Below, piece by piece: positions 1 to 64,000 of a stretch of DNA of 64,000 bases. Each line of letters starts with the position of its first letter. The stretch's first letter is position 1. Where the stretch lies: the NCBI GenBank assembly GCA_031763025.1, contig JASSKH010000016.1:4402001-4466000 (forward strand). Reading direction: 5' to 3'. The position numbers were made by a program, and so were the translations under genes. The stretch is from Macrocystis pyrifera. Lineage: Eukaryota; Sar; Phaeophyceae; Laminariales; Laminariaceae. The notes under the pieces were generated by a model that was given only the letters and a program-made list of their open reading frames with translations, was not told the origin of the DNA and searched no databases.

Positions 1-102
1 ATTGTTTCCGTGTCTCCGACATGTGGAATGTAGGAACTCCCCATCCTGCGCGCGCGTTAAAAAGAGGGGCGTGGGGGGGGGGGGAGCGAAGGGGACAGGG
101 GG

Positions 103-315
103 CGGGGGGGGGGGGGTGTACTCATTATCATGCATGGCCGTAGTCGTATGACCATAGACTCTCGCATCTCTACAATGCCGGGACGGAGCATGTCGGGCTT
201 TCACCGACCAGGCAGACATCGCTTGCACCAAGCGCGAAGCGCCGTGAGGTGTTTTGCGAGTCGCAGAAGGGTGAGCTGCATCCTACTAAGAACCGCTTGT
301 GCGGCGGATTTTCTT
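103..315 (-). mobile_element. Family A SINE-like element, poly(C)-tailed
   Basis: Read on the minus strand it ends ..ACGGCCATGCATGATAATGAGTACA followed by poly(C), seen here as poly(G) on the left. The body shares the GAAGCGCCGTGAGG-type segment with the other copies. The 5' part is missing. Confidence 0.7.
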
Positions 316-429
316 ACATATGGGGGAGAGAATGAGAAAGAGGGAGGGCGCGAGGGGGGGGGGGGGGGGGGGGGGGGGAGAGAGATGTATCAATGGAGAG
401 AGGAAGAGATAGAACAAGAGAGAAAATTG

Positions 430-1180
430 TAAAGACCGCTACTATTAATACCTCTACCGTCACCGTTAAGTACTGGTTCATGGTTGCCGTCACCTCTATT
501 GTTACCGTTGTCGTTACTGCTGCTGTCACTGTTACCTATAACGCGCTATATAGTTACTGTTACCATTGTAACGGATATCGTTACATCTACCGTTACCGTT
601 ACCTCTACCGTTACCGTTACCGTTACCTCTGCCATTACCATTACCGTTGCCTCTATCGCTACCATTACCTCCATCGCTACCGTTATCGCTGCCATTACCG
701 TTCTTCTTTACCGTTCGCATTACGGTTTCGTAGATCGTTACCGCTATCTTCACCGTTATCGTTGCCTCTACAGTTACCGCTACCGTCACACCTATGGTTA
801 CCGTTACGTCTATCGTCATCAATACCGCAGCGAGTACCACTACCGCTATCGTTTCCTCAACCGTTACCAGTACCGTTGCCGTTCCCGTAACGGGTACGGC
901 TACCGTTACATTCACCTCTGTAGATACCGTTCCATGTACCGTCTCCGCTACCGTTTCTGTAATGGGTACCGTTTACCGTTACCATTGACCTCTTAGTTAC
1001 GGTTACCTCTATAGTTACCGTTTCATCTACCATTACCGCTTCCGTAGCGGGTACCGCTTGCGTTACTATTACAAATTACCTCTATATCGTTGCCGTTATC
1101 TCTATCGTTACCGCTACTGTTACCTCTATCGTTGATGTTACCTCTATCATTACCGTTACCTCTACCGTTTCCGTTACCGC
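430..1180 (+). repeat. CCGTTA-based simple repeat in an SGF29 intron
   Basis: Irregular array of CCGTTACC and CTCTACCGTTACC units over 750 bp, ending at the acceptor (CAG at 1181-1183). It gives long meaningless frames rich in Tyr and Arg, or Val and Thr. Not the TTAGGG telomere repeat. Confidence 0.85.
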
Positions 1181-1183
1181 CAG

Positions 1184-3690
1184 GTATCTCGCTGGGCGCG
1201 CGTGCTACGAGGTGAAGGATGCGGACGACCCTCTGAAGCAGGTCGAGGTCCCCGCCGACAGCGTCATCCGGCTCAGGGAAGGGGGACAAGGCTTCGCGAA
1301 AGGAGACAACGTGAGTGGTTACCACCGCCAGACGCGTTCCACATACGATCGGGGTACAGTAGAGGTCCCTCTATAGTGCCGGTTAAGCACCGTAATAAAG
1401 AGCATTGATCAAGCACAGGGGTAATGCGATATTTTTTTAGCGCTCGTTTTTTTTTCTCGACAACGGTAAGAGTGCTAAAGTCGGATATTTTGGCAAAACC
1501 TTCCGGTTCTGGAAGATATATAAGCGCTGAAAAACAATCGCATTGCCCCTGCTGTGCGACGTCAACGCTCTTTGCGGCAGTCCCGGCTGCCCGCTACGTA
1601 TACGTGGTGCCGGTGAACGCGCTTCGCGCAGATGGGCTTAGCCAATGTGTGCAGAGTGCGGAGTAGCAGTGCCGGTTGCAGCTATTGTGTCGGTATGTTG
1701 GCTAGCGCACACAGGCACTGTAAAGGCACGACTCCTTTTGTTTTCCTTCCATCCCATTCATGTTTTTTTTTTTTTTTTTGTCTAATCATCACTTTTACTT
1801 TCCAGCCTAACTCGTAGGAGGTTTTTTCCCTCAGCGATCTTCTGGACAGACAAGCCGTGGTCACAGGTGTCGTCCCTTCTCCCCCCCGGTACGTGCCTTT
1901 ATTTTTTGTCGCGCATAGGGTTCAGCATTCCCACTGCTCGTCGATTTTCATCGAATGTACAGCTAACTCACGCTCTCGCGCTTTCCGCTGATCTTTATGT
2001 TTTGCAAGAAAAAGTCCCTACGAGCGTGCACTCGGTGAGACTTGAACCCACGAAATTGATCTTGATAGGCACGCGGACCACCTACCAAGCCACCGGGGAC
2101 GCCGGTTGATATTCGCCCTTGTCCAGATTATCTCTCCCTCATGGTAATAGTCGTAACTCAGATCCGGGGTTATACAGCAGGCGTTTCTCTCCCCCCTCCC
2201 CACGACGGTTAATGCCTCCATTAAGGCCCTTTCTTCCCTGGTCGATTCGCGTCGATAAACAAGTACCTGGTATGTATTATGGCACTTTTTGGCCGACACA
2301 CATCCCACCAATGGGGGCTTCTCATCTGCGGAACAAACTAGCCAATAGGGCTGGCTGCCTTGTAAGGCACATATGCGTGCCTTGAGAAGGCACGACTTCT
2401 TGTTCGTTTTTACTATATATACCTTAGGGGCACTGAGTTCGCATCAAATAGGGATAATGCGATCGTGTCTCAGCGCTTGGTTTTTTCCAGAACTAAGGGA
2501 AGGTTTCTATAATAATACCGAACACGGGAGGCGTTTTCGGAAAGATCTATCTGGCCGAGAGCCTTCCGAAAATATAACGTTCGACTTCAGTAGCACCCTT
2601 TGCTGTTGCGGGGGATCATGGTAAATAGGACCAAATACTGTTAGTAAAAATAGGGAATATATATAGGTTTTTGTGTGTACCGTAGGTCCTGTTTACTATG
2701 GTCCCCCGTACCAATGTTGAGAAAACAAGCGCTGAAAGAAACGATCGCACCCCTATGTATGTACGGGAAGTCAACGCTCCTTAAGGGATTTGCCGTCTTA
2801 TTACGGGGGACCAGAGTAAATAGGACCAAAAAATTGTCAGTAAAAATGAGGAAATATATAGTTTTTTGTGTGTACCGTAGGTCCTATTTACTATGGTCCC
2901 CCGTAGATAGTTATAAACCTATTTCGTCTCGCCGAATTCAGATACCTGGTATATATATATATATTTATTTTCCTTCTTATATATAGATTCACTCAGTACT
3001 TATTTTCTCACCTTGTGTACCAGGTATATAGGCTCATCAGGTTGAATGAGATTTTTTTTTTTTTTTTTTTTTTTTACGGAAGTTTTTTTGGGTGAGATTA
3101 CAGAGCTCCTTTAGAACCGCAGTCCCGAAAAAAAAAAAAAAACTCCTGAGTAATTCTGTCTCCAAAATGGAACTGCTGTCCTGAAAGGGTTTCGTAAAGT
3201 CTTTTAGTACTGCACTCTACATCAAACGTAATTGTTACTCTGATTCCGTGTATTTTTTTTTGTCCCCACAACTAGAGTGCTGTCTTAAGCGGGTTGAGTT
3301 GAGTGACAAAGGAGCCTCAGATTATTTTTTTTTTCCAGGTGCATCCACCCCCCTGTACCATCGTAACAGTCGTCGTCACCGGGAGTTGTTTTCTGTGTGC
3401 GATGCACCACAGGTGAACACTCTCTATATATCCAAACCCCATCCTCACCCTCCCACCCCCCATCCCCTCCACGAAATAATGCCGAGCAGGTTTTGGCAGT
3501 TTTTTTTTCCGGACACGACGAGTTTCTACCGGGGCACGATCAGCAAACAGCCGGTTCGCAAAGCGGGCCTTGTTTCTGAGGTGGGTTTATAGTGTTTTGT
3601 GAAGCATGCATGCGTTGGGGTGGGGGAGGGGGGGTAGGGGGTGAATTGACGTGACCCCCTTCCCCTCTCGCAGCCATGCATGGCATGAGT

Positions 3691-3752
<62 letters not shown>

Positions 3753-6345
3753 CCCGAGCATGTGCCGGGGTTGAAATAAAGTGGACCCCCCCCCCCCCCC
3801 CCCAGTAACATATGGAAACGTAATGAGCGCCCAATTGTTGGAGGTGACTCTATTAGGAGTAGGAACGGTGCTCCGTCTCGAAAGGGATGCGTGGTCGATG
3901 GTCGAATGACTAAGGCAAGCAACAAATGAGTAACCCCCCCACCCCACCCCCCTTGACTAAGGCAAGCAACAAATGAGTACCCCCCCCCCCCCCCCCCCAC
4001 CCCCCAGTAGAACTCACATAGCGCGAGAATGCGAAAGGTACAAAGAGGAGCGGGATGTGTTGGAGGGGGAGACGAGGAAAGTGGACGAACGTGACATGAA
4101 GGAGCTTGGTACACTACGTAGTAGCGAGAAAACTATCGCTATCCCAGGTGATAGATATCACGGGGGACCATAGTAAATAGGATTAAATGCTGTTAGTAAA
4201 ACGGGAAATATATAGGTTTTGTGTATACCGTAGGTCCTATTAACTATGGACCCGCGTAGTAGTGGCCACAGGCGGCGAAACAGGATGGGGGTAAGGCTGG
4301 CATATAGTTTCTATGTAATATATGGAAACAGCGTAATGAGCGCCCCAGGTGTTGGAGGTGCCTCTATTAGGAGTGGGAATGGTGCTCAGTCCACAAGGAA
4401 ATGAGTGCCCAACTGTTGGAGGTGTCTCTATTGGGAGTAGGAACGGTGCCCCCTCCGTCTCGAAAGGGATGCGCGGTCAATGGTCAAATGACTGTGAATA
4501 AAGCAAGCAGCAAATGAGTACGTTTCATTTTTTGTCATTTCGTTTCTTTCCCGCTTTCTTTCTCGTGTTTTTCTTGTCGGCGCACGCAGCTGGTAGTGCA
4601 GTTCGAGGACGATGCCGACCAAGACACGGGCAAGACCCCCCACCGGAGGATCAACTCCAAGCTCGTCCTCGCCCAACCCGGGGGGCACTAGTGAGTACCC
4701 CTCTCCCTCTTTTTGGCAAACTTACTGGTATGTCGGGGAAAACCGAGCAAAACCGTTTCAGAAAAAAGGAAGGTATTTTGAAAAAGTTGGGGAAAATCGA
4801 GCAAAATGAACTACCTGGCACCGGTGTGTATTTTTATTGTGAAAACTGAAAAATCAAGCGAAATATATCCGGAGAAGTCGAGCCGAGCTGAATGCATCTC
4901 CGACAACTCGAAACAAAATTTTGTCGGAAAAATGAAGGAGACTAATTTTACATGGGGGAAATCGAGCAAAAGAATCACGTCGGTAAAAAATCGAGAAAAA
5001 CAAATGAAAAATATAGCAAAGTATCGCCAGTTTTTTGTGACGATCCCACGCGGGGCGACAACTCAACCGGCGAGATGGAAGGGGGGGGAGGGGGACTGCT
5101 TAGATTCCCCCTTCAGCCTTATAACGGGCTATTCAGAGTGGTCCCTATTATAGTGCCGGTTGATATTAGTCCCCGTGTAATCGCTTGGCAATACAGATGG
5201 GATTACTACTGTAACCAGTGTGGTAGTGTGGTAGTGTGTTAGTGTGGTAGTGTGGTAGTGTTAGAGGGAGTAGATATTAATAGTGCCGGTTGCCGCCATA
5301 ATAGTGCCGGTATTGCTGCCTGGCGCATACATACATACATATAGAGACCGGCACTATAGAGAGACAGACCGGCACTACTGCTGTACGTACTTTTTTTTCT
5401 CGAAAGAGCGAGAAAGGCGGCAATATTGCGGGGGAAGATGGTATTACGGGGGGACCATAGTTAATAGGACCTACGGTCCGCACAAACACCCATATATTTC
5501 CATATTTTTACCAACAATATTTGGTCCTATTTACTATGGCCCCCGGTAATAGTCAGGACTTGATACGGTGTGCGAAACACATAGGGGGATACATGGCTTT
5601 TGGGTCCATCGTGGGTTCTGACTATTCACATAACATTAGCCCCCCCCTTCAGAAGTTGACTTTTTTAGGACTGTTAGTACTGCAGTCCCGTTTTGGGGAC
5701 AAACCGGACAAATTCTCAGTAGTTTGTCCCTAATGGGGGACTGCGGTACTAAAAGAGTTGACATGTTTTTAATGGTCATGTTTCAAAAGGGTATTGCTTT
5801 GGCGTATTTACGTGGTACCCGAGAAACGCTCTTTGGATGCTCCGCCGAAAGGGGACGTTATCCCCGACAGGAACTTGCGGCGCGTCGCGAAGTGCCGTAC
5901 GGGTAGTAGGTCGTGAGTCGTAGGCACCCCTCGCTTACTCGGTATGTGCAGGTGGCGCTGGGCGGGGGGGAGGGGAAGTCAAAAGTTTCCCTCCTTTCTT
6001 TGATTGGGCGGTGGCGTACGCCCGCAGGTCCTGGACGGTTTACCCCCCCTACCCTACCTTATTCTACCCTACCCTAACTTACCCTACCTCCCACCTCCCC
6101 CCTCCCCCCCATAGTAGCGAGAAAATTATCGCTATCCTAGGAGATAGATGCCGGCCACAGGCAGCGATTCAGGAAGGAGATAACAATTACGCAACATTTT
6201 TATGTAATATATGGAAAGGATGGAATGAGCGCCCCGCCCAACTGTTGGAGATGTCTATTCGGAGTAGGAAAGGTGCGTGCTCCGTCTCGAAAGGGATGAG
6301 TGGTAAAATTGTCAAATTAGTCAGGGCGAGCCGCAAATGAGTACG

Positions 6346-6389
<44 letters not shown>

Positions 6390-6794
6390 CCCTCCTGCCC
6401 CCCCTTGCAACCCCCGCGTACAAAAATCAGCTCCGACGACTACCGTAGCGGAGGTGGCGGCAACGATAGTAACAGCAGCCAAGTCCACACCCACAGCCAC
6501 ACCCACAGCCACACCAATGCCTCTTACGAGGAACACCACCACCACATGCCCTCGCGCGGCTGGGTCGACGAAGACCACCGCGACCGTCGCGGGGGGGGAG
6601 GGGGTGGGTATGACGCGGACGCCTACTACGGTGATGATGGGGGTGGCGGCGGGGGCGGGGGTTGGGATGAGGAGCTGGCGCGTCCCCCCAAGAAGCCGAA
6701 GCGGAGGCTGATGGGCGGGGGTGGGGGAGGGGGAGGGGGAGGGAGTGGGGGGGGAGGACGCGGTAGTCGCGGTATTAGCACCGGGTTTAGGTGA
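1184..6794 (+). CDS. SGF29: SGF29-like SAGA-complex tandem Tudor protein, 5' end outside the window
   Basis: SGF29 reads H3K4 methylation for the SAGA acetyltransferase through tandem Tudor domains. Four exons fit: 1184-1310, 3490-3580, 4590-4690 and 6431-6794 (stop TGA 6792-6794). Seen: YEVKDADD and FAKGDN in the first; VLAVF then PDTTSFYRGTI in the second; VVQFEDDADQD and RRINSKLVLAQP in the third. These match the Tudor core of the family (V.ALYP.TT.FYRA, then a [VL].F.DD strand). The last two junctions keep phase, with TA|C making Tyr. The last exon adds a tail of about 120 residues rich in His and Gly, with a basic PPKKPKRR stretch, unusual for SGF29. In the second exon a run of nine T separates VLAVF from PDTTSFY by one base, so the run is miscounted, the acceptor differs, or the copy is damaged. 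The N-terminal part lies upstream. Family assignment is from motifs only. Confidence 0.78.
1761..2107 (-). mobile_element. tRNA-derived SINE with poly(A) tail, copy 1
   Basis: On the minus strand it starts with a tRNA-like head: A-box-like TGGCTTGGTAGGTGG and B-box-like GGGTTCAAGTCTC. A ~250-bp body and a poly(A) tail (T run near 1761) follow. It lies in an SGF29 intron. Confidence 0.8.
2606..2710. mobile_element. TA MITE (CGGGGGACC family), copy 1
   Basis: About 105 bp with terminal inverted repeats of about 27 bp beginning GCGGGGGATCATGG, ending CTATGGTCCCCCGTA. Confidence 0.8.
2801..2906. mobile_element. TA MITE, copy 2
   Basis: TTACGGGGGACCAGAG to CTATGGTCCCCCGTAG. It lies 90 bp from copy 1. 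Confidence 0.85.
3108..3215. mobile_element. MITE with TTTTAGTACTGCAGTCCC-like ends, copy 1
   Basis: Left end CTTTAGAACCGCAGTCCC, right end GTCTTTTAGTACTGCACTC with diverged inverted ends around a short A-rich centre. Partner copy at 5,660. Confidence 0.45.
3676..3751 (+). mobile_element. Family A 3'-end fragment with a 61-nt poly(C)
   Basis: Only about 15 bp of the family A terminus (CATGCATGGCATGAGTA) precede an uninterrupted run of 61 C (3691-3751). Confidence 0.55.
3795..3999 (+). mobile_element. Family B SINE-like element with duplicated 3' end
   Basis: Body AACATATGGAAACGTAATGA to AAGCAACAAATGAGTA plus poly(C). Then GACTAAGGCAAGCAACAAAT, GAGTA and poly(C) are repeated once more, so the 3' end with its C tail is tandemly duplicated. 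Confidence 0.65.
4115..4521 (+). mobile_element. Family B element interrupted by a MITE, ending upstream of an SGF29 acceptor
   Basis: Starts GTAGCGAGAAAACTATCGC and ends CAGCAAATGAGTACG at 4,521. A TA MITE sits at 4,158-4,259. The 68 nt from its end to the acceptor at 4,589 are T/C-rich. Confidence 0.65.
4158..4259. mobile_element. TA MITE, copy 3, inside a family B element
   Basis: Comparison with the uninterrupted family B copy at 6,113 shows insertion at a TA that is duplicated (4156-4157 and 4260-4261). This is the best evidence for TA target duplication. Confidence 0.85.
5138..5385. mobile_element. MITE with TAGTGCCGG ends, copy 1
   Basis: Left end GGTCCCTATTATAGTGCCGG, right end ACCGGCACTATAGAGAGAC. 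The interior contains a GTGGTAGT simple repeat and internal ATAGTGCCGG copies. Confidence 0.65.
5444..5549. mobile_element. TA MITE, copy 4
   Basis: TA-flanked, TTACGGGGGGACCATAG to CTATGGCCCCCGGTAA, in the orientation opposite to copies 1-3. Confidence 0.85.
5660..5765. mobile_element. MITE with TTTTAGTACTGCAGTCCC-like ends, copy 2
   Basis: Inverted ends: AGTTGACTTTTTTAGGACTG with a following CTGCAGTCCC on the left, and GGGACTGCGGTACTAAAAG with GTTGAC on the right. The centre is GTTTTGGGGACAAACCGGAC-like and also partly symmetric. Confidence 0.6.
6113..6386 (+). mobile_element. Family B element, longest clean copy, poly(C)-tailed
   Basis: From GTAGCGAGAAAATTATCGCT to CCGCAAATGAGTACG and a ~43-nt C run. 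The tail forms the pyrimidine tract before the SGF29 last-exon acceptor at 6,430. Confidence 0.7.
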
Positions 6795-7019
6795 ACGGTG
6801 GCGTTGCCGCGACGTTAGCACCGCGGTTGGGGTGGACGTATGTACGTATGATGCGTGTACGAATGTTGGCGGACGGGGGAGGGCGGGGGACAGTTGATCG
6901 TGATGGTGGGGGTGGTGGTGGTGGTGGTGGTAGCTGCAATCGTGATGTGGTTAGTGGGGGCGGTGGTGCGGAAGAAGGCTGTCTTTGGGCGGTGTTGAAG
7001 GAAGAGGCCACCCTGTGTA

Positions 7020-7500
7020 GTGGAACGGCCACGGCACCGTCCCGGGACGAATCCGCCGCAGCATGGATATACCCTGGATGAAAAGTGGCCACGGTATCGA
7101 CCCTAGGTGAAAAACGGCGGCGGCACCGTCCCTGGGCGCAAACGCCACCCACCGCATAGACCGACCAACCAACTGACCGACCCTGGGTGAAACTACCACG
7201 ACGTAGGTTAAACTGCCGCGGCACGGACCCTTTGTGAAACTGCCGCAAGATCGACTCTGGATGAAACCGCCGTGGCATCGGACCTGGATGAGACCGTCGC
7301 GGCATCGACCAACCGACCGACCCTGGGGGTGGTGGGTGAAACCGCCGCGACATTGATCTTAGATTAAACCGCCGCGGAATTGACCCTGGGTCATTCCGCC
7401 GCGGCATCGACCCTGGATAAACCCACCGCGGCACTGACTTTGGATGAACCCGTCGTCGCATGGACCGACCGATAGACCGAACGACCGACCCACCGACCGT
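7020..7500 (-). repeat. ~31-bp minisatellite downstream of SGF29
   Basis: About 14 units of a GACCCTGGATGAAACCGCCG-type sequence followed by CGGCATC. The Arg/Pro-rich frame across it is a by-product. Confidence 0.8.
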
Positions 7501-8719
7501 TCGCGGCGCTTGTTAGTTTTAGGTGTTCGGAAGATGAAATAACAAAACACGCAAGCAGCACTAGTACGTACTGTAGGTCTACTCACATACTACGGCAATC
7601 AGTTAGAATCTTCGCCAAATAGCAAGTAGATGATAAAAAAACGCGCGTGTATACGTACGCAAGTGGGCGTTGTAAATTTTTCCGCGCCTTGCATGTTGCG
7701 CGACGCCTAACGCGTGCATCCGCATTGCTGCGCTTGGACGATGTTCGGTGGTTGTGGTGGCTAGCCAGGGTAGGGTACGGTGTTGGTGTTCGTGTTTTTT
7801 CTTTTTGGACTGTGTGTATCGATTGCATGGTTGACGGAGCGCGTGCCCCTGGACGGTGGACGAGGACGGGAGTAGGCCGATGGTGGTGGTGGTTTTGCTG
7901 CTATTGTTGCTGCTGCTTCCGACTGTTGCTGCTGCCGTGGCTGCTGCGGTTGCTACTGCTGCTGCTGCTGCTTGCCGCTTGGTATAAGCGCAATCGGATA
8001 ACGGGCCTACCCCCTTAGCTTCCACGACGAACCGGGAAGGGATACTAAGCAGACAGACAGGCGTACACTTTCCCTTTCCCCCCTTCTTCGCCCACGCATA
8101 GTAGCGATAGCAATAGCGGTAGCGATAGCGACAGCGGTGGCGATAGATGACCGCACAGGACACCTACAGCAGTAAGAAACCGGAATGCCGACACAGGCTG
8201 GATTTCTTGGTGCCTTATTTCGGAAAGGGTGCTTGTTTGGGAGTTTTTCTTGGTTTCTTATTTCGAAAGTGTTTTTTTTTCTGGAATTTGTGCGTTCTAC
8301 ACTTTTACAGCTTCGGTATGACGGCTACCGAATTTCATTTAGTTTCCCTGTAAGTCTCAGATTGGCTTTCTTGCGTACGGTCGTTCTTGTTTTTCTTTAG
8401 TATGTTTCCTGAATTGCTACTTCGAAGTAGAAGGTGATAGGAGCTCCGAATGGCGCGGAATTGTTTTTGCCGCCGTTTTTTTTTTCGGGACGGTAGGGCG
8501 CGCGCGGGGGGTTTGTGTTAACGGACGTTTTCGGTTGCATATAGTTTGTAGATTAGTCGGCACAGCTGCTTCCGGTCAGGGTACGTACTTCGAAGTGTTC
8601 ACATCATAGCGTCGGGCTATACATAGGGGTGGTGGCTAGATGTTTTTCGGTTCTGGCGTTCCGTGATTGGTATGATCAGTGTTGACCCTACGCTTTTTGT
8701 GCTGGGATGAACGGGACTG
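7500..8719. other. Spacer without recognisable genes
   Basis: Contains a TGCTGC-rich stretch (7,890-7,980) and a GCGATAGC hexamer repeat (8,100-8,150). No supported coding region. Confidence 0.6.
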
Positions 8720-9040
8720 TCGGGGGGGGGGGGGGGGGGGGGGGGGGGGGTAGAAGCGGGAGGGGGGGCGGCGGAGGGTGGAGGGGGGGGGGGAGGAGGC
8801 GGGGTGTACTCATGTCATCATGCATGGCTGTAGTCGTACTTCGAGTATTACCGTAGGCGTTCGCATTTCTACAATGTCGGGACGGAACACTTGGGGTTTT
8901 CACCGAACAGGCAGACGTTGCTTGCATCAAGCTCAAAGGGCCGTGAGGTGCTGGGCGAATGGCATGAAGGGTGAGCTCATTTGCTACTTAAAACCACTTG
9001 TGAGACGGACCTTCTTGCATATGGATGACGGCGTGGAATA
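8720..9040 (-). mobile_element. Family A SINE-like element
   Basis: Body at about 8,810-9,040, with its poly(C) tail appearing as a G run of about 30 at 8,720-8,750 and further G-rich sequence. More diverged than the other copies. Confidence 0.7.
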
Positions 9041-9438
9041 AATTAAGGGGAGTCTGAAGGACAATGGTAGCCTTTGTCTCCTGCAGAGAGACCGTCCAAT
9101 TCAGTAGCGAGGATGAAGAGCAGTATAATAAGTGGCGCGGGCGCGGAACGGCGCGTGTATGTGACTCAAGTATATGCTTTCCCCGCTTCAACTGCTTACT
9201 GCTGCTACTGGCGTTGGCTGCGGACTGCTGTCGCTTGTCGTAGAGCTAAATTGGTGGCACTACCGCCAACAGTAACAGCAACAACAACATCAACATCAAC
9301 ACACTTTCCACCAACACCGCCACCAATACGCGATTAACCTATTACGGGGGACCATCATACCTCAGTCCAATCTTGTATTAAATGGTAGCACCTAGGGAAC
9401 AGCAGGGCAACCCTTGCCCTGCTCTACAATCCTATTAT

Positions 9439-9542
9439 GTACGGGGGGCCATAGTAAATAGGACCTAATATTGTCAGTAAAAATAGGTAAATATATAGGT
9501 TTTGGTGTGCACCATGGGTCCTATTTACTATGGTCCCCCGTA
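9439..9542. mobile_element. TA MITE, copy 5
   Basis: GTACGGGGGGCCATAG to TGGTCCCCCGTAA. A lone terminal fragment (TTACGGGGGACCAT) lies at 9,343-9,356. Confidence 0.8.
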
Positions 9543-9802
9543 ATATTTGAACTTTCCCATCCGGAGAGAACGACTTTTTTTTTCACTTTGGACATGGGAA
9601 AAGTTGCCACCTCCACGAAACACTTTTAACACTACTTACTGTAACACCACCCACACCACTACTACCACCGCCACCGTCACCATCACTGCCATCACCACCA
9701 CCATTTCCTTTCGAGGCCTTCTTCGGCCGGAAGAGGGCTCTTTCGGAGCAACGTTCCACAGCTCGGACATATCATCGATTCCCACTTGATGTGGATTTTT
9801 CG

Positions 9803-10030
9803 CGGCAGACAGATCCCTGATCTGTACCAGGTATGATCTACTGCTGCAGCTTACTTTGCCGAGTGGGAGCCTTATAATCTACCTGCATGATGTAGCACGT
9901 GTTTTTGGGTTTGATCTGTACTGTACAAATCCTGCACAACATCTTGTAACGGCAGCTTAGGATCTGTAGATGATCTATCTGTAGACCGATCGTGATCTAT
10001 CTTGATCTGTCCGACGTGCAATATTCCATA
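9803..10030 (-). mobile_element. GATC-rich ~250-bp MITE-like family, copy 1
   Basis: Ends rich in GATCTGTAGATGATC, with a GATCTGTCCGACGTG right end. Carries a 7-bp insert (CCAGGTA) at 9,827-9,833 that is absent at the same place in the copy at 52,765. Confidence 0.6.
9825..9833. repeat. TA-CCAGG-TA scar, with a known empty site
   Basis: CTGATCTGTA-CCAGGTA-TGATCTA here against CTGATCTGTATGATCTA in the sister repeat at 52,844. The difference is exactly CCAGG plus one extra TA. Confidence 0.7.
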
Positions 10031-11044
10031 AACATGTTCGTTCATTTGTTCGGGTCCGCTTGGGCCACAAGAGGGTCGCTTCCCTGGATTTTATGTATGG
10101 TGTCCTCCGTCCTGGCACCCCCCCCCCCGAAGCACACATGCACCTGGTACCCCGTTGGCCATCGTTCATCACCTTTGGCACCAAAGGTCAGGAAGTTTCT
10201 ACGCCTTTGTCGCCGCCTGCCTCTAGTCGTGTTGAGTCGTCAGCGCGCGAGCCTTCGGGGTTCACACTTGTTTCCCGAATCCCTTTCGTATCGTACCGGT
10301 ATTCGCCATGTATTGACCGGAGAAGAACCGAGACCCAGAACCCGTGGAGAAACAGCAGCACCAGCGACCAGACAGAGAACCGGAGCGCAAACAGGCAGAG
10401 GTAGACAAACAGACAGACGAGCAGCGACGGGGAGAAGCAGAGAGACGGACATGGACAAGAGGAACAGAGAGACTGCCAGACAGACAAACAGACAGACCAA
10501 CCGACACACAGGCAGACAAACAAACAGGCAAACAGACAACAGATAGACAGACAGACGGAAGGAATGAGGAAGGACGGACAGGCGGACAACAACTTAATTT
10601 CCGTCTCAGATACCCGCGGCCTTGGACGACCCACTACTACTGCTGTACGTCGAACGTCAGTCGAACCGGTCGAACCTATTTCCAGCAAAATAACGCAGAC
10701 ACCACCGACCACCAGCTGCAGCCGCTGACAAATCCATCGTCTTCTGTCATCATCATGAATAACCAGAGACAAAATGCAGCACCACACACAACGGGCATGA
10801 CCTCCTCATGCGAGCGTCCAACCTTCACCATTAAGCAAGACACTGGGGCAAAGATAATCGTATCGTTGGCGCTGCTCCACAGTAAATTATTTTCCGTCTC
10901 AGAGACCCTGTAGTTCAGCGCTGGGGAATAGTGCACAAATCGGACAGATCTCGATCTACGGCAACTAAAGCAGCCGCAGATAGATCATCTAAATCCGATA
11001 TTAGCCGTTTTACGTTTTGCGCAAGAATAATATCTGTATCATAC
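10031..11044. other. Spacer without recognisable genes
   Basis: Apart from the CAGA repeat, nothing assignable. The frames seen are repeat-derived. Confidence 0.55.
10380..10560. repeat. (CAGA)n-like tetranucleotide repeat
   Basis: Interrupted ACAGACAG/ACAAACAG repeats that create Cys/Ser/Val-rich frames on the minus strand. Confidence 0.85.
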
Positions 11045-11700
11045 AGATATATACAAAAATCACACCCTGGACAATAGACAATAGTCCAATAGTCTATTAA
11101 CAGCTTCCTATTTATTGCAATTGGCTGTCTATTGTGGTCCCTAGTTCCAGTTAATTGAAAGGCGTCGAGCTCTATTACCCAGACAATTTCTATCAAGTGA
11201 TCCCTACCTGGCCCTATTGTCCAGACAATTTCACTTTGTAGGCAGTCTCCGTAATCAATGGTCCGGACAATTCCAATTATTGGACCTTTTCTCCTAAATA
11301 AATTGTCCGGCCAATTCCAACTGACAGGCTTTCTGCTGAATCAATTGTCCCGACAATTCCAATTGATCGTCGGCCCCCCGAAATAGTTGTCCGGACAATT
11401 TCAATTAGTAGACTGACGCCAAAAGTATTTGTCCGGACAACTCCAATTAGTAGACAGTCTCCCAGATCTATTGCCTCGACAATTCCAATTTACACAGTCT
11501 TCAAAATCAATTGTCCGGACAATTTCAATTAGCAGACTGCTTTCTAAATCAATTGTCCGGGCAATTCCAATTAATAGACGGTATACAAAATGAATTATCC
11601 CGACAATTCGACTAATGCAAAATCTCAAAACTACGTCAGACAATGCCATTGGTGGGCAGTCTCCTAAATCAATTACCCGTACATTTAAAAATAACAGTAC
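11045..11700 (+). repeat. ~46-bp satellite array, forward orientation
   Basis: About a dozen diverged monomers carrying TCAATTGTCCGGACAATT, whose core AATTGTCCGGACAATT is a perfect 16-bp palindrome, followed by CCAATTAATAGACAGTCT-like sequence. Confidence 0.8.
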
Positions 11701-11914
11701 ATACCAGGTAAGTACGGATTATTTTGTTTCGTGAAACCTTTTTTTAATGATATACATCTGAGCACATGGGCCAGGCTGTATCAAAACTTCCTATTAATAC
11801 GTGCGGACATAAAATACGAAGCTAACGTTGAGGTGTCCCGCCCTTTTCTGCTTATGCCTTGGACGATAGACCTATCAATAGACTAATGCCCCTACAGCAG
11901 AGCCACGAAGTTGT

Positions 11915-12304
11915 CTATTAGTTGGAATTGTCCGGGCAAGTGATGTCATAGACTGGCTAGCAATTGAAATTGGTTAGACAATTGATCTTGGATACTGTCT
12001 ATTAATTGGGTAATTGGAATTGTCCGGACAAATAATTTTGGAGACTCTCTATCAATTGAAGTTGCCCTGACAATTGATTTCAGAGATTGTCCAATAATTG
12101 GAATTGCCTGAACTATTGATGTTTGTTGCTTTCCAATGAGTAATTGGAATTGTCCAGACAAATGAGCCCGGAGACTGCCTGTCGATTGAAACTGTGCTGG
12201 CAAATGATTTCACAGGCTGTCAATTAATTGGAATTGCTTGAACAATTGATTTCGGGCGATTTACACTAATTGGACTTGTCGGGGCAACTGCTTTGAGAGA
12301 CCGT
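11915..12304 (-). repeat. ~46-bp satellite array, reverse orientation
   Basis: Same monomer as 11,045-11,700 but inverted. It runs into the composite insertion and resumes at 16,978. Confidence 0.8.
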
Positions 12305-12836
12305 TGTGAAATGGGGTGCAGGGGTATAAGCTGGTAAGGGGCAAATGTTGGTGCTGGGTAGAGCACGCTGCTTGTAGTTCTCGAACTTCTTAATAATGCT
12401 CCTCAAGTGAGTTGAGAGGAAGGGATAGAACTCGAGTGAGCGATAGTGGGCTTCGCCAGGAACACAGCTCAGCCCAGACGTCGACCAAAACCAACCTGTG
12501 TACGCAGATACAGTCTATCGGGACGTTGTCATACAGAAGATTCCCAACTATAACATAATGTTCTCTACCGGGACGTTGTCATACAGGAGGTCCCCAGACT
12601 TATAAGATAATGTTCTGTGGCCAAAGGGGATGTCTGAACTGCTCCACTGAATATTCCCTAAGAGCTATGTGTAACTATATAATATTCGCCTGCAGATATA
12701 TCCCTACGTGTCTACATACAACCATATCATATTCGTCCACAGGTATGTCTGGTATCTGCAAAGAGCTATGTGCAACCATACAAGGATCCGCATACGGGTA
12801 TATGCCTCCTATACAATAGATGTGCTACTCCATCAC
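12305..12836 (+). repeat. 532-bp unit, intact copy
   Basis: Starts TGTGAAATGGGGTGC and ends GTGCTACTCCATCAC. It contains a short internal repeat built on GGGACGTTGTCATACAG. Inverted partner at 13195-13735. Confidence 0.75.
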
Positions 12837-13194
12837 ATTAGCCCACCCTGAATAGTCGTAGATGCGGCGACAAAAGGATGATGACCATATCATCCCAAAA
12901 TCGGGAAGAGAGATCGAAGATGCGGCTATTCAACACAGAAATGAGGTGATAGATCTACCCCACATCTCGTAGTGAGGCTTCGACGCCTCATTCAAGAAAT
13001 AACCGAATATCCGGAAGGAAAAAAAAAAAAAAAAAAAACGCAAGAAAGCAGACAAGGCGCAAGGGCTCGAAAGAAATTAGCCCACCCTGAAGAGTCGTAC
13101 ATGCAGATCACACGGCGATAAAAGGATGATGACCATATCATCCCAAAATCGGGAAGAGGGATCGAAGATGCGGCTATTCAACACAGAAATGATG

Positions 13195-13735
13195 TGATGG
13201 AGTAGCACATCAATTGTATGGGAAGCATATGCCCGTATGCGGATCCTTGTATGGTTGCACATAGCTCTTTGCAGATACCAGACATACCTGTAGACGAATA
13301 TGATATGGTTGTACGTAGACACGTAGGGATATATCTGCAGGCGAATATATATAGTTACACATAGCTCTTAGGGAATATTCAGTGAAGCAGTTCAGACATC
13401 CCCTTTGGCCACAGAACATTATCTTATAAATCTGGGGGCCTTCTGTATGACAACGTCCCGGTAGAGAACATTCTGTTATGGTTGGGAATCTTCTGTATGG
13501 CAACGTCCCGATAGACTGTATCTGCGTACACAGGTTGGTTTTGGTCGACGTCTGGGCTGAGCTGTGTTCCTGGCGAAGCCCACTATCGCTCACTCGAGTT
13601 CTATCCCTTCCTCTCAACTCACTTGAGGAGCATTATTAAGAAGTTCGAGAACTACAAGCAGCGTGCTCTACCCAGCACCGACATTCCTGCATCCCTTACC
13701 AGCTTATATCTCTGCACCCCATCCATTACAATGAG
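13195..13735 (-). repeat. 532-bp unit, inverted copy
   Basis: Near-complete reverse complement of 12305-12836, separated from it by about 360 bp. The pair could form a long hairpin arm of over 500 bp. Confidence 0.75.
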
Positions 13736-13774
13736 GTGATAGATCTACCCCACACCTCGTAGTGAGGCTTCGAG

Positions 13775-14088
13775 AGCACGCAGCTTGTAGCTCACGAACG
13801 TCTTATTAATGCTACTCAAGTGAGTGAGTTGAGAGGAAGGGATATAACTCGAGTGAGCGATAGTGAGCTTCGCCAGGAACACAGACAGCTCAGCCCAGAC
13901 GTCGACCAAAACCAACCTGTGTGCAGATACAGTCTATCGGGACGTTGTCATACAGAAGATTCCCACCTATAACAGAATGTTTTCTACCGGGACGTTGCCA
14001 TACAAAAGATTCCCAACTAAAACAGAATATTTTCTACCGGGACGTTGCCATACAGAAGGTCCCCAGACTTACAACATAATGTTCTATG
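13775..14088 (+). repeat. 532-bp unit, left part of the LINE-split copy
   Basis: Matches the first part of the unit, beginning at the GCACGC..GCTTGTAG stretch, and ends at the LINE insertion point. The right part is at 16757-16977. Confidence 0.75.
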
Positions 14089-15786
14089 AAGAGTACGGTA
14101 GGGTTGCAAGGTACGAAAGCGAGGAGTGAACAGTTTATCATGGACGAGGATGGCACGCTGTTGCGGGATCAAGCGCGAATTCGTGAAAGATGGGCGGGGC
14201 ACTACCACATACTATTGAACACGAAATCGCTGAAACTTGACCCCACGATCATCGACCTAGTGCCACCACGACCGCTGAAACTATCCCTTGGAAATGAACC
14301 ATCCATTGACGAGATCATGGAAGCAGTGAAGGGTATGTCAAACTGGAAAGCCGTTGGACCAGATGGTCTCCCGGTCGAAGTACTGAAACTCGACCACCCC
14401 GCTTTCGTGCAGTATTTTCACAGTATCCTTGTTAACGTTTGGGTAACGGGAGAAGTCCCCCAGCAATGGAAAGATGCGATCATAAAAACCCTTCATAAAA
14501 AGAAGGATAGAACTGATTGCAACAACTACAGAGGTATTTCGCTTGTTGCTCACGCAGGCAAGGTGTTGCTGAAAATCGTTGCGTCCCGTCTAAGCAGCTA
14601 CTGCGAGACCGAGCATATACTCCCTGAAGAACAGTGCGGCTTCCGCCCCGCACGGTCAACAGTCGATATGCTGTTTGTCGTGTGCCGGTTGCAGCAGCTC
14701 GGGCGGCAGAAGAAAATCCCTCTGTACATGTGCTTCATCGACTTGCAGAAAGTGTACGACTCTGTCGACCGAGAACTGTTGTGGGAGGTACTCACACGCC
14801 TTGGTGTATCAACCAAGATGCTCACAACCATTCGCAATTTTCACGAAGGCATGCGGGCTCGCGTGCGTGCGGATGACGGTGAACACTCAGACTGGTTCAA
14901 TGTAACCCAGGGGCTGCGGCAAGGCTGCGTACTATCGCCGTTACTGTTCAACATGTTCTTCGCCGCTGCGATACACATCGTGCTGGTACGCCTCAGCAAA
15001 GACGAATGCATCGTAAGGGATTTGGTTCATCTCGAAGAGGGCAGGGTTGTCGGAAAAGAGGAACCGTTGGCATGCGTGCAAAGGGCTGTGTGGGGCATGT
15101 TGTATGCAGACGATGCAGGAATAGTCTCGAAGTCGGCGGAAGGCCTTGCAAGAATGATGACAGTCATCGTGACTGTCTTCGAAGCAGTAGGTCTCACGGT
15201 ATCCGAGAAGAAGACAGAGACGATGCTCCTACGAACACCGGATCAGACGTTTACCACCTCACCGCTCGCGATCGAATCTGCAGGCCAAAAGTATAAACAG
15301 ACGACCCAGTTTTTGTACCTAGGAGGCATTATCCACGAGAACGCTGACCTCTCCTTCGAAATCGAGCGACGAATCCGTCTGATGCGGGCATGCCTCAAAC
15401 GGTATGGTCCGGAACTGTACGATAGGACGAACGCACCGCTTAGTCTGAAAGTCCGGATGCTGAAGGCCGAGGTGATTGAGACCTTGCTGTACGGTTGCGT
15501 GACGTGGACCCTCAATGCGGACCACTTCGCCAAGCTTCGATCAGCCCACCACGAAGTCCTTCTGCGAGTCATTGGTTTCCAGCGCCGACTACGCACCGAC
15601 CACACCACCCTCTCGTATGCGAAGGCGCTCAGGATAACACGATGCGAAAGTATCGAAACGACCATCCGTAAACGGCGACTGTTCTTTGCGGGGGCTGTGG
15701 TGCGGCAACACGAGGGGCGATTGCCCAGGACAGATCGCTGGTGGGGGGAGCCCGAAACCAGGCGGGCAGCCCAAGACTTGGCCTAG
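14089..15786 (+). CDS. Non-LTR (LINE) reverse transcriptase ORF, 5'-truncated
   Basis: A long open frame with the RT motifs of LINE-type retrotransposons: [19 protein letters not shown], then [15 protein letters not shown], box [15 protein letters not shown] (near 14,731), [14 protein letters not shown], catalytic LYADD (15102-15113), and a KTETMLL-type box. The thumb and a C-terminal zone follow. No endonuclease domain precedes it: the element starts mid-ORF, and the apparent ATG at 14086 comes from flanking DNA. The frame stops at 15786, but a conserved-looking continuation (FKAIEGSTEDSPLVFGVG, then GKWYRGILEAAEQFM) lies in another frame from about 15,750, just past a run of six G, so this copy is frameshifted there. 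Box A has Val where Ala is usual (KVYD). Confidence 0.9.
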
Positions 15787-16756
15787 GGCCATTGCTGAGG
15801 ACCTTAGAGTGTTCAAAGCCATCGAGGGATCAACGGAAGACTCCCCCTTAGTCTTTGGAGTTGGGACCGCACTGTGGCCCACTGCAGCAAAACAGACGGG
15901 AAAGTGGTACCGGGGAATCCTCGAAGCAGCTGAACAGTTCATGGGCAGGTGGCACGAGGCTGAGGCAAAGCTGAGTAGACAGCGCCGTGCATCCGCTGCA
16001 GGTAGTGTTAGAGGGAATGGGGGGGGGGGGGTAACAGCAGGAGGGGTAGAGGGAACACCGTACAAGGGTATGGGGGCAGGGGTGGGAACAGGAGGAGTAG
16101 AAGGGAAACCGCGGTAGAAGAGAGTAGCAGAGAGACCGCAGATAGGGTAGCAAGGTACCAGGCCGACTAATAGGTTGGACTTTTATTTGCTACTCGTACC
16201 GCCAACTGCTGCGGCCGTTCGGTATGCATTTTGATTTTTTTCCCTTCTTATCCTTATGAAAGAAGTACTACATAGTGGGTGGGTGACGAGCGTATTTTGG
16301 CCCACTATTGCTCTTTTTACTTAGTTAAGTGTTCAACGGGATGCATAGTCCCCTTCTTCCTTCTCGTATCTTTCCCTTTGCACGTCCCTTTTGGCTCATG
16401 CTCGGGGTAAGTATGTATGTGTCTGAGCTTTGGCTTCCCATTTTATTTATTTATTTGGGATTCTTCTCCTTTTCTTTTTCTTTTTCTTGTTCTTTTTCGG
16501 TTTGGTTTTTTCGTTGCTTCTCTTTCTTTATGGTGTATTTTGGTTGCTGGCGTATGTATGTATGTTGTGTCGGCCGCACCTAGTGCGAAGGCATGGTATT
16601 ACGTAGGCTATTAATGCATTACGGTGTGTTATCTCTGTGTCGTAGTCTGTGACCACAGAGCTCGTATCTTTCTAGGGTGAAGAGTCAGCACGGACACTGG
16701 GCTTGCTGGATGTCGACGAGTAGAAGAACGGTTTAATGTGAAGAACACACACACAC
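14089..16756 (+). mobile_element. LINE, 5'-truncated, (AC)n tail, inserted in a 532-bp repeat unit
   Basis: The element runs from just inside its reverse transcriptase gene to a 3' tail of about six AC repeats. Directly repeated ATG at 14086-14088 and 16757-16759 marks the target site. Removing the element restores a repeat unit also present intact at 12305-12836. The 3' UTR (16,120-16,740) is matched by a second, shorter copy at 62,673-62,961 on the other strand. Loss of the 5' end and a short simple-repeat tail fit target-primed reverse transcription. Confidence 0.85.
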
Positions 16757-16977
16757 ATGGGCAAAGGGGATGTCTGAACTGCTCCACTGAATATTCCCTA
16801 AGAGCTATGTATAGCTATATAATATTCGCCTGCAGATATATTCCTACGTGTCTACATACAACCATATCATATTCGTCTACAGGTATGTCTGGTATCTGCA
16901 AAGAGCTAGGTGCAACCATACAAGGATCCGCATACGGGTATATGCTTCCTATACAATTGATGTGCTACTCCATCACG
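16757..16977 (+). repeat. 532-bp unit, right part of the LINE-split copy
   Basis: Continues the unit from GGCAAAGGGGATGTCTG to its normal end at the CATCAC terminus, directly after the LINE tail. Confidence 0.75.
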
Positions 16978-17070
16978 CCGTCCATTAATTGGAATTGTCC
17001 GGACAATGGGTTTCGGAAGCGGTCTACTATTGGGAATTGTCCTGACTATCGAGTTTAAGAGGGCTCTGTC
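16978..17070 (-). repeat. ~46-bp satellite, continuation after the composite insertion
   Basis: Two monomers in the orientation of the 11,915-12,304 array; the first completes the monomer interrupted at 12,304. Confidence 0.75.
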
Positions 17071-17289
17071 ATTTGATAGCTGGCAGCTACTTGTAGAGTT
17101 ACACTTGAGTTGGTCAGTACACAACAACAGTAGTACCACCATGCTAGTATTGCCTCTACAACAGGATCGGAAACTTCCCTCTATACACAATCATTTGCAG
17201 GTCCTTTACTGTGCCATATTACGAGTAGTATCCATTCAATGGGGAGTGTCTATCATAATACAATAATTACTCTGTAGGTACACGGCCAT

Positions 17290-17905
17290 GGCATTTGTCG
17301 AGCAATTGATTTCTTGCGCGGCATCTGAAATGAGTTGTGTGGACAGTTCCAACTACTTTCTTTCCAATCGCCAAAGTCCGTTTGGACAATTCCATTTAAT
17401 TGACAGCACCGAAATCAATTGTGCGGACAAATTTCAGTTAATAAGCAGCAGCCGAAATCAAATGTTTAGACCAATCCAATTAATAGACAGTTCCCGAAGT
17501 CAATTGTCTGAACAACTTCAGTTAGTGGACAACACCCGAAATCAGTTGTTTGGACAATTCCAATTATTGGATCAGCACCCGAAATCAATTTGAAGAATAA
17601 TTCCAATTAATTAGCAGTCTCCGCAACCAACTGTTTGGACAATTCCAAAAAAATAGACAACTGTAACACTCGAAACCTATTGCTCACACAATTCCAACTA
17701 GTAAATGGTATTCGAAATCAATTGCCTGGACAATTCCAATTCATGGACAATCGCCGAAAACAATTGTCTGGCCAATTTCAATTAACGGGCATCCGCCGAA
17801 ATCAATTGTATGGACAATTTCAATTACTGTAATAGACAGTCGCTAAAAACAATTGTTAAGACAAATCCAATTAACACACATCCTCCTGAATCAATTGTAG
17901 ACACA
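17290..17905 (+). repeat. ~46-bp satellite array, forward orientation
   Basis: About 13 diverged monomers in forward orientation again, so the whole 11,045-17,905 region alternates plus, minus, plus. Confidence 0.8.
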
Positions 17906-20509
17906 ATAGACTATTGAAGCAGTAATTATATATCTATCCCACTCAGCAAGCATGTACCAGAGTAGACGAGTGAAACGGTAGAGGTCGTATAGGTAGGGCA
18001 CATCTTGAGAAAAAATGGTTCAGACTGCCGGGGGCTTGGGACTTCGGAGGGAATAATTAACTATAAATTAATAATAATACTTGTAAAATTCGGTAAAAAT
18101 GGAATATAGACGAGACGTATCACGCAGCTTGCAAAGTTGAGTATCAAACTACTTAATCAGTCGAACTCACAGCTGACGTATTTCAAAATTTAAAAAAATA
18201 AATATTGTGGCGGTTTCAGAAATAGTCACGCGCACACTGCTGCTGCTGTATGATTGGCAGTTGACACGAAATGGTTTCCGAGTTACAATGCAAGGGATCG
18301 TATAGCATGGGCGCAGCATGACCCCTACACCTACCCCTACCCCTAACCCTACCACTGCTGCTGGGCGCTCACGCTGCTCCTAGATGGTTCAATGTGGTTG
18401 ATAGCATCAAAGATACCCAACCACATTGTTTGGTCGCTACCTCGGAGTTCCAAATGGATAATCCCAGAATTCAGTACCACCACAGACAGGCATCGTTTAA
18501 AAATATGTTTTAAAAAATATCGTTTGTTTTTCTTCCGAATTTTTCGTTCTATACACCTCTGCGAGTACAGTATGCAAAACTCGACTTTTCGTCGGGTTAA
18601 ATATACCCGAGGGTATAAGCGTACGTTTTTTCTGGTCAAAGTTCGTTTTTCGAGCGAGTTGTTGTGGAGATTCTCCAGCGAGGAGCCTCAGAAAATGTTG
18701 CAACAACAACAGATAGATGCACCCCTATATGTATGGTAGAATGCTTCCAGCAGTGGATGCAAAGAAGAATCGTGTCGCACAGAGCAATACAGATCCCGCC
18801 CAGAAAAACGTTTCGCCTGGTATCTGCTGTAGATCCTACCACATACAGATCCCATCGGGCGAAAAACCCGATCGAGATCGTGCAGATCATACCAGGTATG
18901 AATCAGATATCTATATATTATTATTATGCTTGCCTTCCGACAATATAGCGTAGATGCCGTTCCTATATAAACGAAATATCCTTCCGTAAATATATCCAAC
19001 AATTTTGATAAAATCAACATATTTCACATCCCACACTAAAATCAAGTCATTTTCTACCCCCTATGCTGAAGTCAAGTAATTCTCAGACCCACCCTTAAAT
19101 CCAGTTATCCATGTCGTGATTGGAATATCGTACTGAAAGCAAGTAAAGATGTGAACAACTTCCAGATAGATGTGGTTTTCATGTATGTCGTGATTAGCAC
19201 CACTGCTGAACACGACACGACATACGTTGCCGAGCTGTTCCCTAGGTGCAACCTTGATACATGTATGGTGATGAGGGAGGTGGTGGTCTGTGCTAGAATT
19301 GAGGTGTATGACTTTCTTTACGGATCGGACGGACGGACGAACGGATTCTTTTGGAGTTCTGGGAACAGACAACCGCGCGGCCTTAATTTACACGTGTAGC
19401 CAACACATGTCGCGATCAGCATTTCATACTTGAACCCAGGTGAAGATAACTTCTTCGTATCATCTGCGTAAAATGTTTTCATCTCGACTCGCACCACGAA
19501 ATCAGAGGAGGGGTGGGGGGAGAGAGGGAAGATGGGCCACTAGAAAGAAGGAGAGGGTGCGCAACGAGAAGGCGCGAGTGACCAGCAGCTCGTCGTAGAG
19601 TTTGGACGCGTGTCCGTGATCACCGACGGTCTTTTGGGTGAGACCTCGAGAGTTATGCTCGTCTCGTGGTAGAATTGAAAACGACGATACCGTACCCGCG
19701 TGCTAGACGCAAGAGAAGGGAAGCACAGCACAACGTAACACAGGCGGCGCCAAACGCTGAAACTTGGCGAGCATGGGTAGCATGATGAGCAATGGCCAAC
19801 GGCTAGGTGGTGGCGTCGTAAGGTGTTCGTCACGCGGCGTTTTTTTGGGGGGGTCGGAGGTTCGGCTTGTGAGTGCAAAAGCGGACACGTCGCACACGCG
19901 CTTTCCGAAGATCGGCGTGAGAAGCCATTAGACGCAGAGCTTCTAGAGGAATACAGTTTACCTCTCAGAGAAGAGTCAACGATATGCGTCGACCCGCTGC
20001 TCCCAGTGTACTGCTTAAAAGTGTGAACTGCGTCTTAAGCTTGGATGCTCGCACGATGAGCTCACCACGGAAATTGAACTAACGTTTCATCTGGTAGGTA
20101 CTAAGGCCGCCGAGAATCTCCCAGGAATATGTTGCATATAATCCCTCTTTAATATTTGCCAAATACAGACACACACTCTTGAATTCTGCAGCTTCAGATT
20201 TTGTCTTCCTCTTATACGGAATGTATGTCATGCATGAGGCCACATAAAACCCGTAGAACGCGCGATCGAAGTATCACACACAGCTCGCAAATATGAGTTT
20301 CGGCGAAATCCTCGATCTCACAGCTGTTATTTTGTCAGCTTTACAAAATAAAATCCCTCTTGACCGCAAGTGACATGTTGATAATTTTATTTTATGCGCC
20401 TGGTAGCTTATACATTACCAGGAGTACGCTATCATATTAGATGTATTCGAGCCCTCGCCGCAAGTTCTACACACGTATTCACACACGCCTGCCCCTCTCT
20501 CGCGCCTCG
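17906..20509. other. Spacer without recognisable genes
   Basis: AT-richer DNA. Two related short segments with TCGTGATTGG/TCGTGATTAG lie at 19,105-19,200, with a weaker one at 19,405. A 68-codon frame at 19,823 has no support. Confidence 0.5.
18230..18465 (-). repeat. Dispersed repeat, copy 1
   Basis: Diverged relative of 51,285-51,490: both carry ATCAACCA(CATTGAA)CCATCTAGGAGC, then AGCG..AGCGCCCAGCA, CATG(C/T)TGCG and CCTTGCAT..TGTAACTCGG. Also contains a short CCTACCCCTAACCC stretch. Confidence 0.6.
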
Positions 20510-20880
20510 AATCGTTACATGAAAATGTCACATCTGACCGTTTTTGCCGCACACCGCTACACGAGACAAGCTGCCGCACCGGACCAATTCCGCCGCAAAC
20601 CATTACATGAAACGAGCTGTCACGTCCGACCAATTTCGCCGCAAACTGTTACATGAAGCGAGCTGTTACGTCCGACCAATTCCGCCGCAAACCGTTACAT
20701 GAAACAAGCTAACACGCCTGACCAATTCTGCCGAAAACCAATACGTGCATGAAACAAGTTGCCACGCTTGACCAATTCCGCCGCAAAGCGTTACTAGCAG
20801 AAAAGAAACGAGTTGCCCACGTCTGACCAATTCCGCCGCAAACCGTTACATAAACCGGGTTGCCACGTCTGACGTCTAAC
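20510..20880. repeat. ~46-bp minisatellite, about eight units
   Basis: Unit built on CGACCAATTCCGCCGCAAAC then GTTACATGAAACGAGCTG. Units differ at several positions, so the array is old. Confidence 0.85.
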
Positions 20881-21942
20881 TATTACGTACTCTGGCGCCC
20901 CCCTCCTCCTCCATTTACCTCGCCTTAGATCAAATCGGGGTCACTACAGAAGTAGCCGAGCGTCTCTCCACAGGCAGTGTTGAGGGTAAATACGCTAAGA
21001 GACCATATTAGATAATTTGACAGGTCGCCCCTATCCACTTAGTACATTAAGAGGCCTTGAGTATTCCAAAAGAGACCGGTTCAGTCGCACGTTAGTTTTG
21101 CGGCGGCACGCCGTCAGAAACGGCATCTCTGACGCAGCAAAAACCGCGAAAAAAAATTAAACCGAAAAAGAGAAACAACAGAAGGAGGAAAAAAGAAAGA
21201 ACGCACAGCCGCCGCCCCAAAAGCAAAAAACAAACAAGCGGCATGCACACACCGTGGAGCCGTGTGTTCCTCCTCCCTCTCCCTCTCCCCGTTCCGCTCC
21301 TTCCGCCCCATCTCGCCCCAACCATGCTTGCCTCACCGCCCACCCTCATGTGGAAACTAATAGTGGTCTACAGGGATGAAAAAAACACAATGACGATTTT
21401 ATGGCACAGAAATGATCCGCGCGACATTCAGCGCGCCTATCAGAGGACATGGACATTGCAAACGAAACAAAACAATGTCGGGGGGGGGGAGGGAGGCCCA
21501 ACGTTTCGGGGAAAACCCGACACTTGTCTCCTATCCCCCCCCCTCTATGGTCATACGACTACGGCCATGCATGATAGTGAGTACACCCCCCCCCCCCCCC
21601 CGAACCCCCCACCACCAATCCCACCCCTCGCCCCAATCTTCCACTCATCAATACCCAGCAACAACGTGGTGCTTTGTTTTTTTATGCACGCGCAAAGCAC
21701 AGCCCATCCAACCAAGCCCAACTCTCTCCCCACAATAACTTGGCTGCTTTATAGCAATCACGCAGCACACTTCAACCGCACCCAACCACACCCAAATATA
21801 TTCTAATCAACAACACCGTGCGCGTTTCTTTCCCCCACGCGCACAGCACAACCTATCCCAATACAACCGCCAACAAAAAAGACACCACCACCGCCGCCGC
21901 CGCCACCGCCGCCGCCACCGCCGCCGCCGCCTTCACCATCCA
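20881..21942. other. VPS4 3' flank
   Basis: Holds a family A fragment (21,540), C-rich tracts and an ACCGCCGCC repeat (21,885-21,930). No other gene seen. Confidence 0.5.
21540..21602 (+). mobile_element. Family A 3'-end fragment
   Basis: About 48 bp of the terminus (TATGGTCATACGACTACGGC onward) ending GAGTACA plus poly(C): a strongly 5'-truncated copy. Confidence 0.7.
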
Positions 21943-23903
21943 TCACCCTTCCTGCCCGAAGTCCTCGGTCCACTTGATGAAGCGCGTGAGCTCATCAGCG
22001 GAAACGGAACTTCCGGATTTTGTGAGGGCCTTAATGAAGTCGTCGTAGCACACGTCCGGCACCAGTAGCTTCTCCGTCGGCACCTGGCAAAAAGGGTCAG
22101 GCAAGGCAGGGCAAGGCAAGGCAAGGCAAGGCAAGGTCAGGTAAGGCACCACCAACACTATCACCGACACCAACAATAGCACCAACACCAACACCACCCC
22201 GCCCATCCACCGTCACCACCACCACCACCCCCTCGCTAAACACCAACACAGGCACCCCCCCCGCCACCACTACTACCAACGTCAACACCACCACAATCCC
22301 CCACTCCTCTACCACTACCCCCTCCAACCACCCCACTACCGCCGCCACCACCACCACCGCGACCCTCCCTCCCGGCCACCTCGCCCCCCCCCAAAAAAAA
22401 ATAACACCAACACCACCATCAACACTACCATCGCCACCGCCACAACCATCACCACCACCGCCGCCACCACCACCACCACCAACATCATCCCAACACCACC
22501 ACCCCGCCACCCCCCCCCTCCAAACACCACCACCATTCACCGCTCCCGCACCTCATACAGCGTCATCCTTATGGCCTTGCACGTAGGGCACATGTCGTTC
22601 GGCTTGGCCGGGTTGGTGGTAAGGTCCGGTGGGCAGTAACGGCAGTTAGGGTACTTTTCTGCCGGCGTCAGCATTCCCGCCGCATCGGGCATAAATTGCT
22701 TCATTATTTAGGGACATACACGCACAAGCGCGGAGGGGGAAGAGGAGGCGGGGGGGGGGGTGGTTCAGGATACAGAGAAGTATACCGGGCAGTGCGGGGG
22801 GGGGGGGAGCTGCACTCATGTCATGCATGGCCGTAGTCGTACGGGTACAAACCCTCGCATCCCCGCAATGCCGGGAGGGCGGGTGTACTCATGCCTCATG
22901 CCATGCATCGGGGCGGGGGGGGGGGGGGGGCAGTAGCGGGGGAAGGGAAGGAGGGAGTTACAGAGATAAGTACATCCCTGGCAGGAGGAAGGGGGGGGGG
23001 GGTTCCCATCGTCATGCAAGGCCGCAGTCGCATGACCATAGACCCTCGCATCCCTACAGTGCCGGGATGGAGCACGTCGGCGACCAGGCAGATTTTGCTT
23101 GCACCAAGCGCGAAGGGCCACTACGTGTTCGCATGAAGGGTGGGCTGCATCCCACTAAGAAGCGCTTGTGGGGAGGACTTTGGTACCTTGTGCGTACTCT
23201 CTTGCATACGGATGACAGCAAGAATTGATTGGGTTTGTTTTCCGGTGTTGCCACTTCCAGAGACAGCAATGAGCATGACATGAAACTGCCTCGTGGGTGC
23301 CATACCGTGTACACACTACAAGGTACCAGGTACGTGATACGATAACCCCCATCTTACAGAGTTAAGGGGCAGATAAAAAAGAATAATAGGGTGGGAGAGG
23401 GAGAGGGGTGGGTCAGAACACATACGTATTGATAAGAGTCTGTCTCTCCATCTCGTTTTTCCAGCTCCCATATTAGTTAACTTTCGTCTGAGATAACGGT
23501 GACTATATAATTTCGCCTCGTCTGAGTACACCTGTGTACCGCCCGGCTCCTTCCATCCCATCCAATCCCCCACCCCCACCCCGCCCCACCCCATCCATCT
23601 CACCAAATCTCACCCCACGCCATCCTATCATATCCCCATCCAATCCTACCCCATCACATCCCATCCCATTTCATCCCGTCCCGTCCCATCCAATTCCACC
23701 CCATCCCATACCATCTCATACCATCCCCACTCCATCTCGTCGCATGCGGCGGTCAATACAGTGGTCAATTCGGTACTGTGCATACCTTCGCCTGCTGACA
23801 TTTCCGAAGAGGTTCCATGAGCGCCTCGCGCGTGATCACCGAAATGTCCGAACCCGAGCACCCGTCCGCTTGCTCCCCGAGCAAGTTGAAGTCCTGCAGC
23901 GCC

Positions 23904-23944
<41 letters not shown>

Positions 23945-25869
23945 CCACAGCAGAAGCAGCAGCAGCAACAACAAGAGTAGCAGAAGCAGTAGTAGTAGCA
24001 GTAGCAGCAGCAGCAGCAACAACAGTGGAAGCAGCAGCAGTAGCAGCAGCAGAAGTAAGAGCAGCAGCAGCAGCATCCGCGGGAATAGAGACCGGGGTAG
24101 GAGCAGAAAGGGATAAAAAAAGACAAGAAGAGGCCAAAGACAAACAGGAGAGAGGGAAAAAACGTTCAAATATAAACGTATCTACTGTACGTACTATCAT
24201 GTCTACTCCGAATAGTTAGTCCACAATTGTCGTACAATACCTGATATTCGATACCGGTATACCAGGTACCTGGTATACATTTGGTTACAGTATTAATGTC
24301 AATACGAACTTTCAATACCTGGCAGTTACGAGCGTATTTTGCGCCTGTGAATACACCCTAAGATAGACAACTAGGTGACCACGAGCTAGATACAGTGGTG
24401 TACCAGTCAGTACCAGTACTTTTTTAAGTCCACCCCGTGACAATCCAAGAACGTGATCTTATCTCTAATACGGTCTGACCTTTGACTACTGAAAAAATGA
24501 TGCTGTAATAATTCCAAGTAGTTTTTTTTTTTCTCGGGACAGGTCGATGCACCCGGTCCCATCTCTACTACCTGGTATGGCCTTGTCCCGGATGGTCTTG
24601 AGATGGGCAAATCAATGTAGTTGCAATGGGCGAGTCTGAGCACATAACAACCACCACACTACCGATACAACACCAACCAACATTACCCCCCCACCACCAC
24701 CACCAACACTACCAGCACCAGCATCAGCACCAACACCAGCACCACCACCACCAACACTAACACCAACACCAACACCAACACCGACACAAACTCTCCGAGA
24801 CCCACCTCGTCGTCGAGAGTGTTGGCGGTGTCTCCCAGATGAAGCTTGAACATGATCGAACGCGCGTCCGGCTCCGGCAGCGGAATGTAGATTCGCTTCT
24901 CGAAACGACGCCGCATGGCCGGGTCCAACTCCCACGGCACGTTCGTAGCCCCTGACATTATCATTATTAATATTACGGGGGATCATAGTAAATAGGACCA
25001 AAATTTGTGGGTACAAGTAGGTAAATATATAGGTTTTTGTGTTTACCGTAGGTCCTATTTACTATGGCCCCCCGTAATAGTATATTAGTTATTGTTGTCA
25101 TTATTATTACTATTTTTGTTGTTTGCTGCGATTGTGGTTACGGTTGTTATTACCGTCAAATCACAATATTATCATCATCATTGTGTTTGTTATTGCTATA
25201 AAAGTAACTCGCATTTAAGCGCATACAGACACGCACATACACCCGTATACAATCACCCGTGCGCATGCACACACATATCATGCACGCACATCCACGCGTA
25301 TATTCTAAATGAGCTAACACCCCGCATCACCCCAATCTCCCCCCTTTCTCTCCCCCCTCCGTCTCGAAAGGGATTCGTGGTCATCAATGGTCAAATGATA
25401 AGGGCAAGCTACAGGTGAGTACGCCATCTCCCACCCCCCGCCCCCACCTTCCCCCAGCCCCTAGCAAATGAGCAACAGAACCGCCCCTTACCAAGCTCCC
25501 CCCACCCGCTCCTCCCTCCCAACCCCCGCCCCGCCCCTTTTTTCTCCAACCACCTGGAGCAAAAAAACATCAACACAATCACGCCTCTTACCAAGGACGA
25601 GAATGCCATCGTGGGTGTTCCCCACCCCCTGCATCTGCACCAGAAACTCCGTCTTGATTCTTCGGGCCGAGTCGTTCTCCCCCTCGGAGCGGCTGCCGCA
25701 CATCGAGTCCACTTCGTCAATGAAAATAATGGACCGCTCGTGCTCGCGCGCCAGCTCGAAAAGGTTCCGCACGAGCTTCTCTGACTCCCCCTGCCACTTG
25801 CTCACCTATCGTAGTAGCAAGGACAAACGGGAGGGGAAAGGGGTTGGTTGTCATCGTCGAGAGAGAAGT

Positions 25870-25905
<36 letters not shown>

Positions 25906-27793
25906 GGGGAGGGGGGTGATCGTAGCCAGTGGACATCTAGGGTTCATCCATCCCCGGGTTTACCATGTGGATATGGATAGGTATTTAGGATACTGCGCTT
26001 GGTGCTGAGATCATCACCCACAGCAGCTGGGGGGGGGGGGGGGGGGGGTGAAGCGCAAAGTATTAGGTGATATACGGGTGGAAATTGTGCAACAGGGGGG
26101 GAGAGGGGTTGTCATTATCGTCGAGCAGGGGGGGTGGGGGGAATATGTGGATATGGGGTGAGTGGGGTGAACAAAGCAAAGGATCAGGTACGTACGTAAG
26201 GTTAGCGGGAGGCGGGTGGGGTTGTTGCCGTCGTTGAGAGGAGTGGGGGGGGGAGAGGATGGTGGGGGGGGGGGGGGTGGCAGGGAGGTGAGGTTGCGTT
26301 AGGTGGGGTGCGGTGGGTGGTGCGGCAAAAAAAAAAGCAGGGCAAGATCAACGAGAGGGGAGGGCTGTTGCCGTCGAAGAGAGGAGTGTGGGGGGTGGGG
26401 TGGGGGGCCGTCGGGGGGGAGGGGGGGAGGGGTACTCGATCGGAGGGAGATGTACTCGATCCCATGCATGGCCGTAGTCGTATGACCATAGAGACCCTCG
26501 CATCCCTACAATGTCGTGACGGAGCATGTCGGGTTTTCACCGACCAGGCTGACATTGCTTTCACCAAGCGCGAAGCGCCGTGAGGTGTCCGGCGAGTCGC
26601 ACGAAGGGTAGCTGCATCCTACTAAGAACTGCTTGGGACGCGGACTTGCATGTGGATGACAGCTTCAATGAGCTAAATTTAATTTCCGGTGTACCCACTT
26701 CCAGAGACAGCAATGGGAGTTTCCGGTGTACCCACTTCCAGAGACAGCAATGGGAGTACTATGTAACTGCCTGAAGAGGCAGAGTATCAAGAAAAAGTAA
26801 AATTTACAAAATTACAGAAATGCATAATTGCCAATTGCTAAATGGCCAAAGTGCAAGATGACACAATTACAGTAGTACACATGAGCAAAAATGCCAAATT
26901 ATCGAAGCGCAAAAAAATTATCAGATTGTCAATTTACGAAAATACGAAACTATCCTGGTACCACATTATAAATTTACAAAAATGCAAAAGTACAAAACTA
27001 GCACAACTCCGAAACACTAAAACCCACAACTCTACGAAAACGAAACAAAATCACAAAATAAAACTAAAAACTACACAAAGTGTGTAAAATCACAAGGCTA
27101 GACTCTTGAAACGTCGGCCACCCCTGTCACCAGATCAAACGAGGATCAAAATTACAACGTTTTCAAAAATACAGAAATACAAGAAAACAGCTCAACTTTA
27201 CAACACCAAAAAAAAAAAAATCCTCAAATATATACCACAAAATCACAGGAATACAGATTTACAAGACTACACCAGATGTGTAAAACTACAACGTCCAGAC
27301 TCTCGACACGCCGGCCATCCCTCTCACCAGATCAGACGAGGATACGGCGAAGAAAACCGCGTCCGATTCCGTCGCGACGGCCTTAGCAAGGTACGATTTT
27401 CCGGTTTCGGGAGGCCCGTAAAGCAAAATACCTTCAAGAACAGAGTAGAGGGCCGAGAGGGGTGTGATTGGGCAGGATGCGTGGGAAGCGGGGGCGGGTA
27501 GGGTGATAAACGCCGGCGTTTGCGAAAAAAAAAAAAAAGTGTGCTGACACGCTTCATTTTCTCATAGCGCAAGGCGCCTTACTCTTCGGTGGATCGTCCT
27601 GATTGGCTGGTTGGTCAGACGGTTGGTCTCCCCGTTGGTTGGTTGTTAGTTTGGTTTGGTTGATTCATAATTTTACATCGTTGGTGTGCCGTCATTCCCC
27701 GCGCATTTGCACGTCGCTCTCCAACCCTCGATGCGGTGTACGTGTACATACATACATCCGCCCCTCCTACTCTCCTTCTGCCTCCCGGCCGCG

Positions 27794-27832
<39 letters not shown>

Positions 27833-30800
27833 CTCGCTCCGCCTCCCATCAGCATCAAGCAAATTCCACCCCAACACTCGCGACAACATCAACCAACGTT
27901 GATTCTTGTAGCTTCTATACGCTTCACAACTACGCCTACGTTTCGGGGGGACATTTCCTCGGAATTAGATTTTGGATGATATCGACCAAGTTAATCCAGC
28001 CAAGCCAAACCAAACCAAGCCAGACCGAACCAAGTCAAGCCAAACCGAATCAAACTAAACCGAACCAGACCAAACAACTAAGTGACACGCAACGCAACAA
28101 CATCAACATCTACCACCCCCGTCCTTTACCGCCGCCACCACCCGCACCACCCGCACCAACCCCCTCAACACCATTACTACCATCGACACCAACGCCATCA
28201 CCAACACTACTACGGGGGACCATAGTTCATAGGACCTACGGTACACACAAACACCCATATATTTCCAAATTTTTACCAACAATATTTGGTCCTGTTTACT
28301 ATGGCCCCCCGTAGTAGAAGCAGCCCCTGTGCCCACCCTGCCAATACCTCTACCTTCCTGTGAAGAGTTGCAAATAACCAAGAACAATACCCATTACACA
28401 CCACCACCACCACCACCACCACTACCATCACCACCATCACCACGCTCACCCCCAGCACGGCCACGACCAACACCCCCGCCACCACTCTATAGCAACAACC
28501 CCGACCCCTCTCCCCTCCTCCCTCACCCTAACCGCTAATCCAAGACCTCCCTCTCCCCGTCAACAGGTGCAACCTAGCCAACTCCCCCCCCCCCCACCAC
28601 CACCAATCGTATCACGTAGTGTGTACATGGTGAGGCACCCACGAGGCAGATACATAGTAAACCCATTGCTGTCTCTGGAAGTGGCCACGCCAGAAATGGA
28701 ATCAATCCATTGATGCTGTCATCCACATGCAAGAAAATCCGCATCACAAGCAGTTCTTAGTAGGATGCAGCTCACCCTTCATGTGACTCGCAAAACACCT
28801 CACGGCGCTTCGCGCTTGGTGCAAGCAATGTCTGTCTGGTCGGTGAAAACCCGACGTGCTCCGTCCCGGCATTGCAGGGATGCGAGAGGCTATGGCAAGT
28901 CTAAAATAACACGGGGCAGTTGACGCCAGCTATCTTCCAATCAAATGGCTGAAATAACGCGAACGGTGGGAGCCATCTTCCAATAAAAAAAGCTGTATTA
29001 ACGGGAACCACGGGAACCACGGGAAATCACGCCGCACACAAACTAGAAGAAGAAAGACGCAGCTCGCAGCTCGCACACCCGCACTCACGCGACGATTGAC
29101 CTTCGATCTCGACATATAATCCACCCACGGTCAACGAGCTTGGTACCGGGCAAGGCCAATGAGTGTAAATTATGGCCTGGGTGGTAAAATTGGAATCCGT
29201 CGTCTAGGGGGCGACAGGTTGGCCGCGGCGTCCTATGCTCTTCGTCAGAGCTTTCAAAAATTTCTGTTTCGGGCCAACGGAGAGGAATCGAGCGTTTTTG
29301 TCGTCTGTTTTTCTACACACCAGCTGCCAAATATGTTTTTAGTAGACGCCTGGCCCACCCACGCCACATATCACCGACCGAGGTGTGAGAACTGTGATAC
29401 TAGTGTGGGTTGGAGCCTCTAACCAGCGCGCTTCATTCAGAGTTCGTGACGTAATCGTTGGGTTTGTCGATCGATGTCAAACCTGAAAAATGGTCTATTT
29501 TTTGCCATCGGAGAGGGGTAGAGATTTTTTGTCGTCTGTCTTCTACAGACCAGTACCAAAATGTTTTTTTATCAGATGCCTGGTCAGCCCACGCCATATA
29601 TCACCGACCGAGGTGTGAGCACTGTGACACTAGGCGTGGTCGGAGACCTTAACCAGCGCATTCCATTCAGATTTTTCATGACGGTGTCGTTGGTTTTGTC
29701 GATCGATGTCTGCCGAGGATTCTCATAAAAGTTGGCTCTAGTCAATGGGAATGACTATACATTGCTCCAGTATCTGCCAGAACAGGGGCTTTACATACAT
29801 TGCGCGGCGCGCAATTAAAGTCCGCCTAAGCTGTCCCGTGGCGTTTAAAATTTGCCAGGGTCTATGGTCATACGACTACGGCCATGCATGATAGATAATG
29901 AGTACACCTCCCCCCCCCCCCCCTACTGTAGGGATGGGAGGGTCTATGGACATATGCCTACGGCCATGCACGATAATGAGTACACACCCCCCCCCCCCCC
30001 CGCCCCCCCTACCCCCAACCCCAACCACCCTCACCCTTCCAAGGTCTCCTCTTCCCCGTGAACAGCTGCGGAAACCGTGCGGGGAGGATGACGGCCTCCT
30101 TGAGCGTGCTCTTAGCCTGCTCCAACCCCGCTACATCGCTCCACTTCACGTTAGGCTTTTCCGACACGATAGCCCCCTCCAGCGCGCCCCGAAGTTTTTT
30201 CTTTTCGTCGTCTCCCGCGTCTTTTTTCTTGTCAGCCGCTGATGCTGTTGCGGCCCCCCTGGTTTTCAACCCCGGAGAAGATGAGGAAATCAGACGAATG
30301 TTGATAGGGTTTATATTTAGCGTCTGAGGTATACGACGTGTTTCGGTTATTAGGGAGGACCATAGTAAATAGGACCAAATATTGTTAGTACAAATAGGGA
30401 AATATATGGTTTTTTGTGTGTACCGTAGGTCCTATTTACTATGGTCCCCGGTAATAGGATGTAGCTGGTATGTTGTAATAATATTTCCGTGGGTCATTTT
30501 TTCCTCGTGAGCCAATTGCAACAGCCCACTCCGGAGCTATTCGAGCCTGTCCTATGACCACAGAAAGCAGTGTGGCGATGAATTAGTGTAAAAACAACAA
30601 TACCAACAACAACAACAATAATAATGGCCAAGTTTCGTACGCCAGATAGCAGCGAGAACACGATCGCTATCAGATATACCAGGTAGCTGATAAGGCTGTA
30701 TGGGAGACAGTAGTATGGTAGCAAAAAGAGCAACGCTGGACTGAGGTGGGATAGCGTAGTCGAGAAAGCATGGAAGGACATACACGGCAGCAAAACCAAG

Positions 30801-32478
30801 AAGATACGCTGTATTTACACAAAATAAAATTGGGGGGGTACAAAACACTAGTAAAAGAAAGGACGGAGAGAAGGGAAGGAATAGCGGTAAGAAAAAAGGT
30901 GAAATAGGAGCACTCAGAGACATGCGGGGGGTCAAGATAAGAGATAGGAATGGAAACGTATTTGCACGGCCCAACGTTTCTGCTGCCGGCCAGAGGTACT
31001 ATTTTCGTTATATTAGTTTGTGGTTTATTTCGCGCGAGCTGGGGCTCACCCTGCGCCCCCGCCGGTCCCCATGCCGTTCTTCGCCGCCGCCTGCTCGTCC
31101 ACTATCTGCTTCAACGTTTCCGCTCGCTTCATGTACCCGTCCACCCGCTTCATGATCGTCGCCTTCGCCATCTGACAACACCATATCATATGCCATAGTC
31201 ATCGATATCGGACGATAATCGAGTTCGATACGATATCGATACATTAATTAAAAAATAAAGCGTCGTGATGGATATCGAGCGAGAATCGCGTTCGATATGA
31301 TATCGACAAATACGTGGTAAAAAAAAGCGTTCGATACGACATCGATATCTATATATTTCAAAGCGTCGATACGATCATCGCTGCCTTCGCCATCTGATAA
31401 CGCCATATCATAGATCAAAGTCATGAATATCGGGCGTTATTAATAATAGAGTTCGATACGATATCGATACAGGAAAAATCAACTCATCGTGATGGATATC
31501 GGAACGAGAAGCAGTTTCGATACGATCGATGATATATCACCACTTCAGTGAAGATGAAGATGAAGACGAGACCGAAAACGAATCAAATGAAGGCGAACGC
31601 CGCGTTCGCCTATTATTACGGGGGGGCATAGTAAATAGGACCTACAATAGTACACACAAAAACCTACATATTTCCTTATTTTTACTCACAATAGTTGGTC
31701 CTAGTTACTATGGTCCCCCCTAAAAATAGGACGCAACTTGTTGTGTTCGTACCAGGTATCAAGTACGTCAGTTACTGGTACGAGCTACACACCAGGTACG
31801 AGTACGTACATACAGCTGTAGTATAGGAGTGCTGATGTGGCAACGGGTAACCAAACAACAAAAGCCAAGAACCAAGAACCTCACGTTTTTACAGTCAAAA
31901 TGTATACTGGTAGTCCAAACTATTATTATTACGGGGGTCCATAGTTAACAGGACCTATGGTATACATAAAAACCTATATATTTACCTAGTTTTATTAAGA
32001 ATATTTGGTCCTATTTACTACGGTCCCCCGAAATAATAGTAACTATTAATACTCGTACAGACATCTAGTTTTATACTGGTACCTACAGCAGCAGCAGCAG
32101 CAGCAGCAGTTAGTTGCTGTAACTGTCTGCTCTGCACCTGAAGGTTTGGAAAGCGTTGGAAAAATGAAATATCGAAGTTCTGCGTTTTGGGCACGTTCTC
32201 GGGGCGGCAAAGCTCCTTTGGGAAACTCCGCATGATTCTTGCAGCCTGCAGCAGCAGGTCGTTGACATTGCATTGAACAGGACACAAGCATTGAATACGA
32301 TACGATAAAAGAGTGCTTGCGGTATCATATAGGATTACCATCAACAGCAGGAAGTCCATTCGTTGAGTGATCATAAACACGACGGATGAAACACATATGA
32401 GAATGACGTGTCAGACACGCCTTGCGGCTGAGGAGCTCGAGGAACGCAAGAAGCCGCACTCAGCGCCTCCGCCGCCAA

Positions 32479-32564
<86 letters not shown>

Positions 32565-32900
32565 TTTGCTGTGTTGCATCTCCCCGTAGGTAAAAATGGG
32601 TAATTCTATTCCGCCGCTCATATTCCATCACGAATACTGTGAATACCTGGTACTGGATACTGAGGGCAGCAGACGATGCTCGCAGTTCCGCAACAATAGC
32701 AAGAAAAGGGCCGGAACAACGCAAAAACGTCCACAGACGGGGCGAGCACCCACCGGGTTTGACTCGTACTTGAGCCCCGTCATGAAGTACTCCAACGACT
32801 TCTTGTACAGCCCCAGGGCAATCTCGTACTCCTGGGCCGTGTCCGCAGCGATCGCGTCCTTGACCGTGTCAATCGCCTTCGGAATGAAGGAATTCTCCAT
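21943..32900 (-). CDS. VPS4: VPS4, AAA ATPase that disassembles ESCRT-III (complete, 9 exons)
   Basis: VPS4 remodels and recycles ESCRT-III filaments in endosome sorting, cytokinesis and membrane repair. Exons on the minus strand: 32900-32754, 31171-31050, 30258-30035, 27431-27328, 25805-25592, 24951-24806, 23893-23786, 22698-22552, 22083-21943. All junctions are GT-AG (exon 8 acceptor is GAAG) and every phase agrees, giving 450 residues, normal for the family. Order: MIT domain (1-75), linker, WSDVAGLE, Walker A GPPETGKS (170-177), pore SKWQGESEK (201-209), Walker B FIDEVD (227-232), arginine-finger RRRF (284-287), C-terminal helix ending FGQEG. Two oddities: Glu173 where AAA proteins normally have Gly, and a CxxC-14-CxxC insert (Cys374/377/392/395) in the beta domain, an exon absent from ordinary VPS4. 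Introns hold MITEs, SINEs, a CTG run and two duplications of exon edges. Confidence 0.96.
22090..22145. repeat. (GGCAA)n pentamer run
   Basis: Imperfect GGCAA repeats on the plus strand beginning 7 bp from the last VPS4 exon. Confidence 0.8.
22796..22880 (-). mobile_element. Family A fragment upstream of VPS4 exon 8
   Basis: In the sense of VPS4 it ends CATGCATGACATGAGTGCAGC plus poly(C), about 100 nt before the exon 8 acceptor at 22,698. A second small fragment abuts at 22,880-22,920. Confidence 0.65.
22990..23345 (-). mobile_element. Family A SINE-like element, near full length
   Basis: Runs from the poly(C) tail (G run at 22,990) to the 5' terminus matching 38,918 (ATCGTATCACG on the minus strand). 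It carries a 14-bp insert at 23,319-23,332 absent from other copies. Confidence 0.75.
23317..23332. repeat. Double scar TA-CAAGG-TA-CCAGG-TA, with a known empty site
   Basis: The other family A copies (28,611 and 38,918, read on the opposite strand) have CACTACGTGATACG without interruption. Here 14 bp are added at the TA, giving two adjacent 5-nt inserts each bounded by TA, one with a C to A change. Confidence 0.7.
23535..23735. repeat. (CCATC/CCATT)n pentamer-like repeat
   Basis: C-rich CCCATCC and CCATACC units, 200 bp, in the VPS4 intron between exons 7 and 8. Confidence 0.8.
23905..24090. repeat. (AGT/AGC)n trinucleotide repeat
   Basis: Pure AGT units then mixed AGC/AGT/AAC units, starting 12 bp upstream of VPS4 exon 7 in the gene's direction. 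Produces poly-Ser and poly-Leu frames only. Confidence 0.85.
24973..25077. mobile_element. TA MITE, copy 6, VPS4 intron
   Basis: TA-flanked; begins 20 bp from the VPS4 exon 6 acceptor. Confidence 0.85.
25357..25418 (+). mobile_element. Family B 3'-end fragment
   Basis: CCGTCTCGAAAGGGATTCG to CAGGTGAGTACG followed by C-rich DNA, inside a VPS4 intron in the antisense direction. Confidence 0.55.
26430..26760 (-). mobile_element. Family A SINE-like element
   Basis: Body with the CATGCATGGCCGTAGTCGTA end near 26,463. The TTCCAGAGACAGCAATGGG segment occurs twice near its 5' part, a 36-bp tandem duplication. Confidence 0.7.
27100..27342. repeat. Tandem duplication covering the VPS4 exon 4 donor
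   Basis: GACTCTTGAAACGTCGGCCA and on to CACCAGATCAAACGAGGATC (27,102-27,150) repeats GACTCTCGACACGCCGGCCA to CACCAGATCAGACGAGGATA (27,299-27,342). The copy includes 16 nt of exon 4 and its donor, changed from GTGAGA to GTGACA. Confidence 0.7.
27985..28080. repeat. (CCAAACCGAA)n-like short repeat
   Basis: CAAGCCAAACCAAACC and CCGAACCAGACC units over 95 bp in a VPS4 intron. Confidence 0.75.
28210..28314. mobile_element. TA MITE, copy 7, VPS4 intron
   Basis: CTACGGGGGACCATAG to GGCCCCCCGTAG, TA on both sides. Confidence 0.85.
28608..28890 (+). mobile_element. Family A element lacking its 3' end
   Basis: Starts at the 5' terminus (ATCGTATCACGTAGTGTG) and stops after GGGATGCGAGAGGCTATGG. The poly(C) end is lost. 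Confidence 0.7.
29255..29715 (+). repeat. Tandem duplication, unit ~235 bp
   Basis: Two units, each ending GTTTTGTCGATCGATGTC (29,463 and 29,698) and sharing TATCACCGACCGAGGTGTGA. They are diverged by roughly a fifth by eye. Confidence 0.8.
29860..29925 (+). mobile_element. Family A 3'-end fragment
   Basis: Truncated copy starting TCTATGGTCATACGAC and ending GAGTACACCT plus poly(C). Confidence 0.7.
29936..30002 (+). mobile_element. Family A 3'-end fragment, tandem with the previous
   Basis: A second truncated terminus directly after the first, again ending GAGTACACAC plus poly(C). Tandem 3' ends suggest repeated priming or template slippage. Confidence 0.65.
30351..30454. mobile_element. 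TA MITE, copy 8, VPS4 intron
   Basis: Slightly diverged ends (TTAGGGAGGACCATAG; GTCCCCGGTAA). Confidence 0.8.
31154..31470. repeat. Tandem duplication covering the VPS4 exon 2 acceptor, with ATCGATATC-rich DNA
   Basis: GCCTTCGCCATCTGACAACA with CCATATCATA and TTCGATACGATATCGATAC (31,160-31,240) recurs at 31,383-31,468. The copy contains the first ~12 nt of exon 2 and its CAG acceptor. Confidence 0.7.
31616..31723. mobile_element. TA MITE, copy 9, VPS4 intron
   Basis: TTACGGGGGGGCATAG to TGGTCCCCCCTAA, in reverse orientation. Confidence 0.8.
31929..32033. mobile_element. TA MITE, copy 10, VPS4 intron
   Basis: TTACGGGGGTCCATAG to CGGTCCCCCGAAA. Very close in sequence to the copy at 43,709, including the GTATACATAAAAACC interior, so the two are likely from the same subfamily burst. 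Confidence 0.8.
32480..32562. repeat. (CTG)n trinucleotide repeat, about 28 units
   Basis: One TTG interruption near the left end. It lies in the first VPS4 intron, read as CAG in the transcript sense. A shorter CAG run is at 32,088-32,110. Confidence 0.9.
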
Positions 32901-33923
32901 GATACTTTCCTTCCCTCCTTACCACGCAACGTTTTTCAACTTCGCGGAATTCGTCGGCAAATTAACGCAGCAGAGCGCGTGCACATCCACGCGCGAGCCT
33001 TGGTAGTCCTGTGTTCGCGGCTGGCTGAGAAGTACAAAGCAAGAAAGAAAAAGAAACCTCAAACACAGCGACAGTGCTCGTGGTTTTACGACTGAGTACA
33101 AACGAGATTTGGGCGAAATGACGAGAAACGCCACTGAAGAATATCGAAACCCTTTTTTGTGAAACCGAATTTTGCGGCGGAAATATCTCCGGTGCGGCGC
33201 GCTATCATCGCCAATTGATCATCGCATCGTATCATAGTATCCTACCAGGTACATGCTCATCCTGTTCACACAGCTACTCGGGCTAGGAGAGAGCTCCGCA
33301 TGGAGATAACTGAGCTTGACTCTGCACAGGGTAAGTACAGTTTTGGAGTACGAGGTATGAAAGATGTGGCGAATTTTGAATATGACAGGAAAACATGGGC
33401 GCTTGCATGTACCTGGTATGCATTATGCATGCATCTTCCACACGAATCGAAGATATATGCGCACACGCGCACACGACTTAGGCGCATATCATACAAGTTG
33501 TACACCAGAGACTATTGGTGGAGCTAGAGAAACAAGGAGTGCGACAAACTGAACAATGCGTCACTCCATCCTGTCGTTGTTGACGCTTCGATACCGTCGC
33601 GTCCACTACTCGTATGTTGGCCGTTGACGACACCGGCATCAAGATATACAGACACGTGCAAATTAAAGAAACAAAATAACCGTAGAACAACTACATTACC
33701 GACAGTAACCGTACATGTCATATCCCTACGAGTATATTTCGCATATACGACGGTTTGGTACAAACATGACGCTCAGTTTCGTATACGTAATACTGTGTTT
33801 GACTCGTCTTCCACGCCTTTTTGTCTTAGACTCTCACCTTCAACTCCTCCCTACTCCGTCGCGCGAACGCTAGCGGCGAGGTGGATATGGGAGTCGCTTT
33901 GGTCCGTCCGACGTCACGCACGA
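32901..33923. promoter_or_regulatory. Divergent intergenic region between VPS4 and the B-box gene
   Basis: About 1 kb separates the two opposite start codons and must hold both promoters. No TATA box or initiator could be assigned with confidence. It contains two TACCWGGTA motifs (33,243 and 33,410). Confidence 0.5.
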
Positions 33924-36900
33924 ATGGACATCCTCGACGTTGCCCTGTTCGACGAGCCCGAAGGCGTGGCGGCGGCAGTGGCAGCAGCAGAGACAGCCAC
34001 TGCCCGAACGATCGCGCGATGGCTTTTCACGGCCAAGGACGGGCGGGTCATGAAAAAATCCGCTAACAACGCTAGCGTCGGGGCGCTGAAGCAGGCCCTC
34101 CTTGGCAGGGTTCTCCGTGGAGCTATGGATGGGGACAAGGGATCAGCGAAGCGAATATTCGCAACGGCCCTTCTAACGTCAGGCGAGAGCGTGCCGCTTG
34201 ATGAAGACACGTGGGCTTCTCTGATTGTTGGAGGAGGCGGCGGCCGAGAGAGAGTCACGGCCGTGACGGCACTGTTCCCCGTCGACCCAATGGAATCTCG
34301 TCGCGGGTCCCGCCAGAGGGTCGCGTGCGAATACCGAACAAAGGGTGACATCACGGTGGTACCCGCCCGGGTGAGCAGCTCCTTTGCGGTGCCGATGCAA
34401 GCGTCTACAACAACGTGGATCGTTGTGTCTCCCGGCCTCCTGCGAGAAGCGGAGGAAGCCCCAAAGCCTCAAGACCAAGATCAAGACCAGGACCACGAGA
34501 AAAATGCTCCGGCGGGAGGGGGGACAAGCTTGAACGGTCGCTTGGTCTCGAGGGTTAAATCCACGAACCGAGAAGTAGAGGCCAAGCTACGCGGCATCGT
34601 GCAGTGGGTCCAGGAGGTTCGGAGAGTACACGTCCTGAGCATGACCGCCATGTTCACGGTGCTGCCCTCTCCAGGAGCCGGCGCGCCCGGGGTCTGGCTG
34701 GAGCAAGCGCTAGACGTACGGGTGGTGCCGCAGGAAACGAAAATGATGACCACGCCAATTGCTGGTTCTCATAGGATTCCTCCGATGGAGAGAACCTTTC
34801 AAGACTACGCCGGCGAGGGGCAGCACTTGATTGCAAAGCTTGGTCCACCAGGGGGTACGGACACGGAGCGGGCGGACTCGTCGGCGAGCGGACCTCAGCG
34901 CTCGTCGGAGACTGGTGTCAAGCCTAGCAAGGAGAACGAATGGTCGCAAAGGGCTAGGGCCGAAACAGACATGTCGATGCCGACGAAGCGATCTGCGAGC
35001 ATCACCTTTTGTGTCCCCAACAGTGGAACATCGTCTCCAACATTGATGACGACATCTTCCGCAAGTTCCCCTACACTGGACAATAGCATATCTACCGCAG
35101 CTATTCATTCTAGCGCTGTCGCTGCTGCCGCCGCTGCCGATACCCCCGCCGCCAACACCGCCGCCACCGCCGCCGCCCCTCCTAACGCTTTGTTTTCGTC
35201 GATGGGCGAGCAAACAAGGTCAGAACAAAGCGAAGGCGGCGCGGAAAGTGTGCTTCGCCGAGGTAACAGTGCGGGCTCGGAGTTTCCCTTGGCCGCGACC
35301 GCCGATGTCAGGCGTCAGCGAGGACGCTCATTGACTGGGGCGGCAGTTTCGCTTCATGGCCACCGTGCGCTCAAGAGATGTGCCGGCGATTTTTGCGCGT
35401 TTCAAGCACCGTCGGAACTCCCAGCGCAGACGCCGAAACGAGAAAAAGACAGTGGCGATGGCAGGCCCGATGGAGGGGTTGAGCTGGATTGGACCAGCAT
35501 AAGCGCGCCTAAGGAGGGAAGTGCTTTGCTAGAGTTTTCCCGGCCGGCATCGCCCACGGGGCCGCCAAACCAAGGGGAGTCGTTTTCCCTGACGTTTAAA
35601 TCGGTCGGTCTCGCCCGCATGGAGGCCGATCGAGGGCAAGACGGCCATTGGGGAGAGCACCTTCAAAAGTGTTGGCGAGATGGTGTGGGTAGGAGGACCG
35701 GACTGGAAGGGTTGGGCCCGGCGGAGATGTATGAAGAGGTGAGCGGGACTCCGAAAACATCAATCTTTTGTCTGCGAGGACAAGGTTTTCAAATCTTGTT
35801 TGTCGGTCCCAGCGTTGCAGGAGCTTCGGCGACAAGATATTTTTCTACTCTACCTCTACCATGATAATGGAAACTAATAGCACCCTTCCGTTCACAGGCA
35901 GGAGCTCTGCAACATCGAGTCACGCCACTAGAGGAGTGTACCTACCCCCCCCCCCCCCCCCTGCGTGATATCGAGTACACTCCCCCCGCTTGCCCCCCCC
36001 CGAGCGGTAAGAGGGGCGGTAAAGCCGGTAAAAGGCAATGTGAACCAAAAGCTAAACAGTCGCAGCCATTTTTCCATTCTAATGTCAATAGGATCGTTCG
36101 GTTGTCTCGAAGGGAGTGAAGGCGATTTACAGCACTACGGAACAGAGAGCTTTGGCGTTTTGTGGTGATCGGCTGGAGTTTTGTGGTGATCGGCTGGACA
36201 CCACTTTCTCGTTGAGGGCGCAATCTAATCCACATCGTCGTATGCACCAATGTCCTTTCCAAACCGTCTGTTCTATGCCTGGGGACAATACTTTACAGGA
36301 GTTACACCACCACCACCACCATCAACAACAACAACAACAAACATGCGTGAAAGCCTTTCGTGCGTCGGACATATCAGATTCCCATCTCGACGCGTGCTAC
36401 GGTAGGCGTAAGCTATATAACACCCAAAATGTATTAGGCTTCCTCACTTGCGGAACTCCGTACCCCAATACCTGCAGTAGTAGCACCCAAAAGCTGATTT
36501 TTGAGAAAAGCTAAGAGTGCATCTCGAGGAGCAACCCCGAAGTCTATTGAGAGGTACATCACCGGGATTTGTCTTATAGATATATTACAAATGACAGCGG
36601 CTTCAGTCGAGATGTAACGTTCTTCCGTAGTATTGTTACTCCAACGATGTTGGGTTAAAGGAGCCCGGTCAGTCCCAGTGACATATTTTGGCCCAAAAGT
36701 GCTATTGTACCCTTGTCGCAGCAGCTCTTTTCGTTGGTCACTCGTGGCTCAGATATTTCGGGGCTGATACATCCCTGATAGGAGTTCATTGCACGATGTA
36801 GAGGAGGTTTTCCGGATGAGATCACTATGGCACAAATCTTGCGCACGTGTCTTTGCCGGGTGGCATCTGTGTGATACGGTCCTCACACAACATATCATAG

Positions 36901-39900
36901 CGGCTAGCGTGGGATCTAGATCACGATTTAGTTCAGGATCTGATCTAGATCATGATTTAGATCATGATTTAGATCGTGATATATCCGGTGTGTCCAACGT
37001 TTTGCGCGTTCCGTCTACAGTCAGGAAGTCCGCAGCACCACGAATTAAAACAGAACCTTACGCTAAGCGGCACTGAACCAGTCCTCGTTAAACGCGATCC
37101 GATTCGACGTCCAACCCTCCCCCCCTTTCACACCGTCTGCTCTGGGGCAACAACAGCGTGTCCCGATGTCGACTTATTTTCGCAACTTATCGTCTTTTCG
37201 CAGGTTTCTGTGTGTCAGTCGTGCTACGACGTCTACCGACGACTGGATAAGCTGCGAGACGATAGTACCCGTGGCGGTGTTCGAGGATCGGGCGGAATCG
37301 ACGCTCTTGCGATGGTCGCGAGCGGGAGGCGCGCGGCCGCCGTAGAGATCGGCGCGGCAACGCTGAACGCAGAGGTGACAGCGATGCTGCGGGACGTGCA
37401 CGCAAGAACAGGGAAGTCGGGAAACGACGCAAGTATAATCTGGCGAAGGCGGTTAAGGTATGAAATTACCAAGGCTCTCACGAGTCATGATTGGACCTAC
37501 GGGTTGGGTCAGGATTTTTTTGTATCTCACGGGTCGGGTCGGGTCGCGTCGACTCGGGTCGACTCGGGTCAAGTCAGGAGGTTTTCGAACTCTCACGGGT
37601 CGGGTCTGGTCGGGTCACCCTTACCCGACCCGACTCGACCCGAACTGACTCGCGAGGCTTGACCCGACTCGTGAACAGCGCCAACGACAGTGACTGCACT
37701 ATATGTTGGAACATTATCATAGCTAAATAACCTGCCCTTGCACACAAGCACTCGTAGTGTACGTAGCCCGCACACAAACACGGATTAGCACGGCAACAGT
37801 ACAGGGCACGTGGCAGCACTTAGTAAAACTCGGAAGTCAGAAACTTTCACACGTTGGACATATCACGATCTATCTGATCTGCCTATAGTAGATCATCTAG
37901 ATCCTATATAGATTACCTGCCGCTATGAGTCGCTGTGCAGGAGATGCATAGTACAGCTCCAATCCGGGAATGATGCCCTGGATCATGCAGACTATTCGGC
38001 TCCCACCCCGCAAGATGGGCTAGACTATACAGATCATGCGGGTCAGTCCGCCCTGTATCTATAGATCATGAAGTGGAGATCGGTGACCTTGTCCAAATGT
38101 CGTGGAAACTTTGGCTCGGCTTTTGCAAGGAACGTACTTGCAAGAGAATCTCTTCTTCAAATGTTGGGGTTAGTGCAGGGCGCACCCTCCCCCAAAATAT
38201 GAAATGTTAACAAACGCAGGAATGAACACGAGTCTGGCCCATAACAAGAGTTTTTTGAGTGGTATCGAGCACTATAAACCGCTATGGACGGATATATAAG
38301 TACCGTTGGGCTACAAAGATGAGGGCCAAACGGCCCTTGCATCTCCGTCCGGACGGGAACCTGGTATCGAATACCTGACGCTTAACGTAAAAAGGGCGTT
38401 TGAGAATAACCTGGCTGGGTTGGGGTTCTTGTAGTCTGTTTCCCATATAGTAGCAATCCCAACGCATGAAAAATTAATTGTTGTGGGAAAAAGTGACCCA
38501 AAAGATGTTTCTAAATAGAAGTAATATTGGGCTGGGTAACTCTGTTCTGGGTAACTCTGTTCTATGAAGCAATATGTCTCACGTGCAAGATGACGTATGA
38601 CCTTCTCTTTGTATAGCACACCGGTGTTACTGAAGCACGAGCCCCGTATGCAAGTACGACCCCCCCCCCCAGCCCGTATGCAACGTTTCGACCCCCCCCC
38701 CCGCATGATAATGAGTACACCCCCCCCCCCCTATATTATATACCTGGTATATTATAAGTTGGGTTGGCGTCGGTTGGGGACGACGCTGTAAAAAGCGCCT
38801 CTCACTGCGTGAGCTAGACAACCAGCGTAGCCTTCTTTTTTACGGGAACGATGGCTGGCGGTCGAGTTAGATCATTTTTGTGCGGGGAGAACCCTAACTC
38901 CGTACAAGGAGGATGATCGTATCACGTAGTGTGTGTATGGTAAGGCACCCACGAGGCAGTCACATAATAAACCCATTGCTGTCTCTGGAAGTGACCGCAT
39001 CAGAAAATAGTCAAGTCATTGACGATGACGCTGTTATCCATATGCAGGAAAACCCGCCTCCGAAGCGGTTCTTAGGAGGATGCAGCTCACCCTTCATGCG
39101 ACTCGCCGAACATAACACAGCGCTTCGCGCTTGGTGCAAGCAATGTGAGCCTGGTCGGTGAAAACCCGACGTGCTCCGTGCCAGCATTGTAGGGATGCGA
39201 GGGTCTATGATAATGAGTACATCCCCCTCCCGCCGCGACCGCCGTCCCTCCGTCGTGCTCCCCAGCAAGAGCAAGAGCGGCCACGAAATCGAGTGCGCCA
39301 CGGCGCAAAGCCAGGCAATCCTTACGAATCGGCTATCCCGACCAAAACCACAGGCACAGCAGACGACTGACGAAGAGTTCGTGTGCCCTCGGATTCCCAA
39401 GAGGCGAGTGAGGAGCCAGGGCGGCACCGAGGAGTACACACATAGCCACTTCCAGCGGCGCTCGAGCGCCCCGTGCGGCTTGCCCGCGCTGATGCGCCGC
39501 GGTGGCGATCCCACGACTCGCGGCGCTCCGTGGGAACAGATGGGGCCAATCAGCCGACACAGCGAGGAGGAGGGCGTCGATATTGGCGGAGTCCTTCCTC
39601 ATGGAACGCCACGGCGGACGGCGTGGCCGTTTCATCGAAACGCCCCTGGAGATGAAACCCCTGCAGACGGTTCGGACAATGGAGTTGTCCCCCGCCGGTG
39701 CAACATCAACACGGAGCCTTCCGGCGGCGGTGGCGGTGGTGGCGACGGTGGCGGCGGTCTTAGCAGTGGCGGCGGCGGTGGCGACGGTGATGGCGGAGGT
39801 GGTGGTGGAGTTAGCGGTAGCGTCGGCGCAGACAGCGGTAGTGGTAGCGGTGGCGGCGGCGAGCCGAGCGACCGCGGGTCAAGGGCAACCATCTGCGCGA

Positions 39901-40926
39901 TCGAGGCCATGCTGAAGGCGGGGAGCGACAGCTACCTCCCGGCTTGCGCCCGCGACTTGCCCGAGGCGGCGGATGTTCTCGGACCCAGGCCAATACTGCC
40001 CTCCGGGTTGAATAGAGAAAAGGGAGCAGAGAGACCCCAATATAACGCTGGGAATCATGGCAGGCGATCGAGACGACGGGACAAGAACAGAGCGAGGGGG
40101 GGTGATCGATCCCCTGGTTCAGTCGGCGCGGGGGATCGTCCGACTCAGGAAGGGGCGGAGGTGGAATCGCCGCGAAAAACATCGGGCAGGTCAAGGACGG
40201 AGAGAGCAGAGGAAAGGTTTTTGCATCCGTGGCAGCGGGCCCTCGAGGCCAACAAGAGAGCCGCTGCCGCCGCCCCGGAAGGAGAAGAGCGCGAAACCAC
40301 ACTGGCGACAGAACAGCGACGCAGGCGGGATGCACGAGGGGCGGCGACGGCGTCGCAAGGCTGTCGGATGGCGGGCAAGCGGGTCGCTGAGCGCCTGGGT
40401 CGACACCACCACCACCACCAACGCAACCGTCGCCGCAACCCAAAACGACGATCTCGTCGAAACGACAACGGCAACACCGGAGGAGAGGACGCGGGACTTA
40501 TTCCCGCCGAAGGGAGCATTCAAGATGGCACGCGGTTGAGGGGTCGAGAGACTGGGGAACCTCAGGGTGGCATCTACGCCAACGTAGACTCCCCGCGCGA
40601 GTACGCACACACAAGCGGAGGAGATACCGCTGACGGAAAAGCTAACGCTCATGCTACCGCCTGCGCTAACGCTAACCCCAACGCTGCTGCCGCTGCAACC
40701 GGCAACGATTGCCTTCACCAGATGCGAGACGCCCTCGGCTGGGCGCGAAAAAACGCTCGGCGCGCTTGTGAAGCGGCTGAGAGACGGAGGCGTCGCTGTA
40801 CAAGGCGCGCCGGCAACGGTTTGGGGCCAAAGCGTGGGAGGTTGTGAGACTGGTGAACGAAATTCGGAGACGGTTAGCGGCATTCGAAGACGAAGGCGTA
40901 ACTCTAGGTATGGAAAATGAACGTTC

Positions 40927-40963
<37 letters not shown>

Positions 40964-42915
40964 CAGCTGCGGCTGCTGCTGCAGGTCAAAATGCTAAGTT
41001 TACTTCTCTACGGTCGAAATGTGACGCCGCCTGTGACTCGTTTGAGGCCGAATTCGGCCGATTGATCGACCAACTCACGGTGACTGCCAGGAAACACATC
41101 CGCTACCCGGAGGACCCACCTCTTGTTGGTGCCGGAGGTAGCAGCTGCGCCACGACCTCCAGGGAGGGGAAAAAGGACCGACCTGTCGGTGACGTCTTCG
41201 GGCAACCGGCCGGGGATGCTCTTTCGGCGCTGCTGCTGCCACCAACCCCAAAAATAGCCGCTGGAACAGCAAGCGCGTCAAGCTTCGGCCTGTGCCCCTC
41301 GTGTTTGACTCTGCCCGTGGTAAGGCGATGCCTGGACTGTGACGGCAGCCACGCGAACAGGGACAGATGTGCCGGATGCTTCGCTAGAGACCACCGCGAC
41401 GCCAGCCGGCGCAACCACCGGTTTCTACGCATCAGCGATGGCGGTGGCGGTGGCGGGGGCGGCGGGCGGTAGCAATGGTAGCAATGGTAGCGACGGTAGC
41501 AACGGTACCGGAGAGACGGGAAGCGCCCCCTTACAATTACAGGGTGGCGCTGGAAGGGGAGATGGAGGGAAGGGGGCGGCTACGCATCAAACACGTCGGA
41601 CCGAAAACCCCAATGGTTCCGCGCGGTGTCCGGGGTGCGGTGACCTTTCAGTCGCTCGTCGCTGTCGAGATTGCCGCGTCGATGCGTGCGCCGCGTGTCA
41701 CTTCTTGGCTCACCGGTCTCCTAGTAGACAGGCCCACGTGACGGAGTTCATAGGGGAAGCGGCGGTAGCAATGCAGGAAGCACTCCATTTACGGACCGAA
41801 GGTGGCAGCAGAATAAGCGGAGACAATGTGGGCGGGGCGGGGATGGCGCCCTCTCCGCGAAGCTCGCCGTCTAAATCTGCACGCAACGTAGGCGGCGGTG
41901 ACAGTAGTGATATCGTTAGCAATCGCGTCAAGCTAGGGGGGGTAAACGGGGTATTTGGGAAATATGCGGCGCAATCGTTGGCTGAGGTACGACGGGGCAT
42001 CGAAGCCCCGGTGGTCCCGCCGCTTGTTTCTGATTCGTCGACGCGTTTCCGGCCTCCTTTTTGCGGTTCGTCGGGCAGGAGTCTAGACCTGGCAAGCAAT
42101 AAAGGATTTCGGTCGGAGGAATCGCCTGGGGGGGGGGGGGTAGAGGTAGTGGTGGTTCGTTAGAGGGTGGGAAGCGAGATCCTGCTGAAGGGGGAGGAGG
42201 AGGACGACACACTCGTGGTAGTGATCACGAGGAAGGGGTGGATATCGAACTTAGTAATCGAGACCATGATGCATTGGACGGAGTTTGTGAAGGGGAAGAA
42301 AACGGTATCGGAAGTGCAGCAGGCTTTCCGAACGTTAGCAGGAGAGGAGGCGAAGGGCGCCGCGGGTATTGGGGTGGTAGCTGTGAGGAAGGAGGGGAAA
42401 GCGAAGCGAACGAAGCAAGCGAAGTCGCAGCAATGTTCCCGGAAATTCACACGGCGGAAATAACCAAGGCGAGCGATGATCCCACGAACCTTGGCGATGG
42501 TGGGCATGGACACGGGGGGGGCAAGGCCGGCAGTTGCGACAAAGGAGGGGGGGGGAACGAAACTGCCGAGGACAAGGAAAATGAAACAGTCGACGAACCG
42601 CACGAGGAGGAAGAAGCTGATGATGCCACGGACGGTGTCGCTCGTTCTGCTAAGGACGGCGATGATGAAGGCGGAGGGCGCAGACGCGGCGGCAGTCGAA
42701 AACCGAGGGAAGTGAACGAGAACGGCGCTGGGGGGCTGGAGAAAGTCGATAGGGGGGACAGAGCGGCCGAAAAAGCTGATGAGACGAACGGCGTCGCTCC
42801 TTTTGCTGAGAATGAACGCGATGCTGAAGGCGGGGGGAACAGCAGCGGAGGCAGCATTGGAGGACGAGGGGGCGTGGGTGGGGACGACGATGCAAGACCG
42901 GAGGAAGTCGGGTAG
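33924..42915 (+). CDS. Large low-complexity protein with two B-box-like zinc fingers (multi-exon, not fully resolved)
   Basis: No known ortholog recognised. Exon 1, 33924-35738 (605 codons from MDILDVALFDEP; the frame is open further upstream), ends AEMYEE and joins in phase 0 to 37204-37457 (VCQSCYDVYRRLD, a possible Cys-pair motif). That joins in phase 2 to an exon starting at 39266, open to about 40,840 and rich in Gly, Arg and His. A coiled-coil-like piece (VRLVNEIRRRLAAFEDEG) ends at 40907. A 77-bp intron (40908-40984) then carries the CAG run, and coding resumes at 40985. B-box 1 (CPSCL..CLDC..CAGC..DH..H) lies at about 41,290-41,420. B-box 2 (CPGCG..CRDC..CAACH..H) lies at about 41,630-41,735 in another frame, so a small intron or indel separates them. 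An acidic tail continues to about 42,915 in a frame changed at a run of 13 G. B-boxes mediate protein contacts. Joins after 40,840 are uncertain. Confidence 0.6.
36895..36998. mobile_element. GATC-rich family, fragment
   Basis: A run of GATCTAGATCATGATTTA repeats ending GTGTCCAACG. Only one end of the family is present, in an intron of the B-box gene. Confidence 0.5.
37469..37686. mobile_element. GGGTC-rich hAT-like non-autonomous element
   Basis: Dense GGGTCGGGTC repeats with diverged inverted ends AGGCTCTCACGAGTC and GACTCGTGAACAGCG. It lies just after the second exon of the B-box gene. Confidence 0.5.
37855..38100 (+). mobile_element. GATC-rich family, copy 2
   Basis: Starts ACGTTGGACATATCACGATC and ends at the GGTGACCTTGTCC stretch. 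Shares the GTAGATCATCTAGATCCT and CAGATCATGCGG blocks with the other copies. Confidence 0.6.
38700..38731 (+). mobile_element. Family A terminal fragment
   Basis: Only GCATGATAATGAGTACA plus poly(C), about 17 bp of the element. Confidence 0.5.
38918..39235 (+). mobile_element. Family A element ending at a splice acceptor
   Basis: Near full length from ATCGTATCACGTAGTGTG to AATGAGTACATCCCCCTCCC. The C-rich tail runs into the pyrimidine tract of the acceptor at 39,265 in the B-box gene. It lacks about 25 bp before the terminus. Confidence 0.75.
40930..40984. repeat. (CAG)n run inside a 77-bp intron
   Basis: CAG and CAA units, then CTG units, lead into the acceptor. Reading through gives poly-Gln, but splicing 40908-40984 gives the frame that carries the zinc fingers. 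Confidence 0.7.
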
Positions 42916-43708
42916 GGTGGAGGGGGAAGCCGATAAGAAGGAGGACGCGGCCGGCAGCGCGTCATGTTCTGCGACCAGCGAAGGCAGCGAAGAAGACACT
43001 GAGGACGAAGGAATGGTAAGGGCCGAGCGGTTCGTGTTTCGACCCTTGCATATCGTCTTGGAAAAAATAAAATGTAGTCTTTAGATATTTTCACAGTAGG
43101 GTGGGGAACTTGCTGGCTATTCTGATGTTGCAACGGGAACTATGGGTTAAATTGACACACGACAAGAATTTTGCACGTGGAGGTGTGGTGAGCTTAAGCT
43201 TTATTTTTATCAATCCTCCGGAGGATTAAAAAAATCAAAAATGCTTATACACATATTGTGTATTTCTGTATCTGTGCAATCAATGCGACAGTACGAGACA
43301 GCACTTCAGAAGTTGGGAGTCAACACAATGAGTTCCGGTGCTGCCCTTTCGAACAGAGCTCGGTGACATGCGAGGAGGCAGGACGTCAAAAACCAAATAT
43401 GGCGATCCCCGGTAGTACGTACGTAGGGAAACACTGCGTCTCAAGTACTGTAAAACTATCCAAGAAACACAACATCAGCCGCCGACGGAAAGTCAAGCAC
43501 TGCTAGCTACTGCTATGTCCCTAAATGCGGTGAGCATCTATGTTGAATATATACACAAGAGGTCCTTATATTGAGGGAGACGATGGTGATAGTAAAAAAT
43601 GTTCAGGTCTCCGCCCGCACTAAAAATACTACCACATGCTGACAATGGCAAGCGGCCCACTGAGTTGTAAATCCGGAGTCGGTGTGTTATTGAACAATTA
43701 CACTACTA
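42916..43708. other. 3' flank of the B-box gene
   Basis: AATAAA at 43,066 and the palindromic TCCTCCGGAGGA at 43,216. Nothing else recognised. Confidence 0.5.
43066..43071 (+). terminator. AATAAA polyadenylation-signal-like hexamer
   Basis: AATAAA about 150 bp after the end of the acidic tail frame of the B-box gene. Position fits a 3' UTR; the signal's use in this organism is not established here. Confidence 0.35.
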
Positions 43709-43813
43709 TTACGGGGGTCCATAGTTAATAGGACCTATGGTATACATAAAAACCTATATATTTAACTATTTTTACTAACAATATTTGGTCATATTTACTA
43801 TGGACCCCCGTAA
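43709..43813. mobile_element. TA MITE, copy 11
   Basis: TA-flanked; TTACGGGGGTCCATAG to ATGGACCCCCGTAA. Same subfamily as copy 10. Confidence 0.85.
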
Positions 43814-43899
43814 TAGTCATCGATGTTAATCCAATCAACCGAATAATTCTCAGCCATCATGTTTACTTGTTGCATGGTGTCACATAAACCACCAGCAAA

Positions 43900-44720
43900 A
43901 ATGTCAAGTTGGCGTCGCCGTATCGCTTGGGTTTCCAACGATTCCCTGTCGTTTGAGAATATAACGGTCCCCTATGGCTTGAGTTTTGACGGATCCTTGT
44001 CGCTTAGGACTTTTAAGGTCACCTACGAACTTCGTGTCGCTTAGATATCTAACGGCCCCTTACCGCCTGGATTTATGACTGTCTCATATCGCCTAATTAT
44101 CTGACAGCTTCCTATTGGTTGGAAATATAATGTTCCCCATCACTTGGATTTCTGTCGGTCCGCTATTGCTTGCAAAATCATGCCGGTTCCCTATCGCTTG
44201 GATTTCGAACGGTCCCGTATCGCTTAGATTTTGAACGGTCCCCTAGCGGCTGGATATCTAACGAACCCCTACCACTTGGATGTCTAACGAACCTTCGTCG
44301 CTTGGATCTCCAACGGTCTCCTTGCGCTTGGATATCTAGCGGTTCCCTATCGCTTGAATACCTAACGGGTTACCAGGTATTATCGTTTGGGTTCCCAGTG
44401 GTCCCCTGACGCTTCAATATCTGATGATCCCTTACGGTTTGAATATCTAACGGGCCCTTATGGCTTGGAGTTTAGGTAGCGTCCCCCTAAAGCTTGGAGA
44501 TCTAACGGGTCAATATCGCTTGGATTTTCATCGGTCCCCTATCGCTTGGATTTCTAACGGCTCTCTACGGCTTGAACTTCTAACGGTCCCCTACCGGTTG
44601 GAAGTCCACTTTTTTCTGTTCACTTCGATTTTGTGACGGCTCCTTGTCGCTTGGACTCCCAGCGTGCCCCTATCGCTTTGAATGTTAACGGCTTCCTCTC
44701 TCTAGAACTTCTGACGGTCC
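43900..44720 (+). repeat. ~33-bp satellite upstream of the SQ/TP ORF
   Basis: About 24 diverged units of CCCTATCGCTTGGATTTCTA then ACGGT. One unit carries a TACCAGGTA insert at 44,371. Confidence 0.85.
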
Positions 44721-45633
44721 TCCATCGCGCCGCCCCCGTGTCGCCTGCGTTGTCCACCACCCCTGTAAACCGGTACACACGAAAATACCGACGACCAAGC
44801 AGATGTGGAGTCCCTTGAACATCGCCACGGTAGGCTTGGACGTTATAGCCAGTGAGGACGAAGACGATCAAGCGTCGTCCGTATCACATCAGTTGTTGTG
44901 CACGCCGCATAATGAGGTGGTCGACGAAAATGTCGACGACGATGATGGCGTCCCGACCAGCCAGGAAGAAGACGACCAAGCGCCATGCTTGTCACAGCTG
45001 CGCACACCACGTGAGAGGATGACTGGCAATCACACTGACGTCTCGGCCAGTCAGAAGGAAGACGACCAAGTGTCACCCTTTTCACAGCCGTTGTGCACAC
45101 CACGCAAGGGGGTTCATGCCAATGGCGATGGTCTCTCGACCACTCAGGACGAAGACGACCTAGCGCCATCTTTGCCACAGACTGGCACGCCGCGACGAAA
45201 GGAGATCGGTGGCAACGACGATGACGTCTCGGCCTGCCAGGAGGAAGACGACCAAGCGTCGCCCTTGTCACAGCACCTGTTGTGCACACCGCGCAAGAAG
45301 ATCGACAAAAACGACAATGATAGTATCCCGGCCAGCCAAGAGGAAGGCGACCACACGTCTCCCGCGACACCGCAGCTGTGCACGCCACGCAAGGAGCCCG
45401 ACGACAAGGGCAGTAGTTTCCGCCTCTCGTACAGTCTGAAGGAAGGCCAGATATCACCCGGGCTACAAGCGTGCGTACCCCGCCAGGAAGACGGCGACAA
45501 TGCCAACGACTACGACTATTGCCTCTCGGCCATTCAAGAGGAAGACCAGGCACTATCCCGTGTCACAAGTGTGGACCCCACGCAAGGAGAACGAGGCCAA
45601 CAACGAGCAGGAATAGGAGGCGGTGCCGGGTAG
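44689..45633 (+). CDS. SQ/TP-rich tandem-repeat protein (hypothetical)
   Basis: Open frame after a stop at 44686-44688, first Met at 44803, stop at 45631. The Met-to-stop product has 276 residues and is built of about eight imperfect units of 31-34 residues. The unit core is SQEEDDQASPLSQ, then LCTPRK, then an Asp/Asn-rich spacer. Units differ at many third codon positions while SQ, EEDDQ and TPRK persist, which suggests selection on protein (read by eye, not calculated). The known meaning of the motifs: SQ suits ATM/ATR-type kinases, TPxK suits cyclin-dependent kinases, and acidic SQ/TP clusters occur in checkpoint and DNA-repair adaptors. No catalytic domain is visible. A 33-bp satellite lies directly upstream and a family A element follows 30 bp downstream, so an expanded non-coding repeat remains possible. 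It could be one exon of a larger gene. Confidence 0.45.
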   Translation, partial: RLPLSRTSDGPPSRRPRVACVVHHPCKPVHTKIPTTKQMWSPLNIATVGLDVIASEDEDDQASSVSHQLLCTPHNEVVDENVDDDDGVPTSQEEDDQAPCLSQLRTPRERMTGNHTDVSASQKEDDQVSPFSQPLCTPRKGVHANGDGLSTTQDEDDLAPSLPQTGTPRRKEIGGNDDDVSACQEEDDQASPLSQHLLCTPRKKIDKNDNDSIPASQEEGDHTSPATPQLCTPRKEPDDKGSSFRLSYSLKEGQISPGLQACVPRQEDGDNANDYDYCLSAIQEEDQALSRVTSVDPTQGERGQQRAGIGGGAG

Positions 45634-45659
45634 GATACGGGCTCCACCTCTAGAGAACG

Positions 45660-45895
45660 AGGGGGGGGGGGAAGGGGGCGTGTGCCCATGTCATGCATGG
45701 CCGTAGTCGTACGACCATATACCCTCGCATCCCTACAATCCCGAGACGGAGAACGTCGGGTTTTCACCGACCAGGCAAGACAGTGCTTGCACCAAGCGCG
45801 AAGCGCCGTGAGTTGTTGGGCGAGTCGCATGAAGGGTGAGCGGCATCCTACTAAACACCGGAGGTGTAGTGGAACATCTTGCATCGGGGGGAGGG
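45660..45895 (-). mobile_element. Family A element after the SQ/TP ORF
   Basis: G run at 45,661-45,680, then GTCATGCATGGCCGTAGTCG and the usual body. The 5' part is truncated near 45,890. Confidence 0.7.
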
Positions 45896-46261
45896 GGTGG
45901 AGATAAGAAGGGAGCCGGTGCCGGGTAGGGTACGGACTCCACCTCAAGAAGGTGAAGAGAGCGAACGGGGTGGGTGGGGGGGCATCGTGGGGGCAAAGGG
46001 AGAGCTGACGCGGAACATGTTCAGAAGAGACTTAACATAAGCGCTTCTCTGCAGCACGTTCACCTAAAAACGATTCCGGGTGAAGCCTCTGGAGACCGTC
46101 ATCGGTCAGTCAACTGAGTGTGCCACCAGTTGTATTATCTAAATGGGACAAGCAAGTTGCCGACGGGGTTGATCGACAAATATCCATACAACCTCTGAGA
46201 GATGTAAGTGCCGGTAGCGGTTGTCATAGCCAGCGGCACATCTGTATTCTTAACATTATTA

Positions 46262-46810
46262 ACAGAGGGAAAATCGATCGGAAGTTTTCCCTGTTTGTTT
46301 TTTAGAGGGCCAGTCGAGGGGTCAAACGTACCCCTGATTTTAGAGGGAAAATCTATCAAAATTATACCCTGGACTTCAGAGGGGGAAGTCGATCGGAAAT
46401 TAACCCTGGAATCGTTGGGGAAGACCAATCTCACTGTAGGGATTTTCTGGCGGGTTGAGCTCCTCGAGTGAGCAAAATTTCCCGGTTTGTATCATACTTC
46501 TACTTCTGTAGTATATTTGTTTTAGGACTAGCGCATAGAAATCTTGAGCAGGATGCGCGAATGAAGTTGTTTAAGGCCGTGTTGCGGGTGAAAGACATTG
46601 AGCTCATGTGGGGAGCTCAGAAAATAATAAGCACCGCCGCCACCGTGGCATTGCTCTCGCAAAGTCGATCGGATGTTGATACCTGGTTTTAGAGTGGAAG
46701 TGGAGGGACTATTTACCCTAGTTTTCAGAGGGGTAAGGTCGATGGGACATTTAGCTTTTAGTTTAGAAGGTAGATCGATCGGACGTTTACACTGGTTTCA
46801 AGAGAGGACA
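46262..46810 (+). repeat. ~48-bp satellite in two blocks
   Basis: Unit TTCAGAGGGGAAGTCGATCG then GAAATTTACCCTGG, at 46,262-46,440 and 46,685-46,810, separated by 240 bp of unrelated sequence. Confidence 0.75.
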
Positions 46811-46981
46811 TCGACAGGACAAAATATACCTGGTACATTTTTTACTTCCGGCTGGAGGTGGCTGTGATGCTCTTCCAAAGCCCTATAATACCTGCGTTCG
46901 AATGCTACTGCTGCTGCTGCTCGGGTCTCGCGCAGCAAATCGAACACCTCCACATCTACCAAGCATAAATGAACCGTTCCC

Positions 46982-47250
46982 ACCTCGGATAGATGATCAT
47001 CTGCAGATAGATCATCTACAGTAGATCCTAACCGGTGCGGTTACGAGACTCTGCGCAGGATCTATCTGCAGAGTACATATCCAACCCAGGAAACATGTGC
47101 CGACTCATGCAGGTTACATGGCTTCCACCTGGCAACATGAGCTACGTACCGTAGCTGTCACAGATCAGGAATATATCCATCTGCCCTGAAAGATCTAGAT
47201 CAAGATCTGCAGACGATCTGTCGGTAATCTGCCCGATGTGTGAACAAGTA
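46982..47250 (+). mobile_element. GATC-rich family, copy 3
   Basis: GATGATCATCTGCAGATAGA start and GATCTGCAGACGATCTGTCG end. CTACAGTAGATCCTAACC is shared with the copy at 49,190. Confidence 0.6.
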
Positions 47251-47284
47251 CAATCTTCCAAAGGTCATCAGTGAATCAAGTACC

Positions 47285-47425
47285 CCCGAGTACCAGTCAC
47301 TTCAGCTTTCAGAACCCTAGGGACTCCCGAGGACTCAGTCATTTCACCTTTCAGTGCCCTAAAAACTCGCGAGGACTCAGCCATTTCACCTTTCAGCACC
47401 CTGGGGACTCAGTACATCAAAAGGA
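47285..47425 (+). repeat. ~48-bp tandem repeat, three units
   Basis: GAGGACTCAGTCATTTCACC then TTTCAGTGCCC units, followed by a GGACTCG-rich stretch. Confidence 0.75.
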
Positions 47426-47633
47426 CTCGGACTCGCGCGAATCATTGACTGAGTCTCGATTCCTCGGACTCGGACTCCTGACGACTTTCGCAATCTTCCA
47501 ATTATCATCACGGGAGAGAGCGCTCCTTCTGGCTGGTCACTTCACCCTACAGCGGGATAGCACACTGCTGTGTGCCAGGCTACGCGATGCTGCGACGATA
47601 AATCAAACAGGTGATCCGTGACCTGAATATATT

Positions 47634-47801
47634 CAGGGCTCTTTCACGGATCATGACCCGACCCGTGCGTCCGGTTAGGAAGCTTTTGAAATATCACGGG
47701 TCGAGTCGGGTCGCTCTCGGAAGCTCTTCAAACTCTCACGGGTCGGGTCGGGTCACCCTTACCCGACCCGCGGGGTTAGACCCGACCCGTGGTCAGCCCT
47801 G
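47634..47801. mobile_element. GGGTC-rich hAT-like non-autonomous element
   Basis: Ends CAGGGCTCTTTCACGG and CCGTGGTCAGCCCTG, interior of GGGTC/GACCC repeats. No clear 8-bp target duplication. Confidence 0.6.
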
Positions 47802-49189
47802 AAGCTACTGTGCACATGGTACATGCCCGGTTTCTCTGATGCAGGGACATAGCAGGCAGTCAACACCTGCGCTTCACCCTGAGCGCCTACCGCAACGGTA
47901 TGCAAAACCCAGGACCGGAACTCCGTACGGGAGGTGGAAAAGGTGGCCGACAATACCCTCCCAACCCTCAAGATAAGCTACCCCCTGTCGTTATCCTTGC
48001 GCCCCCCCCCCTCGCCAAATATGACGGCATACACGCCACCTACTACCACCGCCACCGTAAATGCTACAGTACAGTATGGCCACGAGCAAGAAAAAAGCAG
48101 TAAGAAACTGATACTTGGCTCGTTTTTTTCGAGCCGCTTAGAAATTCGGATCAAGAATTCTCCGGGGGTCGAGAAAACTCGATCCATAAATCGTGCTCAG
48201 CAGTGGGGCACACTATATCCTACCAGGTACCTTTTTAGTAGGGGTTTTGCCAAAATCAGGTATACCTGGCCACTTTCGTGCCAAAAACAGTTACATACTG
48301 AAATCAAGTACAAAACACACACCAGGAGCCCTGCTATTGGCCAAGCTGACATTGTAACTGATTTTGGCACGAAAAGGGCAAGGTACACCTGATTTTTTAT
48401 ACTTTGTCTAGCTTTCAACTGATTTTGGCCAACTTTGAACAAATCAGAGAGGCCATACGCACACCGTGTTTTCTCTCCGTATGCGTCTGCCCTCCCTCGG
48501 TTGAAATTCTTCTGTATTGACGTATAAACTCTGTACTCGGACGTCGTACGTAAAAGTACGTATATACAATGACATGCGTGCGCTGGATTCACTTTGTTTC
48601 CTCTGGGGTGTGCAGTGTGCTTCAGTTAGTTGTTGTGTGTACTCTTTTGTTTTCTATGTTCACAGCAGTCTTCACAGCACCATGGACACTCGGCGTTTCG
48701 TCTGCACCACCCCGCGTCGAGGTGGTCTCAGGTTTGGTACGGCAAGATCATTTCGTACCGCGCAGGCGGTTCCGCGAGGACGGTCTGGAAGCTTTAAAGC
48801 TGTCAATGGGGGGGGGGCGCCAGAGTAAATACTATTGGCGCTCCCGCCGTGGCAAAACAAACGAAGCATATCCGTAGTGACTCTTTGCAGGTTGAAATGG
48901 AGCCCGTGGTACCTACACCCTGAAGGAAACAAAACACTTCAGATTTTAGAGGCCATGTGGATTTAGGCGCATTCTTTTTTTGTCGGATTGTCATGGACAT
49001 CACACCGCTCGTGGCGCGCGTTTTTTACTTGGTTTTAGCATGTACCTGATTTTGGCATTTGCCCTTTTTAGTATGTGATAGCCTACTGCTAACATAACTT
49101 CCTAGTAGAGAAAAAGCCTACTGCCATCCTGTCTTCCTAGTATACAATGACTACCTAGTCACTATGAAGCAAAAAAAACTCATGCCAGG
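47802..49189. other. Spacer with diverged short repeats
   Basis: Several copies of CTGATTTTGGC/GCCAAAATCAG in both orientations (48,240-48,440; 49,035-49,055) suggest an old inverted-repeat element. A 102-codon frame at 48,569 with a hydrophobic start has no other support. Confidence 0.45.
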
Positions 49190-49442
49190 CAGGACAGATC
49201 ATCTACAAATCAGATAGATCATCTACCGTAGATCCTAACCTGGCGCTGTGACATGTTGTGCAGGATCGGCATGGTACAGCTCCTGGCCAGAAAACACGGT
49301 GGGCTAGATTATGTTCAGACTGCACGGCCCCCACGCGGCAACACGATGAGTTACACTATATAGGCCATACAGTTCAGGAACATATCTGCCGCGAAATATC
49401 TGCCGTAGATCATGAAGTGGGGATTGGTGATCTGCCTGACCT
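49190..49442 (+). mobile_element. GATC-rich family, copy 4
   Basis: AGGACAGATCATCTACAAAT start, GTGATCTGCCTGACCTG end. The interior resembles 37,855-38,100. Confidence 0.6.
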
Positions 49443-49789
49443 GTGAAAAGGTTTCGGCCTTGAGAAGGAGAGCACGTAGGCGTTTCTTCTTGACGGACCG
49501 GGCCCCTTCTGTACAACAATACAACCCCAACCCTGGTGAAATTGAACAAAACTTGAGGGCACGTAGGCCGCAGGATCTCCGCGCAAGCAAACGCACAAAT
49601 ATTTTCGACACCTTTTGCTCCGAAAACAAAAAAAATCCACATAAGGCACCCTGAAAAGAAGCTCCAGATAAGCCCCCTGCCCTTGGGTGTCATTTTCATA
49701 GTCGGAATTACGACCAAAACACAGGAGAGAGCAAGACCAAGTCGATCAAATCCCTTCTTGAGCCGAATCCCCCTCCCTCCCCCTCGCGA

Positions 49790-50020
49790 CGCTCTTATCC
49801 ATGAGCAAGAAAATCCGCTCCACATGCAATTCTTTGCAGGATGCAGCTCACCCTTCACGCCACTGCGCCGAACACCTCACGGCGATTCGCGCTTCGTGCA
49901 AGCAATGTCTGCCTGTTCGGCGAAAACCCAACGTGCCCCCCCCCCGTCCCAGCATTGTAGGGACGCGAGGGGCTATGGTCATACGACTACGGTCATGCAT
50001 GGTATGAGTGCACTCCACCT
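49790..50020 (+). mobile_element. Family A element, 5'-truncated
   Basis: Body and terminus CATGCATGGTATGAGTGCAC followed by C-rich DNA. It contains a small C run (GTGCCCCCCCCCGTCC) not seen in other copies. Confidence 0.7.
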
Positions 50021-50395
50021 CCTGCCCCCCCGCCATCCTCTGCCCCGCTTCGTTGTAGCGCTCGGCCGGCAAAAGACAGTGCCATTCAAGAATCCTTAGT
50101 CAACCTTTCCGTTATCACCCCTGAAAATATTTCATATTGGAAGCGAAGTTCGCCCGCGTCGTGGTGTCCCTCAAACCCCTCAGTCGCTTCGCTATTAATC
50201 CTTCAAAATCTTCGAGAATCTTGCGAGAGCGGAGTGCGTCTAATGTCGCAGTGTCCCCCAAGCCAAAGGTTAGGAACATATACAAGTCTCAAAGTCATCC
50301 TTGATGGAAGTGTTCGATCCTGGAAGAGCTAATTTGCGTCCACGTCGCAGTGCCGCTCCAGTTCCTTACTCCAACCACTCCGTTCCGCTCTCATG

Positions 50396-53300
50396 TCATC
50401 CTTGCAAGTCTTCGATCTTCGAGGTGATCTCGTCCATGTTCTCCCGGAGGGCCTGCAAAAAAAAAATTGCGCGATCAAGGCAGCGGGACATGATAGGTGA
50501 GGGGGGAGCCGTTACACCTTTTTTCAGGAACCGTACCGAAGTTTTTGGGCACAAATTACGTGGAATTGGTGTGGGATACTTTTTACGCCATTAATAGCAC
50601 AGGTCAAGACACGCCCTGGTGCTACATACTCTACTAATAATCGTACAGGTGCAGTAGCGGTCCCTCTGTAGTGCCGGTTGAGTATAATAGTGCCGGCTGC
50701 ACGCTATAGTAGTGCCGGTGTAATCGCTCGGCAATACAGATGGGATTGCTGTAACCAGTGTGGTGGTGTGGTAGTGTTAGAGTGAGTAGTTATTAATAGT
50801 GCCGGCTGCCGCTATAATAGTGCCGGTATTGCTGCCTGGCGCATACATACATACATAGAGGGACCGGCACTATAGAGAGACCACTACCGTATTACAGGGG
50901 ACCATAGTAAATAGGACCTACGGTACACACAAAAAACTATATATTTCCCTATTTTTACTAACAAAATTTGGTCCCATTTACTATGGTCCCCCGCAAATAG
51001 CAGATTTTACCGCCGAAAACACACATCCAATTAAACTTCCGAGCTCAGTAGTTTCTCGCCCAAAACCATGTGCGCAGCGATAGTACCACAACGGGGTATA
51101 AAAACACCGCGCATAAAAAAAAAGGAAATAAGATAATCAGTGCACAGCGTACCATGACTCTATTGATACCAGGTAAGTGTTTTTGTTTCGTGATCGACGG
51201 AATTTTATCATACCGACGTACTACAGGTGGGTGCTGAGTGAGTTTCGGCAGACCATAATTTCCCGGCGGACGTGTTTAACCCTCTTTGGCATCAACCCCG
51301 AAGATAGCGACCAAAACAATGGTTGGTATCTATTTGGTGTTATCAACCATCTAGGAGCAGCGTCAGCGCCCAGCAATACAGTACGGGTAGGATCATGTTG
51401 CGTCCGTGCCGTACTACTCCTTGCATCGACCATTGTAACTCGGGCATCAATTTTGTCGTATCATCCCCGAACCAAGCAGTTGCCGCTTGCCGTAATCGCC
51501 ACTTTTAGTCGGCAATTTTCCCCCTATCGAGTCCCAAGAGAGTTTAGCAACGCCCACACGCCAATGGAAACCCTGTGGCGCATCCGCCATCACCTTTTTG
51601 GGGACACGACGGGCACAGACCAAGAAAAAAATCATTTCTGCTTTCACTACAATACCACATTTTCAAGAGCTGAACCCTGCGTCGGAATTCTACGGGCCGC
51701 TCTGTTCGTGGGCTGGCGTGTTGCCCTCAAGAGCCCGCCATAACCAGGGCTGTTCACGGGCCGGGCCAAACCTCACGGGCCAGGTCGAGTCGGGTAAGGA
51801 TGACCCGACCCGTGAGAGTTTGAAAACCTCCTGGCCCGACCCGATCCGACCCGTGAGAATAAAAAAACAAATACTGATCCGACGCGCGGGAAAATATTCG
51901 TATGACACGTGCGTACCTTCCACTGAACTGGGTTTAGCGAGATGCCCTTCTTTCCCGGCTTCATCTCTCCTTCGGAATTCTCGTAGTACTCTCGGATGTC
52001 GATGAGAACCATGCCCTTGAATTCGCGAACATCCACGAACTTTTTCTTGCCGAGCTGTCACAACCAAAAGGCCAAACGACGCAGAGGCGTTTAAAAAAAA
52101 AAAGGACGAAAAAACAAATAAAAAAAACGTGCAGAAAGGCGGTGAGCGTGGGATTTTACTCCGACTGCGGGTTATGGCGGGCTTTCGAGACCCTTCACCG
52201 CAACGATAACCATCGGCGATAGACACCTAGTGACGACAACAGGTGAATGTAACCTTGGACAATAACCACGGATGAGAACCGGTGATTGTAACCACGCACG
52301 ACAATCAGTGACTGGACGATAACCGGTGAAATCAACCATCGACGATAACCATGGACGATGACCGATGAGAAACACTAGCGACCATAACCCGTACGATAAC
52401 CGGTAACGGTAACCTTAGGCAAAAACCATCGACAAATAATCACCGACGAAAACCAGTGACAGAACGATCGACGCAAACACGACATAGCCGGCGGCTACAA
52501 CCATCGGCGAAAACACGATAACCAGTGACTCGAGGACAACAACCGGCGACAACCCGAGCGGCATGCGAGAAGAAGGATACACGCCACTGTTAACGTCCGT
52601 TTCGTACGCGCGAGACGTCCATCCTGAGCAGCCAACCAGACGTTTGTTCATGTTCGAACCAGCTTTGGTCACAGAAAGCGAGTAAATCCAGTGCAGACTC
52701 TTCTCGTAATGAGTCAGACTACTCTTGGAACTGGAGCATGGTGTCACGAAATGCTAACATTGCACACCTCAGGCAGATCAACTACAGATCATCTACAGAT
52801 CACTTCCATTTGATGATCTAGATCTTTCAGGGCATATAGGTCCCTGATCTGTATGATCTAGCTCACGTTGGCGGGTGGGCATACAATCTGCATGATCTAG
52901 GAAGTTTACTGGGTTTGGACATGTAACACCTGTATACAGGTCCTGGACAACATGTCCTAACGGCAGGTTAGGATCTAGATCGTGAAATCTATCTGATCTA
53001 TCCGACGTATGTAACGGTTCCACTACAATTCTCCCCTAGTATAAATAGTACGAGCAAATCGTATCAGATGAAGAAAAAAAAAGGCCTAACTGACCTCGAT
53101 CTTGTTGCTGACTCCTGAGCCATCTCCGAGTTTCTTACCAGCCTTCTTGGCCTTCTTTTTCTCCTTTGGCTTGGACTTTTCCTCTTGGCTATTTTCTGAA
53201 TCGTCGGCAGCGCCAGCAGCAGCAGGCGGGGCTTTCCACTCCTCCTCTTCCTCCCCTTCCGCAGATGACACTCCCTCCTGACAACGAGAAATCGTGTACA

Positions 53301-56053
53301 ACAGCAGTACAGGGCATCTATAACGGGGGGGGCTAATGTTGTAATCAGAACCCACCACGGACCGAAAAAAAACCATGTATCCCTCTATGTTCACACACTA
53401 AATTTGGTTCTGACTACTATGGGATAACACTTCCTGTAGAGCAAACAATATGCGAATCCCGTGCTGTTCCCCAGTACTGCTGCTGTGTAATTGTCCAGGT
53501 TGGGCAGTCGTGCGGTATGAGCTGGCACCAATTTCAGCTCCTACAATTGTGAACCATGTACCTGGTTTGTTGCAAGTCGCACGCGAGAGCAAAAAACAAG
53601 AGCACCGATTTGGTCTGGCGATGCATCACAGTTGCTTATACTTCAACTTTGTACCAGGTACCTGGTACGTAGGTATAATACGTGATTCTGCATTAATCAT
53701 GGACTTTTCACTTTCCACGGGTGTAAAATAAAATAAAAACGCTGGACAAAATACAAAGTGTGAAAACACGAGCGATTATGTATGAGAGCACGATAAAAGG
53801 GGATGGAAATAAACGTTCGGACGGAGCTGACCCGCGGCCTTCATATTTAGTTAAACCTTTGTGAGTATGACTATGATGCGTATCAATAGAGTAAGGCCGA
53901 ATCTGGTAAGAAACGAAAATCGTTCGGCGCGAATACCATTTTTTGCACCTTATCACCGATTGGGGCCCGGAAGACGTCCAATGTGGTTCAAGAATAGCGA
54001 ACGCTCCAGCATTTCTCGACGGGGCTTCGTATTACTAGATTTTCGCTTAGAAATCGGCACAGTTTAAGATTTATCCGATTTGGATCGTTTACGTTTGCGT
54101 GTTGAAATCCCAGCTACTTTCCACGGATAATACTGCTGCTGTTGGCCCTTTTCGGTACATTTTGAGGTACAAATCAGTCCAGCACCGAACAGGACCAGTC
54201 GCTCGAAAGACCTTGAACATGCTGAGGTGGATTTCGAAGCGAACAATCCTAGAAGCTCCTTGGAGGGATGCCGGACTCTTTCCACCAATCACCAACCGAT
54301 ACTCGGAGATTGATCCAAAGTCTTGCCGGCCAAAATCGGCGACAAAGAGAAAGCTGCAAAGGTTCTTAAGATGAAGATTCTAAAATTCACAGTTTCAAAA
54401 TGACAATTTTTCAACAGTATAAAATGATATATCGCCCCAATTTGTTTTCGTTTCCCTCTATTTCAGATTTTAGTAGAATTGACGGTGTTGCTTGAAGCAG
54501 TACGAGTAGGCAGTGTCATCCTTGGAGACTTGGGGGTTTCCCAGCAGTTGACGTGTTCGGTGGCCTGGCAACCCCCAGGGCTGTTCGCGGGTTACGACCT
54601 GACCCGCGGGTCGGGTCAGGAAGTGCTCAAACTTTCACGGGTAGTATCGGGTCGGGTCACGAGGAGATGAAAATCTCACGGGTCGAGTCAGGTCATGACC
54701 CGCGAGCTGTTTTCTGCTGACGAGCGGGTCGGACCCGCGCATCCGGCCGCTCATCCGATACTTCAAAAACTTCCCGCTTCCTGCCCAAACAAAGGCTGAT
54801 GTCGTACCAACTCTGAATAACACTCATTTGGTATAAAAATCTAACATTAACACACCGCCGAATGTAAATCATGGTATACGCATGTCCGCATCCATCCATA
54901 CCCACTGCGCCATAAATCACTTCTGTGGGGTGTGGGGCACAAAAATGAAGATTAACTTGCTTTGGAAGTGTCGACCCACGACCCACGGACCGGATCCGCT
55001 GGTCGAACCCGCGGGTCGAGATAAATGGTCTCGCGGGTTGAGGTGACCCGACTTGCGACAGACCCGTATCTGACGGGTCAATCGGAATCTGGCCGGTCGG
55101 GTCGTGTCGGGTCAGGAGGTGTTCGAAATCTCAGGGGTCAGGTCGGGTCGTGTCAAGAGGTTTCAAATCTGGCGGGTCGGGTCGGGTCGGGTCAGAAGGT
55201 TTTCACATCTCAAGTGTCGGGTCGGGTCAGGAGGCTTCCAAAATCTCGCGTCCGTGAGGCTTGACCGGACTCGCGAACAGCCCTGGTTAAAATCAAAATC
55301 TCCGAGAATGACGATGCGGGTGCAAGCAGTGCCACCACCAACCACGCCGTCGGCAGTTGCAGGCCCAAAACCAGCACAAGGCCGGCTCCGTCGTTGTGTT
55401 TGGTTTGTACATGCTGCAGCCATATATCTATACTGCTGTACCTGGAACTACAGCAGTACAACTATATCGTACTGTATTACTGTAGTGTAAATACCATGTA
55501 CCACGGTACCAGGTATATACGAGTATTGCTCCACTCCCCTAGGCACTTCCCGGAGGGGAACCTGGTACACGAGTACAGTACCTGTACCTTGTACCCGTAC
55601 TGCTGCTGTTCGTACTGTCTGTTGCTGTAGTCTGCTGTTGGGGTACTACGGGTTCAAGAATGAATCTGTCTTTTGGTGTCGAAGCCGATCGAAGTGCTTG
55701 TTCAAAAGTACAGCAGTAGGTTTGAAATTTATGCGAACCCCGACGCTTGCAGCGAAAAATATGGGAGGTATGGACACTCGACGTGCAGCAGGGTACGTCG
55801 AGCGTAGAAATAACAACACAGCAGTAGCGTGTTGCAGTCAGTACTCACCAGGAGAGCGTTATCCCCCATTACAATCCTGATCGCTGGTGTCGCCCTGCCC
55901 TCTGGCCACAGGGCACAGCAACCTGGATATTTACCATGCATGGCAGGATTGCTTGTCTTGCTCGATCTACTCTGTGTCTATCTTCAGTATAGCGAAAACC
56001 TTGTCGAGAACGCTGTCAGCCATGCATACCTCTTTCACTTTTCGCTTCGGCAT
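50396..56053 (-). CDS. SUB1: SUB1/PC4-like transcriptional coactivator, ssDNA-binding (complete, 4 exons)
   Basis: PC4/Sub1 binds single-stranded DNA as a dimer and assists RNA polymerase II initiation, elongation and repair. Exons on the minus strand: 56053-56030 (MPKRKVKE, eight codons), 53277-53095, 52054-51917, 50452-50396 (stop 50398-50396). All junctions are phase 0 with GT donors and CAG acceptors, giving 133 residues against about 127 in human PC4. The middle part is an acidic Ser/Glu stretch followed by a Lys-rich stretch ([17 protein letters not shown]). The PC4 fold follows: [20 protein letters not shown], then [12 protein letters not shown] and NPVQW, with a closing helix [15 protein letters not shown]. 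The PC4 signature (VR.F.G..LIDIR.Y, KPG.KGISL) is intact. The first exon is placed by phase and its K/R-rich start, so it is less certain than the rest. Introns total about 5.2 kb and hold hAT-like, GATC and other repeats. Confidence 0.9.
50652..50890. mobile_element. MITE with TAGTGCCGG ends, copy 2
   Basis: Close match to 5,138-5,385, with GCGGTCCCTCTGTAGTGCCG and CGGCACTATAGAGAGACC ends. A further end-like fragment is at 1,366-1,385. Confidence 0.65.
50892..50993. mobile_element. TA MITE, copy 12, SUB1 intron
   Basis: TTACAGGGGACCATAG to TGGTCCCCCGCAA, directly next to another MITE (50,652-50,890). Confidence 0.8.
51167..51743 (+). repeat. Dispersed repeat, copy 2, with a 188-codon ORF inside a SUB1 intron
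   Basis: The frame from 51,177 to 51,743 lacks a recognised domain and lies antisense in the SUB1 intron. Its middle is shared with 18,230-18,465, and its start (ACCAGGTAAGT, then TTTTGTTTCGTGA) with 11,702-11,735. This suggests a mobile element of unknown type rather than a host gene. Confidence 0.45.
51745..51892. mobile_element. GGGTC-rich hAT-like element, SUB1 intron
   Basis: Left end CAGGGCTGTTCACGGG; the right end has decayed. It ends about 25 bp from the donor of the PC4-domain exon. Confidence 0.55.
52190..52560 (-). repeat. ~30-bp minisatellite in a SUB1 intron
   Basis: ACCATCGACGATAACCGGTG-type units, about 11 copies, strongly diverged. Confidence 0.75.
52765..53018 (-). mobile_element. 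GATC-rich family, copy 5, SUB1 intron
   Basis: CCTCAGGCAGATCAACTACA start, CTGATCTATCCGACGTATG end. Shows the uninterrupted CTGATCTGTATGATCTA at 52,844-52,860, the empty counterpart of the insert at 9,827. Confidence 0.6.
53318..53425. mobile_element. Diverged MITE related by layout, SUB1 intron
   Basis: ACGGGGGGGGCTAATGTTG to TTCTGACTACTATGGG. The interior GAACCCACCACGGACC matches, inverted, about 5,570-5,660, so this is a separate family of similar design. Confidence 0.5.
54576..55285. mobile_element. GGGTC-rich hAT-like element, ~710 bp, SUB1 intron
   Basis: Inverted ends CAGGGCTGTTCGCGGG and CTCGCGAACAGCCCTG match over 14 bp. The CAGGG..TG ends resemble hAT elements (inference). No matching 8-bp flanks and no transposase. 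The interior may contain a second nested copy. Confidence 0.6.
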
Positions 56054-56892
56054 CGTGCGATTCGGTGGTGGTGGCCACTGTTTGCGTCGTCGGTTGCTGG
56101 TCCAGGCAAGACAGAGCACGAGCAAGCAGAGCACTGTCAGCCCAGAGCAAGAGCCAGCCTGCTCGGAGCCCAAGTTTCGTTTTTGTCCCCCCTCATCCCT
56201 AACATAGCCCCCCTACATATATAATGGAGCACCTGAACGACCGGAATGACTAGGAGCAATGGGAATGACTAGACTAGGAGCAATGGGAATGACTAGGACT
56301 AGGAGTCATTAATAAATAATAGAGTGTCTGCGCAAAAGAAAGAAATCTAGGAAGAGGAAGAAGAAGTGTTGCACCCCTTTTTCTTGTTTGGGAGGACCGA
56401 ACGGCCCGACCGAACGGGAACATATAGGATCTTATTTGATGTAGATGGACACAACCGAAGATGGATGTGGACACCAATGTGCTCTGGCATGTTCAAAAGA
56501 TACCGTTCGTACTGATTCGGCTGGCGAGGCCCAGGATTCTGCATGGACCCAAACACGTTTTTTTTATACACGGAACGAATGACCACGAACAGCCTCGTTC
56601 CGTTCCGCTCGTTCCCATGCTCTCTGGGGGGACACTCGTTCGCGGCGTCTTTCTTCTAGATCCTCTTCTAGATCTGAGCCGACCCTACTCGTGGAAAGTT
56701 CGCGAGTGCGCTGCCGTTTACCCGGGTTCACCCGGAGCTTATCTGCCAGCACCTACTGCAGGCTCGTCCGCTGTATCCCGTATCAGAAAAACAAAAGTTA
56801 AATTGCTTCGCACCTTTGGTGCCGCTCGTTCAAAGTTCAAAGTGCACCAACCTTGCGGGGTAACGGCCTCCTCGCCCCTGCCCTCGGACAGG

Positions 56893-57276
56893 ATGCCCGC
56901 GGCAGCTCCCGCCATGAGGCTCCGCGACTACCAGCTTCGCATTGCACGGGGATGCGGGGAGGCGAACACCATCGTGGTGCTACCCACGGGGTCTGGCAAG
57001 ACCCTCATCGCAGCCGAGGTGATCCAGCGAATTGGCCCCCCAGCTCTTTTCCTGGTCCCGACGTGCCTCTTGGTCGATCAGCAGGCGAAGGCACTGCACA
57101 GCTGGACGGGCCTAAACGTTGCGAAGTACAGGGGCGGCGTGTCGATGCCGCTGTCGTTCGACGTGTTGGTTGCAACCCCTGCGGCTTTCAGGGTCGCCCA
57201 GCGTGATGAAGCCAGCGCGAACTCAGGCTTGCTCCGCCTGCAGTGGCAGATGTTCCGGGTGGTGGTGTTCGATGAG
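56893..57276 (+). CDS. Superfamily 2 helicase domain exon, Dicer/Hef/RIG-I type (partial)
   Basis: The exon encodes MRLRDYQLRIARG, motif I LPTGSGKTLIAAEVI, motif Ia LVPTCLLVDQQ, motif Ib VATPAAF and the start of motif II, VVVFDE. It stops at a GTGAGT donor directly after DE, so the His of DExH should start the next exon. This arrangement is typical of Dicer, Hef/FANCM and RIG-I helicase domains, which unwind or translocate on double-stranded RNA or DNA. Two Met codons (56893 and 56914) could start the protein; the frame is open back to 56461. No downstream exon with motifs III-VI is visible before the window ends. The next plausible exons encode a Cys/His-rich protein instead, and two tRNA-SINE copies lie in between. 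Either the rest is very distant, or this is a fragment or a fusion. The start is about 0.8 kb from the divergent SUB1 start. Confidence 0.6.
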
Positions 57277-57296
57277 GTGAGTTGAGACGATGGGCT

Positions 57297-57534
57297 ATTT
57301 TTTTTTTTTTTTTTTTTTCATCATCACTTTTACTTTCCAGCCCACTCGTAGGAGGTTTTACCCTCGACGTTCTTCTGGACAAGCCGTGGTCACAGGTGTC
57401 GTCCCTCTCTCCCCCCGGTACGTGCCTTTAGTTTTTATGGCGCATAGGGTTCAGCATTCCCACTGGGACTCGAACTCACGAAATTGATCTTGATAGGCTC
57501 GCGGACCACCTACCAAGCCACCGGGGACGCCGGC
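57297..57534 (-). mobile_element. tRNA-derived SINE, copy 2 (internally deleted)
   Basis: Same head as copy 1 with a near-consensus B box (GAGTTCGAGTCCC). The middle ~100 bp are missing. GGCTA occurs on both sides, a possible target duplication. It sits about 20 bp after the helicase exon donor. Confidence 0.8.
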
Positions 57535-58070
57535 TATGAGTACCGGTAGCCCTGGCATGGGGGCTCCTATTAGGCCCCACTGGAAGCACTGTCACTTGCT
57601 GCTGCCGTATCGCATCCGTACTGGCTGAGCGAGCTGCAAGTGCTATCATCATACTCGTACAATGAAAACTTACGTATGTCCCACGGTGTAACGCCTCACA
57701 ATACAACTATAGAAACACACGAAAGAGCGCACTCGCGCTGGGAGAGGGTGCGTATATTTTTTTTTATAAGAAACTAAGAAAGCACGTCAGCTGTGAGTTC
57801 AACCGATCGGCAGATCGGTCGATACTCAACTTTGCAAGCTGCGAAGTTGAGTATAGACCACTTGCAATAAGACCGAAAAAAAAAAGAAAAACGCTCTGGG
57901 GGGGAAGCGATTTCTAGGTATGAAAAGCCGAATAGTTTAGATGAAACAGGATGAATCAACAATAATATTAGACACATATAAAACTCGAGAATATCGCGAT
58001 ATTTGACCTTTAGAGCCAAATTATGTGCCTGACGAGTTTTATACGGACGTCGGGTGTAGGCTATATTTTC

Positions 58071-58101
<31 letters not shown>

Positions 58102-58411
58102 TCCATCGCTTTTACTTCCCAGCCCACTCGTACGAGGTGTTACCCTCGACGATCTTCTGGACAAGCCGTGGTCACAGGTGTCGTCCCTTCTCCCCCCCGG
58201 TACGTGCCTTTATTTTTTGTCGCGCATAGGGTCCAGCATTCCCACTGCTCGTCGATTTTCATCGAATGTAGCCAACTCACGCTTTCGCGCTTTCCGCTTA
58301 TCAATTTGTTATGCAAGAAAAAGTCCCTATGAGCATGCACTCGGTGGGACTTGAACCCACGAAATTGATCTTGACAGGCACGCGGACCACCTACCAAGCA
58401 ACCGGGGACGT
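58071..58411 (-). mobile_element. tRNA-derived SINE, copy 3
   Basis: Full-length relative of copy 1, with a ~25-nt T run as its tail and the same B-box-like head at the right end. Confidence 0.8.
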
Positions 58412-58544
58412 GGTCCGCAACACACAAATATATGCTTGGGGTATTTTTACCCCAAGCATATATAGATACAACTATAATTACGATTTTTGAGGTCGTTGTC
58501 ACTTGCTAGCTCTTGGCAGACAGACCGACTGATAGACAGCTCTT

Positions 58545-58690
58545 CGCAAACAGCCCTTCTTCTTTGAAACAGCCGAACAGCCAGCCAAACAACCTTTCTT
58601 CCTTCTTTGAAACAGCCGAACAGCCAAACAACCTTTCTTCTTTCTTCTTCCGCAAACTGCCAACCAATAGACAGCTCTTCGCACGGCGCC
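58545..58690 (+). repeat. ~45-bp tandem repeat
   Basis: Units of TTCTTTGAAACAGCCGAACA then GCCAAACAACCTTTC, about three copies, just upstream of the Cys/His-rich exon. Confidence 0.75.
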
Positions 58691-58735
58691 TAAAAGAGGC
58701 GTCTCGCCTTTGACGAACGGCATAGATAGGTGCAG

Positions 58736-61126
58736 CTGTCGGCGGTCAAGCTGCTGCTGTCGGTGGCGAACCTGCTGGTGCTGCAACCCCTGCCTCTCCC
58801 TTCTCCACGCCCCCTAAGCTCACCTCCCCCTCGTCGAGAGGCGCGTGGTCCTCGCCCTCTGGCAAGAGAGCGGCAACGACAAAGACCGACCTGGTGCCGG
58901 CTGTTGTTTGCGACCAGTGCACGGACCAGCACTTGGTCAAGAACTCCGCGCCTGGTGGCAAAAACGTGGCCTTCGCCACCTGCAAGGATCTCACGTGCGT
59001 GGTGGCGGGATCGTCCTGACAGGGCAACCGACTGCGAGTTCTATGCTCGCCCGATCAAGGAAGGGACTGTCTCGTACTCCCTCGAGACTGCTGACAGTGG
59101 TGAGTGTCTTATGTCTATTGTGCATGCTGTATGTTGCCAGTACGTTTTTTTGGGGGTTTCAATTGCCTTTTTGCATACCAAACTTAAGTCAAAGCGTTTA
59201 TTATTTTTTTTACTCATCCATGCTCGTTCTTTCCCCGTCGTGCGTTGCGTCGGCTCCTCTTACACACAGTGCACGCGAACGCGCACATGCACAACTGTTT
59301 GCGGGACGCGAACGAAGGAACGGAGGATTCAGCTGTCGCCGTCACCGCTGAACCGAACGACGTGAGTGCTACTGCTACTGTGGTGCATTTTCGGTGCATG
59401 CACACGACTTCTGTGTGTACATGTTTGGGTGACCCCACATGCTCATTTTGCTCGTTTTCGGCTGCCGCTGCTGCTGCTGCTGCTGTCAACGCCACGCCAT
59501 GAGTGCTGCTGCTGCTGTGCACCTGCTTCTCCTGTGCACTCGCTGCTGCTGTAGTGCTGCTGCGTTGTTGCCGTGCTGTGCACCTGCTGCTCCTGTGCAC
59601 TTGCTGCTGCTGTATGTAGTGCTGCTGCGTTGTTGCCGTGCATCATGCTGGAAGCGTACATATTTTCGGATCGTCAATTCCGTAGGTTTTGCGATGGCGG
59701 CATACCAGGGTACATGCTTTTTTTCTTCCTTATTTTCATATCGTAGCTATGCTGCTGCTGCTGCTGCTGCTGCCAACGCTGTGGCGATTCGTTGCAGCTT
59801 CTGCTGCTGCTAGTGCTGTAGCTGCTTCTGCTGCTGCTGCTGCTAATGTGCTGCGGCAATATCCACTGAATGTTCGTATGTACTCGGATTACTGTTTTTC
59901 TTGGTCGTTTTTGTACCCAAATGGTTCCTTTTGATACGTGAAAAAATATTTTTGTCGTTTTGCTCCTGCATTTTGCGTACGTACTGCATTTTCTCGTTTT
60001 TGGCTTGGTTATTTTCGTATATATCGTTGCTATGCTGCTGCTGTGGTGCTGCTGCGTTGTTGCCGTACATCATGCTGCACTTGTGTGTGTACATATTTCG
60101 GTATCGTCAATGAAATTCCGTAGGTTTTGCGATTGCGGCATACCAGGGTACATACTTTTTTTCTTCCTTATTTTCATATCGTTGCTATGCCGCTGCTGCC
60201 AACGCGGATTATTGTTTTTATTGGCCATTTTTGTACCCAAATGGTTTTTTTGATACGTAAAAAAAATATTTTGGTCGTTTTGCTCCTGCATTTTGCGTAC
60301 ATACTACTTTTTCTCGTATTTCGTATTGTTGCTATGCTGCTGCTGCGTTGTTGCCGTACAGCATGCGGAGGTGGGTCTATAGTGAGGTACCACAAATACT
60401 TTTCGGACGGCCTCGGGGTACATACTTTTTTTCTCCCTTCTTTTCATATCGATGCTATGCTGCTGCTGCCAACGCTGCTGCCAACGCTGTGGCGATCCGT
60501 TGCTGCTTCTGCTGCTGCTGCTGCTCTGCTTTTAGTGCTGCCGCAATATTCACTGGATGTTTTTATGTACTCGGATAATTGTGTTTCGTGGTCGTTTTGT
60601 GGCGCTGCTGCGTTGTTGCCGTACATCATGCTGGACATGATTTGTGAGTCTATTATTACACTTAAACTTGTGCGTGTGTACATATTTCTCTATCGTCAAT
60701 GATTTTTTTTGTGGTGCTGTTGCGTTGTTGCCGTACATCATGCTGGACGTGATTTGTGTGTGTACTGTACTACACTTGTGTGTGTACATATTTCTGTATC
60801 GTCAAGGAAATTACGTACTTGCTGCTTCTGCTTCTGCTGCTGCTGCTGCCGTCGTATAGCAAGCGATTACATACTGCTGTTGTGCCGCTGTAGAGTAGTA
60901 CAAATAATGAACTCTGCTTCCCCCCCACCCCTTCCCCCTCCCCCCGCCATCCCTGCACGCCACTCCCGCCCCGCGCACCCTATATGTTTACTTCGACCAG
61001 GTCCGTGGCAAGTGCTACAACTGCCGCCTGACGGACTCCACCATCAAAGACGCAGACATCATCATCAAGCGCAAAAAGACTCCCTTCCATTGCGCCTGCT
61101 CCACGGCTTCGCGGAATTCCGAAGCA
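58736..61126 (+). CDS. Exons of an unidentified Cys/His-rich (zinc-binding-like) protein
   Basis: I do not recognise the family. Proposed exons: 58736-58994, 59023-59099, 59270-59361, 61001-61126. The first runs through a Ser/Pro/Ala-rich linker into VCDQCTDQHLV and FATCKDLT. The next reads TDCEFYARPIKEGTVSY, then HANAHMHNCLRDANEG, and finally GKCYNCRLTDSTIKDAD and TPFHCAC. Phases agree at all three joins (2, 1 and 0), and donors are GTGCGT, GTGAGT, GTGAGT and GTACGC. The spacing of Cys pairs, HxHxC and HCAC suggests two zinc modules. The first gap would be an intron of only 28 nt, so it may instead be a one-base error. The third intron (59362-61000) is a CTG-rich higher-order repeat. The 5' and 3' ends are not found; the helicase exon upstream could belong to the same gene, but its phase (0) does not match this acceptor (1). 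Confidence 0.45.
59370..60870 (+). repeat. CTG-rich higher-order repeat, 1.5 kb
   Basis: Units of 110-440 bp, each with GCTGCGTTGTTGCCGTACAT, ATCATGCTGGA, GTACATATTTC and (CTG)n. The block GGCATACCAGGGTACAT and TTTTTTTCTTCC recurs twice. Many frames cross it; none looks like a protein. Confidence 0.8.
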
Positions 61127-62672
61127 GTACGCCAAGCAGATTGTCGTCATCCAGGACGAACGAAAGGAAACAAATTGTTTCCCACATTTCCCAAAATCAC
61201 GATTATTTCTTCCTACACATATCCAACGGGTTCAACTGCGAACATATCCACTTTCTGGGCCTCCCGCCTCGTTACTACAGCATCCTGGAAGACTATTTAC
61301 ATATCATGTCTCATCCAAACTCCTATGCTGACTACATCGAAATCGCGGCCACCCAGCAACTATACAACATTTCCGTAACCGTTGTCGTTGCCGGCACTGC
61401 TGCTTTCTCTCCTGTCCCAAACCAACAGCCTGTATGTTGTATATCATCCACATGCCAAGCACTACTCCACTCTCTCCCCACACTGATGAAAGATGTTATT
61501 CTTATTATTAGACGAATGTCATTCTTACTCTTGCGTCACCCGATCTTACGTTTCACATTGCATTCATAAATAAACGCGATTATTACATCCTTCACCGTTT
61601 CTTACACAAATACGTTTATTAATAAATAGTTTGGTTGGCTTTGGGCTATGTCGCCAATCAATTGCAGTTATATGTACACGAAACGACGGAATACCCACTC
61701 CGAAGGAAAGCCTTGTATTTATTTATTTTTTATAAATTTTGAGTTCTCTTTTTTGTTGGTAGAGCCGAATTTTGTAGACAAGATTGGACACACCTCAGAC
61801 ATAGCCTGTCTCCTGTACTCGATCATCCGATCATCACGACGCCGCCATGAGCAACAACAGCGGCGGTGGACGCGACGACTTGGTTGAATGCATAGGGCAG
61901 ACAGGTTCTCCCGTGGTCGGGGACGGGCGGATGCCCGGGATGCCCGGGTTTAGCGACACCAGTCCAGAATCCAGTGTTCCGGCTAGGCGTCTCGACGATG
62001 GAGTCGCCCCAAATCCATGCCCCCAACAAGCCGTGCCACCCACCCTATCCGGCAACAAGCGGGTAGCGGTCGGCGCGCCGGATGCCCGGACAGGAGGAGG
62101 AGCCGCTTGGCGGCCACTTCATGTCGGCGCCATTGCCGTAACATGGGTTCTGGTGTGAACTCTACCTACCGCAGCAGCAGCAGCAGCAGCCACGTCCTCT
62201 AGCCCATGTGATGTACATACGTGCTTGACTTGCTGGAGGATGACGTGGACTGTCACCTAATTAATCAGACTCTTCATAATACACCCGAGTTTTATATCTC
62301 AGGTGCTTCCAAAAAAGGCGATATTGAGTTTAATATCGAGGGATTTGCCAATACGGAAATCGCGATATTGAATTTGACGTAAAGATTCGAAATATCGCCC
62401 TCTCTTGAGTTTTATACATGTCTATTAATATCCAGTTTCCTCCGTCTTGTTTTTTTGGGAAATAGGGCTGGCATGTGGCATGCCAAAGCACAGCAGTACG
62501 AGGCTCTGGTCTACGGCAGAGCTCTTGACCAACACTGCGAGGGAATCGCGGCGGCATCCCCGCCTGCTTCTGTAGTTTACTAGCATGCTAAGACGATGTC
62601 CTCGTGGCGTTGTTTGATTTGTTATTTGCTGTGTTCCGAGTACTACTGCTGTGCTGCTGCTATATGTATTAA
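61127..62672. other. Region after the last Cys/His-rich exon
   Basis: A frame continues past 61,126 (GIPKQYAKQIVVIQDERKE in one frame) and might be exon or read-through. The inverted pair CGATATTGAGTTTAATATCG and CGATATTGAATTTGACG lies at 62,318-62,380. No firm gene. Confidence 0.35.
61847..62158 (+). CDS. Possible first exon of a further gene (weak)
   Basis: The ATG at 61847 sits in a good eukaryotic context (GCCGCCATGAGC) and opens a 103-codon frame, MSNNSGGGRDDLVECIGQ onward, rich in Gly and Pro. No domain is recognised and no donor stands out before the stop. It may be a first exon, or part of the Cys/His-rich gene upstream, or chance. Confidence 0.25.
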   Translation: MSNNSGGGRDDLVECIGQTGSPVVGDGRMPGMPGFSDTSPESSVPARRLDDGVAPNPCPQQAVPPTLSGNKRVAVGAPDARTGGGAAWRPLHVGAIAVTWVLV

Positions 62673-62961
62673 TAGTGTGTGTGTGTGTTCTTCACATTAA
62701 ACCGTTCTTCTACTCGTCGACATCCAGCAAGCCCAGTGTCCGTGCTGATTCTTCACCCTAGAAAGATACGAGCTCTGTGGTCACAGACTACGACACAGAG
62801 ATAACACACCGTAATGCATTAATAGCCTACGCAATACCATGCCTTCGCACTAGGTGCGGCCGACACAACATACATACATACGCCACCAACCAAAATACAC
62901 CATAAAGAAAGAGAAGCAACGAAAAAACCAAACCGAAAAAGAACAAGAAAAAGAAAAAGAA
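62673..62961 (-). mobile_element. LINE 3'-end copy, heavily 5'-truncated
   Basis: Reverse complement of the last ~290 bp of the LINE at 14089-16756, including its (AC)n tail, which appears here as TG repeats at 62,673-62,690. The match stops in the oligo-pyrimidine zone corresponding to about 16,480, so only the 3' UTR was copied. Confidence 0.8.
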
Positions 62962-63566
62962 GCTCACAGCCCGTACCTTTATTTTTGCTATATACTATAC
63001 TCGCACGAGAACTGGCTGTTGTACAGCAGCAGCAGTATATTTTTTGTTGTTAAAACTCGATGCTCGTTCTCGGTACGCTCGCAGTATCGCATTCACCAAC
63101 GAGCTTACCGGGGTCTCGATTCGGCGGCGTGCGACTGGTGAAGCGTCGATGCGCACAAAGATCGCCGGTGGCAGCGCGAAGTGCGTCGGTGGAGTCGCTG
63201 TTGTTGAGTGACTTTCCAAGATGGTGATAGAGGATGTGGCTGCACAAGGATGTGTTGTGTCTTCTTCATGTCTGCTTGGATTTTTGCGTGCGTGTTCGCC
63301 GTCTATTTCTGCTCCCTCCTGCCAGGCCTGTGTGACAGGTCATCATCCCTACATACATGCATTCCGGTTAGCGATAGTGCCTGCTGTTTCCAGCCGCGGA
63401 ACACCATAACAAGCTGATGAGCGATGTTGCGTCGGCGACCTCGTGCTACTACTGCACTGCTGTAGTAGTAGACATGAGGTGCTCGTGGCGCGCGACCTGG
63501 TGCGAGTTGTTGAAAGGTGCTGCTGCTGTTGTAATAGTAAATAAAGTTCAGGTCATCCTTGTTATT
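62962..63566. other. Unassigned, possibly exonic on either strand
   Basis: At 63,060-63,219 both strands are open: plus reads IAFTNELTGVSIRRRATGEA, minus reads FALPPAIFVRIDASPVARRR followed by a GTAAGC donor. I cannot decide between them. Confidence 0.25.
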
Positions 63567-64000
63567 TTTTCCAACTTTCTGCTCCACACCATCTTTTTGT
63601 GTCACTTTGGGACGAGATTACGGGGCCATCACAGAACCTTGAGCAAAACTAGAGGGACGAGGAGCCGTGACCTTGACCTGTCTTTCCTATGGTGGACTCC
63701 GACGGTGCACATATCAACAAATGCTCGTACCGTCGTGTCCGGGGCTAGAGGCAAAAATAGTTTATCGCCGATAGCCTGCTCCAAGTCCTTGCACAACAAC
63801 CCATACACAGGCATACGAATAGATTATGTATGGAATCGTGCTAGTATTTTTAATAGACTACGTCATTCAGCTGTGAGTTTTTCCAACTTTCTGCCAACTT
63901 TCTGCTCCACACCATTTTTTTGTGTCACTTTGGTACGAGATTACGGGGCCATCACAGAACCTTGAGCAAAACTAGAGGGACGAGGAGCCGTGACCTTGAC
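63567..64000 (+). repeat. Direct repeat of ~113 bp, 310 bp apart, reaching the window end
   Basis: TTTTTCCAACTTTCTGCTCC, then ACCTTGAGCAAAACTAGAGG and CCGTGACCTTGAC, occurs at 63,567-63,680 and again at 63,880-64,000. The second copy is cut by the window edge. Confidence 0.85.

Follow-up and report, generated by a model that had tools for sequence, protein, structure and literature searches.

The nine-base palindrome TACCWGGTA in the genome of Macrocystis pyrifera is very probably a footprint left behind when a cut-and-paste DNA transposon of Tc1/mariner type is excised, with MITE2, a short element described below, as the resident element with matching ends. Each scarred site would thus formerly have held an element. 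A transposon excision scar had been suggested in the first-pass annotation of the window (the whole 64,000-nucleotide stretch of DNA analysed here), and the suggestion is now supported by a genome-wide excess of the word, by its behaviour as an insertion at TA, and by the existence of MITE2, whose ends begin with CCA. The word has the composition of a footprint: TA, terminal bases and TA, the bases being CC and GG as in MITE2 plus a central A or T.

Abundance of the word and its insertion at TA

The window contains 23 exact copies of TACCWGGTA, against a mean of 0.24 and a maximum of 2 in 100 dinucleotide-preserving shuffles; a second-order Markov model gives an expectation of 0.52, i.e., the approximately 45-fold over-representation claimed by the annotation. 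The TA-CCTGG-TA form lies at 2264..2272, 2943..2951, 24569..24577, 32644..32652, 33410..33418, 38741..38749 and 46827..46835, and the TA-CCAGG-TA form at 3018..3026, 9825..9833, 11702..11710, 18890..18898, 30677..30685, 31750..31758, 33243..33251, 44371..44379 (within a 26-bp satellite), 48221..48229, 51167..51175 and 55507..55515. Two sites (24260..24275 and 53652..53667) are exact doubles, both TA-CCAGG-TA-CCTGG-TA as first described, and a third (23317..23332) is a double with a decayed left half, TA-CAAGG-TA-CCAGG-TA. Among the 23 start positions initially listed, 22 were exact, while the one given as 48231 was ten bases off, the true start being 48221. The scar at 55507 is preceded by TACCATG-TACCACGG, possibly decayed scars themselves.

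The excess extends to the whole assembly (537,376,219 bases in 223 contigs), where 121,279 sites were counted as opposed to 2,421 for the reversed word, an approximately 50-fold difference. For finer counts, a 264-kb sample was used, consisting of the window plus 20 pieces of 10 kb (L016-L035) from the same scaffold (13,669,674 bases). There, CCWGG scars number 72 versus 2.5 expected, and TACCAGGTA ranks first in frequency among the 375 TA-N5-TA words present and, low-complexity words excluded, among all 9-mers. The scar centre is mainly A or T, the C/G-centred form being found only 8 times (2.8 expected). One-mismatch forms are in excess as well (102 versus 54.7), in line with the earlier proposal that decayed versions exist. 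The flanks, described earlier as mostly different, have a 13-mer in common within 40 bp in 9 pairs among the 72 sites and are otherwise essentially unrelated. It had also been claimed that none of the sites lies in an assigned exon. This stands for the six open reading frames judged most gene-like (8.8 kb), which hold 0 of the 23 sites, but two sites fall within others among the 56 stop-to-stop frames in the window, namely 32644 in a minus-strand frame of 165 amino acids and 48221 in one of 169 amino acids, both probably no genes.

Where sister repeats allow a comparison, the scar behaves like seven bases added to a plain TA, namely CCWGG and a further TA. BLAST alignments to sister repeats spanned two of the 23 window sites, 9825 and 23324, for both of which empty sites had been claimed. 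When the former was realigned with 52814-52964, a 7-base gap fell at the site and another, of 8 bases, some ten bases further along; the latter shows a 14-base gap against 28606-28730 on the minus strand, corresponding to CAAGG-TA-CCAGG-TA and revealing the suspected mutated pair at 23,317 as a double scar with a decayed left half. The claim is therefore borne out against one sister each, but the second sisters are not clean. Thus, against 49253-49448 on the minus strand, the realignment of 9825 stops at TA, BLAST preferring the joined empty form (6.4e-10 versus 9.9e-7), and against 38892-39007 on the minus strand, 23324 has 12 bases in two gaps at the site and 2 more just upstream. At 44371, where seven extra bases had been noted in one satellite unit, the spacer is indeed 14 bases instead of 7 by eye; automatic alignment, however, did not place the gap.

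Scarred and plain TA sites are also provided by MITE1, a second repeat family. A search of the 264-kb sample and seven small loci on contig C1 recovered 59 copies, 4 of which carry 5 scars between them, at several different TAs that are plain in the family consensus. These varied positions, together with the unrelated flanks, show that the word is not part of one repeat consensus. An unbiased tally of indels with exact 12-mer flanks, which was underpowered, returned no CCWGG event; no polymorphic scar was seen among near-identical C1 copies; and split MITE1 copies yielded no convincing inserted parent.

Element ends and target preference

MITE2 was obtained by clustering TACC-starting ends in the 264-kb sample into families of three or more. 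It is about 83 bp long and TA-flanked, with ends CCACTYTGTCCC...GGGACARAGTGG, inverted ends CCACTYTGTCCCGAAATATAAG and terminal inverted repeats (TIRs) of about 22 bp. The ends have the TA-CCA...TGG-TA form, the terminus beginning CCACTYTGTC, and the non-autonomous element is short, non-coding, inverted-ended and multi-copy, as expected of a Tc1/mariner-type MITE. The exact 14-mer end TACCACTYTGTCCC occurs 1,145 times in the genome and the reversed pattern 7 times. The kind of element that the annotation had anticipated, bounded by TA and with CCA at the start of its inverted ends, is thus present in many copies. TA borders both sides in L019:2396-2478, L024:1491-1576 and L038; in several other copies it is lacking at one edge. 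The other TACC-starting clusters consisted of MITE1-internal words, simple repeats, small local repeats, the scars themselves and an inverted repeat with symmetry reaching past TACC. An inverted repeat of 123 bp, present at 48263-48385 and at L025:4256-4378, was rejected as a candidate parent because its symmetry extends past TACC.

An iterative matrix search for MITE2 drifted to MITE1 (from 17 to 167 pairs; 49 in the reversed control), and its counts were discarded, only the top matches being retained. The best of 5 matches in the window (3 in the reversed-window control) is a degraded 83-bp relic, AACCGCTATGGACGG...CCGTCCGGACGGGAA, at 38277..38359, which is likely, though not certain, to be a MITE2 copy. 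On the right it meets a decayed scar, AACCTGGTA, at 38358-38366. A single MITE2 copy, L030:291-373, has sister repeats that lack it; there are two of these, which are only 71-73% alike and where the join is not TA. The joined flanks of 10 MITE2 copies gave no scarred sister within the sample, and no locus was found with MITE2 in one copy and a scar in another.

MITE2 copies are diverged from one another and most scars are exact; the main donor may therefore be a younger CCA-ended relative. Longer relatives do occur, since a 3.6-kb, TA-flanked pair of MITE2-type ends lies at C135:1558090-1561680 (L038). Four of its open reading frames were compared with Pfam and matched no family above cut-off, and it is possibly a large non-autonomous relative with captured DNA.

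CCWGG scars and MITE2 have one target preference in common. Read outward, the scar flank tends to Y-N-T-N-N-T-A (N, any base), a preference derived from 71 sites, as the remaining one of the 72 was too near an end; such a symmetric pattern is expected for a transposase that selects TA sites. In the form used for the comparison, ANNANR before TA, the preference is satisfied at 31 of 144 scar flanks (21.5%), a figure that becomes 27 of 136 (19.9%) once sides bordered by an exact scar are dropped, and at 180 of 1,145 MITE2 ends (15.7%), or 148 of 1,105 (13.4%) without the ends that abut an exact scar. The background is 1,643 of 29,974 TAs (5.5%) in the 264-kb sample.

MITE1 serves as an internal control. 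It is a 105-bp palindromic element with ends TTACGGGGG...CCCCCGTAA; one of several copies in the window, TA-TTACGGGGGACC...GGTCCCCCGTAA-TA, lies at 30348-30460, and others at 2605-2717, 9437-9549, 24971-25083, 31927-32039, 43707-43819 and 50887-51013, among further ones. Its own scar would be TATTAATA (TA-TTAA-TA), which occurs at 58 sites in the 264-kb sample against 1.7 expected and, within GTA microsatellites, appears as an added TTAATA. The flanks of the TTAA scars favour G (.51), T (.55) and A (.50), unchanged when 12 of the 58 sites near MITE1 or in microsatellites are left out, and those of full-length MITE1 favour G (.50), T (.45) and A (.53), a palindromic query with which a copy may count twice. 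This G-T-A flank is not the one favoured by MITE2 and the CCWGG scars, the ANNANR form being found at 1 of 116 TTAA-scar flanks; at MITE1 ends it is found at 4 of 47, too few to place them. In end sequence as well as target preference, each of the two families thus matches a scar of its own, a pairing found after the words had been seen and not predicted. The control is weakened by the MITE1 outer border, which is not independently fixed: the ends are of the TTA/TAA kind if it is TA|TTACGG rather than TA|CGG.

Scars and MITE2 also lie side by side. A CCWGG scar abuts 40 of the 1,145 MITE2 ends (3.5%), 32 times as CCAGG and 8 times as CCTGG. For MITE1, whose exact ends number about 95,000 genome-wide when scaled from 47 ends in 264 kb, the figure is 288 of ~95,700 (0.30%, with the denominator scaled likewise), about the chance level of 0.4% obtained by scaling the sample's TA density to the genome by hand. 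The resulting odds ratio is 12 (p = 7e-28, with the estimated MITE1 denominator treated as exact). The 32:8 bias arises because CCTGGTA, read outward, agrees with the MITE2 preference at every constrained position. By the same token, adjacency alone is no proof of origin, as target preference alone would give part of it.

The join, the transposase and competing origins

Cleavage by Tc1/mariner enzymes falls precisely at the 3′ ends and 2–3 nucleotides inside the 5′ ends, as passages of one report describe (PMC2170065), and excision sites of a Stowaway-like element in yeast are repaired primarily by end joining, according to part of another (PMC4561436). In the mechanism we propose, the transposase would cut the non-transferred strand at each end 3 nucleotides into the element, so that TA-CCA 3′ overhangs remain. 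Two such overhangs would meet at a single opposed A:A, and after gap filling, resolution of the mismatch would yield CCAGG or CCTGG. For MITE1, TTA/TAA overhangs would pair over two bases to give TA-TTAA-TA. The A:A join, which the annotation had put forward as two CCA overhangs with one mismatched base, is the simplest fit to CC-W-GG, no other overlap of two CCA overhangs producing that sequence, and like reasoning gives TTAA, albeit post hoc. The join spectrum in the 264-kb sample can be set beside this model. CCWGG is found 72 times against 2.5 expected and CCATGG, the join with no overlap, 0 times against 0.3. The single-overhang CCA join is hardly enriched (46 versus 37.9); the minor joins CCGG (16 versus 4.5) and CCWG (19 versus 8.6) are mildly so. 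CCAGGG occurs 10 times against 0.8, with at least 3 of the cases in one repeat.

Over expectation, the one-mismatch forms exceed by 47 and the exact forms by 70 in the 264 kb. By a partly hand-derived calculation, the ratio of 0.68 is compatible with scars all of one age, at about 8% divergence, and equally with production at a steady rate going back to about 23%. Under the steady model, exact copies would make up about 43% of all, corresponding, by extrapolation from the 264 kb, to roughly a quarter of a million excisions.

The mariner-type transposase that the annotation had looked forward to was not found in profile searches of the assembly. PF13358 gave 0 matches; PF01359 gave 0 as well, with a profile that was also silent in the control genomes. 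The pogo-type profile PF03184 (DDE_1) gave 39 matches, 28 of them without an internal stop, none of which was tied to MITE2 ends at the two loci inspected (L036 and L037). No CCAC ends were seen in 2.4 kb at the pogo locus L036. The pogo gene at C197:412474-413028 was rejected as owner of a MITE2 end, because the end in question, at a distance of 450 bp, is part of a complete 83-bp MITE2; this is the only coincidence of pogo and MITE2 noticed among the matches listed. As a separate observation, long open frames are present in the pogo-type DDE_1 genes of L036 (C202) and L037 (C197), where what we take to be the second catalytic aspartate is apparently N or G; these genes are perhaps inactive or host-adopted.

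Several other origins of the word have to be weighed. The scars may stem from another CCA- or CCT-ended element, for example a lost autonomous parent or one of pogo type, that has MITE2's transposase or preference, MITE2 being a fellow traveller. The apparently greater age of MITE2 copies compared with most scars would fit this view, as would the 39 pogo-type DDE_1 matches (28 free of internal stops) and the existence of longer relatives such as the 3.6-kb pair at C135:1558090-1561680. Nevertheless, no other TACC-starting cluster (three or more members, 264 kb) gave a candidate element, and the sole pogo coincidence among the matches listed is a gene beside a complete 83-bp MITE2; we regard such an origin as possible but rather doubtful. 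It is improbable, in our judgment, that MITE2 merely prefers to insert beside a CCWGG palindrome that pre-existed for other reasons. Although the fit of outward CCTGGTA to the MITE2 preference would cover much of the adjacency (40 of 1,145) and of the 32:8 bias, the outer flanks of the scars show the same preference without an adjoining exact scar (27 of 136 versus 5.5%), and the word is a TA-duplicating insertion carrying the terminal bases of MITE2.

A regulatory or structural palindrome conserved by selection would explain why the word is crisp and palindromic and why 0 of the 23 sites fall in the six most gene-like frames. Yet it is found at various TAs within transposon copies and in a satellite, its neighbours are not conserved, and its one-mismatch forms are in excess (102 versus 54.7) as decay predicts, which makes selection highly implausible. 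For an artefact of assembly or sequencing, or simple composition, nothing speaks beyond the odd scale, and with the reversed word 50-fold lower, TA duplicated at insertions and a decayed population present, we give it next to no credence. The Tc1/mariner footprint hence remains our preferred reading.

Proposed re-use of scars and relation to known systems

Double scars number 5,620 genome-wide, compared with 0 for the reversed control and about 480 expected from a hand calculation based on scars per TA. Among the matches listed (50 of the 5,620; 7 on C45 and 3 on C65, so maybe not all independent), 22 are CCAGG-TA-CCTGG, 1 is CCTGG-TA-CCAGG and 27 are direct, where 20/5/25 would be expected from the 32:8 bias and 12.5/12.5/25 without it. 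The excess of doubles with a set orientation is attributable to the fit of the scar to the common target preference. Since CCTGGTA, read outward from TA, fits Y-N-T-N-N-T-A, each scar would be a good new target, and chains would follow. We thus propose, at about even confidence, that scars are self-seeding: excision would rebuild the preferred flank in CCTGGTA, donor sites would become hot spots and give rise to chains, and the genome would log some hundreds of thousands of excisions, scars apparently outnumbering resident elements. A triple scar, CCAGG-TA-CCTGG-TA-CCTGG, was noted at C24:34009-34031.

Excision scars of Tc1/mariner elements are of a known kind; their scale and the join are what is unusual here. 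As passages on Tc1, Mos1, Sleeping Beauty and ISY100 state, these elements target TA and leave terminal bases in the donor site (PMC2170065), as in kelp. Stowaway and rice Osmar likewise involve high-copy, short, TA-flanked MITEs, with a footprint of the TA duplication and a few terminal bases in the part of the source consulted (PMC4561436). The Stowaway TIR consensus, CTCCCTCCRT (PMC1925063, seen in part), departs from the kelp CCACTYTGTC, the two being partly alike after a one-base shift, and MITE2 is therefore called Stowaway-like in behaviour only. Moreover, in the excerpts at hand, Stowaway/Osmar footprints vary (1–4 bp of the TIR), whereas in kelp CCWGG dominates among about 120,000 exact copies, with doubles in the thousands. 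PIF/Harbinger elements (Tourist/mPing) are cut-and-paste MITEs too, but are described in portions of PMC4561436 as having a 3-bp target site duplication and usually precise excision; the kelp element, with a 2-bp TA duplication and a constant 5-bp scar, falls outside that group.

A comparison for the join is offered by Sleeping Beauty, where TA-CWG-TA results from the pairing of CAG overhangs around one central A:A mismatch. In kelp, the CCA overhangs would oppose only one base, A:A, and so give the longer CC-W-GG. In the 264-kb sample, TACWGTA (101 versus 40.6) and TACSGTA (74 versus 37.6) are themselves moderately enriched, possibly as scars left by CAG- and CGG-ended elements.

The brown alga Ectocarpus harbours such transposons. 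In the sections consulted of a paper on it, 17 Mariner-Tc1 families with about 12,000 copies, mostly non-autonomous, are reported, TcMar-1/2_Ec32 and TcMar-N1_Ec32 being Tc1-Mariner families of that alga; the part of the main text available to us contains no word starting with footprint or excision (PMC12477816). Literature searches returned nothing that by its title concerned kelp scars, and the titles of papers matching the motif word included none on transposons. Excision-footprint studies, as far as the portions consulted indicate, deal with small sets (PMC1925063, PMC4561436, PMC3660474). Judged by these searches, the novelty appears to lie in the scale, in the near-uniformity of the 5-bp join and, as the newest part, in the measured feed-forward between scar and target.

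In contrast to the small published sets, a single assembly here offers about 120,000 exact footprints with a decaying tail, from which the excision rate over time, the fidelity of repair junctions, target choice and the re-use of old sites become countable. Because a 7-bp insertion shifts reading frames, scars are also a source of mutations in kelp. In addition, the two MITE families suggest a rule, that the ends determine the scar, which could be put to the test in other brown algae and offers a route to inferring transposons that are extinct or rare with nothing but their scars to go by.

Other features of the window may be recorded. A helicase/Dicer-like exon lies at 56440-57285, with its best-scoring named matches in brown algae, and an open reverse-transcriptase frame (PF00078), likely of a LINE, spans 14080-15786. 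Long homopolymer runs of C or G are present, e.g., at 3690-3755 and 6346-6404, often after ATGAGTAC, and some of them lie beside D13 repeat copies.
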